Below are positions 1-64,000 of a stretch of 64,000 nucleotides of DNA, piece by piece. This stretch comes from Streptomyces sp. NBC_00490. GTDB taxonomy: Bacteria; Actinomycetota; Actinomycetes; Streptomycetales; Streptomycetaceae. Location of the stretch: assembly GCF_036013645.1 (NCBI RefSeq), contig NZ_CP107869.1, positions 4,340,001 to 4,404,000 of the forward strand, read 5' to 3'. Each line of letters begins with the position of its first letter. Position 1 is the stretch's first letter. Under the pieces are notes generated by a model, which ran no database searches, was not told where the DNA came from, and saw only the letters and a list, made by a program, of their open reading frames with translations. Both the position numbers and the translations under genes were made by a program.

Positions 1-1
1 G

Positions 2-844
2 CGGGCCGGGGCCGTGTACCGGGACCGGGGCTGGCGCGAGGACGCGATGGCGCAGCTCTCCGACGCGGCGGCGGGCGCCGAGGCCCCCGCGGAACGGGCC
101 GCGTATCTGGAGCGGGTGGGGCAGCTGGCCTGGGAGCGCGGTGACCGTGAGCCGGCGCTGCGGCACTTCCAGGAGGCGGTGCGCATCGACCCCGACCAGC
201 GGGCCGCGCAGGCCGGGCAGGGGCGGGTGCTGGCGGCGCTGGGGCGGACCTCGGAGGCGCTGAGCGCGTACCGGATGGCGCTGGCCAAGCAGCCGCATCC
301 GCAGTACGCCCTGGAACTGGGCGAGTTGCACGAGTCGCTGGGGCTGCGGCAGGCGGCCCAGGTCCAGTACGACCTGTTGCGGGCGCGGGTGCGCGGTGCC
401 GCGGCGGGCGGGGCCGACGAGGAGCTGGTGCTGGGGGTGTTCGAGGCGGACCACGGGGATCCACAGGCGGCCGTACAGCGGTTGCGGGCGGAGTGGCGGC
501 GCCAGCCCGGGATCGCGGTGGCCGACGCGCTGGGGTGGGCGCTGCACCGGGCCGGTCAGGACGAGGAGGCGCTGCGGTACGCGGTGCGGGCGACGGACAC
601 GGTGCACGGGGGCGGGGTGCGCAGTGCGCTGCACGCGTATCACCGGGGCATGATCGAGCGGGACTTGGAGAAGTACGGGCCGGCCCGGCGGCACCTCCAG
701 GAGGCGCTGCGGATCAACCCGTACTTCTCGCCGCTGCTGGTGCGGACGGCCCGGGAGGCGTTGACGGCGTTGGGTGAGCCGTCGGTCGAGGAGCTGCCGG
801 TGATGGACGCGAAGGCGGAGACGGACACGGAGTCGGAGTCCTAG
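2..844 (+). CDS. TPR-repeat protein, 5' end cut off by the window
   Basis: The reading frame is open to the left edge, so the N-terminus is missing. About 280 residues are visible, built of helical tetratricopeptide-like repeats: one around residues 35-70 with ALRHFQEAVRIDPDQ, the next with EALSAYRMALAKQP, and a last one with ARRHLQEALRINPYF. The tail is acidic (ETDTESES). TPR arrays are protein-protein scaffolds, and no catalytic domain is visible here. The stop codon lies in a CTAG palindrome that also holds the stop of the convergent nitrile hydratase-like gene, so the two genes overlap tail to tail by 4 bp. The partner and role are unknown; an N-terminal membrane or catalytic domain could lie outside the window. 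Confidence 0.75.
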   Translation, partial: RAGAVYRDRGWREDAMAQLSDAAAGAEAPAERAAYLERVGQLAWERGDREPALRHFQEAVRIDPDQRAAQAGQGRVLAALGRTSEALSAYRMALAKQPHPQYALELGELHESLGLRQAAQVQYDLLRARVRGAAAGGADEELVLGVFEADHGDPQAAVQRLRAEWRRQPGIAVADALGWALHRAGQDEEALRYAVRATDTVHGGGVRSALHAYHRGMIERDLEKYGPARRHLQEALRINPYFSPLLVRTAREALTALGEPSVEELPVMDAKAETDTESES

Positions 845-1425
845 ACCGCGGCGGTGCCGATCAAGGCGTTGCGCGTGACCAGCGCCGCCAGTTCGTCCTC
901 CCCGAGCCCGTCGGTCGCCTCGGGTCTGCGGGGCAGCACCATGTAGCGGGACTCGGCGCTGGAGTCCCACACCGTGATGTCCGTGGAGTCGGGCAGTTCG
1001 AGTCCGAACTCCCGCAGCACCTGGCGGGGTTCACGGACCACGCGGGAGCGGTAGGCCTCGGACTTGTACCAGCTCGGGGACGGGCCGAGGAGGCGCAGCG
1101 GGTAGCAGGAGCAGAGGGTGCAGACGATCACGTTGTGGGTGCTCGCCGTGTTCTCGACGACGCGCAGCCGCTGGTAGGAGCCGTCCATGTAGCCCAACTC
1201 CCGTACGGCGGCGGTCCCGTCGGCCAGCAGTCGCGCCTTGTACGCCTCGTCGGTCCAGGCGCGGGCGACGACCTTCGCCCCGTTCGCCGGTGAGGACGCG
1301 GCGAGGAAGGCGTCGATCGCCTCGTCCACCTTCTCGCCGGTGATCACGCCCTTCTCCTCCAGCAGGGTCTCCAGCCGGCGGACCCGGCGGGCGATCGTCG
1401 CGTCGGCGTGGTGGTCACCGCTCAT
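841..1425 (-). CDS. Nitrile hydratase alpha / thiocyanate hydrolase gamma-like subunit (metal-binding)
   Basis: The 194-residue protein carries the metal-claw motif VCTLCSCYP, with cysteines at residues 102, 105 and 107. This is the signature of the cobalt-type nitrile hydratase alpha chain and of thiocyanate hydrolase gamma. In the family, two of these cysteines are oxidised to sulfinic and sulfenic acid and the non-corrin Co(III) hydrates a nitrile, or hydrolyses thiocyanate to carbonyl sulfide. The ATG at 1425 was preferred over longer in-frame options because it overlaps the preceding gene by 11 bp, giving a tight three-gene operon. The downstream part (LLGPSPSWYKS...YRSRVVREPR) is typical of alpha chains. 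No accessory or metal-activator gene is visible next to it. The substrate cannot be read from sequence. Confidence 0.88.
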   Translation of the reverse strand: MSGDHHADATIARRVRRLETLLEEKGVITGEKVDEAIDAFLAASSPANGAKVVARAWTDEAYKARLLADGTAAVRELGYMDGSYQRLRVVENTASTHNVIVCTLCSCYPLRLLGPSPSWYKSEAYRSRVVREPRQVLREFGLELPDSTDITVWDSSAESRYMVLPRRPEATDGLGEDELAALVTRNALIGTAAV

Positions 1426-1702
1426 CGGCGCGGTCCTCCTCCAGATAGCTTTCCCACAGATCCAGTACGACGTGATGGTCGCCCTCGCCCCACAGGTCAC
1501 GGGCCTGGAAGCGGACGGCGTAGATCTGCTCGACCGGCGCGTCGCCGCGCCCCTGTGCGCTGATGTCGGGGAGTTCGTCGGGGCCCTCCGGCTCGACGAT
1601 CACGCCCCGCTTGCCGCGCGCGTACCGGGGCAGCCGGGTGTGGTGCGGCGGGTCGTGCGGGAAGGTGCGCACCCGGGTGCCGGGCGGGAAGCGGTCAGTC
1701 AT
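1415..1702 (-). CDS. Nitrile hydratase beta-subunit C-terminal half (SH3-like), separate gene
   Basis: The 95-residue protein corresponds to the C-terminal SH3-like barrel of nitrile hydratase beta: FPPGTRVRTF, then HTRLPRYARGKRGVI, then YAVRFQARDLWGE. In ordinary nitrile hydratases this barrel is fused to an N-terminal helical half. Here the halves are separate genes, as in thiocyanate hydrolase (scnB-scnA-scnC order) and the three-subunit toyocamycin nitrile hydratase. It overlaps the upstream half by 8 bp and the alpha-like gene by 11 bp, which suggests translational coupling and a stoichiometric complex. The ATG at 1702 was chosen because it starts the conserved MTDRFPPG sequence. Confidence 0.83.
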   Translation of the reverse strand: MTDRFPPGTRVRTFPHDPPHHTRLPRYARGKRGVIVEPEGPDELPDISAQGRGDAPVEQIYAVRFQARDLWGEGDHHVVLDLWESYLEEDRADER

Positions 1703-1976
1703 CCAGCTCACCCGGCCCGAGCACACCCTTGCGTTCCAGGAGCGCGCAGATCGCGGTGAACCAGCGTTCGTAGTACGACGCCGCCAGGTACTCCGCGGGC
1801 GGCATCGACTCGATCGCGTCGCGGAACTCGTTGGTGTTGAAGAGCCCTTGACCGCGCAGGGTGTTGAAGAGGCCGACGACCCGCGCCTCCCAGTCCGCGT
1901 GGAAGGGCTCGGTGTCGTCGGTGGTGTCGAGGGGGCCGAAGCCCTGGGTGCCGCCGACGTCGTTGATCCTGGCCAT
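1695..1976 (-). CDS. Nitrile hydratase beta-subunit N-terminal half, separate gene
   Basis: This 93-residue protein begins MARINDVGGTQGFGP, the classic N-terminus of nitrile hydratase beta chains. It continues through the helical region (FHADWEARVVG... YYERWFTAICALLERKG) and stops where the fused beta chain would cross to its SH3-like half. It is the first gene of the three-gene operon transcribed leftward, in the same order as thiocyanate hydrolase beta-alpha-gamma. The reading frame is intact, and the split gives three overlapping, properly started genes, so this is an evolved three-subunit layout and not a recent frameshift. Both nitrile hydratase and thiocyanate hydrolase activities remain possible. 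Confidence 0.85.
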   Translation of the reverse strand: MARINDVGGTQGFGPLDTTDDTEPFHADWEARVVGLFNTLRGQGLFNTNEFRDAIESMPPAEYLAASYYERWFTAICALLERKGVLGPGELDD

Positions 1977-1996
1977 GCGGCCAGCGTACGTGCGCC

Positions 1997-2854
1997 CTAC
2001 TGCTTCGGCTTCTTGTAGTACAGGGAGAACCTGCGTTCCCCGACCGTCCCGGAGGCGAGGCCCAGATACAGCCGCGTGCCGCCCTTGCGGCGGACGGCGA
2101 CGCCCTCGGGCTCGCGGTAGGTGAGGGAGCGGCCGGCCTCGGTGCGCAGCCGCTGGACCAGCTCGCCGGTGGTGATGTCGACGCTGGAGAGGTAGGCGTT
2201 GCCGTGCTCGGCGGGCGGGTTGGTCTCGGCGTCGTAGGCCGTCCCGGCGAGCTGGTAGATGTGGTCGCGGTGCAGGGCGTAGCCCTGGAAGGGGATCGTC
2301 CTGTCGGGGTGCGCGGCGGGCTGGGCGATGTCGGCGACGGGGTGGTCGTACTCGCGGGCGACGAAGGCGTCGAGGTCCCAGATCCGGTAGCGCGGCTTGC
2401 CCTTGACGCGGTAGCGGACGGCGATGCGCTGCGAGGCCATGCAGACCGAGGGCTGGTTGTTGGTGGACCCGGGTATCGGCTTGCGTATCTTGACGTCCTC
2501 GCCAGTGCGGGTGGCGCCGTTCTTGAACTGGAAGCGGGTGACGCCCTGGCCGTAGCCGCCCTTGGCGTCGGCCTCGGTCCAGATCCAGACCTTGCCGTCG
2601 GCGGCGTTCTGCACACCCATGCTGACGCCGTGCCCGAAGCCCTGGAGGTTCATGCTGCCGAGCAGTTTGCCGTCGTGGTCGAGCTTGTTGAGGCACAGAT
2701 TGCCCGCGCCGATGCCGCCGCGGCGCACCTGGAGGACGTACAGGTGCTGGTGCACCTCGTCGAAGGCGAAGGACTGCAGGACCGTGCCCTCCTTGAGGGC
2801 CTTCTCCTTCAGCCAGCGGGTCGCCGGTACGTCGAGGTCGATGCGGTCGGTCAC
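1997..2854 (-). CDS. TagC-like / P68-RBP-like beta-propeller protein
   Basis: The 285-residue protein has repeated blade-like segments (QSFAFDEVHQHLYVLQV, WIWTEADAKGGYGQGVTRF, RLYLGLASGTVGERRFSLYY). They resemble Streptomyces proteins labelled teichoic acid biosynthesis protein C, which share a propeller fold with phage receptor-binding proteins. There is no signal peptide or membrane segment, so a cytosolic location is likely unless it is exported unconventionally. The GTG start at 2854 follows GGGGAC at a suitable distance. It is 20 bp from the nitrile hydratase-like operon on the same strand and may be cotranscribed. No catalytic residues are recognisable; the function is unknown and the name is a family label only. 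Confidence 0.6.
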   Translation of the reverse strand: MTDRIDLDVPATRWLKEKALKEGTVLQSFAFDEVHQHLYVLQVRRGGIGAGNLCLNKLDHDGKLLGSMNLQGFGHGVSMGVQNAADGKVWIWTEADAKGGYGQGVTRFQFKNGATRTGEDVKIRKPIPGSTNNQPSVCMASQRIAVRYRVKGKPRYRIWDLDAFVAREYDHPVADIAQPAAHPDRTIPFQGYALHRDHIYQLAGTAYDAETNPPAEHGNAYLSSVDITTGELVQRLRTEAGRSLTYREPEGVAVRRKGGTRLYLGLASGTVGERRFSLYYKKPKQ

Positions 2855-2971
2855 GATCGGTGTCCCCAGGGTCCTGCGGACGCCCCGATGGCGTCCACAG
2901 GACCAGAGAGTGTCAACTCCCGTTCACTGGTTTCAAGGTTCTGCGAAAGCGCTTGTGGATTTACCTGAGAT

Positions 2972-4724
<1,753 letters not shown>

Positions 4725-4742
4725 CTGCCATGGGGTGACCGC

Positions 4743-5390
4743 GTGACGTTCTGGGAGTACCTGGGCAACCGCCATCAGCAGCTGCTCACGGACGCCTACC
4801 AGCACGCGAGCGCCGTGTTCCAGTGCATGGTCGTGGCAACCGTGATCGGGGTCCTGATCGGTGTGGTCACCTATCGCAGCGACTGGGCCGGCAACCTCGC
4901 CACGACGGCCACCTCGACCCTCCTGACCATCCCGTCGCTGGCCATGATCGGTCTGCTCATCCCGATGGTCGGCCTGGGTGTGCCGCCCACGGTGATCGCG
5001 CTGACCCTGTACGGCCTGCTGCCGATCGTGCGCAACGCGATCGTCGGCCTGCGCGGCGTCGACCCGTCACTGGTGGACGCGGCGACGGGCATCGGGATGT
5101 CCCGGCTGACGCGGCTCGTGCGGGTCGAGCTGCCGCTGGCCTGGCCGCCGATCCTGACCGGCATCCGGGTCTCCACGCAGATGCTGATGGGCATCGCCGC
5201 CATCGCCGCCTACGCCTCCGGGCCCGGCCTCGGCAACGAGATCTTCCGCGGCATCGCCTCCCTGGGCAGCAAGAACGCCCTCAACCAGGTGCTCGCGGGC
5301 ACGCTCGGGATCATCGTCCTGGCCCTGCTGTTCGACGCCGCGTACGTCCTGATCGGACGGCTGACCATTCCCAGGGGGATCCGTGTCTGA
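4743..5390 (+). CDS. Osmoprotectant (quaternary amine) ABC importer, permease 1
   Basis: The 215-residue integral membrane protein belongs to the ProW/OpuCB class, with about five to six hydrophobic segments and the EAA-type cytoplasmic loop (DAATGIGMSRLTRLVRVELPLAWPPILTGIR) that docks on the ATPase. The GTG at 4743 is 18 bp after the Lrp gene. The next gene, for the ATPase, overlaps its end by 8 bp. The order permease-ATPase-permease-binding protein is typical of OpuC/OsmX glycine-betaine, carnitine or choline uptake systems used in osmotic adaptation. The exact substrate is not readable. Confidence 0.9.
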   Translation: MTFWEYLGNRHQQLLTDAYQHASAVFQCMVVATVIGVLIGVVTYRSDWAGNLATTATSTLLTIPSLAMIGLLIPMVGLGVPPTVIALTLYGLLPIVRNAIVGLRGVDPSLVDAATGIGMSRLTRLVRVELPLAWPPILTGIRVSTQMLMGIAAIAAYASGPGLGNEIFRGIASLGSKNALNQVLAGTLGIIVLALLFDAAYVLIGRLTIPRGIRV

Positions 5391-6615
5391 CACCTCCGGC
5401 GCCTCCATCGAGCTGGAGAACCTGACCAAGAGGTATCCCGGCAGTCCACAGCCTGCCGTCGACAACGTCACCATGGAGATCAAGGCGGGCGAGATCGTCA
5501 TCTTCGTCGGCCCCTCCGGCTGCGGTAAGTCGACCACCCTCAAGATGATCAACCGGCTGATCGAGCCGACCGGCGGCCGGATCCGCATCGGCGGCGAGGA
5601 CGTCACCGACATCGATCCGGTGAAGCTGCGCCGCAAGGTGGGCTACGCGATCCAGTCGGCCGGTCTGTTCCCGCACATGACGGTCGCGCAGAACATCGCG
5701 CTGGTGCCGAAGATGGTCGGCTGGGGCAAGGCCCGGATCAAGGACCGTATCGAGGAGCTCCTGGACCTCGTGGGGCTCGACCCCGGCGAGTTCCACGACC
5801 GCTACCCCCGTCAGCTCTCCGGCGGTCAGCAGCAACGCGTGGGCGTCGCACGGGCGTTGGCGGCGGACCCGCCCGTCCTGCTGATGGACGAGCCGTTCGG
5901 CGCGGTCGACCCGATCACCCGTGACCATCTCCAGGACGAGCTGATCAGACTCCAGCACGAGCTGCACAAGACGATCGTCTTCGTCACGCACGACTTCGAC
6001 GAGGCGATCAAACTCGGCGACCGGATCGCCGTACTGCGCGAACGCTCGCACATCGCGCAGTTCGACACCCCGGAGGCGATCCTCACCAACCCGGCGGACG
6101 ACTTCGTGTCCGGGTTCGTCGGGGCCGGGGCGGCTCTCAAGCGGCTCAACCTCACCCGCGTACGGGACGTGGAGATCACCGACTATCCGACGGTCACCGT
6201 CGACGACCCGCTCCAGGACATCTTCAACCGGCTCCGGGTCAGCGGTACGAACGAGATCCTGCTGCTCGACAAGCGGGGGCGCCCCTACAAGTGGCTCAGG
6301 CGCGGGGACCTGATGCGGGCGAAGGGCTCGCTGGCCCGGGCCGGGACGCTGGTGCACGACACGGTGACCCGGGACGCGACCCTGCGGGACGCCCTGGAAG
6401 CCGTGCTCACCGACAACGCGGGACGGGTCGCGGTCACCGGGCGGCGCGGTGAGTACACCGGCGTCGTGGACATGGAGACGCTCATGAACTCCGTGCACGA
6501 GCTGCTGGAGGCCGACCGTCTGGACGCCGTGGAGCACCAGCACCAGCTGGAGGAGGCACGCGCCCGCCAGACGCACGCCGAGCAGGAGGGCGACGGAGGG
6601 GAGAAGAAGGCGTGA
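5383..6615 (+). CDS. Osmoprotectant ABC importer ATPase with C-terminal CBS domains
   Basis: The 410-residue ATP-binding subunit has Walker A GPSGCGKST (about residues 43-51), signature LSGGQQQRVGVARAL, Walker B VLLMDEPFGAVDP, and switch His in FVTHDFDEAIKLGD. Residues about 265-380 form a CBS pair (DYPTVTVDDPLQDIFNRL ... GRVAVTGRRGEYTGVVD). CBS pairs in OpuA/OpuC ATPases sense ionic strength or nucleotides and gate osmotic uptake. The C-terminus is highly charged. The gene is coupled by overlaps to both permease genes. Confidence 0.94.
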   Translation: MSDTSGASIELENLTKRYPGSPQPAVDNVTMEIKAGEIVIFVGPSGCGKSTTLKMINRLIEPTGGRIRIGGEDVTDIDPVKLRRKVGYAIQSAGLFPHMTVAQNIALVPKMVGWGKARIKDRIEELLDLVGLDPGEFHDRYPRQLSGGQQQRVGVARALAADPPVLLMDEPFGAVDPITRDHLQDELIRLQHELHKTIVFVTHDFDEAIKLGDRIAVLRERSHIAQFDTPEAILTNPADDFVSGFVGAGAALKRLNLTRVRDVEITDYPTVTVDDPLQDIFNRLRVSGTNEILLLDKRGRPYKWLRRGDLMRAKGSLARAGTLVHDTVTRDATLRDALEAVLTDNAGRVAVTGRRGEYTGVVDMETLMNSVHELLEADRLDAVEHQHQLEEARARQTHAEQEGDGGEKKA

Positions 6616-7421
6616 GCATCCCCGAGCTGGAGGAGGACGCGCCGACGGAGCGGGAGGCGCCGCCACCGCCGGTCACCGCCCGGCGGCGGGTCACCTGGCA
6701 GAAGCTGACCTTTCTGCCCGCCGTGCTGGTGGCGGTGCTGCTGGCGACCTGGCTGTGGTTCCAGCAGGCGGACCTGGACCCGATCTCCGAGAACGCCCTG
6801 TCGAACGGGCAGGTCTCCAAGGCCCTTTGGCAGCAGGTGCAGCTGACGGTGATCTCGACGTTCTTCGTGCTGATCATCGCGATCCCGCTGGGCATCCTGC
6901 TGACCCGCGGGATGTTCCGCCCGGCGACCCCGGTGGCGATGGCGTTCGCCAACATGGGGCAGGCGACACCGGCGATCGGTCTGCTGGCGCTGCTGGTGAT
7001 CTGGCTGGGCACGGGCATGAGGGCGGCACTGATCGGCATGATCATCTACGCCGTGCTGCCCGTGCTCGCGAACACCGTCGCGGGCCTGAAGGCCAACGAC
7101 CCGACCCTGCTGGAGGCGGCGCGGGGCATCGGCATGTCCCCGCTGGGGGTGCTCACCCGCGTCGAACTGCCGCTGGCGGTCCCGCTGATCCTGGCGGGCG
7201 TCCGGACGGCGCTGGTGCTGAACGTCGGGACCGCGACACTGGCGACCTTCGGCGGTGGAGGAGGTCTGGGCGTCCTGATCACGACCGGCATCACCACCCA
7301 GCGCATGCCGGTGCTGATGCTGGGATCGATCCTCACGGTCTCCCTCGCCCTGCTGGTGGACTGGCTGGCGACCCTTGCCGAACTGCTCCTCAGACCACGC
7401 GGGCTGGAGGTGGGGACGTGA
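6612..7421 (+). CDS. Osmoprotectant ABC importer, permease 2
   Basis: The 269-residue second permease of the importer has a longer acidic, cytosolic N-terminus (EEDAPTEREAPPPP) than permease 1, followed by six hydrophobic segments and the EAA loop (EAARGIGMSPLGVLTRVELPLAVPLI). It overlaps the ATPase gene by 4 bp (GTGA) and the binding-protein gene by 4 bp. Two different permeases with one ATPase and one lipoprotein indicate a heterodimeric membrane channel, as in OpuC systems. Confidence 0.92.
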   Translation: MSIPELEEDAPTEREAPPPPVTARRRVTWQKLTFLPAVLVAVLLATWLWFQQADLDPISENALSNGQVSKALWQQVQLTVISTFFVLIIAIPLGILLTRGMFRPATPVAMAFANMGQATPAIGLLALLVIWLGTGMRAALIGMIIYAVLPVLANTVAGLKANDPTLLEAARGIGMSPLGVLTRVELPLAVPLILAGVRTALVLNVGTATLATFGGGGGLGVLITTGITTQRMPVLMLGSILTVSLALLVDWLATLAELLLRPRGLEVGT

Positions 7422-8383
7422 AGCGCGCGGGTGTACTGGCGACGGCGGGCGTACTGGTCCTGGCCTCCGCCTGCGGCCTCACCAGCGGCTCACCGATGGT
7501 CGACGACGTCGAGCCCGGCTCCATCGGCAGGGGTCTGCCCCTCGAGGGCGCCGACCTCACCGTCACGTCCAAGGAGTTCACCGAGCAGCTGATCCTCGGC
7601 GCGATCATGGGGATCGCGTTCCAGGCGGCCGGGGCGGATGTCCTGGACCGGACGGGCATCCAGGGCTCGATCGGGGCCCGGGAGGCGGTCAAGTCCGGTG
7701 ACGCGGACGGGATGTACGAGTACACGGGCACCGCCTGGATCACGTACCAGGGCAACAGCGAGCCCATCGACGACCCGCGGGAGCAGTGGGAGGCGGTACG
7801 CAAGGCGGACCTGAGCAACGGGCTGACCTGGCTGGCACCGGCGTCCCTCAACAACACGTACGCGCTCGCGATGAACCAGGCCAACTTCGAGAAGTACGGC
7901 ACGAAGACGCTGTCGGACGTGGCGGCGCTGTCGAAGTCGGACCCCGGGGCCGTGACCCTGTGTGTGGAGGGCGAGTTCGCCAACCGCGCGGACGGGCTGC
8001 CGGGCATGGAGAAGGCGTACGGGATGAGCGTCCCGGCGAAGAACATCACCCAGATGGACACCGGGATCATCTACACCCAGGTGCAGAAGGGCAGTTGCAC
8101 CTACGGCGAGGTCTTCACCACCGACGGCCGCATCAAGTCCATGAACCTCGCGGTGATGGCCGACGACAGGAAGTTCTTCCCCAACTACAACGCGGCGCCC
8201 GCGATCAACTCCGCGGCGCTGAAGAAGTGGCCGGCGATCGCGGAGGTCCTCGACCCGGTCACGAGGAAGCTGGACAACACGGTCGCGCGGGAGCTGAACG
8301 CCAAGGTGGACGTGGACGGGCAGGATCCGCACCAGGTCGCGCTGGACTGGATGGAGGAGGAGGGGTTCGTGAAGGAGAAGTAG
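7418..8383 (+). CDS. Glycine betaine/osmoprotectant-binding lipoprotein
   Basis: The 321-residue extracellular solute-binding protein starts at a GTG that overlaps the permease stop (GTGA). Its signal peptide ends in lipobox ASAC with the lipidated cysteine at residue 19. The mature region carries the OpuAC-class signature (LTVTSKEFTEQLILGAIM) and the second-lobe segment YEYTGTAWITYQG. Binding proteins of this class cage quaternary ammonium groups with aromatic residues; several Tyr/Trp are present, but individual cage residues were not assigned. It is the last gene of the importer operon; a convergent protease gene follows after 16 bp. Confidence 0.92.
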   Translation: MKRAGVLATAGVLVLASACGLTSGSPMVDDVEPGSIGRGLPLEGADLTVTSKEFTEQLILGAIMGIAFQAAGADVLDRTGIQGSIGAREAVKSGDADGMYEYTGTAWITYQGNSEPIDDPREQWEAVRKADLSNGLTWLAPASLNNTYALAMNQANFEKYGTKTLSDVAALSKSDPGAVTLCVEGEFANRADGLPGMEKAYGMSVPAKNITQMDTGIIYTQVQKGSCTYGEVFTTDGRIKSMNLAVMADDRKFFPNYNAAPAINSAALKKWPAIAEVLDPVTRKLDNTVARELNAKVDVDGQDPHQVALDWMEEEGFVKEK

Positions 8384-8399
8384 GGCCGCCGGACGGGCT

Positions 8400-9191
8400 C
8401 TAGCAGCTCGGCACGGAGCCCTTCCCCGTCTCCAGCGCCACCAGCGCGCTGATCGCGCCCTTCAGCGTGGTCACCGGAACGAGCCGCAGCCCCTTCGGCA
8501 GCTCCGCCTCCGCGTCCGAGCACTCGTCCTCGGGGACCAGGAACACCGTCGCCCCGTCCCGCCTCGCGGCCTGCGTCTTCAGGGGCACGCCCCCGACCGC
8601 GCCCACCGTGCCGTCCGCCTCGATCGTGCCGGTCCCGGCGATGGTGCGGCCACCGGTGAGGTCGCCGCCGCTGCCGTCGCCGTCCAGCTTGTCGACGATG
8701 CCCAGGGAGAACAGCAGGCCCGCGCTGGGGCCGCCGACGTCCGCCAGCTTCAGCGAGACCTTGATGTCGTCGTCCTTCAGGTCCAGGTAGTTCAGCGCCG
8801 CCTGCGTCGCCGCGTCCTGGGACTCCTTCATCTGCGCGGTGTTGTGCCGCTCGATCTCCTTGGTGGACTGCCCGCTCGGATAGACCGAGTCGCGCGGCAT
8901 GACCGCCCGGTCCGTGTCGAACCACGCGTCGAGCACATCGCCGAGCGAGACCCGGGTGTCCGGATTCGTCGCCTCGATGGTCGTCATCCGGAGCTGTCCG
9001 CTGGTGTCCCGGGTCGGCGCGCCCGAGATCGTGATCACCGGGGTGCCCTTGTTCTCGCCGAGGACGTTCGCCGTCATACCGGGCTGTGCCAGCGAGAACG
9101 GCAGCGGTGCGAAGGCCGCCGTGGCGAGCAGGGCCACGACGGGCAGGGCACAGACGGTTACGGCCTGGGGGCGTGTGAGGCGAGAGAGCAC
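8400..9191 (-). CDS. Membrane-anchored Lon-like (S16) serine protease
   Basis: The 263-residue protein has one N-terminal hydrophobic anchor (about residues 11-32), an extracellular spacer, and a C-terminal Lon-type proteolytic domain with the Ser-Lys dyad: Ser156 in GGPSAGLLFSLG and Lys205 in GGVPLKTQAA. There is no AAA+ ATPase domain, so it is not a classical Lon but a secreted/anchored relative common in actinobacteria. The canonical PDZ motif is not clear here. The GTG start at 9191 has no obvious ribosome site, and TAGATT lies about 8 bp upstream, which would fit a leaderless transcript. Its substrate is unknown. Confidence 0.85.
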   Translation of the reverse strand: MLSRLTRPQAVTVCALPVVALLATAAFAPLPFSLAQPGMTANVLGENKGTPVITISGAPTRDTSGQLRMTTIEATNPDTRVSLGDVLDAWFDTDRAVMPRDSVYPSGQSTKEIERHNTAQMKESQDAATQAALNYLDLKDDDIKVSLKLADVGGPSAGLLFSLGIVDKLDGDGSGGDLTGGRTIAGTGTIEADGTVGAVGGVPLKTQAARRDGATVFLVPEDECSDAEAELPKGLRLVPVTTLKGAISALVALETGKGSVPSC

Positions 9192-9300
9192 GGGATCAAT
9201 CTAACGCGACGACCACTTCCGGCCGGGTCCCGGGACCGCGCCCGCGGTGAGCGCGGCGCACCCCGTGGCAGAGCTGTTCCCCGACGGGGTGGGTCCTGAC

Positions 9301-9720
9301 CGCCCGGCGCGACGAGACAGGGCATCCACTGCCCGCAGCGCGGGGACCTGCACGCGGTGCCGCGCGCCCTCACCGTCTACCGGCAGCCGCGCCCCGTGGC
9401 CGCCCTGCGCGACGAGACAGGGCATCCACTGCCCGCAGCGCGGAGACCTGCACACGGTGCCGCGCACCCTCGCCGTCTGCCCGCGGCCGTGCTCCGTGGC
9501 CGCCCTGCGCGACGAGACAGGGCATCCACTGCCCGCAGCGCGGAGACCTGCACACGGTGCCGCGCACCCTCACCGTCTGCCCGCGGCCGTGCTCCGTGGC
9601 CGCCCTGCGCGACAAGACGGGGCCTCCACTGCCCACAGCGCGGGTCCCGCACACGGTGCCGCGCACCCTCACCGTCTGCCCGCGGCCGTGCTCCGTGGCC
9701 GCCCGGCGCGACACCGTGCA
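9301..9720. repeat. Tandem array of 100-bp repeats, about four copies, non-coding
   Basis: The core GACGAGACAGGGCATCCACT begins at 9311, 9411 and 9511, a divergent copy (GACAAGACGG) begins at 9611, and a decayed fifth edge begins near 9710. The period is exactly 100 bp. Because 100 is not a multiple of 3, the same DNA is read in a different frame in each copy, so the array is very unlikely to encode a repeat protein, although several frames stay open through high GC. Each unit contains two dyads: GGGCA-TCCAC-TGCCC and ACGGTG...CACCGT. The array fills the gap between the protease and IclR genes. Confidence 0.85.
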
Positions 9721-9985
9721 CCAGCCGCCCGGGGGCGCCGCCTGTTGGTCCTGGACGACGTGGTCGACGCTGATCAGTCGGCAGCCGGAATGCGGATCCT
9801 CCCCGGGGCGGGCGAAGCTCGCAGCGCCTCCGTCAGCGAATCAACGCCCATTCCGACCGCGACGCGGACATCCATGCCGACCGCGACGCTGAACGCGTGC
9901 CGAGGTGGTGCCCACGCCGAGCGGCGTGAGCCGGCCAACCCCCGTCGTCCGCGCCGCCGTCATGGCCGGCTGATCCGGTGAACGG
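9721..9985. other. Intergenic stretch after the repeat array
   Basis: These 265 bp follow the repeats and end at the IclR stop codon. They contain short imperfect direct repeats (ACCGCGACGCGGACATCCAT, then GCCGACCGCGACGCTGA) but no ribosome site with a convincing gene and no clear terminator hairpin. The first 100 bp after the protease start (9192-9300) should hold that gene's promoter. Confidence 0.4.
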
Positions 9986-10627
9986 TCAGCGCAATGCCTC
10001 CGCGACCTCCTTCGCCGCGTCCACGACCCGTGGCCCCACGCGTTCCGGCACCGCGTCGGCCAGCATCACGACTCCGACGCTGCCCTCGACGCCCGTGACG
10101 CCGAGCAGTGGTGCGGCGGCGCCGCTCGCGCCCGCCTCCAGTTCCCCGTGGGTCAGGGTGTACCCGGGGTCCCGGAGCGGCTGGGTGCGGGCGGAGAGGA
10201 TGGCTCGGCCCGCGGCCCCGCGGTCCAGTGGGTGACGGAATCCGGCCCGGTACGCCACGTGGTAGTCCGTCCACGTCGGCTCGACCACGGCGACGGCGAG
10301 CGCCTCCGCCCCGTCGACCAGGGTGAGATGGGCGGTGGCTCCTATGTCCTCGGCCAGGGAGCGCAGGGCCGGCAGTGCCGCCTCGCGCACGAGTGGGTGC
10401 ACCTGACGGCCAAGGCGCAGCACTCCGAGCCCGACCCGGGCACGTCCGCCCAGGTCACGGCGGACGAGGGCATGTTGTTCCAGCGTGGCGAGCAACCGGT
10501 ACACCACGGTCCGGTTGACGCCCAGTTTGTTGGATAGCTCGGTGACGGTCAGCCCGTGGTCCGTATCGGCCAACAGCTTGAGGACACGTAGTCCTCGGTC
10601 GAGCGTCTGAGAGGTCTCCGCGGTCAC
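9986..10627 (-). CDS. IclR family transcriptional regulator
   Basis: The 213-residue protein has an N-terminal winged helix (LTVTELSNKLGVNRTVVYRLLATLEQH) and a C-terminal IclR effector domain (LRSLAEDIGATAHLTLVDGAEALAVAVVEP, then HPLDRGAAGRAIL). The GTG at 10627 was chosen over an upstream ATG because GGAGGAG lies about 8 bp before it. The neighbouring genes are not obvious catabolic targets, so the regulon cannot be inferred from context. It belongs to the conserved core gene order, not to the biosynthetic cluster. Confidence 0.9.
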   Translation of the reverse strand: MTAETSQTLDRGLRVLKLLADTDHGLTVTELSNKLGVNRTVVYRLLATLEQHALVRRDLGGRARVGLGVLRLGRQVHPLVREAALPALRSLAEDIGATAHLTLVDGAEALAVAVVEPTWTDYHVAYRAGFRHPLDRGAAGRAILSARTQPLRDPGYTLTHGELEAGASGAAAPLLGVTGVEGSVGVVMLADAVPERVGPRVVDAAKEVAEALR

Positions 10628-10979
10628 GACGCCCACTCCTCCAGTGGTGAGGTCGGCGGCCCTGTCGCGGGAATGCGTCAACGAGTCCCGTCGGTGACGC
10701 GCTTCAGAGGCCGCCGATCGGCCGGCGGCCCGGAGCGGTTTCCGGACCGCGTCGCTTCACGGCTGCGCTCCGCGGCGGCGCTGCCACGGGGCGTGTGCGT
10801 AGCGGGACTGTAGCGATGCCGGTTCGCTGAGCGGAAGGCTCCGTCCAGAATCCGGGCAGTGGCAGGTACGGAGGACTCCGGTTTGTCCAGATACGTACAG
10901 CGCGCGATGGCCGAAGCACGCCCCGCCGTGCCCGGTGTGTGCCCTCGCCGTGCCCGGGGTCACCCCACCGGGCCCGGGG
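10628..10979. other. Intergenic region between the IclR and helicase genes
   Basis: The 352-bp gap holds the promoter side of the IclR gene and the 3' side of the helicase gene. A hairpin GGCCGCC-GATCGGCC-GGCGGCC lies at 10709-10730. Close to the helicase stop, GTGCCCGGTGTG and CCCGGGGTCA motifs recur. Short open frames cross the gap on both strands but lack ribosome sites and recognisable products. Confidence 0.4.
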
Positions 10980-12770
10980 TCACTTCATCCGGGTCGCCCA
11001 CTCCTGCACCTTGGCGATCCGCTGCCGCAGCTGCCCGGCCGTCGCCTCGGCGCTCGGCGGTCCCCCGCACACCCGCCGCAGCTCGGTGTGGATGACGCCG
11101 TGCGGCTTGCCGCTCTGGTGGACGTACGCGCTGACCATGGTGTTGAGCTGCTTGCGGAGCTCCATCATCTCCTTGTGCGAGACGACGGGCCGGCGCTCGG
11201 CGGGCAGTTCGAGCAGGTCCGCCTCGGAGTCCGGCTTCTTGCGGCTGTGCGCGATCTGCCGGGCCTGCCGCTTCTGGAGCAGCAGCTGCACCTGGTCGGG
11301 TTCGAGGAGCCCGGGGATACCGAGGTAGTCCTGCTCCTCCTCGCTGCCGGGGTGGGCCTGCATGCCGAACTCGGCGCCGTCGTACAGCACCCGGTCGAAG
11401 ACGGCCTCGGACTCCAGCGCCTCGAAGGAGAACTGCTCCTGCTCGCCGGTGTCCTCGTCCTGCTCCTTGTTCGCCTCCTCCATCTCCTTCTCGGACTCGG
11501 CGTACGGGTCCTCCTCGCCCTCCTTCTTCGGCTTGTCGAGGGCGTGGTCCCGTTCCACCTCCATCTCGTTGGCGAAGGTGAGCAGGTCGGGGACGGTCGG
11601 CAGGAAGACGGAGGCGGTCTCGCCGCGGCGCCGGGAACGCACGAAGCGGCCGACGGCCTGGGCGAAGAAGAGGGGTGTGGAGATGGTGGTGGCGTAGACG
11701 CCCACCGCCAGCCGCGGGACGTCGACACCTTCGGACACCATGCGGACGGCGACCATCCAGCGGTCGTTGCTCGCGCTGAAGTCGTCGATGCGCTTGGACG
11801 CGGCGGCCTCGTCGGAGAGCACGAGGGTCGCCTTGCTCCCGGTGATCTCCCGGATCAGCTTGGCGTAGGCGCGGGCGGAGTCCTGGTCGGAGGCGATGAC
11901 GAGGGCACCGGCGTCCGGGATGGCCTTGCGGACCTCGGTGAGCCGCTGGTCGGCGGCGCGCAGCACGCTCGGCATCCACTCGCCGCGCGGATCCAGCGCC
12001 GTACGCCAGGCCTGGCTGATCGCGTCCTTGGTCATGGGCTCGCCGAGCCGGGCGGCGATCTCGTCGCCCGCCTTGGTGCGCCAGCGCATGTTGCCGCTGT
12101 AGCTCAGGAAGATGACCGGCCGCACGACGTGGTCGGCGAGCGCGTTGCCGTAGCCGTAGGTGTAGTCGGCGGCGGACCGCCGGATGCCGGCGTTGTCCTC
12201 CTCGTACGTCACGAAGGGGATGGGGTTGGTGTCCGAGCGGAAGGGCGTGCCGGTGAGCGCGAGCCGGCGGGTGGCCGGCTCGAAGGCCTCCAGGCACGCC
12301 TCGCCCCAGGACTTGGAGTCACCGGCGTGGTGGATCTCGTCGAGGATGACGAGCGTCTTGCGCTGCTCGACGCGGTTGCGGTGCAGCATGGGCCGCACGC
12401 CGACACCGGCGTACGTCACGGCGACCCCGTGGTAGTCCTTGCCGAGCGGGCCCGCGCTGTACTCCGGGTCCAGCTTGATCCCTATCCGCGCGGCCGCTTC
12501 CGCCCACTGCTTCTTCAGGTGCTCGGTCGGCGCGACCACGGTCACCTGCTGCACGACGTGGTGGTGCAGCAGCCAGGAGGCGAGGGTCAGCGCGAAGGTG
12601 GTCTTGCCGGCGCCGGGGGTGGCGACGGCGAGGAAGTCGCGCGGCTGCTCCTGGACGTACTTCTCCATCGCACCCTGCTGCCAGGCGCGCAGCTTGCTGG
12701 CGGTGCCCCAGGGGGCGCGGCCGGGGAAGGCGGGAGAGAGGTGGTGGGAGGAGGCGGCGGTGGTAGTCAC
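10980..12770 (-). CDS. Superfamily 2 DEAD/DEAH-box helicase
   Basis: The 596-residue protein has Walker A ATPGAGKTTFALTLA (about residues 48-62), DEAH-like box VILDEIHHAGDS, motif III LTGTPFRSD, and the C-terminal helicase motifs VSEGVDVPRLAVGVYATT and QAVGRFVRSRRRGE. An acidic Glu/Asp-rich insertion (EEEDPYAESEKEMEEANKEQ-type) follows the second RecA domain. The fold matches RadD/XPB-like SF2 translocases annotated in streptomycetes as DNA repair helicases. The GTG start at 12770 is preceded by ACGGAGACC. No nuclease domain is visible. The exact role (repair or RNA) is unknown. Confidence 0.9.
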   Translation of the reverse strand: MTTTAASSHHLSPAFPGRAPWGTASKLRAWQQGAMEKYVQEQPRDFLAVATPGAGKTTFALTLASWLLHHHVVQQVTVVAPTEHLKKQWAEAAARIGIKLDPEYSAGPLGKDYHGVAVTYAGVGVRPMLHRNRVEQRKTLVILDEIHHAGDSKSWGEACLEAFEPATRRLALTGTPFRSDTNPIPFVTYEEDNAGIRRSAADYTYGYGNALADHVVRPVIFLSYSGNMRWRTKAGDEIAARLGEPMTKDAISQAWRTALDPRGEWMPSVLRAADQRLTEVRKAIPDAGALVIASDQDSARAYAKLIREITGSKATLVLSDEAAASKRIDDFSASNDRWMVAVRMVSEGVDVPRLAVGVYATTISTPLFFAQAVGRFVRSRRRGETASVFLPTVPDLLTFANEMEVERDHALDKPKKEGEEDPYAESEKEMEEANKEQDEDTGEQEQFSFEALESEAVFDRVLYDGAEFGMQAHPGSEEEQDYLGIPGLLEPDQVQLLLQKRQARQIAHSRKKPDSEADLLELPAERRPVVSHKEMMELRKQLNTMVSAYVHQSGKPHGVIHTELRRVCGGPPSAEATAGQLRQRIAKVQEWATRMK

Positions 12771-12931
12771 GGTCTCCGTACAGGGGTCGAGCGGCTCGGC
12801 TGGCGGGTGCGGACGGGTCGGCTACGTATGACAACCGGGCCACCCTACCGGCGGCCCGGCGGGGTCAACGTGCGGACAGGCCCGGGTCCCCCGTGGGTGG
12901 GACCGAGGTCACACAGGCACCCCGCGCACCG

Positions 12932-13933
12932 TCACCGGCCGTCGTCCTCCAGCAGACCCGACGTGGCCACCAGGTACCCGAGCTGGGCCCTGCTCCCGCT
13001 GCCCAGCCGTAAGGACACCTTCCTGATGTGCTCCGCCACGCTTCGGCGGCTCATGCCGAGGCGGCGGGCGATGGAGTCGTCGGTCTCGCCGGCGACGACC
13101 GCCCGCAGGATCGTCTGCTGGAGGTCGGAGACGACGGCGGGATTGCGGCGCTCGGCGGGGTCCGCCGGGTGCACGGGGGTGGAGCGTTCCCAGGTCTGCT
13201 CGAAGACGCGGGCCAGGTAGCGGACCAGGGCGGGCTCCCGGATCTGCAGGGCGCCGTCCGCGCTGTCCCGCGACAGCGCCACGAAGGCGACCGAGCGGTC
13301 ACAGACGATCAGCCGTTCGACGACCTCGGCCAGGGTGCGCACCTCGGCCCCCGCCTCGGTGACCCGCTCGATGTACGCCATGGTCGGCCGGTGCGCGTGC
13401 ACGGTGTGCTGGTACAGCGTGCGCTGGCGGACCCCGCGCCGCAGCGCCCGCAGATCCCGGCCGAGCGCCTCGCGCAGGGTCGCCTCCGCGCGGCCGCCGC
13501 CCGGCTGGGCGGTGAGCAGCTCGTGCCGGCAGTCCCCCACCGCCGCCTCCAGGGCCGCGCTGATCACCGCCTTCTCGGTCAGCCGGACCAGGGCGGGCAG
13601 GGCCGAGCGCTGCTCGCGCGCGTACAGCGACTCAAAGGCGGTGAGCCGTGCGGACGCCGACCGCAGCGCCCGGCGCTGCTCGGCCAGCCGGTCCTCCATC
13701 GTGGACAGCACGGCGAACCGCGCGGCGTCCGGCGCCACCGGCAGACACCAACCGGGCAGGTCCGCGTCGGCGACGACGAGTCCGAGCTCCGTCAGACAGC
13801 GCGGCACCTCGTCGGCCGGCACCCGTCCCTCGCGCAGCGCGGTGCGGTACACCTCCAGCGCTCGCGGGCAAGGGCGGGTCGGACGCGTTTCCTGGCAATC
13901 ACACGTGCGTGGGTCGAAATGATCACGCTTCAC
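12932..13933 (-). CDS. LuxR-type regulator, likely cluster-situated
   Basis: The 333-residue protein has a C-terminal LuxR/GerE helix-turn-helix (ETDDSIARRLGMSRRSVAEHIRKV) and a middle region like the TrmB/PLD-type effector domain of streptomycete LuxR proteins (LYQHTVHAHRPTMAYIERV, AEVRTLAEVVERLIVCDRS). The N-terminus has a small Cys cluster (CDCQETRPTRPC). The GTG at 13933 was chosen; longer versions would run across the divergent promoter. It faces the MFS exporter gene of the PKS-NRPS cluster across a 151-bp gap that carries a 14-bp tandem direct repeat, so it is the best candidate for a pathway regulator. Confidence 0.85.
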   Translation of the reverse strand: MKRDHFDPRTCDCQETRPTRPCPRALEVYRTALREGRVPADEVPRCLTELGLVVADADLPGWCLPVAPDAARFAVLSTMEDRLAEQRRALRSASARLTAFESLYAREQRSALPALVRLTEKAVISAALEAAVGDCRHELLTAQPGGGRAEATLREALGRDLRALRRGVRQRTLYQHTVHAHRPTMAYIERVTEAGAEVRTLAEVVERLIVCDRSVAFVALSRDSADGALQIREPALVRYLARVFEQTWERSTPVHPADPAERRNPAVVSDLQQTILRAVVAGETDDSIARRLGMSRRSVAEHIRKVSLRLGSGSRAQLGYLVATSGLLEDDGR

Positions 13934-13996
13934 AAGTGTGCAGATTACATTCGTGCGCCCTGGTCCCACGGGCCGAACTCCGCACCATCTGACTAG

Positions 13997-14024
13997 TGTT
14001 CGACAGGTTCTGTTCGACGGGTTC
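13997..14024. promoter_or_regulatory. Tandem 14-bp direct repeat in the LuxR-MFS divergent promoter
   Basis: TGTTCGACAGGTTC (13997-14010) is followed directly by TGTTCGACGGGTTC (14011-14024), one mismatch in 14. The pair lies 64 bp from the LuxR start and 61 bp from the MFS start. Adjacent direct repeats in such a place usually bind a dimeric or cooperative regulator; the LuxR protein is the obvious candidate. This is inference from position and repetition. Confidence 0.5.
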
Positions 14025-14084
14025 CGCCCCTGCGGCCGCCCTGCCCGCACCTCGCCCTGTTGCCGTCCGCGAAGGAAGTCGAGC

Positions 14085-15404
14085 ATGCCGGAACCCGTCA
14101 CGGCCTCGGTGCGGGAACGCCGGTACCGCGTCCTGGTCGCGGGCTACGCCCTGTCGTCGTACGGCAGTTATCTCAACGTCGTCGCGCTCAATCTGTACGT
14201 CTACGCCGTCACCGACCGCGCGCTCGCCGTCGGCGCCTTCATGGCCGTACGGCTCGCCGCGGGGATCGTCGCGGGGCTGCTGGCCGCGCCGATCCTGGCC
14301 CGGTGGTCGGCGCGGTCCGTCATGTTCTGGGTGAACGTGGTGCAGGCGGCGGTGCTGGCGGTCCTGGTGGCGGCGCCCGACACACTGCGGACCCCGGTGC
14401 TGTTCGTGGTCTCGGCGGTGGGCGGGATCACCGGCACGGTCTTCCTGGTCGCGCTGCGCGGCTCGGTCATCCCGGAGATGGTGGCCGAGGAGCGCCGCAC
14501 CTGGGCCAACTCGCTGATGGTGAGCGGGCGTTCGCTGGCGATGGTGGCCGGGTTCGCGTCGGCCGGTGTGGTCGTCTCCCTGCTCGGCTACACAGCGGCC
14601 TTCCTGCTGGACATGGCCACGTTCCTGGTGTGCGCGGTGGCGGTGGCCCAACTGCCCGTCACCCGGCGGCAGAAGACGGACGCCGAGGAGGAGGCGGCGG
14701 ACGCGGCGGAGCCGGCGAGTGCGGCCGGGGCCGGGAAGAAGCGCCGCCGGCTGCCCGCCGCGGTGGCGGTCCTGGCCGGCGCGCCCGTGCTCGGCCTGAT
14801 GGTGCTGCTGCGGGGCGTCGACGCGCTCGGCTCGTCCTCCCACAACGCGGCGCTGCCCGTGTACTCGACGGAACTGGACACCGACAGCCCGGCCACGTTC
14901 GTCAGCGTGTTCTGGTGTGTGTGGGCGTTCGGCAACATCGTGGCCCAGCAGGTGATCCAGCGCCTGCCGCGGCGCTCGGAACAGGCCCTGGGCGCCCTGG
15001 GCTTCGGGCTCGGCACCATCGTGATGTCCGGCGCCTTCATCCTCGCCTTCGCCGGGCTGCCCTGGACCGCGACCGTGCTGATCGCACTCGTCGCGGGGGC
15101 CGCCGACGGACTGACCGAGGTGTCCTACACCCAGCATCTGCAAGCCCTGCCGGAGCGCCTGCGCACCCCGGCCTTCGGGCTGTCGGCGACCGTGGAGAGC
15201 TTCGGCTTCGGCGCCGGGATGATCGCGGTCGGCGCCGCGCTCGACGTGTTCTCGCCGCTGTCGGTCGTCGCGGTCGCACACGGTGTGGCCATCGTGATCG
15301 CCGTGCTCTTCGTGGCCCTGGTGCTGCGCCGCCGTTCGACGGCACCGGCCGGCACCGCGGCGGAGGGCAAGGGCACGGGGGCGGAGGCACGCGCGGAGGT
15401 GTGA
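14085..15404 (+). CDS. MFS exporter, first gene of the biosynthetic operon
   Basis: The 439-residue transporter has 12 predicted membrane segments in two halves with a charged central loop (RRQKTDAEEEAADAAEP). The N-terminal RERRYRVLVAGYALSSYGSYLN is typical of drug-efflux-like MFS proteins. The ATG at 14085 follows GAAGGAAG. It is the first gene rightward from the LuxR regulator and is followed after 63 bp by the PKS gene, so export of the cluster product, and partial self-protection, is the natural inference. Substrate specificity cannot be read from sequence. Confidence 0.9.
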   Translation: MPEPVTASVRERRYRVLVAGYALSSYGSYLNVVALNLYVYAVTDRALAVGAFMAVRLAAGIVAGLLAAPILARWSARSVMFWVNVVQAAVLAVLVAAPDTLRTPVLFVVSAVGGITGTVFLVALRGSVIPEMVAEERRTWANSLMVSGRSLAMVAGFASAGVVVSLLGYTAAFLLDMATFLVCAVAVAQLPVTRRQKTDAEEEAADAAEPASAAGAGKKRRRLPAAVAVLAGAPVLGLMVLLRGVDALGSSSHNAALPVYSTELDTDSPATFVSVFWCVWAFGNIVAQQVIQRLPRRSEQALGALGFGLGTIVMSGAFILAFAGLPWTATVLIALVAGAADGLTEVSYTQHLQALPERLRTPAFGLSATVESFGFGAGMIAVGAALDVFSPLSVVAVAHGVAIVIAVLFVALVLRRRSTAPAGTAAEGKGTGAEARAEV

Positions 15405-15467
15405 GGCGGACCCGGACGTCGAACCGCCGAGGTCGAACCATCGAGCCGGAGCAGAAGGGGGAGAAGG

Positions 15468-18400
15468 GTGCCGGACGACCGACGCGTGGCGGTCATCGGG
15501 ATGGCGCTGAGGTTCCCGGGAGCGGGGACCGCCGAGCAGTACTGGCGTGACATCGAGGCGGGCGTCTCACACGTACGACGGTTCAGCCGGGCCGAGTTAC
15601 GGTCCGCGGGAGCCTCCGAGGACCTCCTCGACGACCCGGACCTCGTCGGCGCCAGTGCGCTGCTGGACGGGGTCGGCGGCTTCGACGCCGCGTTCTTCGG
15701 GATGACCGGGCGCGAGGCGGAGGTGACCGACCCGCAGCAGCGGCTGCTCCTGGAGTGCTGCCACCACGCCCTGGAGGACGGCGGCTACGCCGGCTCCGAC
15801 GCCCGTATCGGGGTGTACGGCAGCGTCGGCTACCGGCTGTACTCGCTGCACAGCTATCTCGCCAACAACCTCGCCGACGTGCCGGGCGACGACTGGATCG
15901 CCCAGAAGCAGGCCCAGGTCGGCAACTATCCCGACTTCGCCGCCAACCGGGCCGCCTTCCGCCTCGGGCTGCGCGGCCCCGCGGTCAATGTCGCCACCGC
16001 CTGCTCCAGCGCCCTCGTCTCGGTCCATCTGGCCTGCCAGGCGCTGCTGGCGGGCGATGCCGAGCTGATGCTGGTGGCTTCGGCGGCCCTGCACTTCCCG
16101 CAGATCACCGGGCACCGGCACGTCAAGGGCTCCACGATCTCCCGGAGCGGCACGGTACGGGCCTTCGACGCGGACGCCGACGGCACGGTCGGCGGCAACG
16201 GGGTCGCGGCGGTCCTGCTGAAGCCGCTGGCCCGGGCGCTGGCCGACGGCGACACCGTGCACGCCGTCATCCTCGGCTCCGCCGTCACCAACGACGGTGA
16301 CGGCAAAGGGGGGTTCGCCGCGCCCGGCGTCGCCGGCCAGCGGGACGCGGTACTCGGCGCGCTGACGCGGGCGGGCGTACGGGCCGACTCCCTCGGCTAT
16401 CTGGAGGCGCACGGCACCGGCACGTTCAAGGGCGACCCGATCGAGTTCGCCGCGCTCACCGAGGCGTTCCGAGCCCACACGGACGGCACGGGCTTCTGCG
16501 CGCTGGGCTCCACCAAGCCCGCGATCGGCCACCTCGACAGCGCGGCGGGTCTGGCGGGGCTGATCAAGGCGATCCTGGTGCTACGGCACGGGGTGATACC
16601 GCCCCTGGTGAACTTCACCCGCGCCAATCCCCTCCTCGCCCTGGAAACCAGCCCGTTCGTCGTACCGACCCGGGCGACACCGTGGCCGAACACCGGAATC
16701 CGGCGGGCCGGGGTGCACTCCATCGGCATGGGCGGGACGAACGCCCACGTGATCGTGGAGGAGGCACCGGGGAGGGAGCCGGGGCGTGTGTCCGGGGGCG
16801 CGTCGGGGAGGGCGCCGGGGGTCTTGTCCGGAGGCGCGTCGGGGAGGGCGCCGGGGGCCTTGTCCGGAGGCGGGGCGGGAGGCGTGGCCCGGGGCATGCG
16901 GGGAGGCGTGGGCGCGGGGGTGCCGGGAGGCGTGGCCACGGAAGTGCCGCGAGACGTGGCCACGGAAGTGCCGCGAGACGTGGCCACGGAAGTGCCGGGA
17001 GACGTGGCCACGGGCATGCCGGGAGACGAGTCCGGGAGCGCGCCAGAAGGTGGGTCCGGGCGGGGCGCGGAAGAGGTTCGCGGTGGGCGGGACGTGCCCG
17101 CGCTGCTGCCGCTGTCGGCGCGGACGCCGGAGGCGCTGGCCGCGTATGCGCGGGCCTTCCGGGACGAGTTGGTCCGGCGCCCGGATCTCGCCCCCGCCGA
17201 TCTGCTGACGACGACCGCGCTCGGCCGGCGCCATCTGCCCCACCGGCTGGTCGTCACCGCGCCCTTCGTCGAGGGACTGGACGCGTTCCTCGCCGAAACG
17301 CAGGGCGCCCTGAACGGGACGGCCGACCGGACCGCCGCCCCCGCCATCCGCGCCGACGTGCCAGGCGCCTTCACCGCAACCGCCGACCAGCCCCTCTCCC
17401 CCACCATCCGCGCCGACGTGCCAGGCGCCTTCACCGGGACGGTCGACCGGTCCGTCTCCCCAGCCTTCCTCTTCAGCGGCCAGGGCGCCGGCGGCCCCGG
17501 CATGGCCGCCGCGCTCGCCGCCCGCTTCCCGGTCGTCGCCGAGGTGCTGCGGGAGTGCGCGCGGGTCTACGACGAGGAGACGGGCCAGAAGGACTTCCTC
17601 GCCCGGATCACCGACGCGGGGAGGCCGTCGAGCGGGCGCGAGGGCACCCGGGCCGCCGACGCGTCGCTTATCGCTCACGGACCGGTCAGCTCCGACCCAC
17701 TGAGCACCGCCGACCGCCCGATCGTCTCCGCCGGGCCGAGCACCGCCGACCGGCCGGACACCGCCGACGAACCCAGCGCCTCCGCCGGATCGAGGACCCC
17801 CGCCGGGCCAGGCCAAGGCGGTCCCACCGACTCGGGCGCGGAAGAGGCGCGGCGTCCCGGTCGTCCCGGCCCGGTGGCCGAAGACCCTCACCGGGCCGCC
17901 CGAACCCGCGGTCCGATCTCCGCACCCCCCACCCCCTGGGACACCGCCTTCGCGCAACCCGCGATCTTCGCCCTGCAGGTCGCCCAGCTCCGGCTCTGGC
18001 GGAGCTGGGGAGTGCGGCCCGGGTCGGTCGCCGGGCACAGTGTCGGGGAGTACGCGGCGCTGTGTGCCGCCGGGGCGCTGTCCCTGGCGGACGGCATGCG
18101 GCTGCTGTGCCGGCGCGGCCGGCTGATGCAGGACACGGCGCCCGGCGCGATGCTCGCCGTCTTCGCCGAGCGGGACCGGGTCCGGGAACTCGCCGCCGAG
18201 GTAGGGCGCGTGGAGCTCGCCGTGTCCAACGGGCCCGAGCACCAGGTGCTGGCCGGCCCGCCCGACGCCGTCGCCGAAGCGCACCGCCGACTGACCGAGC
18301 AGGGCCTGACCGGCGTACCGCTTCCCGTGGACCGCGCCTTCCACAGCGCTCTCCTCGACCCGGTCCTCGACGAGCTGCGCGCGGCCGCCGAGAAGGCCGA

Positions 18401-19328
18401 ACTGCGGCCCGTGGAGATCGAGTTCGTCAGTGGTCTGGACGGTGCCGTCCATCCCCCGGGCTGGCTGCCCGACGCCGGCCACCTCGTCCGCCAGGCCCGG
18501 CACACCGCCGACTTCCACGCCGTACTGCGCACCCTGGCCCCCGTGGACGCCCTGCTGGAACTCGGTCCGGACGCCACCCTGACCCGGCTGGCCCGGCGGG
18601 CGGTCCCGGACACCCTCTGCGTGCCCACGGGCGGCACCCCGGACGAGGTGTGGCGGGCCGCGGCCCGGCTGCACTGCGCCGGGGCGCCCCTCGACTGGGC
18701 CGCCCTGCTCGAAGGGTGCGGGGGCCGGCGTATCCCGCTGCCCACCTACCCCTTTGAGCACCGGTCGTACTGGATCGGCCCACCACCGCCGCCCACCACG
18801 GCCGTACCCGCGCACGAACCCGCGAGAGAACCCGATGGGGAGAACGACGTGACCGACCAGGCTGTACTCAAGCGTGTACTCGAACTGACCGCGCAGCACC
18901 TGGGATACGACCAGGACGGGCTGCGCGCCGGGGAGACCTACGTGGGGCTGGGCGCGGACTCCCTGCAACTGATCGGCATGCTGCGGCAGTTGGAGGGCGA
19001 GTTCGGGGTACGGCTGGCCGTGCGGGAGCTGCTGGAGGACGCGGGGTCGCCGGAGTTGACGGCGCGGCTCATCGCGGAGCGCGTGGCACGGCCGGCGCCG
19101 GAGCCACGGGCCGAGATCATCGACGTACGGCAGACACCGGAGCCACGGAAGGCGGCACCCCAGGCACCCGAGACACCCCAGGCACCCGGGCCCGCCGAGT
19201 ACGCCAGTCGCGGCGAAGTCGCCGAACTGCGGCGGCAGATCGACCTGCTGGCCGAGACGCAGGCATCGTTGATCACCCAGCTCTCCGAGGCCGTCGCCCT
19301 GCTCACCGCCGAGCGGGCCACCCGATGA
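15468..19328 (+). CDS. Type I polyketide synthase module: KS-AT-ACP
   Basis: This 1286-residue protein has KS at residues 5-430 (Cys179 in TACSSAL, His in EAHGTGTFKGDP and KPAIGHLDSAAG); a low-complexity linker at 430-545 with 36- and 24-bp repeats; AT at about 667-1080 (Ser858 in GHSVGEYAA, AFHS near the substrate pocket, more like malonyl- than methylmalonyl-specific enzymes); ACP at about 1125-1200 (Ser1165 in GADSLQL); and a C-terminal coiled coil that looks like a docking element. There is no KR, DH, ER or TE, so the product should remain a beta-ketoacyl-ACP. A roughly 110-residue low-complexity insert (about 707-820) interrupts the AT just before AQPAIFALQ. The GTG start follows GAAGGGGGAGAAGG. 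Leu44 is a TTA codon. The next gene overlaps by 4 bp and starts with a partner coiled coil. Confidence 0.95.
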   Translation: MPDDRRVAVIGMALRFPGAGTAEQYWRDIEAGVSHVRRFSRAELRSAGASEDLLDDPDLVGASALLDGVGGFDAAFFGMTGREAEVTDPQQRLLLECCHHALEDGGYAGSDARIGVYGSVGYRLYSLHSYLANNLADVPGDDWIAQKQAQVGNYPDFAANRAAFRLGLRGPAVNVATACSSALVSVHLACQALLAGDAELMLVASAALHFPQITGHRHVKGSTISRSGTVRAFDADADGTVGGNGVAAVLLKPLARALADGDTVHAVILGSAVTNDGDGKGGFAAPGVAGQRDAVLGALTRAGVRADSLGYLEAHGTGTFKGDPIEFAALTEAFRAHTDGTGFCALGSTKPAIGHLDSAAGLAGLIKAILVLRHGVIPPLVNFTRANPLLALETSPFVVPTRATPWPNTGIRRAGVHSIGMGGTNAHVIVEEAPGREPGRVSGGASGRAPGVLSGGASGRAPGALSGGGAGGVARGMRGGVGAGVPGGVATEVPRDVATEVPRDVATEVPGDVATGMPGDESGSAPEGGSGRGAEEVRGGRDVPALLPLSARTPEALAAYARAFRDELVRRPDLAPADLLTTTALGRRHLPHRLVVTAPFVEGLDAFLAETQGALNGTADRTAAPAIRADVPGAFTATADQPLSPTIRADVPGAFTGTVDRSVSPAFLFSGQGAGGPGMAAALAARFPVVAEVLRECARVYDEETGQKDFLARITDAGRPSSGREGTRAADASLIAHGPVSSDPLSTADRPIVSAGPSTADRPDTADEPSASAGSRTPAGPGQGGPTDSGAEEARRPGRPGPVAEDPHRAARTRGPISAPPTPWDTAFAQPAIFALQVAQLRLWRSWGVRPGSVAGHSVGEYAALCAAGALSLADGMRLLCRRGRLMQDTAPGAMLAVFAERDRVRELAAEVGRVELAVSNGPEHQVLAGPPDAVAEAHRRLTEQGLTGVPLPVDRAFHSALLDPVLDELRAAAEKAELRPVEIEFVSGLDGAVHPPGWLPDAGHLVRQARHTADFHAVLRTLAPVDALLELGPDATLTRLARRAVPDTLCVPTGGTPDEVWRAAARLHCAGAPLDWAALLEGCGGRRIPLPTYPFEHRSYWIGPPPPPTTAVPAHEPAREPDGENDVTDQAVLKRVLELTAQHLGYDQDGLRAGETYVGLGADSLQLIGMLRQLEGEFGVRLAVRELLEDAGSPELTARLIAERVARPAPEPRAEIIDVRQTPEPRKAAPQAPETPQAPGPAEYASRGEVAELRRQIDLLAETQASLITQLSEAVALLTAERATR
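15597..15599 (+). promoter_or_regulatory. TTA codon (bldA-dependent translation) in the KS gene
   Basis: The codon for Leu44 of the KS-AT-ACP protein is TTA, in frame with the GTG at 15468. In Streptomyces TTA codons are read by the developmentally controlled bldA tRNA and are enriched in secondary-metabolism genes, so translation of the first synthase may wait for late growth. Confidence 0.85.
16801..17028 (+). repeat. Coding minisatellite in the KS-AT linker (36-bp and 24-bp units)
   Basis: CGTCGGGGAGGGCGCCGGGG occurs at 16801 and again 36 bp later at 16837. Further on, GTGGCCACGGAAGTGCC-type units start at 16932, 16956, 16980 and 17004, a period of 24 bp (8 codons, reading VATEVPRD). Both periods are multiples of 3, so the frame is kept. 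The encoded stretch is Gly/Ala/Pro-rich and without predicted fold. Confidence 0.85.
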
Positions 19329-22300
19329 GCCCGGGCACGGCGGCGGACCGGGCCGCGGCACTGTCCCGCCGACTGGACGAGCAGCTCGCACGGGCACGGC
19401 AGGCCGCAGCGGATCCCGCACCCCCGGCACCCGCCGTCCACGGCCCCCGCGTCACCCTCCCCCACGACTCCGGCATGGCCGGCGCGGGCGCCACCGACAC
19501 CCAGCGCACGCACGCCGCGGGCCTCGCCCGGCGGCTCTCGGAACGCACCCGGACCTCCAAGGAGCTGGCGCAGTCACGGCGTTCGGTGCTCGCGGACAGC
19601 CGGGCCGTGGTCGGGTTCCGGCGTTCGACGAAGGAGACGCTGTACCCGCTCGCGGCCCGTGACGCACGCGGCGCGCACCTGACGGACGTCGACGGGAACA
19701 CGTACACCGACATCACGATGGGTTTCGGGTCCCTGCTCCTCGGCCATGAGCCGGATTGTGTGACCGAGGCCGTGCGCGCACACCTGGACGGCGGGCTGCG
19801 GTTCGGTCCGCGTCCGGTCGAGGCGGGTGAGGTCGCCCAGTTGCTCGCCGAGTTCACCGGTATGGAACGCGTCGCGTTCGCGGCCTCCGGCACCGAGGCC
19901 AACTCCGCCGCGATCCGGCTCGCCCGCGCCGCCACCGGACGCGACCGGATCGTCATGTTCCGCGGCTCCTACCACGGTCACATCGACACCGTGCTCGGCC
20001 GCCCCGGACCGGGCGACGGCGCCGTCCCCGTCTCCCGCGGCATCCCCGACAGCGCCGTCGCGGAGCTGATCGTCCTGGAGTACGGCAGCCAGGAGGCCCT
20101 CACCACCATCGACGCGCTCGGCGACCGTGTCGCCGCGGTCCTCGTCGAGCCCGTGCAGTGCCGCAACCCCGCTCTGCGCCCGGTCGCCTTCCTGCGCGAG
20201 CTACGCGAGCTGACCCGGCGGCGCGGCATCGTGCTGCTCTTCGACGAGATGCTCACCGGCCTGCGCCCGCATCCGCGCGGCGCCCAGCACCACTTCGGGG
20301 TCGTGCCCGACCTCGCCACCTACGGAAAGGCGCTCGGCAGCGGCTTCCCCGTCGGGGCGATCGCGGGGCGGGCCGACATCATGGACGGCGTCGACGGCGG
20401 ATTCTGGCGGTACGGCGACGAGAGCCGCCCCACCGCCGAGACCACCTTCTTCGGCGGGACCTACCTTCAGCACCCGCTGTCCATGGCGGCGGCCAAGGCG
20501 GTCCTCACCCATCTCGCCGCCGAGGGGCCCGGACTCCAGGAGCGGCTCAACGCCCGCACGGACGCCCTCGCCGACGACCTCAACCGGTTCTTCACCGACG
20601 AGGAATTCCCCCTGGAACTCGCCCACTTCGGGTCGATGTTCCGTTTCGTCCACCGCGCGGACATGGAACTGCTCTACCAGCACCTGCTGTTGCGCGGCAT
20701 CTACGTCTGGGAGTGGCGCAGCTTCTATCTCTCCACCGCCCACACCGACACCGACACCGAGCGGGTCGCGGACGCGGTGAAGGGGTCCCTGCGGGAGCTG
20801 CGGGACGCGGGCTTCTTCCCGACGACCCGGCGCACCGCCGCCCGGGCACGGGCCGAACACCGCCCCAGACGGCCCGACTTCGGGGTGTACTTCTTCGGCG
20901 ACTACCCCGACGCCGACAGCACCTCCGCCTACGAACGGCTCGTCGACACCGCCCGCTTCGCCGACGAACGCGGCTTCAGCTCCCTGTGGCTGCCCGAGCG
21001 GCACTTCCACTCCTTCGGCGGGCTCTTCCCCAACCCGGCGGTCCTGGCCGCCTCGCTGGCCCGCGAGACCAGCCGGATCCGGCTCAACGCCGGGTCGGTC
21101 GTACTGCCGCTGCACGATCCAGTGCGGGTCGCGGAGGAGTGGTCGGTCGTCGACAACCTCTCCGGCGGCCGGGTCGGCCTCGGCTGCGCCACCGGCTGGC
21201 ACGCCCAGGACTTCGCACTCCATCCGGACCGTTTCGAGCGCCGCAAGGAGATCGCCTTCGCCCACCTCGAGGACGTGACGACGCTGTGGCGCGGCGGTGC
21301 GGTACGGCGCGTCACCGGCGAGGGCGAGCCCGTCGACGTGAGGATCCATCCCCGTCCGGTCCAGGAGCTGCCACCGATGTTCCTCGCCACCTCCGGGCGG
21401 CGTGCCTCGTACGAGGAGGCCGGGCGGCGCGGACTCGGGATCGTCACCAACCTGATGGGGCAGACCGTCGCCGAACTCGCCGACAACATCCGCCACTTCC
21501 GCAAGGCCCGCGAACAGCACGGCCTCGACCCCGACACCGGCCGGGTCACCGTCCTGCTCCACACCTACCTCGGCACGGACCACGCTTCGGCCCGCGCGGA
21601 GGCGCTGGAGCCGATGAGCCGCTATCTGCGTTCCTCCCTCCAGATGCGCTCGGCGGCGAGCGCGGTGGGCGCCGGGCCCGAGGACGTGGCGACGGCGAGC
21701 GAGGACGACCTCGACTACCTCTTCCGCCGCGCCTACGACCGCTACTGCGACGAACGCGCCCTCATCGGCACCCCCGACAGCTGCGCCCCCCTGGTGCAAA
21801 CCCTGCACGAGGCCGGCGTCGACGAAATCGCCGCCCTGGTGGACTTCGGCATGCCGACGGACCGGATGCGGGCGGGCCTGGATCATTTGGACACGTTGCG
21901 GCGACGGATGTTGGGGGCGGTGCCGGGGGGCGCGGGGGCGGAGGGGGCGGTGGCGCCGGGCACGAGGGGGGAGGAGACAGTGCCGCCGGGCGCGGGGGCG
22001 GAGGAGGCGGTGCCGCCGGGCCGGAGCGCGCAGAAGGCTGTGCCACCGAGCGCAAGCGCGGCGGTGGCGGTGCCGCCGGGCCGGAGGGCGGGAGGGGCTG
22101 TCCTGCCGGACGCGGACACAGTGGAAGCTATGCCGCCGAGCCGCGGCACCGACAAGGCTGTGCCATCGAGCGCGGGTACGACGGTGGCGGTACCGCCAGA
22201 CGTGAGGACGGCAGAGGCAGTCCTACCGGACACGGGCACGGGCACGGGCACGGTGGAGGCTGTGCCGCCGGGCGCTGGCGCGGCGGTGACGGTGCCGCCA

Positions 22301-25300
22301 GACGTGGGGGCGGGAGAGGCAGTCCTGCCGGACGCGGGCACGGTGGAGGAAGCGGTGCAGCCGGTCCGGAGCGCGCAGAAGGCTGTGCCACCGAGCGCGG
22401 GCACGACGGAGTCGGTGCCGCCAGACGTGAGGGCGGGAGAGGCAGTCCTGCCGGACGCGGGCACGGTGGAGGAAGCGGTGCAGCCGGTCCGGAGCGCGCA
22501 GAAGGCTGTGCCACCGAGCGCGGGCACGACGGAGTCGGTGCCGCCAGACGTGAGGGCGGGAGAGGCAGTCCTGCCGGACGCGGGCACGGTGGAGGAAGCG
22601 GTGCAGCCGGTCCGGAGCGCGCAGAAGGCTGTGCCACCGAGCGCGGGCACGACGGAGTCGGTGCCGCCAGACGTGAGGGCGGGAGAGGCAGTCCTGCCGG
22701 GCCGGCGCACGCTGGAGGCTTTGCCGCCGAGCCGAAGCACGGACAAGACAGTGCCGCCAGACGTGAGGACGGCAGAGGCAGTCCTGCCAGGCGCAGGCAC
22801 AGTGGAAGCTTTGCCGCCGAGCCGGAGCACCGACAAGGCTGTGCCGCCAGGCGTGGACGCGGCGGACTCAATGCCCCCGGGGGCAGGCACGGCTGTGGCT
22901 GTGCCGCCAGGCGGGTGCACAGTGGACGTGGTCGGCCGTGACTCCGCGAGTGCGCACCGCCGGGGCTCCACCGATGGCCCTGGTGGGCCTCTGGGCGGTG
23001 GCCCGCTGGCCACGGTCCGGCGGGGCCCCGCGACCGACGCACAGCGTCGGCTCTGGCTCGCCGCGCGGCTGATCGCCGATCCGGCCGCGTACAACGAGAT
23101 CCAGGCCGTGCGGCTGCGCGGCCCCCTTTCCGAGCGGGCGCTGCGCACGGCCGTGTCGGGGCTTGTCGAGCGGCACGCGGGTCTGCGGACGGTCTTTCGC
23201 GCGGCGGGCGACACGGTCGAGCAGGTCATACGGCCCGACCTCCGACCGGAGTTGACGGTCACCGACGTCGACGGGCTGGAGGCGGTGGCCGCCGTTCTGC
23301 GGGAGGAGAGCGGACGGCCGTACGACCTCGCCGAGGGCCCCCTGTTCACACCCCGGCTGCTGCGCCTCGCGGCGGACGACCACGTACTGGTCCTCGGCCT
23401 GCACCACATCATCACGGACGCCCACTCGGCGGGGCTGCTCGCCGCGGACCTGGAGGAGCTGTACCGCGCGTCGGTGGAGGACCGGGCCCCGGTGTTCGCG
23501 GCACCGGCGGGAACCACCCTGGACGAGCCGCGGACCGCTCACGGCCCTGCCCACCTGGATGAACCGGCGTCCGCCACACCCACCGGAACCGCCCCGATCG
23601 GGCCACGGTCCGCCCACGCCCCTGCCCACCCGCACAAACCACAGCCCGGCCACCACCCCACCACCCCGGACCAGCCACACCTACCGGCCTCGGAGCACCG
23701 AGAACCGGCGTCCGTCACACCCACCGTCACCACCCCGACCGGTCCCCGGGCCGCTCACACCCCTCCCCACCCGGACGAACCACAGCCCGGCCCCCACCCC
23801 ACCACCCCGGACGGACCGTCGACCGGCTATGACCCCGCCGACCTGGACTGGTGGCTCGGGTATCTCGACCCCCTGCCTCCCGCCCCCGCCCTGCCCACGG
23901 ACCGGCCGCGTGGGCGGCGGGTCGCCGGGCGGGGGGCGGCCGAGGAGGTTTTCTGGGGTGCGGGTCGGGCCGGGCGGTTGCGGGAGTGGAGCGGGCGGCA
24001 GGGTGTGACGCTGTTCTCGACGTTGCTCACCGCCTGGCAGCTCGGGCTGCGGGAACGGTCCGGGCAGGACGAGTTCGTGGTCGGATCCACCTTCGGGAGG
24101 CGCCGCCCCGGCACCGAGCACACCGTCGGCTTCCATGTCGCCGTACTCCCGCTGAAGGCGTCGCTCACCGACACGACCGGCCTGCGGGACGCCGTACGGG
24201 CCACGCGGGATGCCCTGTTCGCCGCCGACGCGCACCAACACGTCGACGTGGACGCCCTGTTGGCCGCCGTCAACCCCGACCCGGGTCATCCGCGCCCGCT
24301 GGTGACGGTGTCGGCGGATCTGGACAGCGCACCCCTGTCCCGGCTCCGGCTGCCCGGACTCACCACGGAACAGATCCCCGGCGGCACCGAATCGGCCCCG
24401 CTGGAACTGGCGTTGGCGACCCTGGACACCCGCGACGGACTGCGGCTGCGGATCCGCTACGACGCCGATCTGTACGACGCGTCGACCGTACGGGGGCTGC
24501 TGGCCGACCTGGACCGGGTGCTGGAGGCCATGGCGGACGGTCGGGCCGTGACGGTGGCGGACACCAAAACCGCCGCCGCCCCGGCAGCGAGCCAACCGGA
24601 AGCATCCGACCCGCGCGAGACCGAAACCCTGCGAACCCTGTGGTCCTCCGTCCTCGGTACCGACGACGTCTCCGACACCGCCGACTTCTTCGACCTGGGC
24701 GGCAGTTCGATCGCCGCGATCCGGTTGCACAACCGGGTCCGGGACGCCCTCGGCGTCGAGTTCTCGCTGGCGGACTTCTTCGCCGAACCGACCCTCGGCG
24801 CGCTGATCCGGTCGCTGACGGGGAGCGGGACCGCCGAAGTCACCGGCGTCGCCGAGGACGTCGTGGACCGTGCCCCCGTCACCGACCAGCAGGCCCGGAT
24901 GCTGGCCGCCCAGCCCGCCCTGCCCCGGCCGCAGGTCTACAACGTGCCGACGCGCATCCGCCTCACCGGCCCCGTCGACACGGACGCCCTGCGCACGGCC
25001 CTGACCGAACTGGTGCGGCGCCACCACTCACTGCGCACCCGATACGCCCAGGACGGTGAGGGCGCCTGGTGGCAGGAGGTCGTGGACGTCGCCCCGCCGC
25101 CGCTGCGGATCGTGGACTACAGCCGGCTCCCCGCCGAACGGGCCGCGCAGCGCGCGGACCAGGCCTGCCGGGCGGCGGCCGACGAGCCCTTCGACCTGAC
25201 CCGCCCGGCCCTTCCCCGGCTGCGGCTGCTGCGGGTCGCGCCGGACGAGTGGGTGCTGATGTTCGTGGTGCACCACATCTGCACCGACGGCTGGTCCCAC

Positions 25301-26209
25301 GGCGTACTCCTCGGCGAGCTGGCCGCCCTCTACACCGCCGCCGCGACCGGCACCGCCCCCGCCCTGCCCCCGCCCTCGGCCCAGCCCGCCGACCACGCCC
25401 GCCGTCAGCTCGCACGCCGGGGCGGGACCGAACGGACCCGGCGGGCCGCGCACTTCGTCGACCACCTCACCGGCGTACCCACCCGTCTGGAGGTGCCCAC
25501 GGACCGGCCCCGCTCCGGACACCTCAGCGGCGACGGCGACACCGTCCGCGCCCACGCCCCGGCCGAACTGCGGGGCAGGGTGGAGAGGTTCGCCGCGGCG
25601 CACCGGGTGACGCCGTTCGCCGTGGCGGCCGCCGCGCTCGGCGTCACCGTGGCCCGGCTCTCCGGCGTGCGGGACCTGCTGGTGGGGGTGCCGTACGCCA
25701 ACCGGGACGGCAGCGACACCGAGACGCTGGTGTCGCTGGTCTCCACGAACATGCCGGTCCGGATACGGGTCGAGCCCGAGGAGACCTGCGCCGAACTGGT
25801 CGCCCGCACCGGCGCGGAGACGCTGGCCGCCATGGCGAACGTGCTGCCGACGGCCGAGGTGTGGCAGGCGCTGCGGGAGGCGGGCGTACGCGAGGTGCCC
25901 GAGGTGGTGTCGTGTCTGCTGGTCTTCCAGAACACCGACGACGTGGAGATCGAGATCCCCGGACTCGGGGTGGAGGTGGACGACGTGGCGCCGCCGGCGG
26001 CGCGCACGGAGCTGACGTTCGGGCTGACGCCGCGGCGCGATCCGGCGCTGGGCTACCGGGCGTATGTCGAATACTCGGCGGACCTGTGGGACAGGAAGTC
26101 GGCGGAGCGGATCCTCGGCTCCTACCTGTCCGCCCTCGACGACCTGTGCGCCGAACCCGGCCGTACGGTCGGCGAGTTGCTCGCCCCCACCACCTCCGGA
26201 GAGGCATAA
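19325..26209 (+). CDS. Hybrid synthase: aminotransferase - luciferase-like monooxygenase - C - PCP - C
   Basis: This 2294-residue protein begins with a coiled-coil N-terminus (residues 5-30), then a class III PLP aminotransferase at about 95-505 (PLP Lys335 in TYGKALGSGFPVG), a luciferase-like monooxygenase of the type fused to synthases at about 518-855 (LWLPERHFHSFGG, GCATGWHAQDF), and a low-complexity repeat linker at about 860-1205. Then come C1 at about 1229-1760 (His1361 in HHIITDA, Ala instead of the usual Gly, with a Pro/His/Thr-rich insert at about 1389-1499), PCP (Ser1794 in DLGGSSIAA), and C2 at about 1850-2290 (HHICTDG from 1983). In known systems such as microginin the aminotransferase makes a beta-amine from the ACP-bound beta-ketone, and a monooxygenase is thought to add the alpha-hydroxyl. 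There is no A domain in cis, so PCP must be loaded in trans. The start overlaps the PKS stop (ATGA). Confidence 0.93.
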   Translation: MSPGTAADRAAALSRRLDEQLARARQAAADPAPPAPAVHGPRVTLPHDSGMAGAGATDTQRTHAAGLARRLSERTRTSKELAQSRRSVLADSRAVVGFRRSTKETLYPLAARDARGAHLTDVDGNTYTDITMGFGSLLLGHEPDCVTEAVRAHLDGGLRFGPRPVEAGEVAQLLAEFTGMERVAFAASGTEANSAAIRLARAATGRDRIVMFRGSYHGHIDTVLGRPGPGDGAVPVSRGIPDSAVAELIVLEYGSQEALTTIDALGDRVAAVLVEPVQCRNPALRPVAFLRELRELTRRRGIVLLFDEMLTGLRPHPRGAQHHFGVVPDLATYGKALGSGFPVGAIAGRADIMDGVDGGFWRYGDESRPTAETTFFGGTYLQHPLSMAAAKAVLTHLAAEGPGLQERLNARTDALADDLNRFFTDEEFPLELAHFGSMFRFVHRADMELLYQHLLLRGIYVWEWRSFYLSTAHTDTDTERVADAVKGSLRELRDAGFFPTTRRTAARARAEHRPRRPDFGVYFFGDYPDADSTSAYERLVDTARFADERGFSSLWLPERHFHSFGGLFPNPAVLAASLARETSRIRLNAGSVVLPLHDPVRVAEEWSVVDNLSGGRVGLGCATGWHAQDFALHPDRFERRKEIAFAHLEDVTTLWRGGAVRRVTGEGEPVDVRIHPRPVQELPPMFLATSGRRASYEEAGRRGLGIVTNLMGQTVAELADNIRHFRKAREQHGLDPDTGRVTVLLHTYLGTDHASARAEALEPMSRYLRSSLQMRSAASAVGAGPEDVATASEDDLDYLFRRAYDRYCDERALIGTPDSCAPLVQTLHEAGVDEIAALVDFGMPTDRMRAGLDHLDTLRRRMLGAVPGGAGAEGAVAPGTRGEETVPPGAGAEEAVPPGRSAQKAVPPSASAAVAVPPGRRAGGAVLPDADTVEAMPPSRGTDKAVPSSAGTTVAVPPDVRTAEAVLPDTGTGTGTVEAVPPGAGAAVTVPPDVGAGEAVLPDAGTVEEAVQPVRSAQKAVPPSAGTTESVPPDVRAGEAVLPDAGTVEEAVQPVRSAQKAVPPSAGTTESVPPDVRAGEAVLPDAGTVEEAVQPVRSAQKAVPPSAGTTESVPPDVRAGEAVLPGRRTLEALPPSRSTDKTVPPDVRTAEAVLPGAGTVEALPPSRSTDKAVPPGVDAADSMPPGAGTAVAVPPGGCTVDVVGRDSASAHRRGSTDGPGGPLGGGPLATVRRGPATDAQRRLWLAARLIADPAAYNEIQAVRLRGPLSERALRTAVSGLVERHAGLRTVFRAAGDTVEQVIRPDLRPELTVTDVDGLEAVAAVLREESGRPYDLAEGPLFTPRLLRLAADDHVLVLGLHHIITDAHSAGLLAADLEELYRASVEDRAPVFAAPAGTTLDEPRTAHGPAHLDEPASATPTGTAPIGPRSAHAPAHPHKPQPGHHPTTPDQPHLPASEHREPASVTPTVTTPTGPRAAHTPPHPDEPQPGPHPTTPDGPSTGYDPADLDWWLGYLDPLPPAPALPTDRPRGRRVAGRGAAEEVFWGAGRAGRLREWSGRQGVTLFSTLLTAWQLGLRERSGQDEFVVGSTFGRRRPGTEHTVGFHVAVLPLKASLTDTTGLRDAVRATRDALFAADAHQHVDVDALLAAVNPDPGHPRPLVTVSADLDSAPLSRLRLPGLTTEQIPGGTESAPLELALATLDTRDGLRLRIRYDADLYDASTVRGLLADLDRVLEAMADGRAVTVADTKTAAAPAASQPEASDPRETETLRTLWSSVLGTDDVSDTADFFDLGGSSIAAIRLHNRVRDALGVEFSLADFFAEPTLGALIRSLTGSGTAEVTGVAEDVVDRAPVTDQQARMLAAQPALPRPQVYNVPTRIRLTGPVDTDALRTALTELVRRHHSLRTRYAQDGEGAWWQEVVDVAPPPLRIVDYSRLPAERAAQRADQACRAAADEPFDLTRPALPRLRLLRVAPDEWVLMFVVHHICTDGWSHGVLLGELAALYTAAATGTAPALPPPSAQPADHARRQLARRGGTERTRRAAHFVDHLTGVPTRLEVPTDRPRSGHLSGDGDTVRAHAPAELRGRVERFAAAHRVTPFAVAAAALGVTVARLSGVRDLLVGVPYANRDGSDTETLVSLVSTNMPVRIRVEPEETCAELVARTGAETLAAMANVLPTAEVWQALREAGVREVPEVVSCLLVFQNTDDVEIEIPGLGVEVDDVAPPAARTELTFGLTPRRDPALGYRAYVEYSADLWDRKSAERILGSYLSALDDLCAEPGRTVGELLAPTTSGEA
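21900..22930 (+). repeat. Coding repeat tract between monooxygenase and C1, with 123-bp near-identical units
   Basis: About 1 kb encodes a degenerate 13-14-residue motif (A-V-P/L-P-x-x-x...). Inside it, units beginning GACGTGAGGGCGGGAGAGGC start at 22301 (one variant), 22424, 22547 and 22670. The period is 123 bp (41 codons) and the copies are nearly identical. The near-identity points to recent duplication or ongoing homogenisation. No fold or function is recognisable. Confidence 0.9.
23561..23840 (+). repeat. Two 141-bp coding repeats inside condensation domain C1
   Basis: GAACCGGCGTCCG starts at 23561 and again at 23702, a period of 141 bp (47 codons). The units encode Pro/His/Thr-rich text (EPASATPTGTAP..., EPASVTPTVTTP...). 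They sit between the helix after HHIITDA and the DLDWWLGYL helix, at a natural loop of the C fold, so the domain may tolerate the insert. Confidence 0.8.
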
Positions 26210-26213
26210 GCGC

Positions 26214-27506
26214 ATGACCAAGGCCATCGATCCCCTGCACAACGAGGACCTGCTCGCCTTCCTGGAAGCCGCCTCCTCGCCCTACCACGCGGTGGCGCAG
26301 GCCGTGCAGCGCCTGGAGAAGGCCGGCTTCGAGGAACTGCGGGAGACCGAGGAGTGGACCGGTCACAGCGGTGGCCGGTTCGTCGTACGGGGCGGCGCGC
26401 TGCTCGCCTGGTACGTCCCCGAGGGGGCGCCCGCGCACACACCGTTCCGGATCATCGGCGCGCACACCGACTCCCCCAACCTGCGGGTCAAGCCGACCCC
26501 GGACACCGGCTCGGCCGGCTGGCGCCAGGTCGCCGTGGAGATCTACGGCGGGGTCCCGCTGAACACCTGGCTCGACCGCGACCTCGGAGTCTCCGGCCGG
26601 GTGACCCTGCGCGACGGCACCGCGAAGCTGGTCAAGATCGACGAACCCCTGTTGCGGGTACCGCAGTTGGCGATCCACCTCGACCGTACGGTGAACGAGG
26701 GCCTGTCCCTCGACCGGCAGCGCCAGCTCCAGCCGGTGTGGGCGCTGGGCCGGCCGGAGCCGGGTGCGCTGCTGCGCCGGATCGCGGCCGACGCCGGGCT
26801 CGACCCGGCCGAGGTGCTCGGCTGGGACCTGATGCTGCACGATGTGCAGAAGCCCGGACTGCTGGGCGCCGACCGCGAGTTCCTGGTCTCGGCGCGGCTG
26901 GACAACCTCGTCTCCGTGCACGCGGGCGCCGCCACGCTGGCCACCGTCGCACAGTCCTGGCCGGGGGCCGCCGAACGCATCCCGGTCCTCGCCGCGTTCG
27001 ACCACGAGGAGGTCGGCTCCGGCTCCGAGACCGGGGCGCAGGGCCCCCTCCTGGAACGCGTCCTGGGCCGGGTGGTGACCGCGCGGGGCGGGGGCGCCGA
27101 GGACTGGGCGCGGGCACTGGCGGGCACGATCTGCGTCTCCTCCGACATGTCGCACGCGGTGCACCCCAACTACAGCGAGCGGCACGACCCGGACAACCAT
27201 CCGCTGCCCAACGGCGGCCCGGTGATCAAGGTCAACGTCAATCAGCGGTACGCCACCGACGGCACCGGCTATGCCGCGTTCGCCGCCGCCGCGGACCGGG
27301 CCGAGGTGCCCTGGCAGCGGTTCGTGTCCAACAACGCCATGCCCTGCGGTACGTCGATCGGGCCGATCACCGCGGCCCGGCTGGGCGTGACGACGGTGGA
27401 CGTGGGCGTGCCCGGACTGTCCATGCACTCCTCGCGCGAGCTGTGCGGGGCGGACGACCCCGGGTATCTGGCCCGGGCGCTGGCGGAGTTCGTCTCGGCG
27501 GGCTGA
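26214..27506 (+). CDS. M18-family aspartyl/leucyl-type aminopeptidase inside the cluster
   Basis: The 430-residue dinuclear zinc aminopeptidase has its family metal and catalytic motifs intact: His84 in GAHTDSPNLRVKP, Asp in SARLDNLVSV, the Glu pair in FDHEEVGSGS, Asp in SSDMSHAVHPNYSE, and His in GLSMHSSREL. It is a normal-length cytosolic enzyme with no signal peptide. The ATG at 26214 lies 4 bp after the synthase stop, and the thioesterase gene follows after 26 bp, so it is an integral operon member. M18 enzymes are usually single housekeeping genes. Here the synthases look set up to make a 3-amino-2-hydroxy acid, a warhead of aminopeptidase inhibitors, so a resistant target copy is the leading idea. 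Product trimming is the alternative. Confidence 0.92.
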   Translation: MTKAIDPLHNEDLLAFLEAASSPYHAVAQAVQRLEKAGFEELRETEEWTGHSGGRFVVRGGALLAWYVPEGAPAHTPFRIIGAHTDSPNLRVKPTPDTGSAGWRQVAVEIYGGVPLNTWLDRDLGVSGRVTLRDGTAKLVKIDEPLLRVPQLAIHLDRTVNEGLSLDRQRQLQPVWALGRPEPGALLRRIAADAGLDPAEVLGWDLMLHDVQKPGLLGADREFLVSARLDNLVSVHAGAATLATVAQSWPGAAERIPVLAAFDHEEVGSGSETGAQGPLLERVLGRVVTARGGGAEDWARALAGTICVSSDMSHAVHPNYSERHDPDNHPLPNGGPVIKVNVNQRYATDGTGYAAFAAAADRAEVPWQRFVSNNAMPCGTSIGPITAARLGVTTVDVGVPGLSMHSSRELCGADDPGYLARALAEFVSAG

Positions 27507-27532
27507 GCCGACCGACAAGAGGGGGGCAGAAG

Positions 27533-28288
27533 GTGTCTTCGAGGAATGTGACCCTGGCGGGGGCCGACCCCGAGCGGGCCGCACTGCGGGTGCTGATCGT
27601 GCCGCACGCCGGGGCGGGCGGGGCGAGCGGGCAGCCGTTCGCCGCGCACGCGCCGGACGACTGGCTGGTGGCGACGGCCCGGCTGCCCGGCCGCGAGTCC
27701 CGCGTCCGGGAGACCGGGCGTGATCTCGACGCCCTCACCGCGGACGTCACCGCCACGATCCGGGACCTGCCGGGCTCGGCACCCCTGCTCGTGCTCGGCG
27801 TGTGCTCGGGCGCCGTGATCGCGCTGGAGGCGCTGCGACGTTTGGGCTCCGCAGGTGTCGCGGGCCTCGTCGTGGTGTCCCAGTGGGCGGTGAACGAGAA
27901 GCCCGACCCCGGCCGCCGTCTCCTGCGCGACGTCGACCCCGGCCGTGACCGTGCCGAAGTCCTGGACATCCTGCGGGACTTCGGCGGCGTACCGGACGCA
28001 CTCGCCGCGAACGAGGAGATGCTCGGCCTGCTGCTGCCGGCGATCGTGGCGGACATCAGGGCCGTTGAGGACTACGTCTGCGAACCCTTCGACCCCGGCG
28101 TCCCCCTCCTGACCGTCTTCGGCGACGAGGACGAACTCTGCTCGGAGGAGCGCACCGACGCCTGGTCCCTCTTCGGCCCCCACACCCGCACGGTCTGGCT
28201 ACCGGGCCACCACCTGCTCCTGGTGGACGAACCGCAGGCCCTGGCAACGGCCGTGGCGGAGAACCTGGACCACTGGGGTCTCGTGTGA
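27533..28288 (+). CDS. Thioesterase (alpha/beta hydrolase, type II-like) with cysteine nucleophile
   Basis: The 251-residue protein belongs to the RifR/GrsT type II thioesterase fold: IVPHAGAGGAS near the N-terminus, RLPGRESR, the Asp loop FGDEDELC, and the His motif PGHHLLLVDEP (His227). The nucleophile elbow reads GVCSGAV where family members have GHSMGA, placing Cys91 at the nucleophile position. Cysteine thioesterases are known and often act in product release or unusual off-loading rather than simple editing. No other release domain exists in the cluster, so this enzyme may carry out chain release. The GTG follows AGAGGGGGGCAGAAG, and the next gene overlaps the stop by 4 bp. Confidence 0.88.
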   Translation: MSSRNVTLAGADPERAALRVLIVPHAGAGGASGQPFAAHAPDDWLVATARLPGRESRVRETGRDLDALTADVTATIRDLPGSAPLLVLGVCSGAVIALEALRRLGSAGVAGLVVVSQWAVNEKPDPGRRLLRDVDPGRDRAEVLDILRDFGGVPDALAANEEMLGLLLPAIVADIRAVEDYVCEPFDPGVPLLTVFGDEDELCSEERTDAWSLFGPHTRTVWLPGHHLLLVDEPQALATAVAENLDHWGLV

Positions 28289-30639
28289 CGCGGGTGACGA
28301 GTACGGCGGACATGGCTGGTATGGCGGCGGATACGGCTGGTACGGCGGACAAGGCAGGTTCGGCAGGCGCGACGGACACGACGGTCGCGACAGGTGCGAC
28401 GGGCACGGCGAGCTCGGCGGCCGCGGCCAGCACCGCGAGTTCGCGCGGCACGGCGGACTCGGGCGGCACGGCGAGTTCGGCGGGCACGACGGACACGGCG
28501 GGCACGGCGGGCACGGCGGGCACGGCGGGCACGGCGGGCACGGCGGGCACGGCGGGCACGGCGGGCACGGCGGACGCGGCGGGCACGGCGGGCACGGCGG
28601 ACGCGGCGGGCACGGCGGGCACGGCGGGCACGGCGGACGCGGCGGACACGACGGTCGCGGCAAGTGCAATGGGCACGGCGGGTTCGGTGGGTCCGGTGGG
28701 CTCGGCGAACGCAGCCGACACGACGGGCACGGGCGGCACGGCGGGCTCGGGCGGCACGGCGGGCTCGGGCGGCACGGCGGGCTCGGGCGGCGCGGCGAGC
28801 ACAACGGGCTCGGCGGACCCCGCGGGCGCGGCGGGCAGCCTGGATGTCGCTGGTGCCGCCCACCGGATCGATGCGTTGCTGCTGGAGCGTCTGGGGCGGG
28901 ACCCGGGGCGGACCGCCCTGGTCTGTGCCGACGGGGCCGTGGTGAGTGCTGGGGAGTTGCGGGAGCGGGTGCTGGTGGTGGCGGCCGCGCTGGGGGCCCG
29001 GGGGCTGGGGCCCGGCGACCGGGTCGCGGTCTATCACGAGCGGTCGGTCGAGTTCGTGGCGGCGGTGCTGGGCGTGGCCTGCGCGGGGGCGGCACACGTG
29101 GCGTTCGACGTGGCCGATCCGCCCGCCCGCACGCTCGGCATGCTGGAGGACTGCGCGCCGCGCGCGGTGCTGACGAGCCGGGCCCTGCGCGACCGCCTCG
29201 ACGGCTGTGCGGTCCCGCTGCTGACGGACGACGAGTACCGCACCGGACAGCCGGCCCCGACACCGGTGGCCGGCTCCCCGGACGACCCCGTCGCGCTGAT
29301 CTTCACGTCCGGCTCGACCGGCCGCCCCAAGGCGTCCCTGATCAGCCACCGCGCCCTGGTCTCCCGGATGAACGCGCTGCAGACCACGCACCCCATGACC
29401 GGCGACGACCGGCTCGTCCACCACACCACGTGCACCTTCGACATGTATCTCGCGGAGATCTACTGGCCGTTGCTCTCCGGCGCCACGCTCGTGCTCTCCG
29501 CCCCCGGCGGACAGCGCGACGCCGACCATCTGGCGGCGCTGATCCGCGACCACGGCGTCACGACGATGTACTTCGGGGTGTCGCTGCTGGAACTGTTCCT
29601 GCTGGCCCGCGACGAGACCGAGCGCTACGACGGTCTGCGCCAGGTCCTGACCGGCGGCGAACCGCTCCCCGCCGACCTGGTGCACCGCTTCCACGCCCGT
29701 TCCACGGCCTCCCTGACCAACCTCTACGGCCCGAGCGAGTGCACGATCCACTGCACCGCCTGGCCGTGCCCGCGCGACCCCGCCCTCGACACGGTCCTCA
29801 TCGGCTCCGCCGTCCCCGACACCGAGCTGTGGGTCCTCGACGAGGACGGCCGTCCGGTGCCCGAGGGCGAACCCGGCGAGCTGCACATCGGCGGCGCGGG
29901 CCTGGCCCTCGGCTATCTCAACCGCCCCGAACTGACCGCGGAACGCTTCCTCGAGTCGCCCCCCGTGGCACCGGGCCGGCGGCTCTACCGCTCCGGCGAC
30001 CTCGTACGGGCCCGGCCCGGCGGCGCCTTGGAGTTCCTCGGCAGGGTCGACCGGCAGGTGAAGATCCGCGGTGTCCGTGTCGAGCTCGGTGAGATCGAGT
30101 CGACGGCCCGGCGTTGCGCGGGGGTGCGGCAGGCGGTCGTGGTGGCACACGGCGCGGGCCTGGAGAAGGCGCTGGCCGCGTTCGTGGTGCCCGAGGTGCC
30201 GTCCGCGCCGGCCGCCGAGCTGACGGCGTCGGTCCGCGAGGCCCTGCGCGGCTGGCTTCCGCCCACGATGGTCCCGGCGACGGTCGACCTCCTGGACGCC
30301 CTCCCGTTCACGCCGAACGGCAAGGTGGACCGCCTGCTGCTGGAGTCCCGGGCGGCACGCGCCACACCGTCGCGCCCGGCGCCCGCAACGGACGCGGGGG
30401 CCGGGGAGCTCGGCGTCGAGGAGCTGGTGGCCGCCGTCTGGTGCGAGGCCCTCGGGCTGGACTCCGTGAAGCCCGACGACGACTTCTTCGACCTGGGCGG
30501 GAACTCGTACAAGGTGGTCGAGACCGTCACCCGGCTCAGGGAGCGGCTGGGCGCGGAGATCCCGCTGGCGGCCCTGCTGGAGGAGCCGACCGTGCGCGGG
30601 TTCGCCGAGGAGATACGGCGGGTCACGGGGCGTGCGTGA
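28285..30639 (+). CDS. NRPS adenylation-PCP didomain with long Thr-Ala-Gly-rich N-terminus
   Basis: This 784-residue protein has residues 1-195 composed almost only of Thr, Ala, Gly and Ser (9-bp repeats encoding TAG). The A domain lies at about 200-690 (LIFTSGSTGRPKASL, YGPSECT, YRSGDLV, NGKVDR) and the PCP at about 700-775 (Ser741 in DLGGNSYKV). The A4 region reads TFDMYLAEIYW, so the conserved Asp that binds the alpha-amine is present. A by-eye ten-residue code is D-M-A-Y-L-G-L-I-H-K, which I do not recognise. As the only A domain in the cluster it must load its own PCP and probably the PCP of the preceding protein. The GTG start overlaps the thioesterase stop; an internal start within the repeat tract is possible. 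Confidence 0.92.
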   Translation: MTRVTSTADMAGMAADTAGTADKAGSAGATDTTVATGATGTASSAAAASTASSRGTADSGGTASSAGTTDTAGTAGTAGTAGTAGTAGTAGTAGTADAAGTAGTADAAGTAGTAGTADAADTTVAASAMGTAGSVGPVGSANAADTTGTGGTAGSGGTAGSGGTAGSGGAASTTGSADPAGAAGSLDVAGAAHRIDALLLERLGRDPGRTALVCADGAVVSAGELRERVLVVAAALGARGLGPGDRVAVYHERSVEFVAAVLGVACAGAAHVAFDVADPPARTLGMLEDCAPRAVLTSRALRDRLDGCAVPLLTDDEYRTGQPAPTPVAGSPDDPVALIFTSGSTGRPKASLISHRALVSRMNALQTTHPMTGDDRLVHHTTCTFDMYLAEIYWPLLSGATLVLSAPGGQRDADHLAALIRDHGVTTMYFGVSLLELFLLARDETERYDGLRQVLTGGEPLPADLVHRFHARSTASLTNLYGPSECTIHCTAWPCPRDPALDTVLIGSAVPDTELWVLDEDGRPVPEGEPGELHIGGAGLALGYLNRPELTAERFLESPPVAPGRRLYRSGDLVRARPGGALEFLGRVDRQVKIRGVRVELGEIESTARRCAGVRQAVVVAHGAGLEKALAAFVVPEVPSAPAAELTASVREALRGWLPPTMVPATVDLLDALPFTPNGKVDRLLLESRAARATPSRPAPATDAGAGELGVEELVAAVWCEALGLDSVKPDDDFFDLGGNSYKVVETVTRLRERLGAEIPLAALLEEPTVRGFAEEIRRVTGRA
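28490..28670 (+). repeat. 9-bp coding microrepeat (GCGGGCACG) in the A-PCP gene
   Basis: GGCGGGCAC-type units repeat every 9 bp with few interruptions, encoding TAG/TAD tripeptides. A related GGCGGCACGGCGGGCTCG unit (18 bp) repeats at about 28730-28790. The frame is preserved. Simple repeats of this kind slip easily, so copy number may differ between strains. Confidence 0.85.
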
Positions 30640-30648
30640 CGGTCGGGC

Positions 30649-32115
30649 TCAGGGTGTGGTCGGCCGTTCCCTGAGCCGGGTCGTCACCCATGCCCCGACC
30701 AGGGCCACCGCCGCCATCGGCAGGAACACCGCGGCGAACGCGGCCGGATGGGAGCCGGTGGCCTCCGTCGCCGTATGGCTCACCGTGCCGCCGCCCAGGG
30801 CCGCGAACGCGGCGCCGCCCGTCGCCAGCAGGACGACGTTGGACAGGGCGTCGGAGATCTGCAGGGAGGCGGAGTTGGTGCCCGCCTGGTCCGGGGCGGA
30901 GAGCTGGAGCAGCAGCACACTCGTGGAGGCGATCACCAGGCCCATGCCGAAACAGCCGAGCCCCCACACCACGGCCAGCGTCCAGACGGGCACCGCGTCG
31001 ATCAGCACGCTCGGCGCGGCGGCGATCGAGGCGGCGACCAGGAGCATGCCCAGCGTCATCAGGCGCTGGCGGTGGGGCTCGACCCGTGGCCGTGACTGCA
31101 CCCACGAGCCCAGCGCCCAGGTGAGGCCGCCCGCGGCGAGGGAGAACCCGGCGAGTGTCGGGGACAGGCCCCGCTGGGTGACCAGCATCAGCGGTACGAA
31201 GGACTCGGCGGCGATGAAGGAGCCCGCGGCGACACCGCGCAGCAGTACCACGGAGGGCAGTCCGCGCACCGCCCGGTAGGTGCCGCGCGGGAGCAGCCCG
31301 AGCACGGCCGGCACCAGCAGCGCGGCTCCGATGATGCCGGGGACGAGGGAGAGCCAGCGGAGGTCCTGGGCGGCGTACTGGAGGAGTCCGGCGCCGAGGG
31401 AGACGGCGAGGGCGAGCCGGATGCGGCGGCGGTCGAAGGCGGCGCTCCCGTCGGATCCCTCCATGGGCCCCGAGGCCCTGCGCCGGATCTGTGGGAGGGC
31501 GAGGGCCAGCGGGAACACGACCAGCACCGGAATGCCGACGAACACCCAGCGCCACCCGAGGTGTTCGGTCACCGCGCCCGAGGCGAGCGGCCCGACGATC
31601 GACGGCACGATCCAGCCCGCCGCGAAGGCCGCCATGATCGCCGGCCGCAGCCGCTCGGGATAGGCCCGCCCGACGACGACGTAGAGGGCGACGATCACCA
31701 GGCCGCCGCCCAGCCCCTGCACGGCCCGCCCGAGGATGAACAGCCACATGGTGCCCGCGGTCCCGGACAGCATCAGCCCCGCGGCGAACGCTCCGATCCC
31801 GCCGGTCAACGCTCCGAGCGGGCCGCGCCGGTCGGACCACTGTCCGGCGAGCACCATCCCGAACAGGCTCGTCGTGAAGTACCCGGAGAACGCGAACGCG
31901 TAGAGCGAGACCCCGTCCAGCTCCCGCGCCGCGACCGGCATCGCCGTCCCCACGGCGGTCGCCTCGAACGCGATCAGCAGCACCACGGACACGATCCCGA
32001 TACTGAGCGCCCGGTACGGCCGGCCCAGCACCCCCTCCTCGACGACAGTGGCCAGGTCGGGGGCGGTGTCCGCGGCATCGGTGCCGCGCGGTTCGAGGGC
32101 TGTCATGGTCGCCAT
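30649..32115 (-). CDS. MFS transporter (drug:H+ antiporter-like)
   Basis: The 488-residue transporter has about 14 hydrophobic segments, an acidic N-terminus, and motif A-like AGQWSDRRGPLGALTGG plus RAVQGLGGGLVIVALYVVVGRAYPERLRP, typical of the DHA2-type multidrug family. It converges on the A-PCP gene with a 9-bp gap. It could export the cluster product or belong to the core genome flanking the insertion; I cannot decide. ATG at 32115 was chosen, with a second ATG at 32106. Two 12-bp palindromes lie upstream, suggesting a repressor. Confidence 0.88.
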   Translation of the reverse strand: MATMTALEPRGTDAADTAPDLATVVEEGVLGRPYRALSIGIVSVVLLIAFEATAVGTAMPVAARELDGVSLYAFAFSGYFTTSLFGMVLAGQWSDRRGPLGALTGGIGAFAAGLMLSGTAGTMWLFILGRAVQGLGGGLVIVALYVVVGRAYPERLRPAIMAAFAAGWIVPSIVGPLASGAVTEHLGWRWVFVGIPVLVVFPLALALPQIRRRASGPMEGSDGSAAFDRRRIRLALAVSLGAGLLQYAAQDLRWLSLVPGIIGAALLVPAVLGLLPRGTYRAVRGLPSVVLLRGVAAGSFIAAESFVPLMLVTQRGLSPTLAGFSLAAGGLTWALGSWVQSRPRVEPHRQRLMTLGMLLVAASIAAAPSVLIDAVPVWTLAVVWGLGCFGMGLVIASTSVLLLQLSAPDQAGTNSASLQISDALSNVVLLATGGAAFAALGGGTVSHTATEATGSHPAAFAAVFLPMAAVALVGAWVTTRLRERPTTP

Positions 32116-32173
32116 CGTAAGGGTCACACCTGGTCTTGGCCCCTGTCCGGAGACGGTCCGACGCCAGGACCTT

Positions 32174-32212
32174 GGTCGTACGACCACCGACGGACTCCCC
32201 CGTTCATGAACG
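32174..32212. promoter_or_regulatory. Pair of 12-bp palindromes upstream of the MFS gene
   Basis: GGTCGTACGACC (32174-32185) and CGTTCATGAACG (32201-32212) are both perfect palindromes, start-to-start 27 bp, about 60-100 bp upstream of the transporter start. A related GGTCGTACCACC occurs near 32277. This is the typical setting of a TetR/MarR-type operator, but no such regulator is adjacent. Confidence 0.45.
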
Positions 32213-32321
32213 GCGTGTGGCAGTCCCGTTGCAGCCCCCGCGATTCCCTTGAGCCCCTCCCCGACGCCCCCGTACGGTCGTACCACCGAGTTCGGCACGG
32301 AGCACCACACTCCACCGACCC

Positions 32322-32396
32322 GGCCGTGTGCCCGAGTGGTTCAGGGACTCGCCTGCAAAGCGAGTTACGTGGGTTCGATTCCCGCCACGGCCTCCA
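32322..32396 (+). tRNA. tRNA-Cys (GCA)
   Basis: The acceptor stem GGCCGTG pairs with CACGGCC. The anticodon arm CTCGC-CTGCAAA-GCGAG gives anticodon GCA, and the T arm is GTGGG-TTCGATT-CCCGC. Discriminator T and an encoded CCA end at 32396. The D arm is CCC...GGG. It lies at the right border of the PKS-NRPS island. tRNA genes are common integration sites, but no duplicated 3' end was seen by eye elsewhere in the window. Confidence 0.95.
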
Positions 32397-32397
32397 C

Positions 32398-32450
32398 CTG
32401 CCTGATCAGGCAGAACTCAAGGGCGGCACTCCGGAAGGGGTGTCGCCCTT
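32398..32450 (+). terminator. Palindrome and terminator hairpin after tRNA-Cys
   Basis: CTGCCTGATCAGGCAG (32398-32413) is a perfect 16-bp palindrome right after the tRNA. It is followed by AAGGGCGGCAC...GTGTCGCCCTT (32419-32450), an 11-bp stem with one G-U-type mismatch. The second hairpin can end tRNA transcription and also faces the convergent SUKH-4 gene. Confidence 0.6.
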
Positions 32451-32477
32451 CTCGGTGTTCCCCGTCGTCCCCACTCT

Positions 32478-33641
32478 TCAGCCGGCGCTGAGTACGCCGC
32501 CCGCCTCGTCCTGGAACGCCTCGGTCCAGTAGTGCCAGCCGACGTCCGTGAGGGTGATGGCCGGGTCGACGGAGGACAGGACCTGGACCATGGTGGCCGC
32601 CAGCTGGGCGTACGGGCCCTCGGACAGTCCGTGGTCCAGGTCCTCGTCGATCGCGCGCTCGCGGTGCAGCAGCCAGAGTGTGAACGCGAGGGTGGAGACG
32701 TCGGTGTTGAGGGGGTGGAGCCGGGCCTCGGGCTCGCTCCAGCGCAGGACCGCGCCCGTTCTGCCGTCGAGGACCAGGCTGTTGTCCTCGACGAGATGGC
32801 CGAGGCGGATCAAGTGGTCGGACCCGTCGGGGAGTTCCGCTCCGGGGGTGTCGGCGTGGTGCTCGGCGAGGGTCGGCAGTGGGACGTCCGTGTCCAGCTG
32901 GAAGAGGACCGCGTCCTCGGGCAGGCCGGTGTCGCGCAGGAAGCGGCGGGTCGGTTCGTGGGTGAGCGTGGCGGGGAAGTCGACGTCCTCGAAGCGCCAG
33001 ACGCCGCCCTGCCCGAACTCCTGGTCCAGGAGCCGGGCCGGAAGGTCCAGGACCGACCCGGACGGTGTGCCCGGGCCCGCGACGAGGGACAGCGGGCGGA
33101 TCAGCGCCGCCATCCGCCAGTACGGCGACACCTCACCGTCCGCGCCCTCCTCGAAGACCGCGAGCAGCTGACGCGAGGCCTCCGCCGCCACCTGCGGTCC
33201 GAAGCGTCCGGCGTAGGAGGCGAACTGTCCGCGCAGCTCGGCCAGTTCCTCCGCCGCCGAAGCGAACCGGACGAGCTTCTCCAGCGAGGGGGCCAGCGGG
33301 CGGCGCTCCATGAGTTCCGGGGTGTCGTACCAGAAGTCGGTCGTGGACACCTCGCCCGTGGCGCCGTCGAGCAGGACCGGTTCCGTCTCTTGGCCCTCGA
33401 TGTCGAGCAGTCCGCCGATGACCAGCTGGTCCCGCAGCTCCTCGGCCAGCCGCCCCTCGGGGTCGCCGGTCGCGTCGGTCACCGTCCGCAGGCCCTCGCG
33501 CTCAAGCTCCGTGAAGCTCAGCAGGCCGATCTCGGAAGGCAGTCCGGGCCCCGCCAGCCAGCGGCGCGTCGAGGCGTGCGTGACGAAGCGTTCGAGGTCG
33601 TCGTCGGTCAGTGTGATCACCGCGGTGGCGGTCGTGCTCAT
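32478..33641 (-). CDS. SUKH-4 family protein, duplicated (immunity-type fold)
   Basis: The 387-residue protein contains two related halves, each starting with a 'TRRWLAGPGLPSEIG' / 'TRRFLRDTGLPEDAV' segment followed by a hydrophobic beta-rich part (LVIGGLLDIEGQE, LIRLGHLVEDNSLVLDGRTGAVLRW). This is the SUKH-4 pattern seen in streptomycete immunity proteins of polymorphic toxin systems. No toxin gene is next to it, so it may be an orphan or act in another SUKH role. The ATG at 33641 follows GGGGGAACG. Three 11-bp direct repeats lie 44-76 bp upstream. Confidence 0.75.
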   Translation of the reverse strand: MSTTATAVITLTDDDLERFVTHASTRRWLAGPGLPSEIGLLSFTELEREGLRTVTDATGDPEGRLAEELRDQLVIGGLLDIEGQETEPVLLDGATGEVSTTDFWYDTPELMERRPLAPSLEKLVRFASAAEELAELRGQFASYAGRFGPQVAAEASRQLLAVFEEGADGEVSPYWRMAALIRPLSLVAGPGTPSGSVLDLPARLLDQEFGQGGVWRFEDVDFPATLTHEPTRRFLRDTGLPEDAVLFQLDTDVPLPTLAEHHADTPGAELPDGSDHLIRLGHLVEDNSLVLDGRTGAVLRWSEPEARLHPLNTDVSTLAFTLWLLHRERAIDEDLDHGLSEGPYAQLAATMVQVLSSVDPAITLTDVGWHYWTEAFQDEAGGVLSAG

Positions 33642-33684
33642 CGTTCCCCCGTGCGTGCAAGTTCGCAGTCCCAGGCAGTCCCGG

Positions 33685-33717
33685 GGCAGTTCGCAGGCAG
33701 TTCGCAGGCAGTTCCCC
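33685..33717. repeat. Three 11-bp direct repeats upstream of the SUKH-4 gene
   Basis: GGCAGTTCGCA occurs at 33685 and 33696, with GGCAGTTCCCC at 33707. The 11-bp spacing is about one DNA helical turn, so the copies face the same side. They lie just upstream of the SUKH-4 start, in a position suited to an activator or repressor site. Confidence 0.55.
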
Positions 33718-33819
33718 GAGCAGGGCCGGACGGGCCGAGCAGTGCAGGTCCCGCCGCCGTTCCCCACTGACAGGAACACTACGCGGCACCACTGACAACG
33801 CCCCTTGGCTCAGAAGACG

Positions 33820-34350
33820 TCAGGCGACCCTCGCGCGTTGCCTCTCCGCCACGATCGCCTCCACCGTCTCCCCCACCGACAGCTCCGAGGTGTCCAGCCA
33901 CAGGCCGATCCGCGGTGTCTCGGCCCGCAGCACGTGGTCCAGTTCCGTGACCGACCAGTGCGCCCCGTACCCCGTCTTGCCCCGCCCGGCCTCCCGGGCG
34001 GCCACGGTCTCGGGGCCCGGCGCGAGGACGACGACGTACAGCGGGCGGGTGCGGATCAGGCGTACGTACGCGGCCAGTTCCTCCCCCAGCACCACGTCCT
34101 GCACCACCGCCGTGAACCCGGCCTCGGCATACGCGTCCGCCGTCGCCGCCGACAGCCGGTACCGCAACCGGAGCTGGGACTCGCCCTCGCCGCCGGGGCC
34201 GCCGTCGTAGTCCTGGCGTCCGGAGACGATCATCCGCCGGAAGAGGTCCCCGCGGACGTGCGCGGCCCGCGGCAGCCTCTCCGCCAGTGCCTGGGCGACC
34301 GTCGACTTGCCGGACGCCATCACGCCGGTCACGAGGACCACCCCGGGCAT
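33820..34350 (-). CDS. P-loop kinase-like ATPase (AAA_33 type)
   Basis: The 176-residue protein has an N-terminal P-loop GVMASGKSTVAQALAERLP and a lid-like region rich in Arg (RGDLFRRMIVSGRQ). It resembles small phosphotransferases of the AAA_33/shikimate-kinase-like group; the substrate is unknown. The ATG overlaps the stop of the upstream 40-residue membrane protein (TGATG), placing it at the end of the molybdenum-hydroxylase operon. It might modify a small molecule related to that enzyme, but this is only context. Confidence 0.8.
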   Translation of the reverse strand: MPGVVLVTGVMASGKSTVAQALAERLPRAAHVRGDLFRRMIVSGRQDYDGGPGGEGESQLRLRYRLSAATADAYAEAGFTAVVQDVVLGEELAAYVRLIRTRPLYVVVLAPGPETVAAREAGRGKTGYGAHWSVTELDHVLRAETPRIGLWLDTSELSVGETVEAIVAERQRARVA

Positions 34351-34472
34351 CACGTCAGGTACACGCCGCCCAGCACGACCACGATCGCCGCCAGCGCGAA
34401 CACCAGGATCCACACCAGCAGCTTGCCCACGCTGGGCGGAGGCTCGTAGCGCTGGGGATCCTGCGCGCTCAC
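34350..34472 (-). CDS. 40-residue single-span membrane protein
   Basis: The peptide starts at GTG 34472 (overlapping the upstream molybdenum-subunit stop as GTGA) and ends in a TGATG overlap with the kinase gene. It begins SAQDPQRYEPPPSVGK and continues with about 22 hydrophobic residues (LLVWILVFALAAIVVVLGG). Both overlaps and the clean hydrophobic segment argue it is a real gene. The function is unknown; membrane tethering of the operon's products is conceivable. Confidence 0.65.
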   Translation of the reverse strand: MSAQDPQRYEPPPSVGKLLVWILVFALAAIVVVLGGVYLT

Positions 34473-36778
34473 TGCGTCGTCACCACCGCGGCCTGCGGCC
34501 GGATCGGCAGCCGGTTCACCGGGCGCCCGGTGGCGGCCCTTACGGCGGAGGCGATGGCCGCCGGCGAGGTCACCACCGGCACCGCGCTGACCGCTTTCGC
34601 GCCGAAGGGGGCGACCACGTCCCGCTCCTCGACCAGCTTCACGATCCGGATGTCCGGGGCGTCCAGGGCCGTCGGCAGCGCGTAGCCCGTGAGGTCGGGG
34701 TGGCGGATCAGCCCGCGCGCGGTGCGCAGGTTCTCCGTCAGCGCTATGCCCACGCCCTGGGTGACACCCGCCTCGATGCGCGCGGCGAGCTGGGCCGGGT
34801 TCAGGATCCGTCCCACGTCCTGGGCGACGGCGAGTTCGACGACCCGGACCGAGCCGAGTTCGATGTCGACGTCCACCACCGCGCGGATGGCGCAGAAGGC
34901 CATGCCCACGAAGGCGTCGCCCTGGCCGGACTCGTTCAGGGGCTCCGTGGGGTGCGGGCGGCACTGTGCCGTCGCCCACAGTTCCTTGCCCTCCATGGCC
35001 TCGGTGACGGTGGTCGACAGGACGCCGTCGTACGAGGTGATCTTGCCGTCGGTGATCTGGAGCAGTTCGGTGGACATCCCGAACTTGTGCGCCAGCGGCT
35101 GGAGCAGTTGCGTGCGGACCATCTTCGCGGCCCGTTCCACCGCGCCGCCCGAGACCCAGGTGTGCCGGCCCCGGCAGCCCGGGCCCGCCGGGGGCTGGTC
35201 GGTGTCCACGGGCGCGACGTGCACCTCGTCGATGCCGAGGGTCTCCTGGACGATCTGGCGGGCCAGCGTCGTGAAGCCCTGGCCGGACTCGACGGCGGCG
35301 CACAGGACCGTGGCCACGCCGTCGTGGACCTTCACGGTGGCGGTGGAGACCTCGTCGGCGCCCTCCGCCCCGAGCATGTGCACCATGCCGAGGCCGTAGC
35401 CCACGCCGCGTCGGACGGCGCCCGGCTCGCCCGCGCCCTCGGGGCCGCCGGGCAGCAGCCAGTCGTCCTCGGGGGTGTCCTTGGGCAGCGCGGGCAGCGG
35501 GAAGTCGCGTACGGCCTGGAGGAGTTCGGCGACCGGTGCCGGGCAGGTCACCGTCTGGCCGGTCGGGAGCACGTCGCCGGTGGCGAGCGCGTTGCGCAGG
35601 CGCAGTTCCGCCGGGTCGACGCCGAGCTTCTTGGCCAGCTTGTCCATCTGCGCCTCGTAGGCGGCGCAGACCTGCATGGCGCCCTCGCCGCGTACATGGC
35701 CCGAGGGCGGGTTGTTGGTGCGTACGGCCCAGCCCTCGATGAAGGCGTTCGGGACGACGTACGGGCCGCAGGCGAAGCCCACGGCGGCCGCGAGGGCCTC
35801 GGCGGAGGTGTCGGCATAGGCGCCCGCGTCGAGCAGGATCTGTGCCTCGACCTTCACCAGCCGGCCCTCGGCATCCGCGTGGTGGCGGTATCTGAGGAGC
35901 GTCGGGTGGCGGTGCGCGTGGCCGAGGAAGGACTCCTCGCGCGTGGCGGTGAGTTTGACCGGGCAGCCGGTCTTGAGCGCCAGCAGGCCGAGCGGGAGCT
36001 GGACGCCCTGGTCCTCGCGGTCGGCGGTGGCGCCGGGGACACCGGTGACGACGACCTTGACGCGTTCGGGTTCCAGGCCGTAGCAGGCGGCGGCGGTGTC
36101 CCGGTCGGTGTGCGGGTCGGTGGAGGCCAGGTACAGCTCGACGCCGCCGTCGGGGCGCGGCACGGCGAGGCCGGCCTCGGCGCCGATGGGGGCCGGGTCC
36201 TGGCGGCCGATGCGGTACTGGCCCTCGACGACGATCTCGCCGCTCACGGACGGGTCGCCGTGGTGCAGCGGGATGTGCCGGATCAGATTGCCGTCGGCGT
36301 GCAGCGGCTCGGCCTCGAAGGCCTGCTCCGGGTCGGTCACCGGGTCGAGGACCTCGTACTCGACGATGACGGCCGCCGCGGCCATCCGCGCGGTGTCGGG
36401 GTGGTCGGCGGCGACGGCCGCGATGGGCTCGCCGTGGTGCCGTACGACCTCGGAGGCGAAGACCGGGCGGTCGGCCTTGCCGCGGCCGTGGACCGGGCTG
36501 CCGGGCACGTCCTCGTGCGTGACGACGGCGCGTACGCCGGGCATGTCGCGCGCGTGGGACGTGTCGATGGACACGATGCGCGCGTGCGCGTGCGGGGAGC
36601 GCAGCACGGCCGCCCACAGCAGTCCCTCGGCCCACAGGTCGGCCGCGTAGGGGAAGGTGCCCTCGGTCTTGGCACGGGCGTCGGCGGTCGGCAGGGAGAC
36701 GCCGATGCCGTGCGGGATCGGTTCGGGGGCGGGGGCTGCCTCCGCGGGGGTGGTCGCGGTGGCGGCTTCGTTGCTCAC
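34469..36778 (-). CDS. Xanthine dehydrogenase-family molybdopterin-binding subunit, catalytic Glu missing
   Basis: The 769-residue large subunit has family landmarks: GEPIAAVAADHPDTA, the GQG loop in VESGQGFTTLARQ, SGGAVERAAKM, and the C-terminal SVRVVELAVAQDVGRILNP. In active hydroxylases the C-terminal motif is GAKGVGE, with Glu as the base. Here the same place reads GAKAVSA, with Ala732 at the Glu position. The substrate loop also differs (VRGEGAMQ). The protein may bind the cofactor but act differently or poorly. The GTG start overlaps the Fe-S gene stop by 4 bp; order FAD, Fe-S, Mo subunit. Confidence 0.88.
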   Translation of the reverse strand: MSNEAATATTPAEAAPAPEPIPHGIGVSLPTADARAKTEGTFPYAADLWAEGLLWAAVLRSPHAHARIVSIDTSHARDMPGVRAVVTHEDVPGSPVHGRGKADRPVFASEVVRHHGEPIAAVAADHPDTARMAAAAVIVEYEVLDPVTDPEQAFEAEPLHADGNLIRHIPLHHGDPSVSGEIVVEGQYRIGRQDPAPIGAEAGLAVPRPDGGVELYLASTDPHTDRDTAAACYGLEPERVKVVVTGVPGATADREDQGVQLPLGLLALKTGCPVKLTATREESFLGHAHRHPTLLRYRHHADAEGRLVKVEAQILLDAGAYADTSAEALAAAVGFACGPYVVPNAFIEGWAVRTNNPPSGHVRGEGAMQVCAAYEAQMDKLAKKLGVDPAELRLRNALATGDVLPTGQTVTCPAPVAELLQAVRDFPLPALPKDTPEDDWLLPGGPEGAGEPGAVRRGVGYGLGMVHMLGAEGADEVSTATVKVHDGVATVLCAAVESGQGFTTLARQIVQETLGIDEVHVAPVDTDQPPAGPGCRGRHTWVSGGAVERAAKMVRTQLLQPLAHKFGMSTELLQITDGKITSYDGVLSTTVTEAMEGKELWATAQCRPHPTEPLNESGQGDAFVGMAFCAIRAVVDVDIELGSVRVVELAVAQDVGRILNPAQLAARIEAGVTQGVGIALTENLRTARGLIRHPDLTGYALPTALDAPDIRIVKLVEERDVVAPFGAKAVSAVPVVTSPAAIASAVRAATGRPVNRLPIRPQAAVVTTQ

Positions 36779-38355
36779 GCCTGGCCTCCGTCCTGTCCGT
36801 ACGCCTGGTCATGGCGCGGCTCGAAGGCCGACGGGTTGACGCCGCCGGCTCCGGGGCCCGCCTGATGGGGGATACGTGCCTCGTCCGTGTCCGACTCAGA
36901 TTCCGCCGCGGCGTGATGGGCCGCGCGCTCCGCGACGACCGCCTGGACGGCGTCCACGACGCCCCGGTAGCCGGAGCAGCGGCACAGGTTGCCGCACAGT
37001 GCCTGGCGGGTCTCCAGCTCGGACGGCGCCGGGTTGCCCTCCAGGAGGTCGTGCACGGTCATCGCCATGCCGGGCACGCAGAATCCGCACTGCACCGCGC
37101 CGCACTTGGCGAGCGCGCGCTGCACGTCGGAGGGGTGCCCGTCCTCGGCGAGGCCCTCGACGGTACGGACCTCGCTGCCGGCGGCGGTGACCGCGGGCAC
37201 CAGGCAGGAGGCGACGAGGCGTCCGTCGACCTGGACGTTGCACGCCCCGCACTCGCCCTGCGAGCAGCCGTCCTTGGCGCCCGCGAGGCCGAGGCGTTCG
37301 CGCAGCACGTAGAGCAGCGACTCGCCGATCCAGGCGTCGGCGACGGGGCGTTCGACGCCGTTGACGCGCAGGACGTAGGAGGCGAGGGGGTGCTCGCCGG
37401 AGAGCACGGGGGCCTGCTCGTCCGGGGCGGCGGCGGAGTCGTCGGCCTCGGGGTCGGCGGCGTGCTCTTCCTCGGTCCGCGTCCCGGCGTCGTCGTCGGC
37501 GTCGGCCGGGGTGTGCTCCGCGTGCGGCTCGGTGGCCGCCTCAGGGCTCTCCACGGCCTCCGGGGCGCCTTCGGGCCCCTCGGCTGCCGCCGCGGCCTCA
37601 CCGGGGCCTTGAGCGGGCTGTGAGGCGTCGGGGGCGGGGGTGTCCGCGGAGGGCTCGGCGGGGGCGGGTGCGGTGCTCGTCTCCACGGGTGCGTGGGTGT
37701 CCGGCACGGCGTGGTCCGGAGCGTCGGCGACCGCGTGGCCGCCGTTGTACGCGCCGTTCGGCACGTGCGCGTGCTCGTCGCCCGGCGGCTCGGAGTCCCA
37801 CGGCTGTCCCGTCGGCGTCGCCCACGGGGCGGACGCGCCGCCGGGCAGTGTGGCCGGCGGTGTGCCGCCCCACTGCTCGACCAGGGACGACGTGGTGAAC
37901 TCGCCCGATTCGTCCGGAAGGTCGCCACCGGCGACGGGGATCGACCACTGCCCGGTCACGTCGTGACCCGGCGCGGGAGCGATCTCCGCGGCCTCCGTGT
38001 GCTCCTGGAAGTTCCACTGCCCGGTCGCGCCCGGGCTGTACGTGAACCGGTCGTCCACGCCGCCCTGCGGCACGGCGTTCGGGTCGGGCCACTGGGTGCC
38101 GTCGACGGGCACGGCCCAGGCACCGGTGGCCGCCGGATCGGTGCCGGCGGCGCCGTCGGGGGCCGCCGTTATCTGCGGCGGCACATAGCCGTGACCGGGC
38201 GCGGCGAGCGGGGTGTCGGAGGCCAGCAGGGCCTCGATGCCGCCCTCGGGGAGCTTCACGAAGGCGGTCGCGCCGTCGTCGTAGTCGCCCTGGGGCAGCG
38301 GGTCCCAGCGGCCGCCGCCCTGGGGCATGGCCTCTTCGTTCCGGTCGTCGGTCAC
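36775..38355 (-). CDS. Xanthine dehydrogenase-family [2Fe-2S] subunit with long acidic N-terminal extension
   Basis: The 526-residue protein is a normal 160-residue two-cluster ferredoxin subunit at about residues 330-490, with plant-type cluster Cys in GCSQGECGAC and the second cluster CGFCVPG...CGNLCRCSGY. It is preceded by about 330 residues of disordered Pro/Ala/Glu/Asp-rich sequence with scattered GQW motifs (TGAWAV, TGQWNF, TGQWSI). Typical family members have no such extension. It passes electrons from the Mo site to FAD. It is coupled by overlaps to both neighbours. The extension may be a protein-interaction tail. Confidence 0.9.
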   Translation of the reverse strand: MTDDRNEEAMPQGGGRWDPLPQGDYDDGATAFVKLPEGGIEALLASDTPLAAPGHGYVPPQITAAPDGAAGTDPAATGAWAVPVDGTQWPDPNAVPQGGVDDRFTYSPGATGQWNFQEHTEAAEIAPAPGHDVTGQWSIPVAGGDLPDESGEFTTSSLVEQWGGTPPATLPGGASAPWATPTGQPWDSEPPGDEHAHVPNGAYNGGHAVADAPDHAVPDTHAPVETSTAPAPAEPSADTPAPDASQPAQGPGEAAAAAEGPEGAPEAVESPEAATEPHAEHTPADADDDAGTRTEEEHAADPEADDSAAAPDEQAPVLSGEHPLASYVLRVNGVERPVADAWIGESLLYVLRERLGLAGAKDGCSQGECGACNVQVDGRLVASCLVPAVTAAGSEVRTVEGLAEDGHPSDVQRALAKCGAVQCGFCVPGMAMTVHDLLEGNPAPSELETRQALCGNLCRCSGYRGVVDAVQAVVAERAAHHAAAESESDTDEARIPHQAGPGAGGVNPSAFEPRHDQAYGQDGGQA

Positions 38356-39245
38356 GACAGCGCCCTCCCCAGTGCTCGTCGGGCCAGCGCGGCGACGGTG
38401 CGCCGCAGATGCAGTACGCCGGGCGGAAGCTGTGGCACGGAGCCGTCCGCCTCCGGGGCCGGGTCGGGGATGCAGGCCGCGGCGACGTACTCACCGAAGG
38501 CCTGCAACGCCTCCGGGACGAGCGCGCGGTTGTTGTCCCAGTCGATCAGCCGGCCGACCCACAGCTCGGCGTCCAGGGGCCGCAGCGGCATCGGCGCTAT
38601 GGCTCCGACGGCGCACCGCACTCCGCGCCGGGCGGGGTCGAGGACGAGCGCGACGGAGGCCATCGCCCGTCCGGGGCCGGTGCGGCCGGTGGCCTTGAGG
38701 AAGACCTGCGGTGCGTGCAGCAGCGGCACGCGCACGAAGCCGATGAGTTCGCCGGCGCGCAGCATCTCCATGCCGGCCAGCAGATGCGACACCGGGATCT
38801 CCCGGCGGGCTCCGCCGGGGCCCGCGATGATCAGCGTCGCTTCGAGGGCGGCGAGGACCGGGAGCGCGTCACCGGTGGGGGACGCCGTGGCGATGTTGCC
38901 GCCCAGGGTGCCCGCGTTGCGGATCTGCGGCGGGCCCGCCGCGCGTGCCGAGGCGGCGAGCGCGGGGATGAGGGCGGCGAAGTCGGGCCGGCCCATCCGC
39001 GCGTGCGTGAGTCCGGCTCCGAGCAGGGCGTGCCCGTCCTGGTACTGCCAGCCGCGGATCTCGCTGATGCGGCCGAGGCCCACCAGGGCGGCGGGCCTGA
39101 GTTGGCCGGAGTTGACGGCGGCCATGAGGTCGGTGCCGCCCGCGACGGGCACGGCTGCGGGCATGGCAGTGAGGGCCGTCACTGCCTCGTCCAGTGTCGT
39201 GGGCAGCGTGACGGCCTGCGCCGCCTGCGGTGCGTGCGTGGTCAA
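38352..39245 (-). CDS. Xanthine dehydrogenase-family FAD-binding subunit
   Basis: The 297-residue protein has FAD contact motifs VAGGTDLMAAV near the N-terminus and NAGTLGGNIATASPTGD in the middle, and a C-terminal CO-dehydrogenase flavoprotein-like domain. A TTG start at 39245 was chosen because GGAAGGGG precedes it and the length then fits the family; ATG codons further upstream lie in the promoter gap. It is the first gene of the leftward operon FAD-FeS-Mo-membrane peptide-kinase. The substrate may be a purine or another heterocycle or aldehyde. Confidence 0.87.
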   Translation of the reverse strand: MTTHAPQAAQAVTLPTTLDEAVTALTAMPAAVPVAGGTDLMAAVNSGQLRPAALVGLGRISEIRGWQYQDGHALLGAGLTHARMGRPDFAALIPALAASARAAGPPQIRNAGTLGGNIATASPTGDALPVLAALEATLIIAGPGGARREIPVSHLLAGMEMLRAGELIGFVRVPLLHAPQVFLKATGRTGPGRAMASVALVLDPARRGVRCAVGAIAPMPLRPLDAELWVGRLIDWDNNRALVPEALQAFGEYVAAACIPDPAPEADGSVPQLPPGVLHLRRTVAALARRALGRALS

Positions 39246-39497
39246 ACCGGCTGCCCCTTCCCGCTGCCCCACCTGGTCCCAGCTGGTCCCACCTGTTGCT
39301 GCCGTACGGTACGTGCTGACAGGGCGGACGTGGCAACTCTGGCACATCTTCGCCGGGGCCGAAGACAGGGGTCCGCTAGGAGGCATTCGCCCACGTCGTC
39401 GGGGAGATGGTCCGTTTTCGTACGGCATCACCTGTGCGTACGGATTGACACTCTTCGGTGATGCTTGCGGGCTTTATCCGTAACCTGTTCGGAAGAC
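39246..39497. other. Intergenic region before the molybdenum-hydroxylase operon
   Basis: The 252-bp gap lies between the hexosaminidase stop and the FAD-subunit start, both leftward genes. It is less GC-rich around 39430-39490 and should contain the operon promoter. No clear hairpin or operator was seen. Confidence 0.4.
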
Positions 39498-41117
39498 CTA
39501 CCTGTTCGGTGGCGGCCCCTCGATCGGCCGGCCGAGCACTCCTGGGCGCCGCTGCCAGGGCCGCGGTCCGGTGGGCGGCCGGTAGGAGACGCCCAGGGCG
39601 TCAAGTCGCTCGTAGTGCCGGACCATTCGCCGCTCGAAGCCGTCGAAGTCGCGCTCGGCAGGGGCGGGCAGATCGCTCCAGGCGACCTCGGCGAAGGCCG
39701 AAAGCCTGGGAAACGCCTGGTAGTCCACGCGCGCCTGGTCCTCCATGACCTCGGTCCACAGGTTGGCCTGCGTGCCGAGGACATGCGCCGCCTCCGCCGA
39801 GGTCAGCTCCGGTGGAACGGGTTCGAAGCGGTACACGTCCTCCAGGGTGCGGACGTAGCCGATGGGGACCGGCTCGTCGGCGCCCTCGTGCTGCCGGTGG
39901 TCCAAGTACACCTGCTGTTCAGGACACATGACGACGTCGTGGCCCGCGCGCGCGGCCGTGATGCCGCCCTCGTACCCGCGCCACGAGGACACGGCCGCGC
40001 CCGGAGCGAGACCGCCCTCCAGGATCTCGTCCCAGCCGATGAGCCGGCGGCCGCGCGCGGTGAGCCACTTGTCGAAGTGCCCGATGAACCACGACTGCAG
40101 GCCGTCCTCGTCGCCGACCCCGAGTTCCTTGATCCGGGCCTGTGCGGCGGGTGAGGCCCGCCACTGGTCCTTCAGGCATTCGTCGCCGCCGACGTGAATG
40201 AACTCACTCGGGAACAGTTCCAGGAGTTCCTCGAAGACGCCCTCGTAGAAGCGCAGGGTGTTGTCAGTGGGGGCGAGTACGTTCGGAGAGATACCCCAGG
40301 TGTCCCACACGGAGAGGGAGGTGTCGGTGTTGCCGAGTTCCGGATACGCGGCGATGGCCGCCTGCGAGTGTCCCGGTACGTCGATTTCGGGGACGACGGT
40401 GATATGCCGCTCGGCGGCGTAGGCCACGATCTCCCGGATGTCGTCCTGTGTGTAGTAGCCACCGTGCGGCTTCTCCTCCCACAACGGCGAGGCCCGGTGG
40501 CCGAATTTGGTACGCGCCCGCCATGAGCCGACCTCGGTCAGCCGGGGGTACCTCCCGATCTCGATCCGCCAGCCCTGGTCGTCCGTCAAGTGGAAGTGGA
40601 AGACGTTGAGTTTGTGGGCGGCCATCAGATCGAGGTAGCGCAGGACACCGTCCTTGGGCATGAAGTGCCGGGCGACGTCGAGCATGAGGCCGCGCCAGCG
40701 GAAGCGGGGGGCGTCCTCGATCGTCTGGTGCTGGACCCCGTATTCGAGTCCGGGGTCGATGGGAGCGCGCCGGAAGGCGTCGGGGCCGAGGAGTTGACGC
40801 AGTGACTGCGCGCCCCAGAACACCCCGGCCGCGCCGCCGCCCGTGATCTCGACGCCCCAGTTGAGGGTGACCTTCAGTCGGTACCCCTCCGGGTCCAGGG
40901 TGTCGTCGAGCCGCAGCGTGACGGTGTTCTCGGCACCCTCCTGCCCGGGCGGCAGCGACAGCCCCAGGGCCGCGCCCACCGTGGAGCGCAGCCACCGCTG
41001 CGTGCCCTCGGTGCCCGGCGCGCCCCACAGGGCGGTGTCCACCCCGAAGACGAAACCGCAGGGACTGGGCCCTTCGACGGCGCGCGGCGCCGGAATCAGA
41101 TCCGCGAGTGAAGTCAC
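39498..41117 (-). CDS. GH20 beta-N-acetylhexosaminidase
   Basis: The 539-residue enzyme has the GH20 catalytic pair in FIHVGGDECLKDQW (Asp-Glu near residue 312), the upstream LNVFHFHLTDDQGWRIEI and PEIDVPGHSQAAI motifs, and the substrate Trp/Tyr region GTQANLWTEVM. GH20 enzymes remove terminal GlcNAc/GalNAc by substrate-assisted catalysis. There is no signal peptide, so it is cytosolic and would split imported chito-oligosaccharides. The GTG start lies 1 bp after the permease stop, and the operon order (binding protein, two permeases, hydrolase) supports uptake followed by internal hydrolysis. Confidence 0.95.
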   Translation of the reverse strand: MTSLADLIPAPRAVEGPSPCGFVFGVDTALWGAPGTEGTQRWLRSTVGAALGLSLPPGQEGAENTVTLRLDDTLDPEGYRLKVTLNWGVEITGGGAAGVFWGAQSLRQLLGPDAFRRAPIDPGLEYGVQHQTIEDAPRFRWRGLMLDVARHFMPKDGVLRYLDLMAAHKLNVFHFHLTDDQGWRIEIGRYPRLTEVGSWRARTKFGHRASPLWEEKPHGGYYTQDDIREIVAYAAERHITVVPEIDVPGHSQAAIAAYPELGNTDTSLSVWDTWGISPNVLAPTDNTLRFYEGVFEELLELFPSEFIHVGGDECLKDQWRASPAAQARIKELGVGDEDGLQSWFIGHFDKWLTARGRRLIGWDEILEGGLAPGAAVSSWRGYEGGITAARAGHDVVMCPEQQVYLDHRQHEGADEPVPIGYVRTLEDVYRFEPVPPELTSAEAAHVLGTQANLWTEVMEDQARVDYQAFPRLSAFAEVAWSDLPAPAERDFDGFERRMVRHYERLDALGVSYRPPTGPRPWQRRPGVLGRPIEGPPPNR

Positions 41118-41118
41118 G

Positions 41119-41976
41119 TCAGTCCTTTACCGCTCCGCCCAGCCCCGAGACCAGCCGTCGCTGTACGAGTACGAAGAACACCAGCACCGGAACCGTCATC
41201 ACCGTCGACGCCGCCATCACGCCGCCCCAGTCCGGCTCGTCCGGCTTGTAGAAGACCAGCAGGGCCATCGGCAGCGTCGACTGGGACGTGTCGCTGATGA
41301 TGAACGACTTGGCGAACAGGAAGTCGTTCCAGGCCGAGATGAAGGAAAACACGCTCGTGGCCACCAACCCGGGGAACACGAGCGGGAAAAGGATCTGCCA
41401 CAGGAATCGCGCCCGGCTCGCCCCGTCGATGTACGCGGCCTCCTCCAGCGCCTCGGGCACCGCTTTCACGAACCCCCGCAGCATCCAGATCGCGAAGGGC
41501 AGCGAGAAGGCGATGTGCGGCAGGATCAGCGAGCCCAGCGTGTTCAGCTGACCGAAGTCCCGCATCAGGAAGAAGAGAGGGATGGTGAGTGCCTCCACCG
41601 GCACCATCTGCGCCACCAGGAACATGATCAGCAGCGTGGTCCGGAAGCGGAAGCGGAATCGGGTCACCGCGGTCGCCGCGAGAAACGCGATCAGTGCGGA
41701 GGCGATCACCACCGTGCACGCCACGACAAGGCTGTTGACGAAATACCGACCGAAATCCTGCTGGCCGAACACGCGCCGGAAGGAATCCAGGGAGGGCGAA
41801 AGCGTCCAGGGCCGCGGCTCGGCCGACTCGATCTCCCCGGCCGGTTTGAAGGCGCTCAGCACCATCCAGTAGAGGGGGAAGGCGACGACCACCGCGATCA
41901 GCAGCGCGGACGCCTCGGCGGCCAACCGCCACGGACGCCTCACAAAAGACCGCGCCCGGGCTCGTACAAGATTCAC
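41119..41976 (-). CDS. Carbohydrate ABC importer permease (MalG type)
   Basis: The 285-residue permease has six hydrophobic segments and the EAA loop EEAAYIDGASRARFLWQILFP typical of CUT1 sugar importers. The GTG start overlaps the preceding permease stop by 4 bp. No ATPase is encoded in the operon; streptomycete CUT1 systems commonly share the MsiK ATPase encoded elsewhere. With a GH20 enzyme downstream, the likely cargo is an amino-sugar oligosaccharide. Confidence 0.93.
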   Translation of the reverse strand: MNLVRARARSFVRRPWRLAAEASALLIAVVVAFPLYWMVLSAFKPAGEIESAEPRPWTLSPSLDSFRRVFGQQDFGRYFVNSLVVACTVVIASALIAFLAATAVTRFRFRFRTTLLIMFLVAQMVPVEALTIPLFFLMRDFGQLNTLGSLILPHIAFSLPFAIWMLRGFVKAVPEALEEAAYIDGASRARFLWQILFPLVFPGLVATSVFSFISAWNDFLFAKSFIISDTSQSTLPMALLVFYKPDEPDWGGVMAASTVMTVPVLVFFVLVQRRLVSGLGGAVKD

Positions 41977-42977
41977 AGTTCCTCCCCCTGCCTGCGGAGC
42001 AGTCGCAGATACCCCAGCGTCACGGCGAGCAGGATCAGCAGCATCACGATCCCGATCGCCGAGCCGAGGCCGTACTGCGAGGAGGCGAACGCCTGCTGGT
42101 AGGCGTAGACGTTCAGGACGAGGTTCTGGCCCGCGATGCCGCCGCCGTTCGTCATGACGTAGATCTGCGTGAAGACCTTGAAGTCCCAGATGACCGACTG
42201 GATGGTGACGACCACCAGGATCGGCCGCAGCATCGGCGCCAGCACGGACCGCCAGATCCGCCAGTGCGAGGCGCCGTCGAGGGCCGCGGCCTCCAGCACC
42301 TCGCCCGGGACGGCGCGGATACCGGCGTACACCGTGACCATCACGAACGGGAAGGAGCACCACACCACTTCGAGCAGCACGAGGAAGAAGGCGCTGAAGC
42401 GTCCGTACGTCCACGAGTGGTCGCCGAGGCCCAGCACCCGGTTCACCGGCCCGAAGTCCGCGTCGAACAGAAACAGCCACACCGTCGACCCCGTGACGGC
42501 CGGCGTCGCCCACGCCCCCAGCGCGGCCAGCATCAACACCAGCCGCGGCACGGCCCGCACCCGCGTGAGCAGGACGGCGAGGGCACACCCGACCGCGAGG
42601 GTGGACACGACACAGGCCGCGGCGAAGACGACGGTGGCAAGCAGCACCTGCCAGAACCGCGAGTCACCGAAGAGCTCGGCGTAGTTGCCGAATCCTTCGA
42701 AGGTGGCCGGTTCACCACCGCTGACCTGGGCCTGGGTGTACTGGAAGAGGGAGATCAGCCCAAGCTGATAGATGGGATAGACGAGCAGCGAGCCGAGAAC
42801 GACGAGGGCGGGGGCGAGATAGAGCCAGGGAGCCTTCTGGCGCCGCGAACCCTCACCCACCCAGGGGCGCGGGGCTGTGTTGAATTTGCGGCTACCGCCG
42901 CGTGGGCGCGACCAGCCACGCCCCTCCCGCACCCGCAAACGCTCCGCAGCCCCCGAGCTGGTAGGCGTGCCGCTCAC
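41973..42977 (-). CDS. Carbohydrate ABC importer permease (MalF type) with repeat-derived N-terminus
   Basis: The 334-residue permease has six hydrophobic segments from residue 49 onward (APWLYLAPALVVLGSLLVYPI) and EAA loop EAAALDGASHWRIWRSVLAP. The GTG at 42977 overlaps the binding-protein stop by 4 bp. Residues about 13-40 (RVREGRGWSRPRGGSRKFN...) are encoded by DNA that looks like a dispersed streptomycete palindromic repeat. A GTG at 42860 would give a normal-length protein that avoids the repeat but lacks a ribosome site. The repeat seems to have entered the gene in frame. Confidence 0.9.
   Translation of the reverse strand: MSGTPTSSGAAERLRVREGRGWSRPRGGSRKFNTAPRPWVGEGSRRQKAPWLYLAPALVVLGSLLVYPIYQLGLISLFQYTQAQVSGGEPATFEGFGNYAELFGDSRFWQVLLATVVFAAACVVSTLAVGCALAVLLTRVRAVPRLVLMLAALGAWATPAVTGSTVWLFLFDADFGPVNRVLGLGDHSWTYGRFSAFFLVLLEVVWCSFPFVMVTVYAGIRAVPGEVLEAAALDGASHWRIWRSVLAPMLRPILVVVTIQSVIWDFKVFTQIYVMTNGGGIAGQNLVLNVYAYQQAFASSQYGLGSAIGIVMLLILLAVTLGYLRLLRRQGEEL
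42858..42940. repeat. Dispersed streptomycete repeat-like element inside the permease gene
   Basis: The + strand runs CCAGGGGCGCGGGGCTGTGT, then TTTGCGGC-TACC-GCCG, then CGTGGGCGCGACCAGCCACG. I recognise this arrangement (GGGGCGCGGGGCTGTG... GCGGCNNCGCCGCGTGGGCGCGACCAGCC) from intergenic repeats common in Streptomyces genomes. Here it is read as protein in the leader of a permease gene. The identification rests on memory of the motif. Confidence 0.6.
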
Positions 42978-44275
42978 CCGGCAGAGCCAAACGCCTCGTC
43001 CATCTTCGCGGCCGCATCCTTCGAAGCCGCGGCCACACCCTTCTTACCGCTGATGATCTCCTGCAACATCGTCGGCAGCACCAGCGACGAGTCGATCTGC
43101 GACCACCCCGGCGACGCCGGCACGAACCTCGTCCCCGCCCCCAGCGTCCGCGCGAACGGCTTCACATACGGCTCCCGCGCCGCCGCCCGCTGCCGCACAT
43201 CGGTGAACGTCGGCAGAAAGCCCATCGCGTCGAACATCGAGGCCTGCGTCTTCTTCGACGACAGCTGCTCCATCAGCTCGACGGCCAGTGTCCGGTGCGA
43301 CGTGCTCTTCAGTACGCCGATGTTGTTGCCGCCCGCGAAGGCGGGAGCGATCGAGCCGGGCGCGACCCCCGGCAGCGGGACGACCGCGTACTTGCCCTTG
43401 ACCTTGCCCGCCTCGACCGCCGTGTGACTGAAGTCGCCGCCGATCGCCATGCCCGCCTTGCCGGCCGCGAACGCGGTGATCGTGTCGTTGCCGCCGAAGC
43501 CCGCGCACTTGGCGGCGGGACAGTTGTCGTCCGAGAACAGGGACGTGTACGCCTTGATGCCCTTCTGGGCCGCCGCGCTGTCGATCGCGGCGGTGTACGA
43601 GCCCGCCGTGCCGGTGGCGAGTTCACCGCCGTTGGCCCACACGAACGGCATCGCGCCGTAGGTGTAGGCGCCGCCGACGACCAGGCCGTACAACCCGGGC
43701 TCGGCGGCCCGGATCCTGCGGGCCGTGGAGGCCAGCTCGGCCATCGACTTCGGCACGTCGAGGCCGAGCTTCTCGAACACGTCCGTGCGGTAGTAGAGGG
43801 CGCGTACACCGACGTAGAACGGCGCCCCGTACACCTTGCCGGCCACCGTGACCGACTGCTTCGCCGTCGGGTCGGTGTCCTTCGCCTCGCTCCAGGCGCC
43901 GAACTCCTTCGTGACGTCGAGGAGTCCGCCGTCCTTCACATAGCCGGCGGTGTCGGTGTTGCCGTACTCCATGACGTCGGGCGCGGACTTCGGGTCGTTG
44001 AAGGCGGCCTTGACGCGCTGGGCGCGGGTCTCGACCGGGATGTACTCGACGTCGACCTTCGTGTCCTTGTGGGCCTTCCGGAAGGCGGTGACGACCGAGT
44101 CGACGACCTTCTCCTTGGGCTTGTTGCCGACCTCCTGGAAGAGCCAGACGCGCAGGGTGCCGGACTTCTCGTCCTTGTCGGAGGCGGTGTTGGTGGAGGT
44201 CTGCGGGGCGCAGGCGGTGACGACGAGGGCCGTGAGCAGGACGGCCAGGCGGGGGGATCGGGGGGAGCGCTTCAT
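42974..44275 (-). CDS. Sugar-binding lipoprotein of the ABC importer
   Basis: The 433-residue solute-binding protein has a signal peptide with Arg/Lys, a hydrophobic core and lipobox VTAC (Cys22). The mature part is of the CUT1 extracellular type (GTLRVWLFQEVGNKPKEKVV, APDVMEYGNTDTAGYVKDGGL, AGKAGMAIGGDFS). It starts the leftward operon binding protein-permease-permease-GH20. A DasR-like box and a TTGCA-N5-TGCAA palindrome lie in the upstream 110 bp. The cargo is probably a chito-oligosaccharide or other N-acetylhexosamine glycan; this rests on context. Confidence 0.92.
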   Translation of the reverse strand: MKRSPRSPRLAVLLTALVVTACAPQTSTNTASDKDEKSGTLRVWLFQEVGNKPKEKVVDSVVTAFRKAHKDTKVDVEYIPVETRAQRVKAAFNDPKSAPDVMEYGNTDTAGYVKDGGLLDVTKEFGAWSEAKDTDPTAKQSVTVAGKVYGAPFYVGVRALYYRTDVFEKLGLDVPKSMAELASTARRIRAAEPGLYGLVVGGAYTYGAMPFVWANGGELATGTAGSYTAAIDSAAAQKGIKAYTSLFSDDNCPAAKCAGFGGNDTITAFAAGKAGMAIGGDFSHTAVEAGKVKGKYAVVPLPGVAPGSIAPAFAGGNNIGVLKSTSHRTLAVELMEQLSSKKTQASMFDAMGFLPTFTDVRQRAAAREPYVKPFARTLGAGTRFVPASPGWSQIDSSLVLPTMLQEIISGKKGVAAASKDAAAKMDEAFGSAG

Positions 44276-44297
44276 GGAGTGGGCCTCCGAGCATGCG

Positions 44298-44312
44298 TTG
44301 CAACATGTGCAA
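44298..44312. promoter_or_regulatory. TTGCA-N5-TGCAA palindrome upstream of the sugar importer
   Basis: TTGCAACATGTGCAA is a perfect 5-bp inverted repeat with a 5-bp centre, 23 bp upstream of the lipoprotein start. LacI/GalR-type operators in streptomycetes have similar TTGCAA arms, so it may be a repressor site over the transcript start. Confidence 0.5.
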
Positions 44313-44365
44313 TGACAGTTTCGCTCTGCACAACGGAGGCTAGGGACTACATGAACATGCCCACA

Positions 44366-44381
44366 AGAGGTCTCCACCACT
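44366..44381. promoter_or_regulatory. Candidate DasR (dre) box
   Basis: AGAGGTCTCCACCACT agrees with the DasR consensus AGTGGTCTAGACCACT at 13 of 16 positions, keeping both GGTCT and ACCAC cores. It lies 91 bp upstream of the binding-protein start. DasR is the GntR-type GlcNAc regulator of streptomycetes, and the operon encodes a hexosaminidase and a sugar importer, so site and function agree. Confidence 0.6.
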
Positions 44382-44406
44382 TCGTGACCTGTGAGGGCAT
44401 GCGAAA

Positions 44407-44442
44407 GGCCCCCGGAGCGCGCCGAAACGCGCCCCGGGGGCC
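44407..44442 (-). terminator. Terminator hairpin downstream of the DUF3039 gene
   Basis: GGCCCCCGGAGCGCG, loop CCGAAA, CGCGCCCCGGGGGCC form a 15-bp stem with one mismatch. It lies 27 bp past the DUF3039 stop and would insulate it from the sugar operon. Confidence 0.75.
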
Positions 44443-44468
44443 TCGCGAAACTCAGTCGGGCAGCGGGC

Positions 44469-44774
44469 CTACTTGTCGCCGCCGCCCTTGCCGTCGCCGT
44501 CCCCGCCGGCACCCATGGACTCGTAGATCTCCTTGCACATGGGACACACGGGGTACTTCTTCGGGTCGCGGCCCGGCACCCAGACCTTGCCGCACAGCGC
44601 CACGACGGGGGTCCCGTCGAGGGCGCTCGCCATGATCTTGTCCTTCTGGACATAGTGGGCGAAGCGCTCGTGGTCGCCGTCACCATGGGACACCTGCGGC
44701 GCCGGCTCTACGAGGGTCCCCGTTCCAGTCCCGCGCTCGCGCTGCGGCTGGGTCTCAGGCTCAAGAGTGCTCAT
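44469..44774 (-). CDS. DUF3039 family small zinc-ribbon-like protein
   Basis: The 101-residue protein has Cys in VVALCGKVWVPGRDP and in KYPVCPMCKEIYE, a C-x(n)-C-x2-C arrangement that may bind a metal, preceded by HYVQKDKIMASALDG. The pattern matches the actinobacterial DUF3039 family. The ends are polar and low-complexity. The ATG at 44774 was chosen. The next gene upstream (YqgE family) is 29 bp away on the same strand, so cotranscription is likely. The function is unknown. Confidence 0.8.
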   Translation of the reverse strand: MSTLEPETQPQRERGTGTGTLVEPAPQVSHGDGDHERFAHYVQKDKIMASALDGTPVVALCGKVWVPGRDPKKYPVCPMCKEIYESMGAGGDGDGKGGGDK

Positions 44775-44803
44775 AAAGGCAAGCGTACTGAAGCTCACAG
44801 ACA

Positions 44804-45376
44804 TCAGTTGAGCGAAGGGTCGTCCGGATATGTGGCCACCATCGCGAGCTCGTTGCGCTGGCGGCGCAGAACCTCGCGCCAGAGCCTTTCCGGGGACGGG
44901 GAGGAGACGTCGCCGGGTTCGGACTCGACGACGTACCAGGCGCCCTCCACCAGCTCGTCCTCCAGCTGGCCGGGCCCCCAGCCGGCGTATCCGGCGAAGA
45001 TCCGCAGCGACCCCAGGGCCGAGGCGAGAAGTTCCGGCGGTGCCTCCAGGTCGACCAGACCGATCGCCCCGTGCACCCGGCGCCAGCCCAGCGGAGCGCG
45101 CTCGCCGGACGCGCCGCCCGGGATGACGGCCACGCCGAGCGCGGAGTCGAGAGAGACCGGGCCGCCCTGGAAGACGACGCCGGGCTCACCGGTGAGGTCC
45201 GCCCAGCCCTCCAGGATGTCGCCCACGTCCACCGGAGTGGGCCGGTTGAGGACGACACCGAGGGAGCCCTCCTCGTCGTGGTCGAGAAGGAGCACCACCG
45301 CACGGTCGAAGTTCGGGTCCGCCAGGGCGGGTGTTGCCACGAGCAACCGCCCTGTGAGCGAGGACACCTCGGTCAT
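44804..45376 (-). CDS. YqgE/AlgH (UPF0301) family protein
   Basis: The 190-residue protein is of the AlgH/YqgE fold: SLTGRLLVATPALADPNFDRAVVLLLDHDEEGSLGVVLNRP is the family N-terminal signature, followed by FQGGPV and FAGYAGWGPGQLEDEL. It was linked to alginate regulation in Pseudomonas, but its biochemical role is not established in actinobacteria. ATG 45376 was chosen; ATG 45385 (adding three residues) is also possible. It is divergent from murA. Confidence 0.9.
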   Translation of the reverse strand: MTEVSSLTGRLLVATPALADPNFDRAVVLLLDHDEEGSLGVVLNRPTPVDVGDILEGWADLTGEPGVVFQGGPVSLDSALGVAVIPGGASGERAPLGWRRVHGAIGLVDLEAPPELLASALGSLRIFAGYAGWGPGQLEDELVEGAWYVVESEPGDVSSPSPERLWREVLRRQRNELAMVATYPDDPSLN

Positions 45377-45630
45377 GCCAGACATGATCCCGCATCTTCC
45401 CCGTGAGCGGGGAGGCAATGCGCGTACGGCAGGGAATGCAGCTCAGAGCGCAACCACGCGCCCCCACGCGCACAACCGCCCCGGTGACCCCATGTGCCCG
45501 GGACCGCACGGCACGTGTTGTGACACAGCTATGACGTGACTGGGCGGCACTTGGGCTTACGGAAGGGGGGTGGGCGGCGATTACCCTTTCCCTTCTGGCC
45601 ACCTGCCCCACCAATCGGAACGCGAGATAC
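45377..45630. other. Divergent promoter region of yqgE and murA
   Basis: The 254-bp gap carries the promoters of both genes. GTGTTGTGACAC (about 45514-45525) is a small dyad. A T-rich patch (ATTACCCTTTCCCTTCTGG) lies near 45580. No stronger operator was seen. Confidence 0.35.
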
Positions 45631-46977
45631 ATGACCGTCAACGGCTCTGACGACGTACTGCTTGTCCACGGCGGCACCCCGCTGGAGGGCGAGATCCGTG
45701 TTCGTGGTGCGAAGAACCTCGTACCGAAGGCCATGGTCGCCGCCCTGCTGGGCAGTGGACCGAGTCGACTGCGCAACGTTCCGGACATCCGTGACGTGCG
45801 GGTCGTACGCGGACTGCTGCAACTGCATGGGGTGACGGTCCGTCCGGGTGAGGAGCCGGGCGAACTGGTGATGGACCCGACGCATGTCGAGAGCGCGAAC
45901 GTCGCCGACATCGATGCCCACGCGGGTTCCAGCCGTATCCCGATCCTGCTGTGCGGCCCGCTGCTGCACCGCCTCGGGCACGCCTTCATCCCCGGTCTCG
46001 GCGGCTGCGACATCGGCGGCCGGCCCATCGACTTCCACTTCGAGGTGCTGCGCCAGTTCGGCGCGACCATCGAGAAGCGGGCGGACGGGCAGTTCCTGGA
46101 GGCGCCGCGGCGCCTGCGCGGAACGAAGATCCGGCTGCCGTACCCGTCCGTGGGCGCGACCGAGCAGGTGCTGCTCACCGCGGTCCTCGCCGAAGGTGTC
46201 ACCGAGCTCTCCAACGCCGCGGTGGAGCCGGAGATCGAGGACCTCATCTGCGTCCTGCAGAAAATGGGCGCCATCATCGCGATGGACACCGACCGCACGA
46301 TCCGCGTCACCGGTGTGGACCAGCTCGGCGGCTACAACCACGCCGCCCTCCCGGACCGCCTGGAGGCCGCCTCGTGGGCTTCCGCGGCGCTGGCGACCGA
46401 AGGCAACATCTACGTCCGCGGCGCCCAGCAGCGCTCGATGATGACGTTCCTGAACACCTACCGGAAGGTGGGCGGCGCCTTCGAGATCGACGACGAGGGC
46501 ATCCGCTTCTGGCACCCCGGCGGCCAGTTGAAGTCCATCGCGCTCGAAACCGACGTGCACCCGGGCTTCCAGACGGACTGGCAGCAGCCGCTGGTCGTGG
46601 CGCTCACCCAGGCCACCGGCCTGTCGATCATCCACGAGACGGTCTACGAGTCCCGCCTCGGATTCACCTCCGCGCTCAACCAGATGGGTGCTCACATCCA
46701 GCTGTACCGCGAGTGCCTGGGCGGCAGCGACTGCCGCTTCGGCCAGCGCAACTTCCTCCACTCGGCCGTCGTGTCGGGCCCGACGAAGCTCCAGGGCGCC
46801 GATCTGGTCATCCCCGACCTCCGCGGCGGCTTCTCCTACCTGATCGCCGCCCTCGCGGCCCAGGGGACCTCGCGGGTCCACGGCATCGACCTCATCAACC
46901 GTGGCTACGAGAACTTCATGGAGAAGCTCGTGGAACTCGGCGCGAAGGTCGAACTGCCGGGCAAGGCGCTCGGATAG
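45631..46977 (+). CDS. murA: UDP-N-acetylglucosamine 1-carboxyvinyltransferase
   Basis: The 448-residue enzyme transfers enolpyruvate from PEP to UDP-GlcNAc, the first committed step of peptidoglycan synthesis in the cytosol. The sequence shows the conserved Lys-Asn of RGAKNLVPKAMVAALL and the catalytic Cys126 in GGCDIGGRPID, the residue modified by fosfomycin, so the enzyme should be fosfomycin-sensitive in principle. The C-terminal RGGFSYLIAALAAQGTSRVHGID and INRGYENFMEKL are typical. The length is slightly above E. coli MurA. It stands as a single gene between yqgE and the convergent HU gene. Confidence 0.97.
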   Translation: MTVNGSDDVLLVHGGTPLEGEIRVRGAKNLVPKAMVAALLGSGPSRLRNVPDIRDVRVVRGLLQLHGVTVRPGEEPGELVMDPTHVESANVADIDAHAGSSRIPILLCGPLLHRLGHAFIPGLGGCDIGGRPIDFHFEVLRQFGATIEKRADGQFLEAPRRLRGTKIRLPYPSVGATEQVLLTAVLAEGVTELSNAAVEPEIEDLICVLQKMGAIIAMDTDRTIRVTGVDQLGGYNHAALPDRLEAASWASAALATEGNIYVRGAQQRSMMTFLNTYRKVGGAFEIDDEGIRFWHPGGQLKSIALETDVHPGFQTDWQQPLVVALTQATGLSIIHETVYESRLGFTSALNQMGAHIQLYRECLGGSDCRFGQRNFLHSAVVSGPTKLQGADLVIPDLRGGFSYLIAALAAQGTSRVHGIDLINRGYENFMEKLVELGAKVELPGKALG

Positions 46978-47010
46978 CCCAGTCCGAGTAGACCCGGTCC
47001 GAGTACGGCG

Positions 47011-47043
47011 ATGGGGCGGCCCCTGGAAAAGGGGGCCGCCCCA
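47011..47043. terminator. Bidirectional terminator between murA and hup
   Basis: ATGGGGCGGCCCC-TGGAAAAGG-GGGCCGCCCCAT forms a near-perfect GC-rich stem with an A-rich loop, placed between the convergent murA and HU genes. Confidence 0.85.
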
Positions 47044-47090
47044 TTGGCGTTACTGCGCCTCGTACGTCGTACCGGACGTACCGTCAGGCC

Positions 47091-47372
47091 TTACTTGCCC
47101 TTGGCGGCTTCCTTGAGCTTGCTGCCCGCGGAGACCTTGACGCTGTAACCGGCGGGGATCTGGATCGGGTCGCCGGTCTGCGGGTTGCGCGCGGTGCGAG
47201 CGGCACGGTGGGTGCGCTCGAAGGTCAGGAAGCCGGGGATGGTGACCTTCTCGTCGCCCTTGGCGACGATCTCGCCGACAGTCTCGGCGAACGCGGCCAG
47301 CACGGCGTCGGCGTCCTTGCGGGTCACCTCGGCGCGGTCGGCCAGGGCGGCCACCAGCTCACTGCGGTTCAT
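47091..47372 (-). CDS. hup: HU-family DNA-binding protein (short, HupA type)
   Basis: The 93-residue nucleoid protein begins MNRSELVAALADRAEVTRKD. The DNA-binding arm (TIPGFLTFERTHRAARTARNPQTGDPIQIPAGYSV) contains the conserved RNPQTG turn. It lacks the Lys/Ala-rich C-terminal tail of the second streptomycete HU (HupS), so it is the vegetative HupA type. As a dimer it bends and compacts DNA. A 332-bp gap upstream holds its promoter. Confidence 0.96.
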   Translation of the reverse strand: MNRSELVAALADRAEVTRKDADAVLAAFAETVGEIVAKGDEKVTIPGFLTFERTHRAARTARNPQTGDPIQIPAGYSVKVSAGSKLKEAAKGK

Positions 47373-47605
47373 GTTGTTACTCCCGTGTTCTTTTGCCGTT
47401 GGGGCGTGCCACGCGGCGTAGCCGCACTTTCGGCACAGCGATGCCGATGCTGCCAGGGTTCTCGGTAAGGCCCCGGACCCGGGTCCGTCGTCAGACCCTC
47501 GCGCCCAGAGACGCATCCTGCCCCCACCTGCGGCGCGAAAGCCAATCCGGCACCCGTAGGAATCATGAGAACACCCTTGGGTGTCACACGAAGAGAGGCC
47601 CCGAG

Positions 47606-47634
47606 CCTGGCCGACACGATAAACGGCGGCCAGG
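47606..47634 (-). terminator. Hairpin downstream of the malic enzyme gene; remainder of the 47373-47704 gap
   Basis: CCTGGCCG and CGGCCAGG form an 8-bp stem with a 13-nt loop, extended loosely by flanking G/C. It lies 70 bp past the malic enzyme stop. The rest of the gap (47373-47704) should hold the hup promoter; no other feature was recognised there. Confidence 0.55.
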
Positions 47635-47704
47635 AGCCCCGGGTTCCACGACGCGCCGATGCAAGGCCTTGCCGTGGTGATCCTCACAGCCCGCGCACAT
47701 CGTC

Positions 47705-49117
47705 CTACGAGGACGCCGCCGCCTTCGCCGCCTCGCGCACCGCTCCGGCGACCGCGCCCGCGACCTTGTCGTTGAAGACGCTGGGGATGATGTAGTTCGG
47801 GTTCAGCTCGTCCTCGGTCACCACGTCCGACAGGGCGGTCGCGGCGGCCAGCATCATGTCCGTGTTCACCGTGCGGGACTGCGCGTCCAGCAGACCGCGG
47901 AAGACACCCGGGAAGACCAGCACGTTGTTGATCTGGTTCGGGAAGTCGGAGCGGCCGGTGGCCACGACCGCCGCCGTCTGGCGGGCGATCGCCGGGTCCA
48001 CCTCGGGGTCGGGGTTCGCGAGCGCGAACACGATGGCGCCCTCGGCCATGGCGGCCACGTCGTCGCCGTCCAGGACGTTCGGGGCGGAGACGCCGATGAA
48101 GACGTCCGCGCCGCGCACGGCCTCCTTCAGGGTGCCCGTCAGGTTCTCGGGGTTGGTGTTGTCGGCGATCCAGCGCAGCGGCGAGTCAGCGGCGGCGGAC
48201 ACCAGGTCCTCGCGGCCCGCGTGCACGACACCGTGGATGTCGGCGACGACGGCGTTCTTGACACCCGCCGCGATCAGCAGCTTGAGGATGGCCGTACCGG
48301 CCGCGCCCGCACCGGACATGACGACGCGGATGTTCTCGATCGCCTTGCCGGTGACCCGGAGCGCGTTCTTCAGCGCGGCGAGGACGACGATCGCGGTGCC
48401 GTGCTGGTCGTCGTGGAAGACGGGGATGTCGAGGGCCTCGCGCAGCCGGGCCTCGATCTCGAAGCAGCGGGGCGCGGAGATGTCCTCGAGGTTGATGCCG
48501 GCGAAGCCCGGGGCGATCGCCTTGACGATCGCGACGATCTCGTCGGTGTCCTGGGTATCCAGGCACAGCGGCCAGGCGTCGATGTCGGCGAAGCGCTTGA
48601 ACAGGGCCGCCTTGCCCTCCATGACCGGCATGGCGGCCATCGGGCCGATGTTGCCCAGACCCAGGACCGCCGAGCCGTCCGTCACGACCGCGACGGTGTT
48701 GCGCTTGATGGTGAGGCGGCGCGCGTCCTCGGGGTTCTCCGCGATCGCCATGCACACGCGGGCGACGCCCGGGGTGTAGATCATGGACAGGTCGTCACGG
48801 TTGCGGATGGGATGCTTGGACTGCATCTCGATCTTGCCGCCGAGGTGCATCAGGAACGTACGGTCGGAGACCTTGCCGAGCGTGACGTCCTCGATGCCGC
48901 GCAGCTGCTCGACGATCTCCTCGGCGTGGGCCGTGGAGGTCGCCGCGATGGTGACGTCGATGCGGAGCTTCTCGTGGCCGGAAGCGGTCACGTCGAGGCC
49001 GGTCACCGAGCCTCCGTGGGACTCCACGGCCGTGGTGATCTGGGAGACCGCGGTTCCGCTCGCGGGCACCTCCAGACGGACCGTGATCGAGTAGGAGACG
49101 CTGGGCGCCGTTGCCAT
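47705..49117 (-). CDS. NAD-dependent malic enzyme with N-terminal ACT domain
   Basis: The 470-residue enzyme oxidatively decarboxylates malate to pyruvate. Residues about 7-85 form an ACT-like regulatory domain (YSITVRLEVPASGTAVSQI); the malic domain follows (MIYTPGVARVCMAIAENP, NTVAVVTDGSAVLGLGNIGP, PVFHDDQHGTAIVVLAALKNAL); then a Rossmann domain with GAGAAGTAILKLL. ATG 49117 was chosen as the start of the ACT domain; the frame opens 17 codons further upstream. The ACT domain suggests amino-acid-responsive allostery. It is monocistronic, with its promoter in the 49118-49412 gap. Confidence 0.95.
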   Translation of the reverse strand: MATAPSVSYSITVRLEVPASGTAVSQITTAVESHGGSVTGLDVTASGHEKLRIDVTIAATSTAHAEEIVEQLRGIEDVTLGKVSDRTFLMHLGGKIEMQSKHPIRNRDDLSMIYTPGVARVCMAIAENPEDARRLTIKRNTVAVVTDGSAVLGLGNIGPMAAMPVMEGKAALFKRFADIDAWPLCLDTQDTDEIVAIVKAIAPGFAGINLEDISAPRCFEIEARLREALDIPVFHDDQHGTAIVVLAALKNALRVTGKAIENIRVVMSGAGAAGTAILKLLIAAGVKNAVVADIHGVVHAGREDLVSAAADSPLRWIADNTNPENLTGTLKEAVRGADVFIGVSAPNVLDGDDVAAMAEGAIVFALANPDPEVDPAIARQTAAVVATGRSDFPNQINNVLVFPGVFRGLLDAQSRTVNTDMMLAAATALSDVVTEDELNPNYIIPSVFNDKVAGAVAGAVREAAKAAASS

Positions 49118-49220
49118 GGCCGACTTCCTCTGCTTTCTGTGACGCTGTATGCCGTCCGATGGTCGCACCTACTGTCGAGTAGGCGTTAGCCGCGTTGGAT
49201 TGCGAACGTTTTGTTCACAA

Positions 49221-49258
49221 CGAGAGAGGCCCACGTCCGTGGACGTGGGCCTCTCTCG
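49221..49258 (-). terminator. Perfect 18-bp stem terminator after helD
   Basis: CGAGAGAGGCCCACGTCC, loop GT, GGACGTGGGCCTCTCTCG form a perfect stem. It lies downstream of the HelD stop and upstream of the malic enzyme promoter, and is likely to block read-through from helD. A T-run is absent, as is common in Streptomyces. Confidence 0.8.
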
Positions 49259-49412
49259 CAGTCAGTGACACCGACCCGCCATGCTCGCCTCGCGGCAAGT
49301 GGTCCCTCTGAGGGACGAAGGTTGGGCCCGGGGGCTTGGATCGGGCCGGTGTCACACCCAGGCTAACAAACGGATCCCGTAAGGCCATTCCCGTCTCGAC
49401 AGTTCATACCGA

Positions 49413-51845
49413 TCAATCTCTGAGAAGGTCGGGCACTCCGGTCGCGTCGGGCTGGTCGCGCTCCCCCGACACGACCGTCAGCTGCTGCGTGGCGCGGGTG
49501 AGCGCCACGTACAGCACCCGCAGGCCGGCCGGGGACTCGTCGGCGATCTCGGCCGGGGAGACGACGACCGTCGCGTCGTACTCCAGGCCCTTGGCCTCCA
49601 GGCTGCCCAGGGCCACCACCCGGTCGCCGAGCCCGGCGAGCCAGCGGGCGGCCTCCTCGCGGCGCTGCATGGCGACGACCACGCCGATCGTGCCGTCGAC
49701 CCGGTCGAGGAGGCGGGCGGCCTCCTCGCGGACGGTGCTCGCGAGGGATTCCCGTACGACGGCGAAGCGGGGTTCGACGCCGGTGGACCGTACGGCCCTC
49801 GGGGACTCGGAGCCGGGCATCGCGAGGGCCAGCACCCGGGAGGCGAGCTCGGCGATCTCCGAGGGGTTGCGGTAGTTCACGGTGAGCTGGAAGCGCCGGC
49901 GCGGACGCGTGCCGAGGGCCTCGTCCCTGGCCTCGGCGGCCTCGTCGGGGTCGGACCAGGAGGACTGGGCCGGGTCGCCGACGACCGTCCAGGTGGCGTG
50001 CCGGCCGCGGCGGCCGACCATGCGCCACTGCATCGGCGTGAGGTCCTGGGCCTCGTCGACGATGACGTGGGCGTACTCGGTGCGCTCCTCGGCGAGGCGC
50101 TCGGCGCGTTCGCGCTGGGTCTCCTCGCGGACCGGCATCAGCTCCTCCAGGCCGGTCAGCTGGTCGAGCGGGTCCAGGTCGCGCCGCTTCCTGGGGCGGG
50201 CCGGGGTGCCGAGGATCGCCTGGAGCTCGTCGAGCATGGCGATGTCGTGCACGGAGTACCCGTCCCGCCGCAGCGAACGGGCGACCTTGCGGACCTCGCC
50301 GGGGTTGAGGATCCGGCGGGCCCAGCGGCCCAGGCGGCGCTCGTCGGCCATGGCGTCGAGGACGGCCTTCGGGGTGAGCTCGGGCCACCAGGCGTTCAGG
50401 AAGTCGATGAAGCTGTCCTCGCTGCTGACGTCCTCGTCGAAGGAGGAGCGCAGCTCGGCGGCGAGCTCCGGGTCGGTGTGCCGGCCGCCGGCGCCCGAGC
50501 GGGCCCACAGGGCGTCCAGGAGGAGCCTGCGGGCCCGGGGGCGCAGCAGGTTCACGGGGGCCGTGCCGCTGAGCGCGGTGTGGCGGATACGTTCCAGCTC
50601 CGGCGCCTCCAGCTCCAGGCGGCGCCCGAAGGCCACCACGCGCAGCCGGGAGGCCGGGCCCGCGGGGGCGCGCTCGGGGGTGTCGTCGTCACCGAAGGGG
50701 AGCTGGTCCGCGTCGCCGGCGCCGAAGGCGAGCCGGCCGGACGCCTCGCCGCGACGGCGCCGCCTCCCGGAGCCGCCCGCGGACCCGCCGCTGCCCGAGC
50801 CGGCCTCCAGCGCCCCTCGTGCCGCCTTCCGCAGCACCTTGAGCATCCGGTACGAGCCCTTGGCGCGGGCCGTGGACGGAGAGTCGTACAGCGTGGCCTC
50901 CACGCCGTCGACGAGCGAGCCGATCGCCCGGATGGCGACCTGGCCCTCCTCGCCCAGCGAGGGGAGCACGCCCTCGGTGTACGCCACCAGGAGCGGGGTC
51001 GGCGAGACGATGAGGATGCCGCCGGAGTAGCGGCGCCGGTCCTGGTAGAGCAGATAGGCGGCGCGGTGCAGGGCCACGGCCGTCTTGCCGGTCCCCGGGC
51101 CCCCCTCGACGTAGGTCACCGAGGCCGCGGGTGCCCGGATGACCAGGTCCTGCTCGGCCTGGATGGAGGCGACGATGTCCCGCATCGTGTGGCTGCGGGC
51201 CTGGCCGAGGGCGGCCATCAGGGCGCCGTCGCCGATGACGGCCAGCTCCTGGCCGGCGAGGAAGGCCTTGAGCTCGGGGCGCATGAGGTCGTCCTCGACC
51301 CCGAGGACACGGCGACCCTTGGAGCGGATGACCCGTCGGCGCACCACCCGGCCGGGGTCGACCGGGGTGGAGCGGTAGAAGGGCGCCGCGGCGGGGGCCC
51401 TCCAGTCGATGACGAGCGGCGCGTACTCGGAGTCCAGGACTCCGATCCGGCCGATGTGCAGGGTCTCGGCGATGTCGGCGGTGTTGTCGTCCCGCACGGC
51501 GCCGTCGGCGGGTTCCACGGCGGTGTAGGCGCCGTCGGGCCCCTTCTTGCCGTCCTTGCCGAGGAGCAGGTCGATCCGGCCGAAGAGGAAGTCCTCGAAC
51601 TCGTTGTTGAGGCGGTTGAGGTGCACCCCCGCCCGGAAAACCTGCGCGTCCCGCTCGGCGAGTGCGCCGGGGGTGCCGACCTGGCCACGCTTGGCCGCGT
51701 CGTTCATCAGGAACTCCGCCTCGTGGATCTTCTCCTCGAGACGCCGGTACACCCGGTCAAGATGTTCCTGTTCGACGCTGATCTCTCGATCACGAACAGA
51801 GTCGTGAATCGAGTCGACCGCAGTCTGTTGAGCCTGAGCGGCCAC
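49413..51845 (-). CDS. HelD-type UvrD-like helicase / RNA polymerase recycling factor
   Basis: The 810-residue SF1 ATPase has a coiled-coil N-terminus (EQEHLDRVYRRLEEKIHEAEF), the HelD-specific region LVIDWRAPAAAPFYR, Walker A GGPGTGKTAVALHRAAYLLY (near residue 250), DEAQDLTPMQWRMVGRR, and the C-terminal motifs VNYRNPSEIAELA and VVVSPAEIADESPAGLRVLYVALTRAT. HelD proteins pull DNA and RNA off stalled RNA polymerase; a subgroup (HelR) also protects from rifampicin. No rifamycin-associated inverted repeat was seen upstream, so a HelR role is not supported. A Gly/Ser/Arg-rich insert follows the first RecA lobe. Confidence 0.9.
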   Translation of the reverse strand: MAAQAQQTAVDSIHDSVRDREISVEQEHLDRVYRRLEEKIHEAEFLMNDAAKRGQVGTPGALAERDAQVFRAGVHLNRLNNEFEDFLFGRIDLLLGKDGKKGPDGAYTAVEPADGAVRDDNTADIAETLHIGRIGVLDSEYAPLVIDWRAPAAAPFYRSTPVDPGRVVRRRVIRSKGRRVLGVEDDLMRPELKAFLAGQELAVIGDGALMAALGQARSHTMRDIVASIQAEQDLVIRAPAASVTYVEGGPGTGKTAVALHRAAYLLYQDRRRYSGGILIVSPTPLLVAYTEGVLPSLGEEGQVAIRAIGSLVDGVEATLYDSPSTARAKGSYRMLKVLRKAARGALEAGSGSGGSAGGSGRRRRRGEASGRLAFGAGDADQLPFGDDDTPERAPAGPASRLRVVAFGRRLELEAPELERIRHTALSGTAPVNLLRPRARRLLLDALWARSGAGGRHTDPELAAELRSSFDEDVSSEDSFIDFLNAWWPELTPKAVLDAMADERRLGRWARRILNPGEVRKVARSLRRDGYSVHDIAMLDELQAILGTPARPRKRRDLDPLDQLTGLEELMPVREETQRERAERLAEERTEYAHVIVDEAQDLTPMQWRMVGRRGRHATWTVVGDPAQSSWSDPDEAAEARDEALGTRPRRRFQLTVNYRNPSEIAELASRVLALAMPGSESPRAVRSTGVEPRFAVVRESLASTVREEAARLLDRVDGTIGVVVAMQRREEAARWLAGLGDRVVALGSLEAKGLEYDATVVVSPAEIADESPAGLRVLYVALTRATQQLTVVSGERDQPDATGVPDLLRD

Positions 51846-51914
51846 CGGGCCCCCTTCTGACGTGCTGGGCAGCCGTCAACCGTACGCGAAGGGGACCCGA
51901 TGCAGCTACGCCGA

Positions 51915-52742
51915 CTACGCGTCGACTTCGACGAGTCGCTTGCCACCGAAGGTCATGACCTCGAAGTGGTCGATGTCGTTCAGGTCGAAAGCGGCGCCGC
52001 CGTGGACGTAGAGCGGCTGCTTGGCCTGCTCGGTCTTGGCGTTGGCGATGCCATAACCCCAGGTCGGGACGGACCAGGAGGTGACCGTCTCACGCTCGCC
52101 GTTCTTGCCCACGGCGATGAGGGAGCACTTCTCGGGGCCCTTGACGTTCTTCAGCTGGAGGACGGCGTGGGTGCCCCAGGCCTTCTCCTCCACGGCGACG
52201 GTCGCACTGACGTCCGTGCTGGGGTCGGTCGCCGTCAGCTTGTCGTCCATGGCGTCGAAGGCTTCCTTGGCGGGGCTGCTGGCCGTCCCGTGCGCGGAGA
52301 CGTTTCCGCCGGAGTCGTCGCCGGTCGCCCCTACGGCCACCAGCGGACCGCCGATGATCAGGGCGGCCGCCGCGGCCACCATGTAGAAGCCGCGCCGGCG
52401 CTTCTGGGCGCGGCGTTCGGCGACCTCGTCGACGAGCTTGTTCACCAGCCGCGGACTCGGCTTGGCGGACAGCGACTCGCCGATCGCGGGGGTGCCGGAG
52501 CCGGGCAGGTCCGCGAGCGCGGCCAGCATCGGTTCCATCCCGGCGAGCTCGTCGAGCTGCTGGGCGCACCACTCGCAGGTCGCGAGGTGCATCTCGAAAG
52601 CGGTTGCCTCGGCGTCGTCGAGAATCCCGAGGGCGTAGGCGCCGACGGTCTCGTGCTCGTTCGGCACCGGAGAACCCTGCATGGAGCCAGACATACCCGA
52701 ACCACCACTACCGAATCCCTGGTTTCCCCCGTAAACACTCAT
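51915..52742 (-). CDS. rsuA: Zinc-finger anti-sigma factor, membrane-anchored
   Basis: The 275-residue protein has a Gly-rich N-terminus and the ZAS motif (His52, Cys56, Cys59 in HLATCEWC), which binds the sigma factor, then one membrane segment (about 116-138, FYMVAAAAALIIGGPLVAVG) and an extracytoplasmic domain of about 135 residues. The ATG overlaps the sigma stop (TGATG), a strict coupling giving near-equal amounts. From gene order this is the RsuA partner of SigU. Release would need a signal acting on the external domain; no protease for it is adjacent. Confidence 0.92.
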   Translation of the reverse strand: MSVYGGNQGFGSGGSGMSGSMQGSPVPNEHETVGAYALGILDDAEATAFEMHLATCEWCAQQLDELAGMEPMLAALADLPGSGTPAIGESLSAKPSPRLVNKLVDEVAERRAQKRRRGFYMVAAAAALIIGGPLVAVGATGDDSGGNVSAHGTASSPAKEAFDAMDDKLTATDPSTDVSATVAVEEKAWGTHAVLQLKNVKGPEKCSLIAVGKNGERETVTSWSVPTWGYGIANAKTEQAKQPLYVHGGAAFDLNDIDHFEVMTFGGKRLVEVDA

Positions 52743-53299
52743 CACGCCGTCACCCCCCGCTCCTCCAGTGCCAGCTTCATCGACCGCAGGGCATAGAAGA
52801 CCCTTGAGCGAACGGTGCCGCTGGGTATCCCGAGCGTCTCGGCCGCCTCATTGACCGTACGCCCCTTGAAGTACGTCTCGACGAGCACCTCCCGGTGTGC
52901 GGGAGTCAGGTCGTCGAGCGCGTCCGACAGCGTCATCAACCACAGCGCCTTGTCGATCTCGTCCTCCGCGGGGATGACCTCCAGCGGCGACGGATCGACC
53001 TCCTGCGGCCGGGCCTGCCGGCTTCGGTGGCCGTCGATGACGATGCGCCGGGCGACCGTCACCAGCCAGGGGCGTACAGATCCGGTCGCTCGATTGAGCT
53101 GACCGGCGTTCTTCCAGGCACGGATCAGCGTCTCCTGCACGACGTCCTCTGCTCTTTGGCGGTCTCCGGCGACCAGCCGCAGTACATAGGCGAGCAGGGG
53201 TCCTGCGTGCTCTCTGTACAGAGCACGCATGAGCTCCTCATCAGGTTCCGAGGGCTGGGACATGCGATGTCGGGCCCTCGATCCACGTTCATTGGCCAC
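52742..53299 (-). CDS. sigU: ECF RNA polymerase sigma factor
   Basis: The 185-residue protein has sigma region 2 (YREHAGPLLAYVLRLVAGDRQ, AEDVVQETLIRAWK) and region 4 helix-turn-helix (GRTVNEAAETLGIPSGTVRSRVFYALRSMK), without regions 1 and 3. GTG 53299 was chosen because AAGGA sits 7 bp upstream; ATG 53263 is the main alternative. It is first in a two-gene operon with its anti-sigma factor. In S. coelicolor SigU misregulation affects aerial growth and secretion (family knowledge). Confidence 0.93.
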   Translation of the reverse strand: MANERGSRARHRMSQPSEPDEELMRALYREHAGPLLAYVLRLVAGDRQRAEDVVQETLIRAWKNAGQLNRATGSVRPWLVTVARRIVIDGHRSRQARPQEVDPSPLEVIPAEDEIDKALWLMTLSDALDDLTPAHREVLVETYFKGRTVNEAAETLGIPSGTVRSRVFYALRSMKLALEERGVTA

Positions 53300-53581
53300 G
53301 ACGGAATCCTTGCGCACGCCCACCTCCGATGTCCGGGGGTTCCCCCGACCGGTCGCTCAACACGGGGTACGCACGCGGTCCGTTGAGTGTTCAAAGTGAC
53401 ACGACAGTTTTCTTCAGGATGCCGAGACTAGGGGGACATGGGTGCACATACCCACCCCTCGATCTTTACATTTCCGCCACATTGGCTCGAACGCCGGGAC
53501 TGCCCGCGTGCCGCCGGGGGTAAACGGCATGTAATCGAAATCACTTCGACAGCCGTTCCACAGAAGGGACATAACGCCCCC
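53300..53581. other. Promoter region upstream of sigU
   Basis: The 282-bp gap has an unusually AT-rich core at about 53390-53570 (TTTTCTTCAGGATGCC, ATCTTTACATTTCCGCCAC, CATGTAATCGAAATCAC). It probably contains sigU promoters and the 3' region of the CGNR gene. No clean inverted repeat was found. Confidence 0.4.
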
Positions 53582-54178
53582 TCAGGCGCGTGCGAGCGCG
53601 GCCCGACGCCGGTGCCGGGCCACCCTTTCCCGGTTTCCGCAGACCTCACTGGAGCACCAGCGCCTCCTGCGACCCCGGGACGTATCGAGATAAACGATCG
53701 GACAGTTGTCGCCGGCGCACTGCCGCAGACACGCCCGCGCGACGGGGTCGGTGAGCAGTTCCACCGCGTCCCGGGCGATCGCGCCGAGCAGCGCGGCGAG
53801 TTCGGGAGGGTTCGCCAACTCCCTGACGAGCGAGCCGTCCGCACCCTGCACGGCACGCGGTGCCGGGGGTGCGGTGCGGGCCAGGTCGTTGACGCGGGCG
53901 AGCGCGAGGTCGTACGACGGCCGGGGCTCGGGGACGAGTCTCGCGCGTACCAATTGGCCTGTCTTCGCACGAAGTTCGCGAAACCCCACGAGCCAGGACG
54001 CGTCGGCGTGGGCCAGCGGGGTGTCCGGTGGTACGAGCCCGGCGCCGGTGATCCAGGCGAACAGCGCCTCGGTCGAGTCGAGCCGTTCGACGGGGTGGGT
54101 GGTCGCGAGGAGATCGAGGCAGATCCGTCCCGCGTCGAACCGCAGCTCGTACGGGGCCGTGGCCGTACCCAGTGCCAT
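53582..54178 (-). CDS. CGNR zinc-finger protein (ABATE domain)
   Basis: The 198-residue protein has an N-terminal all-alpha domain beginning LRFDAGRICLDLLATTHP (ABATE type) and a C-terminal CGNR zinc finger: Cys in LRQCAGDNCPIVYLD and Cys-Gly-Asn-Arg in CSSEVCGNRERVARHRRR. It is a putative stress-responsive transcription regulator found widely in actinobacteria. ATG 54178 was chosen, with AGGCGG upstream. The targets are unknown; a DUF1772 membrane protein is encoded divergently, a possible target by position. Confidence 0.9.
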   Translation of the reverse strand: MALGTATAPYELRFDAGRICLDLLATTHPVERLDSTEALFAWITGAGLVPPDTPLAHADASWLVGFRELRAKTGQLVRARLVPEPRPSYDLALARVNDLARTAPPAPRAVQGADGSLVRELANPPELAALLGAIARDAVELLTDPVARACLRQCAGDNCPIVYLDTSRGRRRRWCSSEVCGNRERVARHRRRAALARA

Positions 54179-54375
54179 GTGCCTGTCACCGCCTAGAGGT
54201 GCCCTGTGTGTGAGGGGCCGGTGAGAAGGGGCCGGGAGAAAAAGGTTCCCTCTCAACAGTGCCTTCCCGCTCTCGCCGTCGGAACCCCTCGTACCGGTGA
54301 GGCGTGGACGGGTGCGTATGGGGATGCGCCTTTGGACCATGTTCCGGTGGATGCGCCGGCCGTTGACTGGAGGGC

Positions 54376-54858
54376 ATGACGACGAAGAAGAGCGCGGGAA
54401 CCGTACTGGGGGCGGCCACGGTCGCGATGGGCCTGATCGCCGGGGCCTTCTACGTTTTCGCCTGCGGGGTGATGCCGGGGCTGGCGCGCAGCGACGACGA
54501 GGTCTACGTCGAGGTGATGCGGAACATCAACGACGTGATCCAGAACCCGGTGTTCATGCTGAGCTTCCTCGGGGCGCTGGTGCTCACGGGGGTGGCGGCC
54601 TGGCAGGCTCGGGGTACGGGGTACCGCCGGTGGGTGTGGGCGGGGCTCATCGCCTACGCCCTCGCTTTCCTCGTGACGGTCGCCTTCAACATCCCGCTGA
54701 ACGACGCCCTCGACCGTGCGACGGACTCCGCTGCGGCGCGGGAGGAGTTCGAGGACGCGTGGGTGGCGTGGAACGTGGTGCGGGCGGTCCTGTCGACGGC
54801 GGCCATGGCCTGCCTGGCCCGCGGCCTGGCCGGCTACGCCCGCCTGACACCCCGCTGA
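54376..54858 (+). CDS. DUF1772 (anthrone oxygenase-like) membrane protein
   Basis: The 160-residue protein has four hydrophobic segments, the first at about residues 10-32 (VLGAATVAMGLIAGAFYVFACGVMP), with the family's FNIPLNDAL motif after the third. It belongs to the DUF1772 group, some members of which are cofactor-free oxygenases; activity here is unproven. It is divergent from the CGNR regulator and convergent with nnaR across a large palindromic repeat. Confidence 0.8.
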   Translation: MTTKKSAGTVLGAATVAMGLIAGAFYVFACGVMPGLARSDDEVYVEVMRNINDVIQNPVFMLSFLGALVLTGVAAWQARGTGYRRWVWAGLIAYALAFLVTVAFNIPLNDALDRATDSAAAREEFEDAWVAWNVVRAVLSTAAMACLARGLAGYARLTPR

Positions 54859-54860
54859 TC

Positions 54861-55069
54861 TCGCCCCCGCCGCCCCTACCCATTCCCGCCCCAGGGGGCT
54901 CCGCCCCCTGGGCCCCCGCTCCTCAAACGCCGGAGGGGCTGGATTCACTGACGCCGGTCCGTGCAACCCAGCCCGTCCGGCGTTTGAGGACAAGGCCCGT
55001 TCAGGGCCGACGGCGGGGGTCTGGGGGCGCAGCCCCCAGGGATGGGACGGGTAGGGGCGGCGGGGGCGA
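54861..55069. repeat. 209-bp nested palindromic repeat cluster between convergent genes
   Basis: The outer arms TCGCCCCCGCCGCCCCTACC(C) at 54861-54881 and their exact complement at 55049-55069 make a perfect 21-bp inverted repeat. Inside are CCAGGGGGC-TCC-GCCCCCTGG (54891-54911); a 22-bp inverted repeat, one mismatch, around CTCAAACGCCGG (54921-54942 with 54968-54989); and CTGGGGGC-GCA-GCCCCCAG (55021-55039). These modules are familiar from streptomycete intergenic repeats. The cluster can also terminate both flanking genes. Confidence 0.85.
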
Positions 55070-55078
55070 GGAAAAGGG

Positions 55079-56233
55079 TTACGCGTCGGAGTACTTCGCG
55101 TCCGCCGCCGGGTCCAGGGCGAGGCGGTAGCCGCGCTTGACTACCGTCTGGATGAGCTTCGGCGCACCGAGTGCCGTGCGGAGGCGAGCCATCGCCGTCT
55201 CCACCGCGTGTTCGTCACGCCCCGCGCCGGGGAGCGCACGCAGCAGCTCCGCCCTGGCCACCACCCAGCCGGGCCGACGGGACAGAGCACGCAGCAAGGA
55301 CATACCGGCCGGCGGCACGGGGCGCAGGACACCGTCGACGAGGACCGCGTGGCCGCGGATCTCGACGCGGTGACCGGCGATCGGGAGGGACCGGGCCCGG
55401 GCCGGGAGCTCCTGGCAGAGGAGCTGGACCAGCGGGCCGAGACGGAAGCGGTCGGGTGAGACCGTGTCGACGCCACGGGCCTGGAGCGGCAACGAGGTGA
55501 CGGGACCCACGCAAGCCGGAAGGACGTCGTGGTTCAGGGCGGCCAGCAGCTCCGGCAGCAGCCCGCGCTCCTCCGCCCGGTTCAGCAAGGACGCCGCGGC
55601 GGGCGCACTCGTGAAGGTCAGCGCGTCCAGGCCACGGGAGACCGTCGCGTCGAGAAGCCGGTCCACGGGCCCGATGTCCTCCGGCGGCATCCACCGGTAC
55701 ACAGGGATCCCGAGCACCTCCGCTCCCCCGGCCCGCAGCGCCTCCACGAACCCGGGCAGCGGTTCCCCGTGCAGCTGGATGGCGATACGGCGGCCCTCGA
55801 CACCCTCCTCGAGGAGCCGGTCGAGCACCTCGGCCATCGACTCGGACTCCGGCGACCAGTTCTCCGTCAGCCCGGCGGCCCGTACCGCGCCTTTGACCTT
55901 CGGCCCGCGGGCGAGCAGCTCGATCCCCCGCAGGCGCTCCAGCAGGTCCTCGCCCAGCCCCCACCCGTCGGCGGCCTCGACCCAGCCCCGGAAGCCGATG
56001 GCGGTCGTGGCGATCACGACGTCCGGTACCTCGTCGATGACCTGCTTGGTCGCGGCGAGGAGCTCACTGTCGTCGGCGAGCTGCACGATCCGCAGGGCAG
56101 GTGCGTGCAGGACGGCGGCTCCCCGTCGCTGCAGCAGTGCGCCCAGCTCGTCGGCCCGGCGCGCGGCTGTCACGCCTACCGTGAAACCGGCCAGAGGGCC
56201 GTGCTGTTCTGGTCGCTGCTGTTCGTCGTACAT
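55079..56233 (-). CDS. nnaR: NnaR: uroporphyrinogen-III synthase-like domain fused to winged-helix DNA-binding domain
   Basis: The 384-residue protein has a HemD-like fold at residues 10-265 (FTVGVTAARRADELGALLQRRG, ALTFTSAPAAASLLNRAEERG) and an OmpR/GlnR-type winged helix at about 280-375 (SLLRALSRRPGWVVARAELLR, HAVETAMARLRTALG, IQTVVKRGYRLAL). In S. coelicolor the orthologue helps GlnR to activate nitrate/nitrite genes, and its target narK lies right next to it here. The HemD part probably acts as a ligand sensor. ATG 56233 was chosen; a GTG 11 codons upstream is possible. Confidence 0.9.
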   Translation of the reverse strand: MYDEQQRPEQHGPLAGFTVGVTAARRADELGALLQRRGAAVLHAPALRIVQLADDSELLAATKQVIDEVPDVVIATTAIGFRGWVEAADGWGLGEDLLERLRGIELLARGPKVKGAVRAAGLTENWSPESESMAEVLDRLLEEGVEGRRIAIQLHGEPLPGFVEALRAGGAEVLGIPVYRWMPPEDIGPVDRLLDATVSRGLDALTFTSAPAAASLLNRAEERGLLPELLAALNHDVLPACVGPVTSLPLQARGVDTVSPDRFRLGPLVQLLCQELPARARSLPIAGHRVEIRGHAVLVDGVLRPVPPAGMSLLRALSRRPGWVVARAELLRALPGAGRDEHAVETAMARLRTALGAPKLIQTVVKRGYRLALDPAADAKYSDA

Positions 56234-56356
56234 ATAACTCTCGTCCCGCACTCGAGTCGTTTGCACCTACACCGGGTGTGATGGCACCTGCATGCCGAGC
56301 GAGCCTGTCAACGGTGCGTGACAGGCTCGGTTCGACTTGATGTCGCCAGTGTTACG

Positions 56357-57742
56357 TCACACCTCGGCGTAGCTGAGCTGCGACTTCGCCTCGGAGGTGG
56401 CCGAGGAGGCCTGAATCCGGGAGGCCGAGCGGCGAAGGTATACGGCCCAGGTGACCAGGAAGCACGCCGCGTAGAAGACGAGGAAGACCACGAAGGCGCC
56501 GGTTCCGGAGCCGTTGGAGAGGAAGGACTGGCGGAAGGCCAGGTTGATGCCGACGCCGCCGAGCGCGCCGACCGCACCGATCAGTCCCATGGAGGCACCG
56601 GAGAGACGGCGGCCGTAGGCGGCGGCCTCGTCGCCCTGCAGCCCCTTGGCGAAGGCCTTGGCCTGGAAGATGCCGGGGATCATCTTGAACGTCGACCCGT
56701 TGCCCAGACCCGTCAGGACGAAGAGGATCACGAACGCGGTGACGAACAGCGGCAGCGACTTCTCCATGCTGGCGAAGATCAGGACCGCGGTCGCCACGCC
56801 CATGGCGACGTAGTTGTAGAGGCTGATCCGGGCGCCGCCGTACTTGTCGGCGAGCCAGCCGCCCAGCGGGCGGATCAGGGAGCCGAGCAGCGGGCCGATG
56901 AAGGTGACGTACGCGGCCTCCAGCGGTGTACGGCCGAACTGGACCTGGAGGACCTGGCCGAAGGCGAAGGCGTAGCCGATGAAGGAGCCGAAGGTGCCGA
57001 TGTAGAGGAAGGACATGATCCAGGTGTGGGCGTCCCGCGCGGCGTCCTTGGCGGCGCCGGTGTCGTTCTTCACCGTGGCCAGGTTGTCCATGAAGAGGGC
57101 GGCGAGGACGGCGGCGACCAGGATCAGCGGGATGTAGATGCCCAGCAGCACCCGCGGGCCGCCGCTGGCGCCGATGACGGCGAGCGCGATGAGCTGGATG
57201 ACCGGCACGCCGATGTTGCCGCCGCCGGCGTTGAGCCCGAGGGCCCAGCCCTTCTTACGGAGCGGGAAGAAGGCGTTGATGTTGGTCATGGAGGAGGCGA
57301 AGTTGCCGCCGCCGATTCCGGCCAGCAGGCCGACCAGGAGGAAGGTGTTGAACGAGGTCCCGGGCTCCATCACCGTGAACGCGGCGACGGTCGGGATGAG
57401 GAGGAGGCCGGCCGAGACGATCGTCCAGTTCCGGCCGCCGAAGATGGCCACGGCGAAGGTGTAGGGCACCCGGACGACCGCGCCGACGAGCGTGACCATC
57501 GAGGTCAGCAGGAACTTGTCCGCCGGGGTCAGGCCGTACTCCGGGCCCATGAAGAGGACGAGCACGGACCACATGGTCCAGATCGAGAAGCCGATGTGCT
57601 CGGACAGGACGGAGAAGAACAGGTTGCGGCGGGCGATCTTCTCTCCGCCCTCGTTCCAGAAGGTCTCGTCCTCAGGATCCCACTGCTGGATCCAACGGCC
57701 GCCCCTGGTCGGCGGTGCGGGGACGGTGCTAGGGGCTGTCAT
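56357..57742 (-). CDS. narK: Nitrate/nitrite transporter (MFS, NarK/NNP family)
   Basis: The 461-residue transporter has 12 membrane segments and the two nitrate signature motifs: GGNFASSMTNINAFFPLRKKGWALGLNAGGGNIGV in TM5, and LTGLGNGSTFKMIP...GLIGAVGALGGVGIN in the C-terminal half. The conserved Arg of TM2 and TM8 likely lie in RVPYTFAV and RPLGGWLADKYGG. ATG 57742 follows GGAGGCGCA. It is upstream of nnaR on the same strand with a 123-bp gap. Two GlnR-like boxes lie about 76-112 bp upstream. Confidence 0.95.
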   Translation of the reverse strand: MTAPSTVPAPPTRGGRWIQQWDPEDETFWNEGGEKIARRNLFFSVLSEHIGFSIWTMWSVLVLFMGPEYGLTPADKFLLTSMVTLVGAVVRVPYTFAVAIFGGRNWTIVSAGLLLIPTVAAFTVMEPGTSFNTFLLVGLLAGIGGGNFASSMTNINAFFPLRKKGWALGLNAGGGNIGVPVIQLIALAVIGASGGPRVLLGIYIPLILVAAVLAALFMDNLATVKNDTGAAKDAARDAHTWIMSFLYIGTFGSFIGYAFAFGQVLQVQFGRTPLEAAYVTFIGPLLGSLIRPLGGWLADKYGGARISLYNYVAMGVATAVLIFASMEKSLPLFVTAFVILFVLTGLGNGSTFKMIPGIFQAKAFAKGLQGDEAAAYGRRLSGASMGLIGAVGALGGVGINLAFRQSFLSNGSGTGAFVVFLVFYAACFLVTWAVYLRRSASRIQASSATSEAKSQLSYAEV

Positions 57743-57817
57743 TGCGCCTCCACGGGGCTCCGGGGCTCGCTGGTGCGTTCGTGCTGAGCGGTGATGTCCC
57801 GAAGGTAGGGAGGGCGC

Positions 57818-57854
57818 GTTTCCTGACTGTGGCACCCGGTGACCGGAAAGGAAC
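57818..57854. promoter_or_regulatory. Candidate GlnR/NnaR boxes upstream of narK
   Basis: GTGAC-CGGAAA-GGAAC (57839-57854) fits the GlnR pattern GTNAC-N6-GNAAC on the + strand. GTTTC-CTGACT-GTGGC (57818-57833) is the reverse orientation with one mismatch. Nitrogen control of narK by GlnR and NnaR is known in S. coelicolor. Confidence 0.5.
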
Positions 57855-57959
57855 TTTGCTCTCACCCCGCGCGAACACGGGATGAGAGGTTCTGTCGCCT
57901 CACGTTACGAACAGCTCCCACCGGGCCGGTCGCCGATCATGGGAAGCCTTGCCCGGGGG

Positions 57960-58877
57960 TCAGTGCTGGGGGGACTGCCAGTTCGGGTTCTGCTGGGGGT
58001 AGGGCTGCTGGGGCGGGTACGGCTGCTGTTGCTGGGGGTACGGCGGCTGGGCGGCGTACGGGCCGGGGGCCGGGGGCTGCTGTGGGTACGGCTGCTGCGG
58101 CGGGTAGGGAGCGGTGGCCGCGGGCTGGGCGCCGTAGGGCTGCGGCTGCTGCTGCGGGTACGCCTGCGGCTGCTGCTGGGGGTACGGCTGGCCGTAGCCC
58201 GGGGCGGGCGGTGCGGCCGGAGCGTTGCCGTACGGACCGCCGGCGTACTGGCCGGCGAAGGGGTTGGCCTGCTGCCCGGGGTACTGCGCCCCCGGCGGCA
58301 GATACCGCACCCGACCGCTCTCGTCGCTGACGGGCGTGAACCCTGCGGCGTGCAGCCGGGCCGCGAACTTGGCGTTGCGCTTGCGGGTGACGAGGAGGCC
58401 GATCCCGAAGATCGCCATGAAGACGACCCAGGTGACGGCCGCCGCGACCATGTCGCCGGGGCTCCCGCCGAGCCGGAGCGCGAGGATCACGCATCCGATG
58501 GTGACGCCGAGGGCGCCGTACGCCATGCGCTTCTCGGCGTTCTTGCCGGTGAGGTCGAAGTTGATGCGGGCCTTGAGCAGCTCGAAGGCGTCCGGCACGA
58601 GCGGCGGCACGGAGACCCCGTCGCTCGCGTTCGGATACTGGGCCCAGTTCTGGGCGGCCCGGGTGCGGGCCTGCGGGCTGGGGTCCGGGACGAGCAGCAT
58701 GATGAGCGCGCCGTTGCGTCCGGAGCTCTGCCGTACGTCGGCGTACTCGTACCCGAACTGCTGCGCGATGAAGGCGAGCCGGCCGAGCTTCTTCACGGAG
58801 GCCATGGCGCTGGTGAGCTCCACTGGCTCCCCGCTCGCCATCAACCGGAGCATCTTCTGCACTTGCCGCTTGCTCAT
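57960..58877 (-). CDS. Membrane protein with Pro/Gln/Tyr-rich C-terminal tail
   Basis: The 305-residue protein has an N-terminal cytosolic domain (SKRQVQKMLRLMASGEPVEL ... FGYEYADVRQSSGRNGALIMLLVPDPSP), a pair of membrane segments at about 122-160, and a 110-residue tail of PYPQQQP-type repeats. Similar tails in actinobacterial membrane proteins are disordered and often interact with other proteins. I do not recognise the N-terminal domain. ATG 58877 was chosen. It is divergent from a lipoprotein gene. Confidence 0.75.
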   Translation of the reverse strand: MSKRQVQKMLRLMASGEPVELTSAMASVKKLGRLAFIAQQFGYEYADVRQSSGRNGALIMLLVPDPSPQARTRAAQNWAQYPNASDGVSVPPLVPDAFELLKARINFDLTGKNAEKRMAYGALGVTIGCVILALRLGGSPGDMVAAAVTWVVFMAIFGIGLLVTRKRNAKFAARLHAAGFTPVSDESGRVRYLPPGAQYPGQQANPFAGQYAGGPYGNAPAAPPAPGYGQPYPQQQPQAYPQQQPQPYGAQPAATAPYPPQQPYPQQPPAPGPYAAQPPYPQQQQPYPPQQPYPQQNPNWQSPQH

Positions 58878-59040
58878 AGCCGTCCGCTCCCCACCGGGCC
58901 ACCCCGTTCACTTCCGCAACCGACGCAGTCTCGCACGCCCGTACGGCGCAGGGAAACCGCTGCCCCCTTGCGTTTACAGGACCTTGGCACGCCTGTCCGG
59001 CCCGGTAACCTCTGGGTCACATGTGATCTGTGGGGGGACT

Positions 59041-59727
59041 GTGCGAACGCGTGCGACCGTACTGACGGCTGTGCTGGCGTGCCTGGTGGTGGCCGGGTGC
59101 GCGGAAGAGGACGGCGGTGGCGCGACGGAGCGCTCCGCGCAGGAGATCCTCGACGGCGCGAACAAGACGATGAGCGAGCTGACGTCCGTGACCGTCGAGG
59201 GAAAGAGCACCAACGCCAAGGGCCAGGGTTTCACCGGCCGTCTGACGACCGACCTCAGGAGCAGGTGCACCTCGAGGACCACCTGGAACTGGAACGGCGC
59301 CGCCCTCGAACAGATCCGGATCGGCGAGACGGACTACGTCCGCCCGAACCGCGCGTACATCGAGTGGTGGTCGAACAAGCCCATGAGCGGGGCCCAGGAC
59401 ACGTGGTTCAGGACTCCCGTCAGTGAGGCCGAGCGGGGTGACGGGCTCTCCGCCTGCCCCCGGGACTTCACCTCCTTCGGGACGACGAAGAAGGGCGAGC
59501 CGACCGAGGTCGACGGCACCCCCGCGCTCGCCTTGATCGTGACCGACAAGTCGGTGAAGACCGGCAAGTACACCTTCTACGTGGCCACCGAGGGCAAGCC
59601 GTACATCCTGAAGGTCGTCTACAAGGGCACCGACTTCCACACCACGACCACGTACAGCGGCTTCGACAAGCCCATGGACGTACGACCGCCCGCGAAGGCG
59701 CTGGACGTCAGCACGCTCGACAAGTAA
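59041..59727 (+). CDS. Uncharacterised lipoprotein (LppX/LprAFG-like)
   Basis: The 228-residue protein starts at GTG 59041 after a GGGGGG tract. Its signal peptide ends in lipobox VAGC (Cys20). The mature part begins acidic and continues as a beta-rich domain (MSELTSVTVEGKSTNAKGQG, QIRIGETDYVRPNRAYIEW, PYILKVVYKGTDFHTTTTYSGF) resembling LppX/LprG-like lipid-carrier lipoproteins, though this is fold-level guesswork. It is monocistronic. The function is unknown. Confidence 0.75.
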   Translation: MRTRATVLTAVLACLVVAGCAEEDGGGATERSAQEILDGANKTMSELTSVTVEGKSTNAKGQGFTGRLTTDLRSRCTSRTTWNWNGAALEQIRIGETDYVRPNRAYIEWWSNKPMSGAQDTWFRTPVSEAERGDGLSACPRDFTSFGTTKKGEPTEVDGTPALALIVTDKSVKTGKYTFYVATEGKPYILKVVYKGTDFHTTTTYSGFDKPMDVRPPAKALDVSTLDK

Positions 59728-59764
59728 CCCGAAACAGGCAGGGCTTGCTTCCCGCACCCCTCGC

Positions 59765-59801
59765 GCTTATCGTTTCTCGATAACATCGATAAACGATAAG
59801 C
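59765..59801. promoter_or_regulatory. Operator-like inverted repeat upstream of DUF2975/XRE genes
   Basis: GCTTATCGTTT (59765-59775) and AAACGATAAGC (59791-59801) are perfect 11-bp inverted arms. Between them lie further TCGATAA and ATCGATAAA copies, giving four ATCGATA-like half-sites in 37 bp. This AT-rich block ends 13 bp before the DUF2975 start, so bound regulator would cover the promoter. The XRE protein encoded downstream is the natural binder. Confidence 0.7.
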
Positions 59802-59814
59802 AGGCGGGGGAACC

Positions 59815-60438
59815 ATGACCGAAGTGACCGATGACCGCAAGATGCTCGAGCCCATGGCCACGGTGGTGTCCATAGCGCTGCGCCTCCTGGTCGGCCTCGC
59901 GACGGCGGGGCTCGTCCTCTCGGTGGTCCGGGGCAGCTGGGGCAGCGACAGCGTCTGCATCACCGACGAGTCCACCATCAGCTCGGTCGCCCCCGGCAGC
60001 TTCGCCCCGGAGCCCGGGGCACAGATCGCCTCGGTCCCCTACTACTGCGCCGAGGACCCCGGCGCCGCCCTGCGTCTCCTGGCCGAACTGGGCACGACCG
60101 CCTCGGCCCTGCTGCTGATCAGCAGCCTGTTCCTGTTGCACCGGCTCCTCCAGGGAGCGGGACGCGACGGCGTCCACACGACCCTGACGGCGTCCCGGCT
60201 CCGGTTGCTCGGCTGGTGGCTGCTCGCCGGAAGCCTGGTCGTCGCACTCGTCCAGGCGAACACCCAGGCGGCCGTGCTCGCCGAACTGTCCAAGGACGCG
60301 GACTACTCGGTCGGCTCCTGGCTGGGGATGTGGGACTTCCCCTACCTCGCCGTGCTGACCGGCCTCGGTCTGCTGACCTTCGCCCGGATCACCCGCGCGG
60401 GCACGGCCCTGCGCGAGGACCTCGAAGGAGTGGTCTGA
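59815..60438 (+). CDS. DUF2975 membrane protein
   Basis: The 207-residue protein has four hydrophobic segments in the order of the DUF2975 family (IALRLLVGLATAGLVLSVV; LLAELGTTASALLLISSLFLLHRLL; LRLLGWWLLAGSLVVALVQ; FPYLAVLTGLGLLTFARI). A large extracytoplasmic loop with two Cys (DSVCITDES, PYYCAEDP) follows the first span and could form a disulfide. It overlaps the XRE gene by one base (TGATG). Such pairs are common; the membrane protein may be a sensor that holds or signals to the regulator. Confidence 0.85.
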   Translation: MTEVTDDRKMLEPMATVVSIALRLLVGLATAGLVLSVVRGSWGSDSVCITDESTISSVAPGSFAPEPGAQIASVPYYCAEDPGAALRLLAELGTTASALLLISSLFLLHRLLQGAGRDGVHTTLTASRLRLLGWWLLAGSLVVALVQANTQAAVLAELSKDADYSVGSWLGMWDFPYLAVLTGLGLLTFARITRAGTALREDLEGVV

Positions 60439-60674
60439 TGGCCGGCCCGGACGACGACCACGAGGACCATCACATCGAGGTCCACCTCGACAGGATCCTC
60501 AGCGACCGCGGCATGACCGTCACCGAGCTCGCCCAGCGCGTGGGCGTCACCAACGTCAACCTCTCCGTTCTCAAGAACGGCCGGGCCAAGGCGATCCGCT
60601 TCACCACCCTCACCCGTATCTGCGAAGTCCTGCAGTGCCAGCCGGGCGACCTGCTCAGCTACCGCAAGCCCTGA
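60438..60674 (+). CDS. XRE/Cro-CI family transcriptional regulator (short)
   Basis: The 78-residue protein is almost only a helix-turn-helix domain of the HTH_26 type: MTVTELAQRVGVTNVNLSVLKNGRAKAIRFTTLTRICEVLQCQPGDLL. It has a His/Asp-rich N-terminus (DDDHEDHHIEVHLD) that might bind metal. The ATG overlaps the DUF2975 stop. Autoregulation through the inverted repeat ahead of the operon is likely. Confidence 0.92.
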   Translation: MAGPDDDHEDHHIEVHLDRILSDRGMTVTELAQRVGVTNVNLSVLKNGRAKAIRFTTLTRICEVLQCQPGDLLSYRKP

Positions 60675-60694
60675 AGGAGGCCCGGGCAACCCGG

Positions 60695-61948
60695 TCAGGC
60701 CCGGTGCCCCGCCCGTGCCCGCTTCTTCTTCGCCCCGTCGGGCCAGAGCCGCGGCTTGCGCTGGGCCGCGAGGTCCTCGATCCAGCCCACACCGAGGATC
60801 GCCAGCGCGATCAGCGGCCAGACCAGGAAGAACATCCAGATCATGTACGTCGAGTCCAGCGCGGACACCGCACGGTCGCCCTGCATGAACGGCAGCTCGT
60901 AGAGCCGGTCGAGGATCGGGACCGTGGCCATGATCAGCATGTTGTGCCAGAGGTAGATCGTGACCGCGCGGTTGTTGGAGAGCGTGATCAGCTTGTCCCA
61001 CTTCGCCAGCCGGCCCGGCAGCTCCTGCCAGGACGGGGAGTACTGGAGCAGGATCACCACGAAACCGAAGGACCAGGTCGCCTGGGCCAGCGGGATGTCG
61101 TTGAGGTCCCAGCCGTCGGGGCCCAGATGGCCCGAGGCCCACCACAGGGCGAACGCCATCAGCAGCACCGAGCAGGAGACCGCGAGATAGCGCGGGACCT
61201 TGGCCAGCAGACCCTCGTGATGGGCGAAGCCCATGACCCAGCAGCCGCCGTAGACCGCGAAGTCGGTGACCGCGTTGCCGGTCTCGCCCGGGATGGTGAC
61301 CAGTCCCGTACCCACGACGGCCGTCAGCCCCAGCGGGGCGAGCAGGGTCGGCCACGGCGCCCGGCGGAACGCCCACAGCAGCAGGGGCGAGGCGACGACG
61401 AACCAGAGGTAGGCCCGCAGATACCAGAGCGGTCCCGCCGCCTGTACGGCCCAGGTGTTCTCCAGCAGCCCGGACTGGGAGCCGATGCTCCACGGGAAGG
61501 GCGGGGCGCCGAGCGGGATGACGTAGTTGACCATCTCGATCAGGCCCCAGGTCCCGCTGTGGTCCGGGTCCTTCGACAGGTCCCAGCCGCCCGCGAACAG
61601 CAGCGCCAGCACCACCGCGCTGAACGCCCACAGCGGCGGCAGCAGCCTCCTGACCCGGCCCCGGATCACTCCCCACGCCGGACGCTTCAGCGAGCGCGCC
61701 ATCAGCGAACCGGCGAGCGCGAACATCACGCCCATGGAGGGGAACAGGACCGTCAGCCAGGCCCAGCCGAACAGGTGGTAGGCGACCACGCGGACCAGGG
61801 CGATCGAGCGCAGCAGGTCCAGATAGCGGTCGCGGCCCGGCTTCTTCGGGGCGGCCCCGGCAGGTGCGGGCACCGTCGCAGCGGGCGCGGCGGGTGCGTC
61901 GTACGGCTGTGTGTGTCCGTGGGTCATCCCACTGGCTCCCTGGGTCAT
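60695..61948 (-). CDS. Membrane acyltransferase (acyltransferase-3 family)
   Basis: The 417-residue protein has about ten membrane segments and the acyltransferase-3 opening RDRYLDLLRSIALVRVVAYHLFGW with the conserved His, and LYHN-type C-terminal VTIYLWHNMLIM. The family O- or N-acylates cell-surface polysaccharides. The start overlaps the stop of the glycosyltransferase gene by 4 bp, so the two act together. By gene order it corresponds, as far as I recall, to the MatA protein of the streptomycete mat locus for mycelial aggregation. ATG 61927 is an alternative start. Confidence 0.88.
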   Translation of the reverse strand: MTQGASGMTHGHTQPYDAPAAPAATVPAPAGAAPKKPGRDRYLDLLRSIALVRVVAYHLFGWAWLTVLFPSMGVMFALAGSLMARSLKRPAWGVIRGRVRRLLPPLWAFSAVVLALLFAGGWDLSKDPDHSGTWGLIEMVNYVIPLGAPPFPWSIGSQSGLLENTWAVQAAGPLWYLRAYLWFVVASPLLLWAFRRAPWPTLLAPLGLTAVVGTGLVTIPGETGNAVTDFAVYGGCWVMGFAHHEGLLAKVPRYLAVSCSVLLMAFALWWASGHLGPDGWDLNDIPLAQATWSFGFVVILLQYSPSWQELPGRLAKWDKLITLSNNRAVTIYLWHNMLIMATVPILDRLYELPFMQGDRAVSALDSTYMIWMFFLVWPLIALAILGVGWIEDLAAQRKPRLWPDGAKKKRARAGHRA

Positions 61949-64000
61949 CCCACCGGCCTCCGGTCGCTTGCGCTGCCCGCCCGCTGGCGCGGTACCGCGC
62001 CGCCGGGTGCCTCGACGACACCGGTGCGCCGCAGCTTCTGCCAGCGCAGCCGGCCGCCGGTCAGGGCGGTGATCCAGGACTGGAGGAGGACGACGTACAT
62101 GAGCTGGCGGTACAGGATCTGCTGGAGCGGCAGCGAGATGAGGTGGGTCATGCGTTCACGGTCGAGGCGGAAGGCGTAGGCGGCGCAGACCAGCTGGATC
62201 GCCAGGACGCCCAGCCAGGCCACGACGGTCTTCTGGGTGGGGCCGAAGACCAGGCCGTAGATCAGGAACACGTCGATCAACGGGGCCAGCAGGGGCGCCA
62301 GGACCATGAAGAGCGAGACCAGCGGCAGGCCGACCCGTCCGAAGCGGCCCGAGGGTCCCCGTTCCACCACTGCCCTGCGGTGCTTCCAGATCGCCTGCAT
62401 GGTGCCGTACGACCAGCGGTAGCGCTGCGACCACAGCTGCTGGACGGTCTCCGGCGCCTCGGTCCAGGCCCGCGCCTTCTCGGCGTAGACGACCCGCCAG
62501 CCGTCGCGGTGCATCGCCATGGTGATGTCGGTGTCCTCGGCGAGCGTGTCGTCGCTCATGCCGCCGACCCGCTCCAGAGCGGACCTGCGGAAGGCTCCGA
62601 CGGCGCCGGGGATGGTCGGCATGCAGCGCAGGATGTCGTACATCCGGCGGTCCAGGTTGAAGCCCATCACGTACTCGATGTGCTGCCAGGCGCCGATGAG
62701 CGAGTCCCGGTTGCCGACCTTGGCGTTGCCGGCCACGGCTCCGACGCGCGCGTCACCGAAGGGCTGGACCAGTTCGCGGACGGTGGACGGCTCGAAGACG
62801 GTGTCGCCGTCCATCATCACGATGATGTCGTAACGGGCGTTGGCCAGACCGCGGTTGAGCGCGGCGGGCTTGCCCGCGTTCAGCTGGCGGACCACCCGCA
62901 CGTTCGGCAGGCCCATCGCCTCCACGATCCGCGCGGTGCCGTCACTGGAGCCGTCGTCGATGACGATGACCTCGATGGGGTGTTCGCTCGCCATCAGGGA
63001 GCGGACGGTGTTCTCGATGCACTTGGCCTCGTTGTACGCCGGCACCAGCACCGACACCGGCTCGAAGACCGGGTTGCCCCAGCGGAAGCCGCGGCGCCGC
63101 ACGCGGCGGGCGTGGACGCCGGACAGGAGCAGCATCAGGACGAAGCGGCTGATGACGAGGAAGCCGATGATCGCCAGGGCGACCACCAGTACGGCGGTGA
63201 TGTTGTCGGAGGCGCCGACCAGGAAGACCCAGGCCTTGCCCTTCCACAGCTCGGCTCCGGTGACCTGGGTGTGCGCGCTGGGGGCGCCGAGGGCCTCGGT
63301 GAGGCTGTCGAACTCGTAGCCGTCGGCCTTCAGCTGGGGCAGCAGCCGGTCGAGCGCCTGCACGGTCTGGTGGCGGTCGCCGCCGGAGTCGTGCATCAGG
63401 ACGATCGCGCCCTTGCCGCCCTTGGGCGTGGCCTTGCGGATGATCTCCTCGACGCCGGGCTTGCGCCAGTCCTCGCTGTCGGTGTTGTTGACGATGGTGA
63501 TGTAGCCGCGGGTGCCGATGTACTCGGTGACCGGCCAGGACTTGTTGTCCATGGCGTCGGCGAAGGAGGAGTACGGCGGGCGGAAGAGCGAGGTGCGGAT
63601 GCCGGCGGCGCCGGTGATCGCGAGCTGGTTCTGGGACAGCTCCCAGTCGACGCGCTTCTTCGACTGGTAGGACAGGTCGGGGTGGTTGAAGGTGTGCAGG
63701 CCGACCTCGTGGCCCTCCTCGACCATGCGGCGCACCAGGTCCGGATAGCGCGAGGCCATGGTGCCGGTGACGAAGAAGACCGCGTGGGCGTCGTGCTCCT
63801 TGAGCACGTCCAGGACCTTCGGGGTCCACTCCGGGTCCGGGCCGTCGTCGAAGGTGAGGACGAGGCGGTGGTCCCTCAGACTCAGGCTCTGGGTGCGGCC
63901 GCTGCGGGTGTCGATGACCGGCCCGCCCTCGAGGATCTCCTCGGGGACCCGGTCGGAGGCGGCGGGGGCCTGGACGCGGTGGTCGGCGAGGATCTCGCTG
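61945..64000 (-). CDS. matB: Bifunctional polysaccharide deacetylase / GT2 glycosyltransferase, N-terminus outside window
   Basis: About 685 residues are visible; the frame is open at the right edge. The N-terminal part is a NodB deacetylase (TFDDGPDPEWTP with the catalytic Asp pair, HTFNHPDL metal His pair, RPPYSSF). After a membrane segment comes a processive GT2 domain (VIVIDDGSSDGTARI, MMDGDTV, AEDTDITM, QRYRW) and C-terminal membrane spans. This arrangement polymerises and partly deacetylates beta-1,6-GlcNAc-type polymers. In Streptomyces the MatB protein with this layout makes the extracellular glycan that causes pellet formation. The acyltransferase gene overlaps downstream. Confidence 0.92.
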   Translation of the reverse strand, partial: SEILADHRVQAPAASDRVPEEILEGGPVIDTRSGRTQSLSLRDHRLVLTFDDGPDPEWTPKVLDVLKEHDAHAVFFVTGTMASRYPDLVRRMVEEGHEVGLHTFNHPDLSYQSKKRVDWELSQNQLAITGAAGIRTSLFRPPYSSFADAMDNKSWPVTEYIGTRGYITIVNNTDSEDWRKPGVEEIIRKATPKGGKGAIVLMHDSGGDRHQTVQALDRLLPQLKADGYEFDSLTEALGAPSAHTQVTGAELWKGKAWVFLVGASDNITAVLVVALAIIGFLVISRFVLMLLLSGVHARRVRRRGFRWGNPVFEPVSVLVPAYNEAKCIENTVRSLMASEHPIEVIVIDDGSSDGTARIVEAMGLPNVRVVRQLNAGKPAALNRGLANARYDIIVMMDGDTVFEPSTVRELVQPFGDARVGAVAGNAKVGNRDSLIGAWQHIEYVMGFNLDRRMYDILRCMPTIPGAVGAFRRSALERVGGMSDDTLAEDTDITMAMHRDGWRVVYAEKARAWTEAPETVQQLWSQRYRWSYGTMQAIWKHRRAVVERGPSGRFGRVGLPLVSLFMVLAPLLAPLIDVFLIYGLVFGPTQKTVVAWLGVLAIQLVCAAYAFRLDRERMTHLISLPLQQILYRQLMYVVLLQSWITALTGGRLRWQKLRRTGVVEAPGGAVPRQRAGSASDRRPVG

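Follow-up and report, generated by a model that had tools for sequence, protein, structure and literature searches.

Organization of the cluster

In the window, the 64,000-nucleotide stretch of Streptomyces sp. NBC_00490 DNA analysed here, the PKS-NRPS interval of the original prediction runs from the ATG of the MFS1 transporter gene at 14085 to the end of the A-PCP gene at 30639. By Pfam searching, the assembly line was recovered as it had been read before, that is, a KS-AT-ACP module (KS 194 and 126 bits, AT 147 bits) with no KR in its protein, an aminotransferase and a luciferase-like monooxygenase (182 bits) followed by Condensation, PP-binding and Condensation domains in a second protein, and AMP-binding plus PP-binding domains in the A-PCP protein (Table 1). 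The M18 aminopeptidase gene and the type II thioesterase gene, which also lie within this interval, were missing from the earlier domain list. The real start of the LuxR-type regulator is probably near 13930, and counterparts of the second MFS transporter were found in only 3 of 61 public loci (L003, L006 and L007).

Table 1. Genes and domains of the cluster, numbered by position in the window
Feature	Position	Strand	Evidence
LuxR-type regulator, C-terminal GerE domain	12932..14101	-	Pfam GerE 28.9 bits
MFS transporter MFS1	14085..15404	+	Pfam MFS_1 83.9 bits
PKS module KS-AT-ACP without KR	15468..19328	+	Pfam, translation
Aminotransferase - luciferase-like monooxygenase - repeat linker - C - PCP - C	19325..26209	+	Pfam, NCBIfam, translation
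Class III aminotransferase domain, predicted beta-keto thioester amination	19643..20794	+	Pfam 171 bits
FMN-dependent luciferase-like monooxygenase domain, MupA/Atu3671 subfamily, predicted to hydroxylate the alpha carbon	20879..21901	+	TIGR04020 438.6 bits, cut-off 244
First condensation domain C1, interrupted by a low-complexity insert; approximate end	23027..24440	+	Pfam Condensation in 2 stretches; translation
PCP of a module without its own A domain	24623..24811	+	Pfam, translation
Second condensation domain C2, presumed partner of the A-PCP protein	24866..26182	+	Pfam
M18 zinc aminopeptidase, proposed self-immunity copy	26214..27506	+	Pfam 427 bits; NF002759 572 bits, cut-off 356
Type II thioesterase	27533..28288	+	Pfam Thioesterase 84.9 bits
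A-PCP, with ~190 residues of AGT-rich repeats ahead of the A domain	28285..30639	+	Pfam AMP-binding and PP-binding, translation
Second MFS transporter	30649..32310	-	Pfam MFS_1 114 bits

The domain set predicts a 3-amino-2-hydroxy-acyl peptide

In the translations we read the KS motif TACSSA, the AT motifs GHSVG and RAFHS, the ACP motif GADSLQ, the aminotransferase lysine within TYGKALGSG, the condensation motifs HHIITDA (C1, with A for the usual G) and HHICTDG (C2), and the PCP motifs GGSS and GGNS. By the usual motif rules, all these domains are presumably active and the AT is presumably malonyl-like. The domain order lies far above chance, as the aminotransferase-monooxygenase pair recurs in 32 public loci at 61–96% identity. 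The aminotransferase domain is 52% identical to that of a microginin-like Planktothrix synthetase and 48% to that of bacillomycin BamA, and its three best other matches in its own genome reach 33–41%; judged by these sequences, the class III aminotransferase, fused before a C domain, appears to be kin to known beta-aminating PKS-NRPS domains.

From this domain set, the product is best predicted to be a 3-amino-2-hydroxy-acyl peptide. The KS-AT-ACP module would extend an acyl starter by one malonyl unit and leave a beta-keto group, which the aminotransferase would convert to a beta-amine, and the monooxygenase would then hydroxylate the alpha carbon. C1 and C2 would add two residues, both perhaps activated in trans by the A domain of A-PCP, the only AMP-binding domain among the scanned cluster proteins, and MFS1, the probable exporter, would release a short linear peptide that carries the 3-amino-2-hydroxy acid first and would inhibit a metallo-aminopeptidase. 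No loading domain was found by Pfam and NCBIfam among the cluster proteins scanned.

Poststatin and eurystatin are of the alpha-keto-beta-amino acid type, and we regard it as unlikely that the monooxygenase here leaves no stable alpha-hydroxyl and gives such an acid instead, or serves an oxidation for ring closure as in the ichizinones. In favour of this alternative, a luciferase-like monooxygenase occurs in the ichizinone cluster together with beta-amino acids, 3-amino-4-phenylbutanoic acid among them (PMC12144821), whereas the aminotransferase-monooxygenase pairs of puwainaphycin and Athmu type accompany the 3-amino-2-hydroxy acyl unit, which has been assigned to the pair (PMC4219810, PMC13252402). 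The beta-amino-alpha-hydroxy chemistry of the original prediction is thus supported in part, by the kinship of the aminotransferase to beta-aminating lines (48–52%) and by these literature pairs.

Adenylation codes were read by hand, at code positions mapped through alignment to A-domain motifs. Read in this way, the A-PCP code, DMAYLGLIHK (last K assumed), matched no specificity that we recognized. The codes were DM[ACSIV]YLGL[IV][HY] for the window type, DA[LM]..G[VI][VI][LF] for the far type, and DFWSVGMVH, which we take to be Thr-like, for the type at the fum site described below, while codes starting with DV were seen in 4 of the 5 monooxygenase-only loci read.

Relation to known clusters

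Bestatin, amastatin, phebestin and probestin are aminopeptidase inhibitors of Streptomyces, short peptides with an N-terminal 3-amino-2-hydroxy acid. The window cluster shares with them the genus and the predicted N-terminal residue, a likeness at the level of predicted structure. Since an M18 aminopeptidase gene lies in the cluster, an aminopeptidase inhibitor fits as its product, which is probably a small peptide resembling bestatin. A literature search, which covered few subscription journals, returned no Streptomyces cluster for the bestatin family and no M18 self-resistance gene.

Membership among the microginin clusters was rejected, as FAAL is absent and the A-PCP protein holds the sole AMP-binding domain among the scanned cluster proteins, whereas microginin clusters load a fatty acid through a FAAL and a free ACP (micA, micB; PMC12250027). 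The microginin-like locus on Planktothrix agardhii plasmid p1 (L205, in a record that does not carry the microginin name) shares the order KS-AT-ACP-aminotransferase followed by C, with the 52% identical aminotransferase, but has a FAAL and an ACP, an AurF-like protein (below the Pfam cut-off), cis A domains and a TE, and lacks both the luciferase-like domain and an M18. When a cyanobacterial counterpart of the monooxygenase domain was sought among the 40 plasmid records listed, the cyanobacterial matches covered the aminotransferase only. Compared by its description, puwainaphycin PuwE has the same order of PKS module, aminotransferase, monooxygenase and NRPS leading to a 3-amino-2-hydroxy acyl unit, but it uses a fatty-acyl starter for a long cyclic lipopeptide, and no M18 is described in the available part of that report (PMC4219810). 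The ichizinone cluster, likewise from Streptomyces, combines a PKS, a luciferase-like monooxygenase, a type II TE and beta-amino acids, but has four NRPS modules and, as far as the available part of its report goes, neither an aminotransferase nor an AT, nor a peptidase in the gene table (PMC12144821).

A separate M18 lineage is linked to near-type clusters

M18 aminopeptidases were present in 147 of 150 genomes, and the cluster enzyme, with its frame and catalytic residues intact, is 64% identical to the housekeeping M18 of its own genome, which is encoded at contig positions 5423669-5424901. In a tree of 61 rows (59 different), in which the window protein was joined by 27 cluster copies, 20 orphan copies and 13 M18s of the housekeeping type, the cluster and orphan M18s formed one branch apart from the 13 housekeeping enzymes, with support of 100/100.

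Loci matching at 76% or more, a line drawn after the hits were seen, were termed near-type; below it fall G088 (74 and 71%), which has its A domain in cis and no M18 of the cluster lineage, G326 (69%) and G323 (66%), and L063 (27% match) was left out of all counts. Near-type clusters were found in 23 of 392 Streptomyces genomes. All 23 carry the cluster-type M18 lineage, linked to the cluster in 22, compared with 19 of the 369 others (Fisher p 5e-26, with genomes that are not phylogenetically independent). Among near-type loci on genome contigs, M18 was linked in 19/19 with enough DNA, the contigs of L004, L005 and L016 (3 of 22 near-type loci) ending too early to be counted. No M18 was found within ~10 kb downstream of 10 far-type loci with the aminotransferase-monooxygenase pair. 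Across 26 clusters (25 loci and the window), the M18 distances correlated with those of the aminotransferase and the monooxygenase (r of 0.84 and 0.86, with 0 of 2000 permutations reaching them), which indicates that the linkage is old.

Orphan M18 copies persist at two cluster sites

The 20 M18 copies without an adjacent cluster, a count of loci found via their M18 and outside which total losses fall, all lie at two chromosomal sites that hold the cluster in other strains, 14 in the fumA-fumC interval and six at the second site. M18 stands alone in 13 of them, and in the other seven it is accompanied by LuxR or by LuxR plus the transporter (LuxR in 7, MFS1 in 6); LuxR homologues take the equivalent position in many related clusters as well. 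No PKS/NRPS relic was detected by tblastn in eight orphan loci at E 1e-4, or in all 20 at E 1e-15 and 35% identity. The orphan frames were intact in the tested pairs, with dN/dS of 0.10–0.21 in eight pairs. At 20 fum sites without a cluster-lineage M18, a non-random control set (19 from the upper fumA ranking with some rows skipped, and the window genome), 19 had no cluster gene at all and one had an MFS gene. The gene named fumC here encodes a class II fumarase/aspartase-family lyase, whose best above-cut-off NCBIfam match is an aspartate ammonia-lyase subfamily.

Orphan and cluster M18s are intermixed in the tree, whose topology is compatible with loss as well as gain of the biosynthetic genes, and L130, L132 and L133 fall inside a cluster clade (support 99/89). 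We infer that the orphans arose where the biosynthetic genes were lost and M18 was kept.

M18 as a candidate immunity gene

The occurrence of M18 in related strains that lack the peptide-making genes is as expected of an immunity gene. The cluster holds an extra M18, in a clade separate from the core copy and with conserved linkage in near-type loci, a pattern that would agree with target duplication. On balance, we think it slightly more likely than not that a 3-amino-2-hydroxy peptide inhibits a metallo-aminopeptidase and that the cluster M18 is the immunity copy of the producer; we infer that M18 confers this immunity and that the product acts on a related aminopeptidase or on the housekeeping M18 itself. 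More tentatively, and with somewhat less than even confidence, we suggest that the core bacterial M18 is what the product naturally inhibits, that the cluster M18 is the insensitive twin of this enzyme, and that lineages at the two sites gave up production but retained the twin, in some cases together with the regulator and exporter, so that immune non-producers would exist within a widespread peptide-inhibitor arms race.

The intact catalytic residues of the cluster M18 would also suit an enzyme that matures the product by trimming the finished peptide, and there is precedent in Streptomyces, where the aminopeptidase PepN frees blasticidin S from its leucyl form (PMC4664946). We consider such a role improbable, since the 20 orphan copies persist without biosynthetic genes and the domain order, in which the first module builds the N-terminal residue, predicts no leader residue. 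An origin of LuxR-MFS1-M18 as an older peptide-handling cassette unrelated to immunity, into which the PKS/NRPS genes were inserted later, would make the orphans ancestral. The trio without PKS/NRPS genes in six loci and the mixing of orphans with clusters in the tree speak for it, but M18 has co-diverged with the biosynthetic domains, the three loci named above are nested in a cluster clade, and the identical pattern recurs at two separate sites, and we therefore judge this origin unlikely. Four genomes (G024, G075, G100 and G166) hold both an orphan M18 and a far-type cluster, and an orphan could in principle act for an aminotransferase-monooxygenase cluster of the far type at another place in its genome; orphans, however, occur in 4 of 36 far-type-only genomes and in 15 of 333 genomes with neither type, and we give this idea very little weight.

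If M18 is indeed the immunity copy, a molecular target would be named for a cluster family present in 23 of the 392 Streptomyces genomes sampled, and a handle would be gained on the role of a little-studied bacterial aminopeptidase. The whole cluster, LuxR plus MFS1 plus M18, LuxR plus M18, and M18 alone would then form a natural series for immunity kept after production was lost.

Active-site residues and the first residue of the product

M18 enzymes of the aspartyl type are resistant to bestatin and amastatin, a point that weighs against the proposed immunity role. Next to metal ligands, the N that follows DHEE in the housekeeping enzymes is V, I, C or T in the cluster and orphan M18s, and the T or V that follows the SSD aspartate is M; as 36 alignment columns separate the two sets, these active-site differences may be plain divergence. 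In human DNPEP, the position of Lys374 serves as the criterion of acidic specificity (PMC3472314), and Glu301, Asp346, His349, Lys374 and Tyr381 map onto the printed chain with a single offset. The residues of the window protein aligned to the acidic-specificity positions are Lys339, His314 and Tyr346, identical in 48/48 cluster or orphan rows and 13/13 housekeeping rows, and the Lys374 counterpart is the conserved lysine of IKVN, by which the cluster M18 would be classed as an aspartyl aminopeptidase.

Because the acidic-specificity residues are common to cluster and housekeeping M18s, M18 is a less fitting target for a peptide that starts, like bestatin, with a neutral residue, and an acidic one would suit it better if M18 is the target. 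The first residue of the inhibitor may thus be acidic, for example 3-amino-2-hydroxy-glutaric or -adipic acid built from a malonyl or succinyl starter, which, if true, would set the inhibitor apart from bestatin.

Gene content and predicted chemistry

Open reading frames and Pfam/NCBIfam scans confirmed the observation at 14085-30639 and show an MFS gene (MFS1), a KS-AT-ACP protein in which the scan found no KR, an A-PCP protein, and a 2294-residue protein with aminotransferase (AMT), luciferase-like monooxygenase (MOX), C, PCP and C domains. Two overlooked genes were added, of which the M18 gene is more telling than the type II thioesterase. Long tandem repeats form linkers inside the PKS, inside the NRPS and ahead of the A domain (one has a 123-base unit, 3.8 copies and 96% matches), and among proteins at 91-97% identity the length varies between 1836 and 2224 aa, with one partial record excluded.

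Features in and around the PKS-NRPS cluster (window positions)
Feature	Position	Location or strand
LuxR-type gene		upstream of the cluster, opposite strand
Tandem-repeat linkers	16763-17028, 17304-17469, 21913-22920, 28301-28837	
M18 zinc aminopeptidase	26214-27506	between NRPS and A-PCP genes
Type II thioesterase	27533-28288	between NRPS and A-PCP genes
Second MFS gene, then tRNA-Cys		downstream of the cluster
Protein with two SUKH-4 immunity-type stretches	32478-33779	(-), adjoining the bordering tRNA-Cys

The AMT domain shares 52% identity with its counterpart in a microginin-like Planktothrix synthetase and 48% with the one in bacillomycin BamA; its best three other matches in its own genome reach 33-41% over 240-380 residues. 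Passages in two reports link aminotransferase and monooxygenase pairs to 3-amino-2-hydroxy acyl units (PMC4219810, PMC13252402). Based on this kinship and these pairs, the central prediction of a 3-amino-2-hydroxy-acyl unit is reasonable. The cluster has a single A domain, whose code matched no specificity that we can name, and the module lacking its own A domain has to be supplied in trans. Neither a loading enzyme nor a cis thioesterase was seen among the cluster proteins by Pfam/NCBIfam. Overall, the original interpretation is supported in part, and the M18 evidence strengthens its aminopeptidase-inhibition element.

Linkage of an M18 lineage to the AMT-MOX pair

M18 is almost genus-wide (147/150 Streptomyces genomes). 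The window genome holds two M18 genes, mutually 64% identical, and the cluster copy is distinct in sequence from the housekeeping copy. With the M18 of the window as query, a search of 392 genomes yielded 43 copies in 42 of them, all of at least 689 bits, below which a gap was observed, the next among the matches listed scoring at most 653 bits. The near-type AMT-MOX pair (76% or more identity to the window, a line set after the matches were seen; G149 counted with two pieces at 80 and 78%) was found in 23/392 genomes, all of them among the 42, with M18 about 3-4 kb downstream on the same strand in 22 and on another contig in G126. The lineage occurred without the near-type pair in 19 of the remaining 369 genomes, and G267 carried a cluster plus an additional orphan, that is, a copy without a near-type cluster beside it. 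Among the 32 AMT-MOX loci of the genome_contigs set, 22 were near-type at 75% or more, and M18 was present in 19/19 with enough sequence (three excluded, contigs ending too early); it was not found in the roughly 10 kb downstream of the 10 far-type loci (61-72%).

Orphan M18 sites and evolution

All 20 orphan loci were fetched and read, and orphan M18s occupy sites where other strains carry clusters. Fourteen sit between the class I fumarase gene fumA and the class II fumarase/aspartase-family gene fumC (L135 included, its fumA side missing at a contig end), with LuxR, MFS1 and M18 in six, LuxR and M18 in one, and M18 alone in seven. Clusters begin beside fumA in this interval in 8/27 cluster loci (L013, L014, L017, L018, L021, L026, L033 and L204); the retrieved sequence reaches fumC in L014 and L204, and of the rest, every locus except L021 (five loci) includes the lipase-like gene that precedes fumC. 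The remaining six orphans all lie at one second site, occupied by clusters in G370 and G212 with M18 at the identical place; its flanking genes are 76-92% identical, with two exceptions at 55-74%. No biosynthetic relic was found at the orphan loci by tblastn. Weak matches in L134 and L137 were rejected as PKS/NRPS relics, being a separate luciferase-like gene and an AMP-binding gene native to the site. Among 20 fumA control sites without cluster-lineage M18 (a non-random sample, 19 from the upper fumA ranking plus the window genome), 19 had no cluster gene, including G044, whose two stretches at 31-36% were taken as unrelated; G065 kept an MFS1 homologue alone (L218, 1927 onward; 63% over 383 aa). 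Thus, where production genes are absent, the remnants seen are M18, transporter or regulator.

In a tree of 61 M18 sequences, the 13 housekeeping copies formed one branch (100/100) and cluster and orphan copies the other (100/100). Within the latter, 22 fum-site M18s formed a clade with orphans and clusters intermingled (100/98), in which L130, L132 and L133 were nested within a cluster clade (99/89), and the six second-site orphans grouped with both clusters of that site (99/94). M18 pairwise distances correlated with those of AMT (0.84), MOX (0.86), MFS1 (0.92) and the second condensation domain (0.83; 24-26 sequences, 0/2000 permutations as high). The tree alone is compatible with either direction; we interpret M18 and the biosynthetic genes as having long been inherited together, with biosynthesis lost repeatedly. 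Eight orphan pairs showed dN/dS of 0.10-0.21 and no stops, indicating that orphan M18s are maintained; four cluster pairs gave 0.04-0.12.

Active site and possible target

Cluster M18s conserve the metal ligands and base. The residues following the DHEE glutamate and the SSD aspartate differ between cluster/orphan (48) and housekeeping (13) copies in every sequence. These changes flanking metal-binding residues would fit an altered target, which is only suggestive because 36 alignment columns separate the two groups. Lys374 of human DNPEP has been proposed as an aspartyl aminopeptidase mark (PMC3472314); equivalents of Lys374, His349 and Tyr381 are conserved in 61/61 M18s, cluster and housekeeping alike. 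By the Lys374 criterion, an M18-directed inhibitor might bear an acidic first residue, which would make an unusual product likelier than a plainly bestatin-like one. Bestatin is discussed in relation to M1 and M17 enzymes in PMC8485470.

Related clusters

Far-type loci opened had the A domain mostly between C and PCP, and no M18 was seen in them. A related monooxygenase (53-60%) without fused aminotransferase occurred in 28 loci (L035-L062) of several actinomycete genera, in most with KS-AT ahead and C, A and PCP behind. Of five A codes read there, four begin DV and that of L036 is DAALMGAIV; those of L035, L041 and L053 are presumably Pro-like. S. griseus-type clusters differ from that of the window in holding an SDR gene and in the code of their A-PCP, which we take to be Thr-like. 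In L012, L014 and L149 (G019), clusters with M18, the A-PCP gene was not found in the stretch read; these are perhaps half-lost clusters. The microginin-like synthetase on Planktothrix agardhii plasmid p1 (L205) differs from the window cluster in having no monooxygenase, and it adjoins the DISARM defence genes drmA and drmC.
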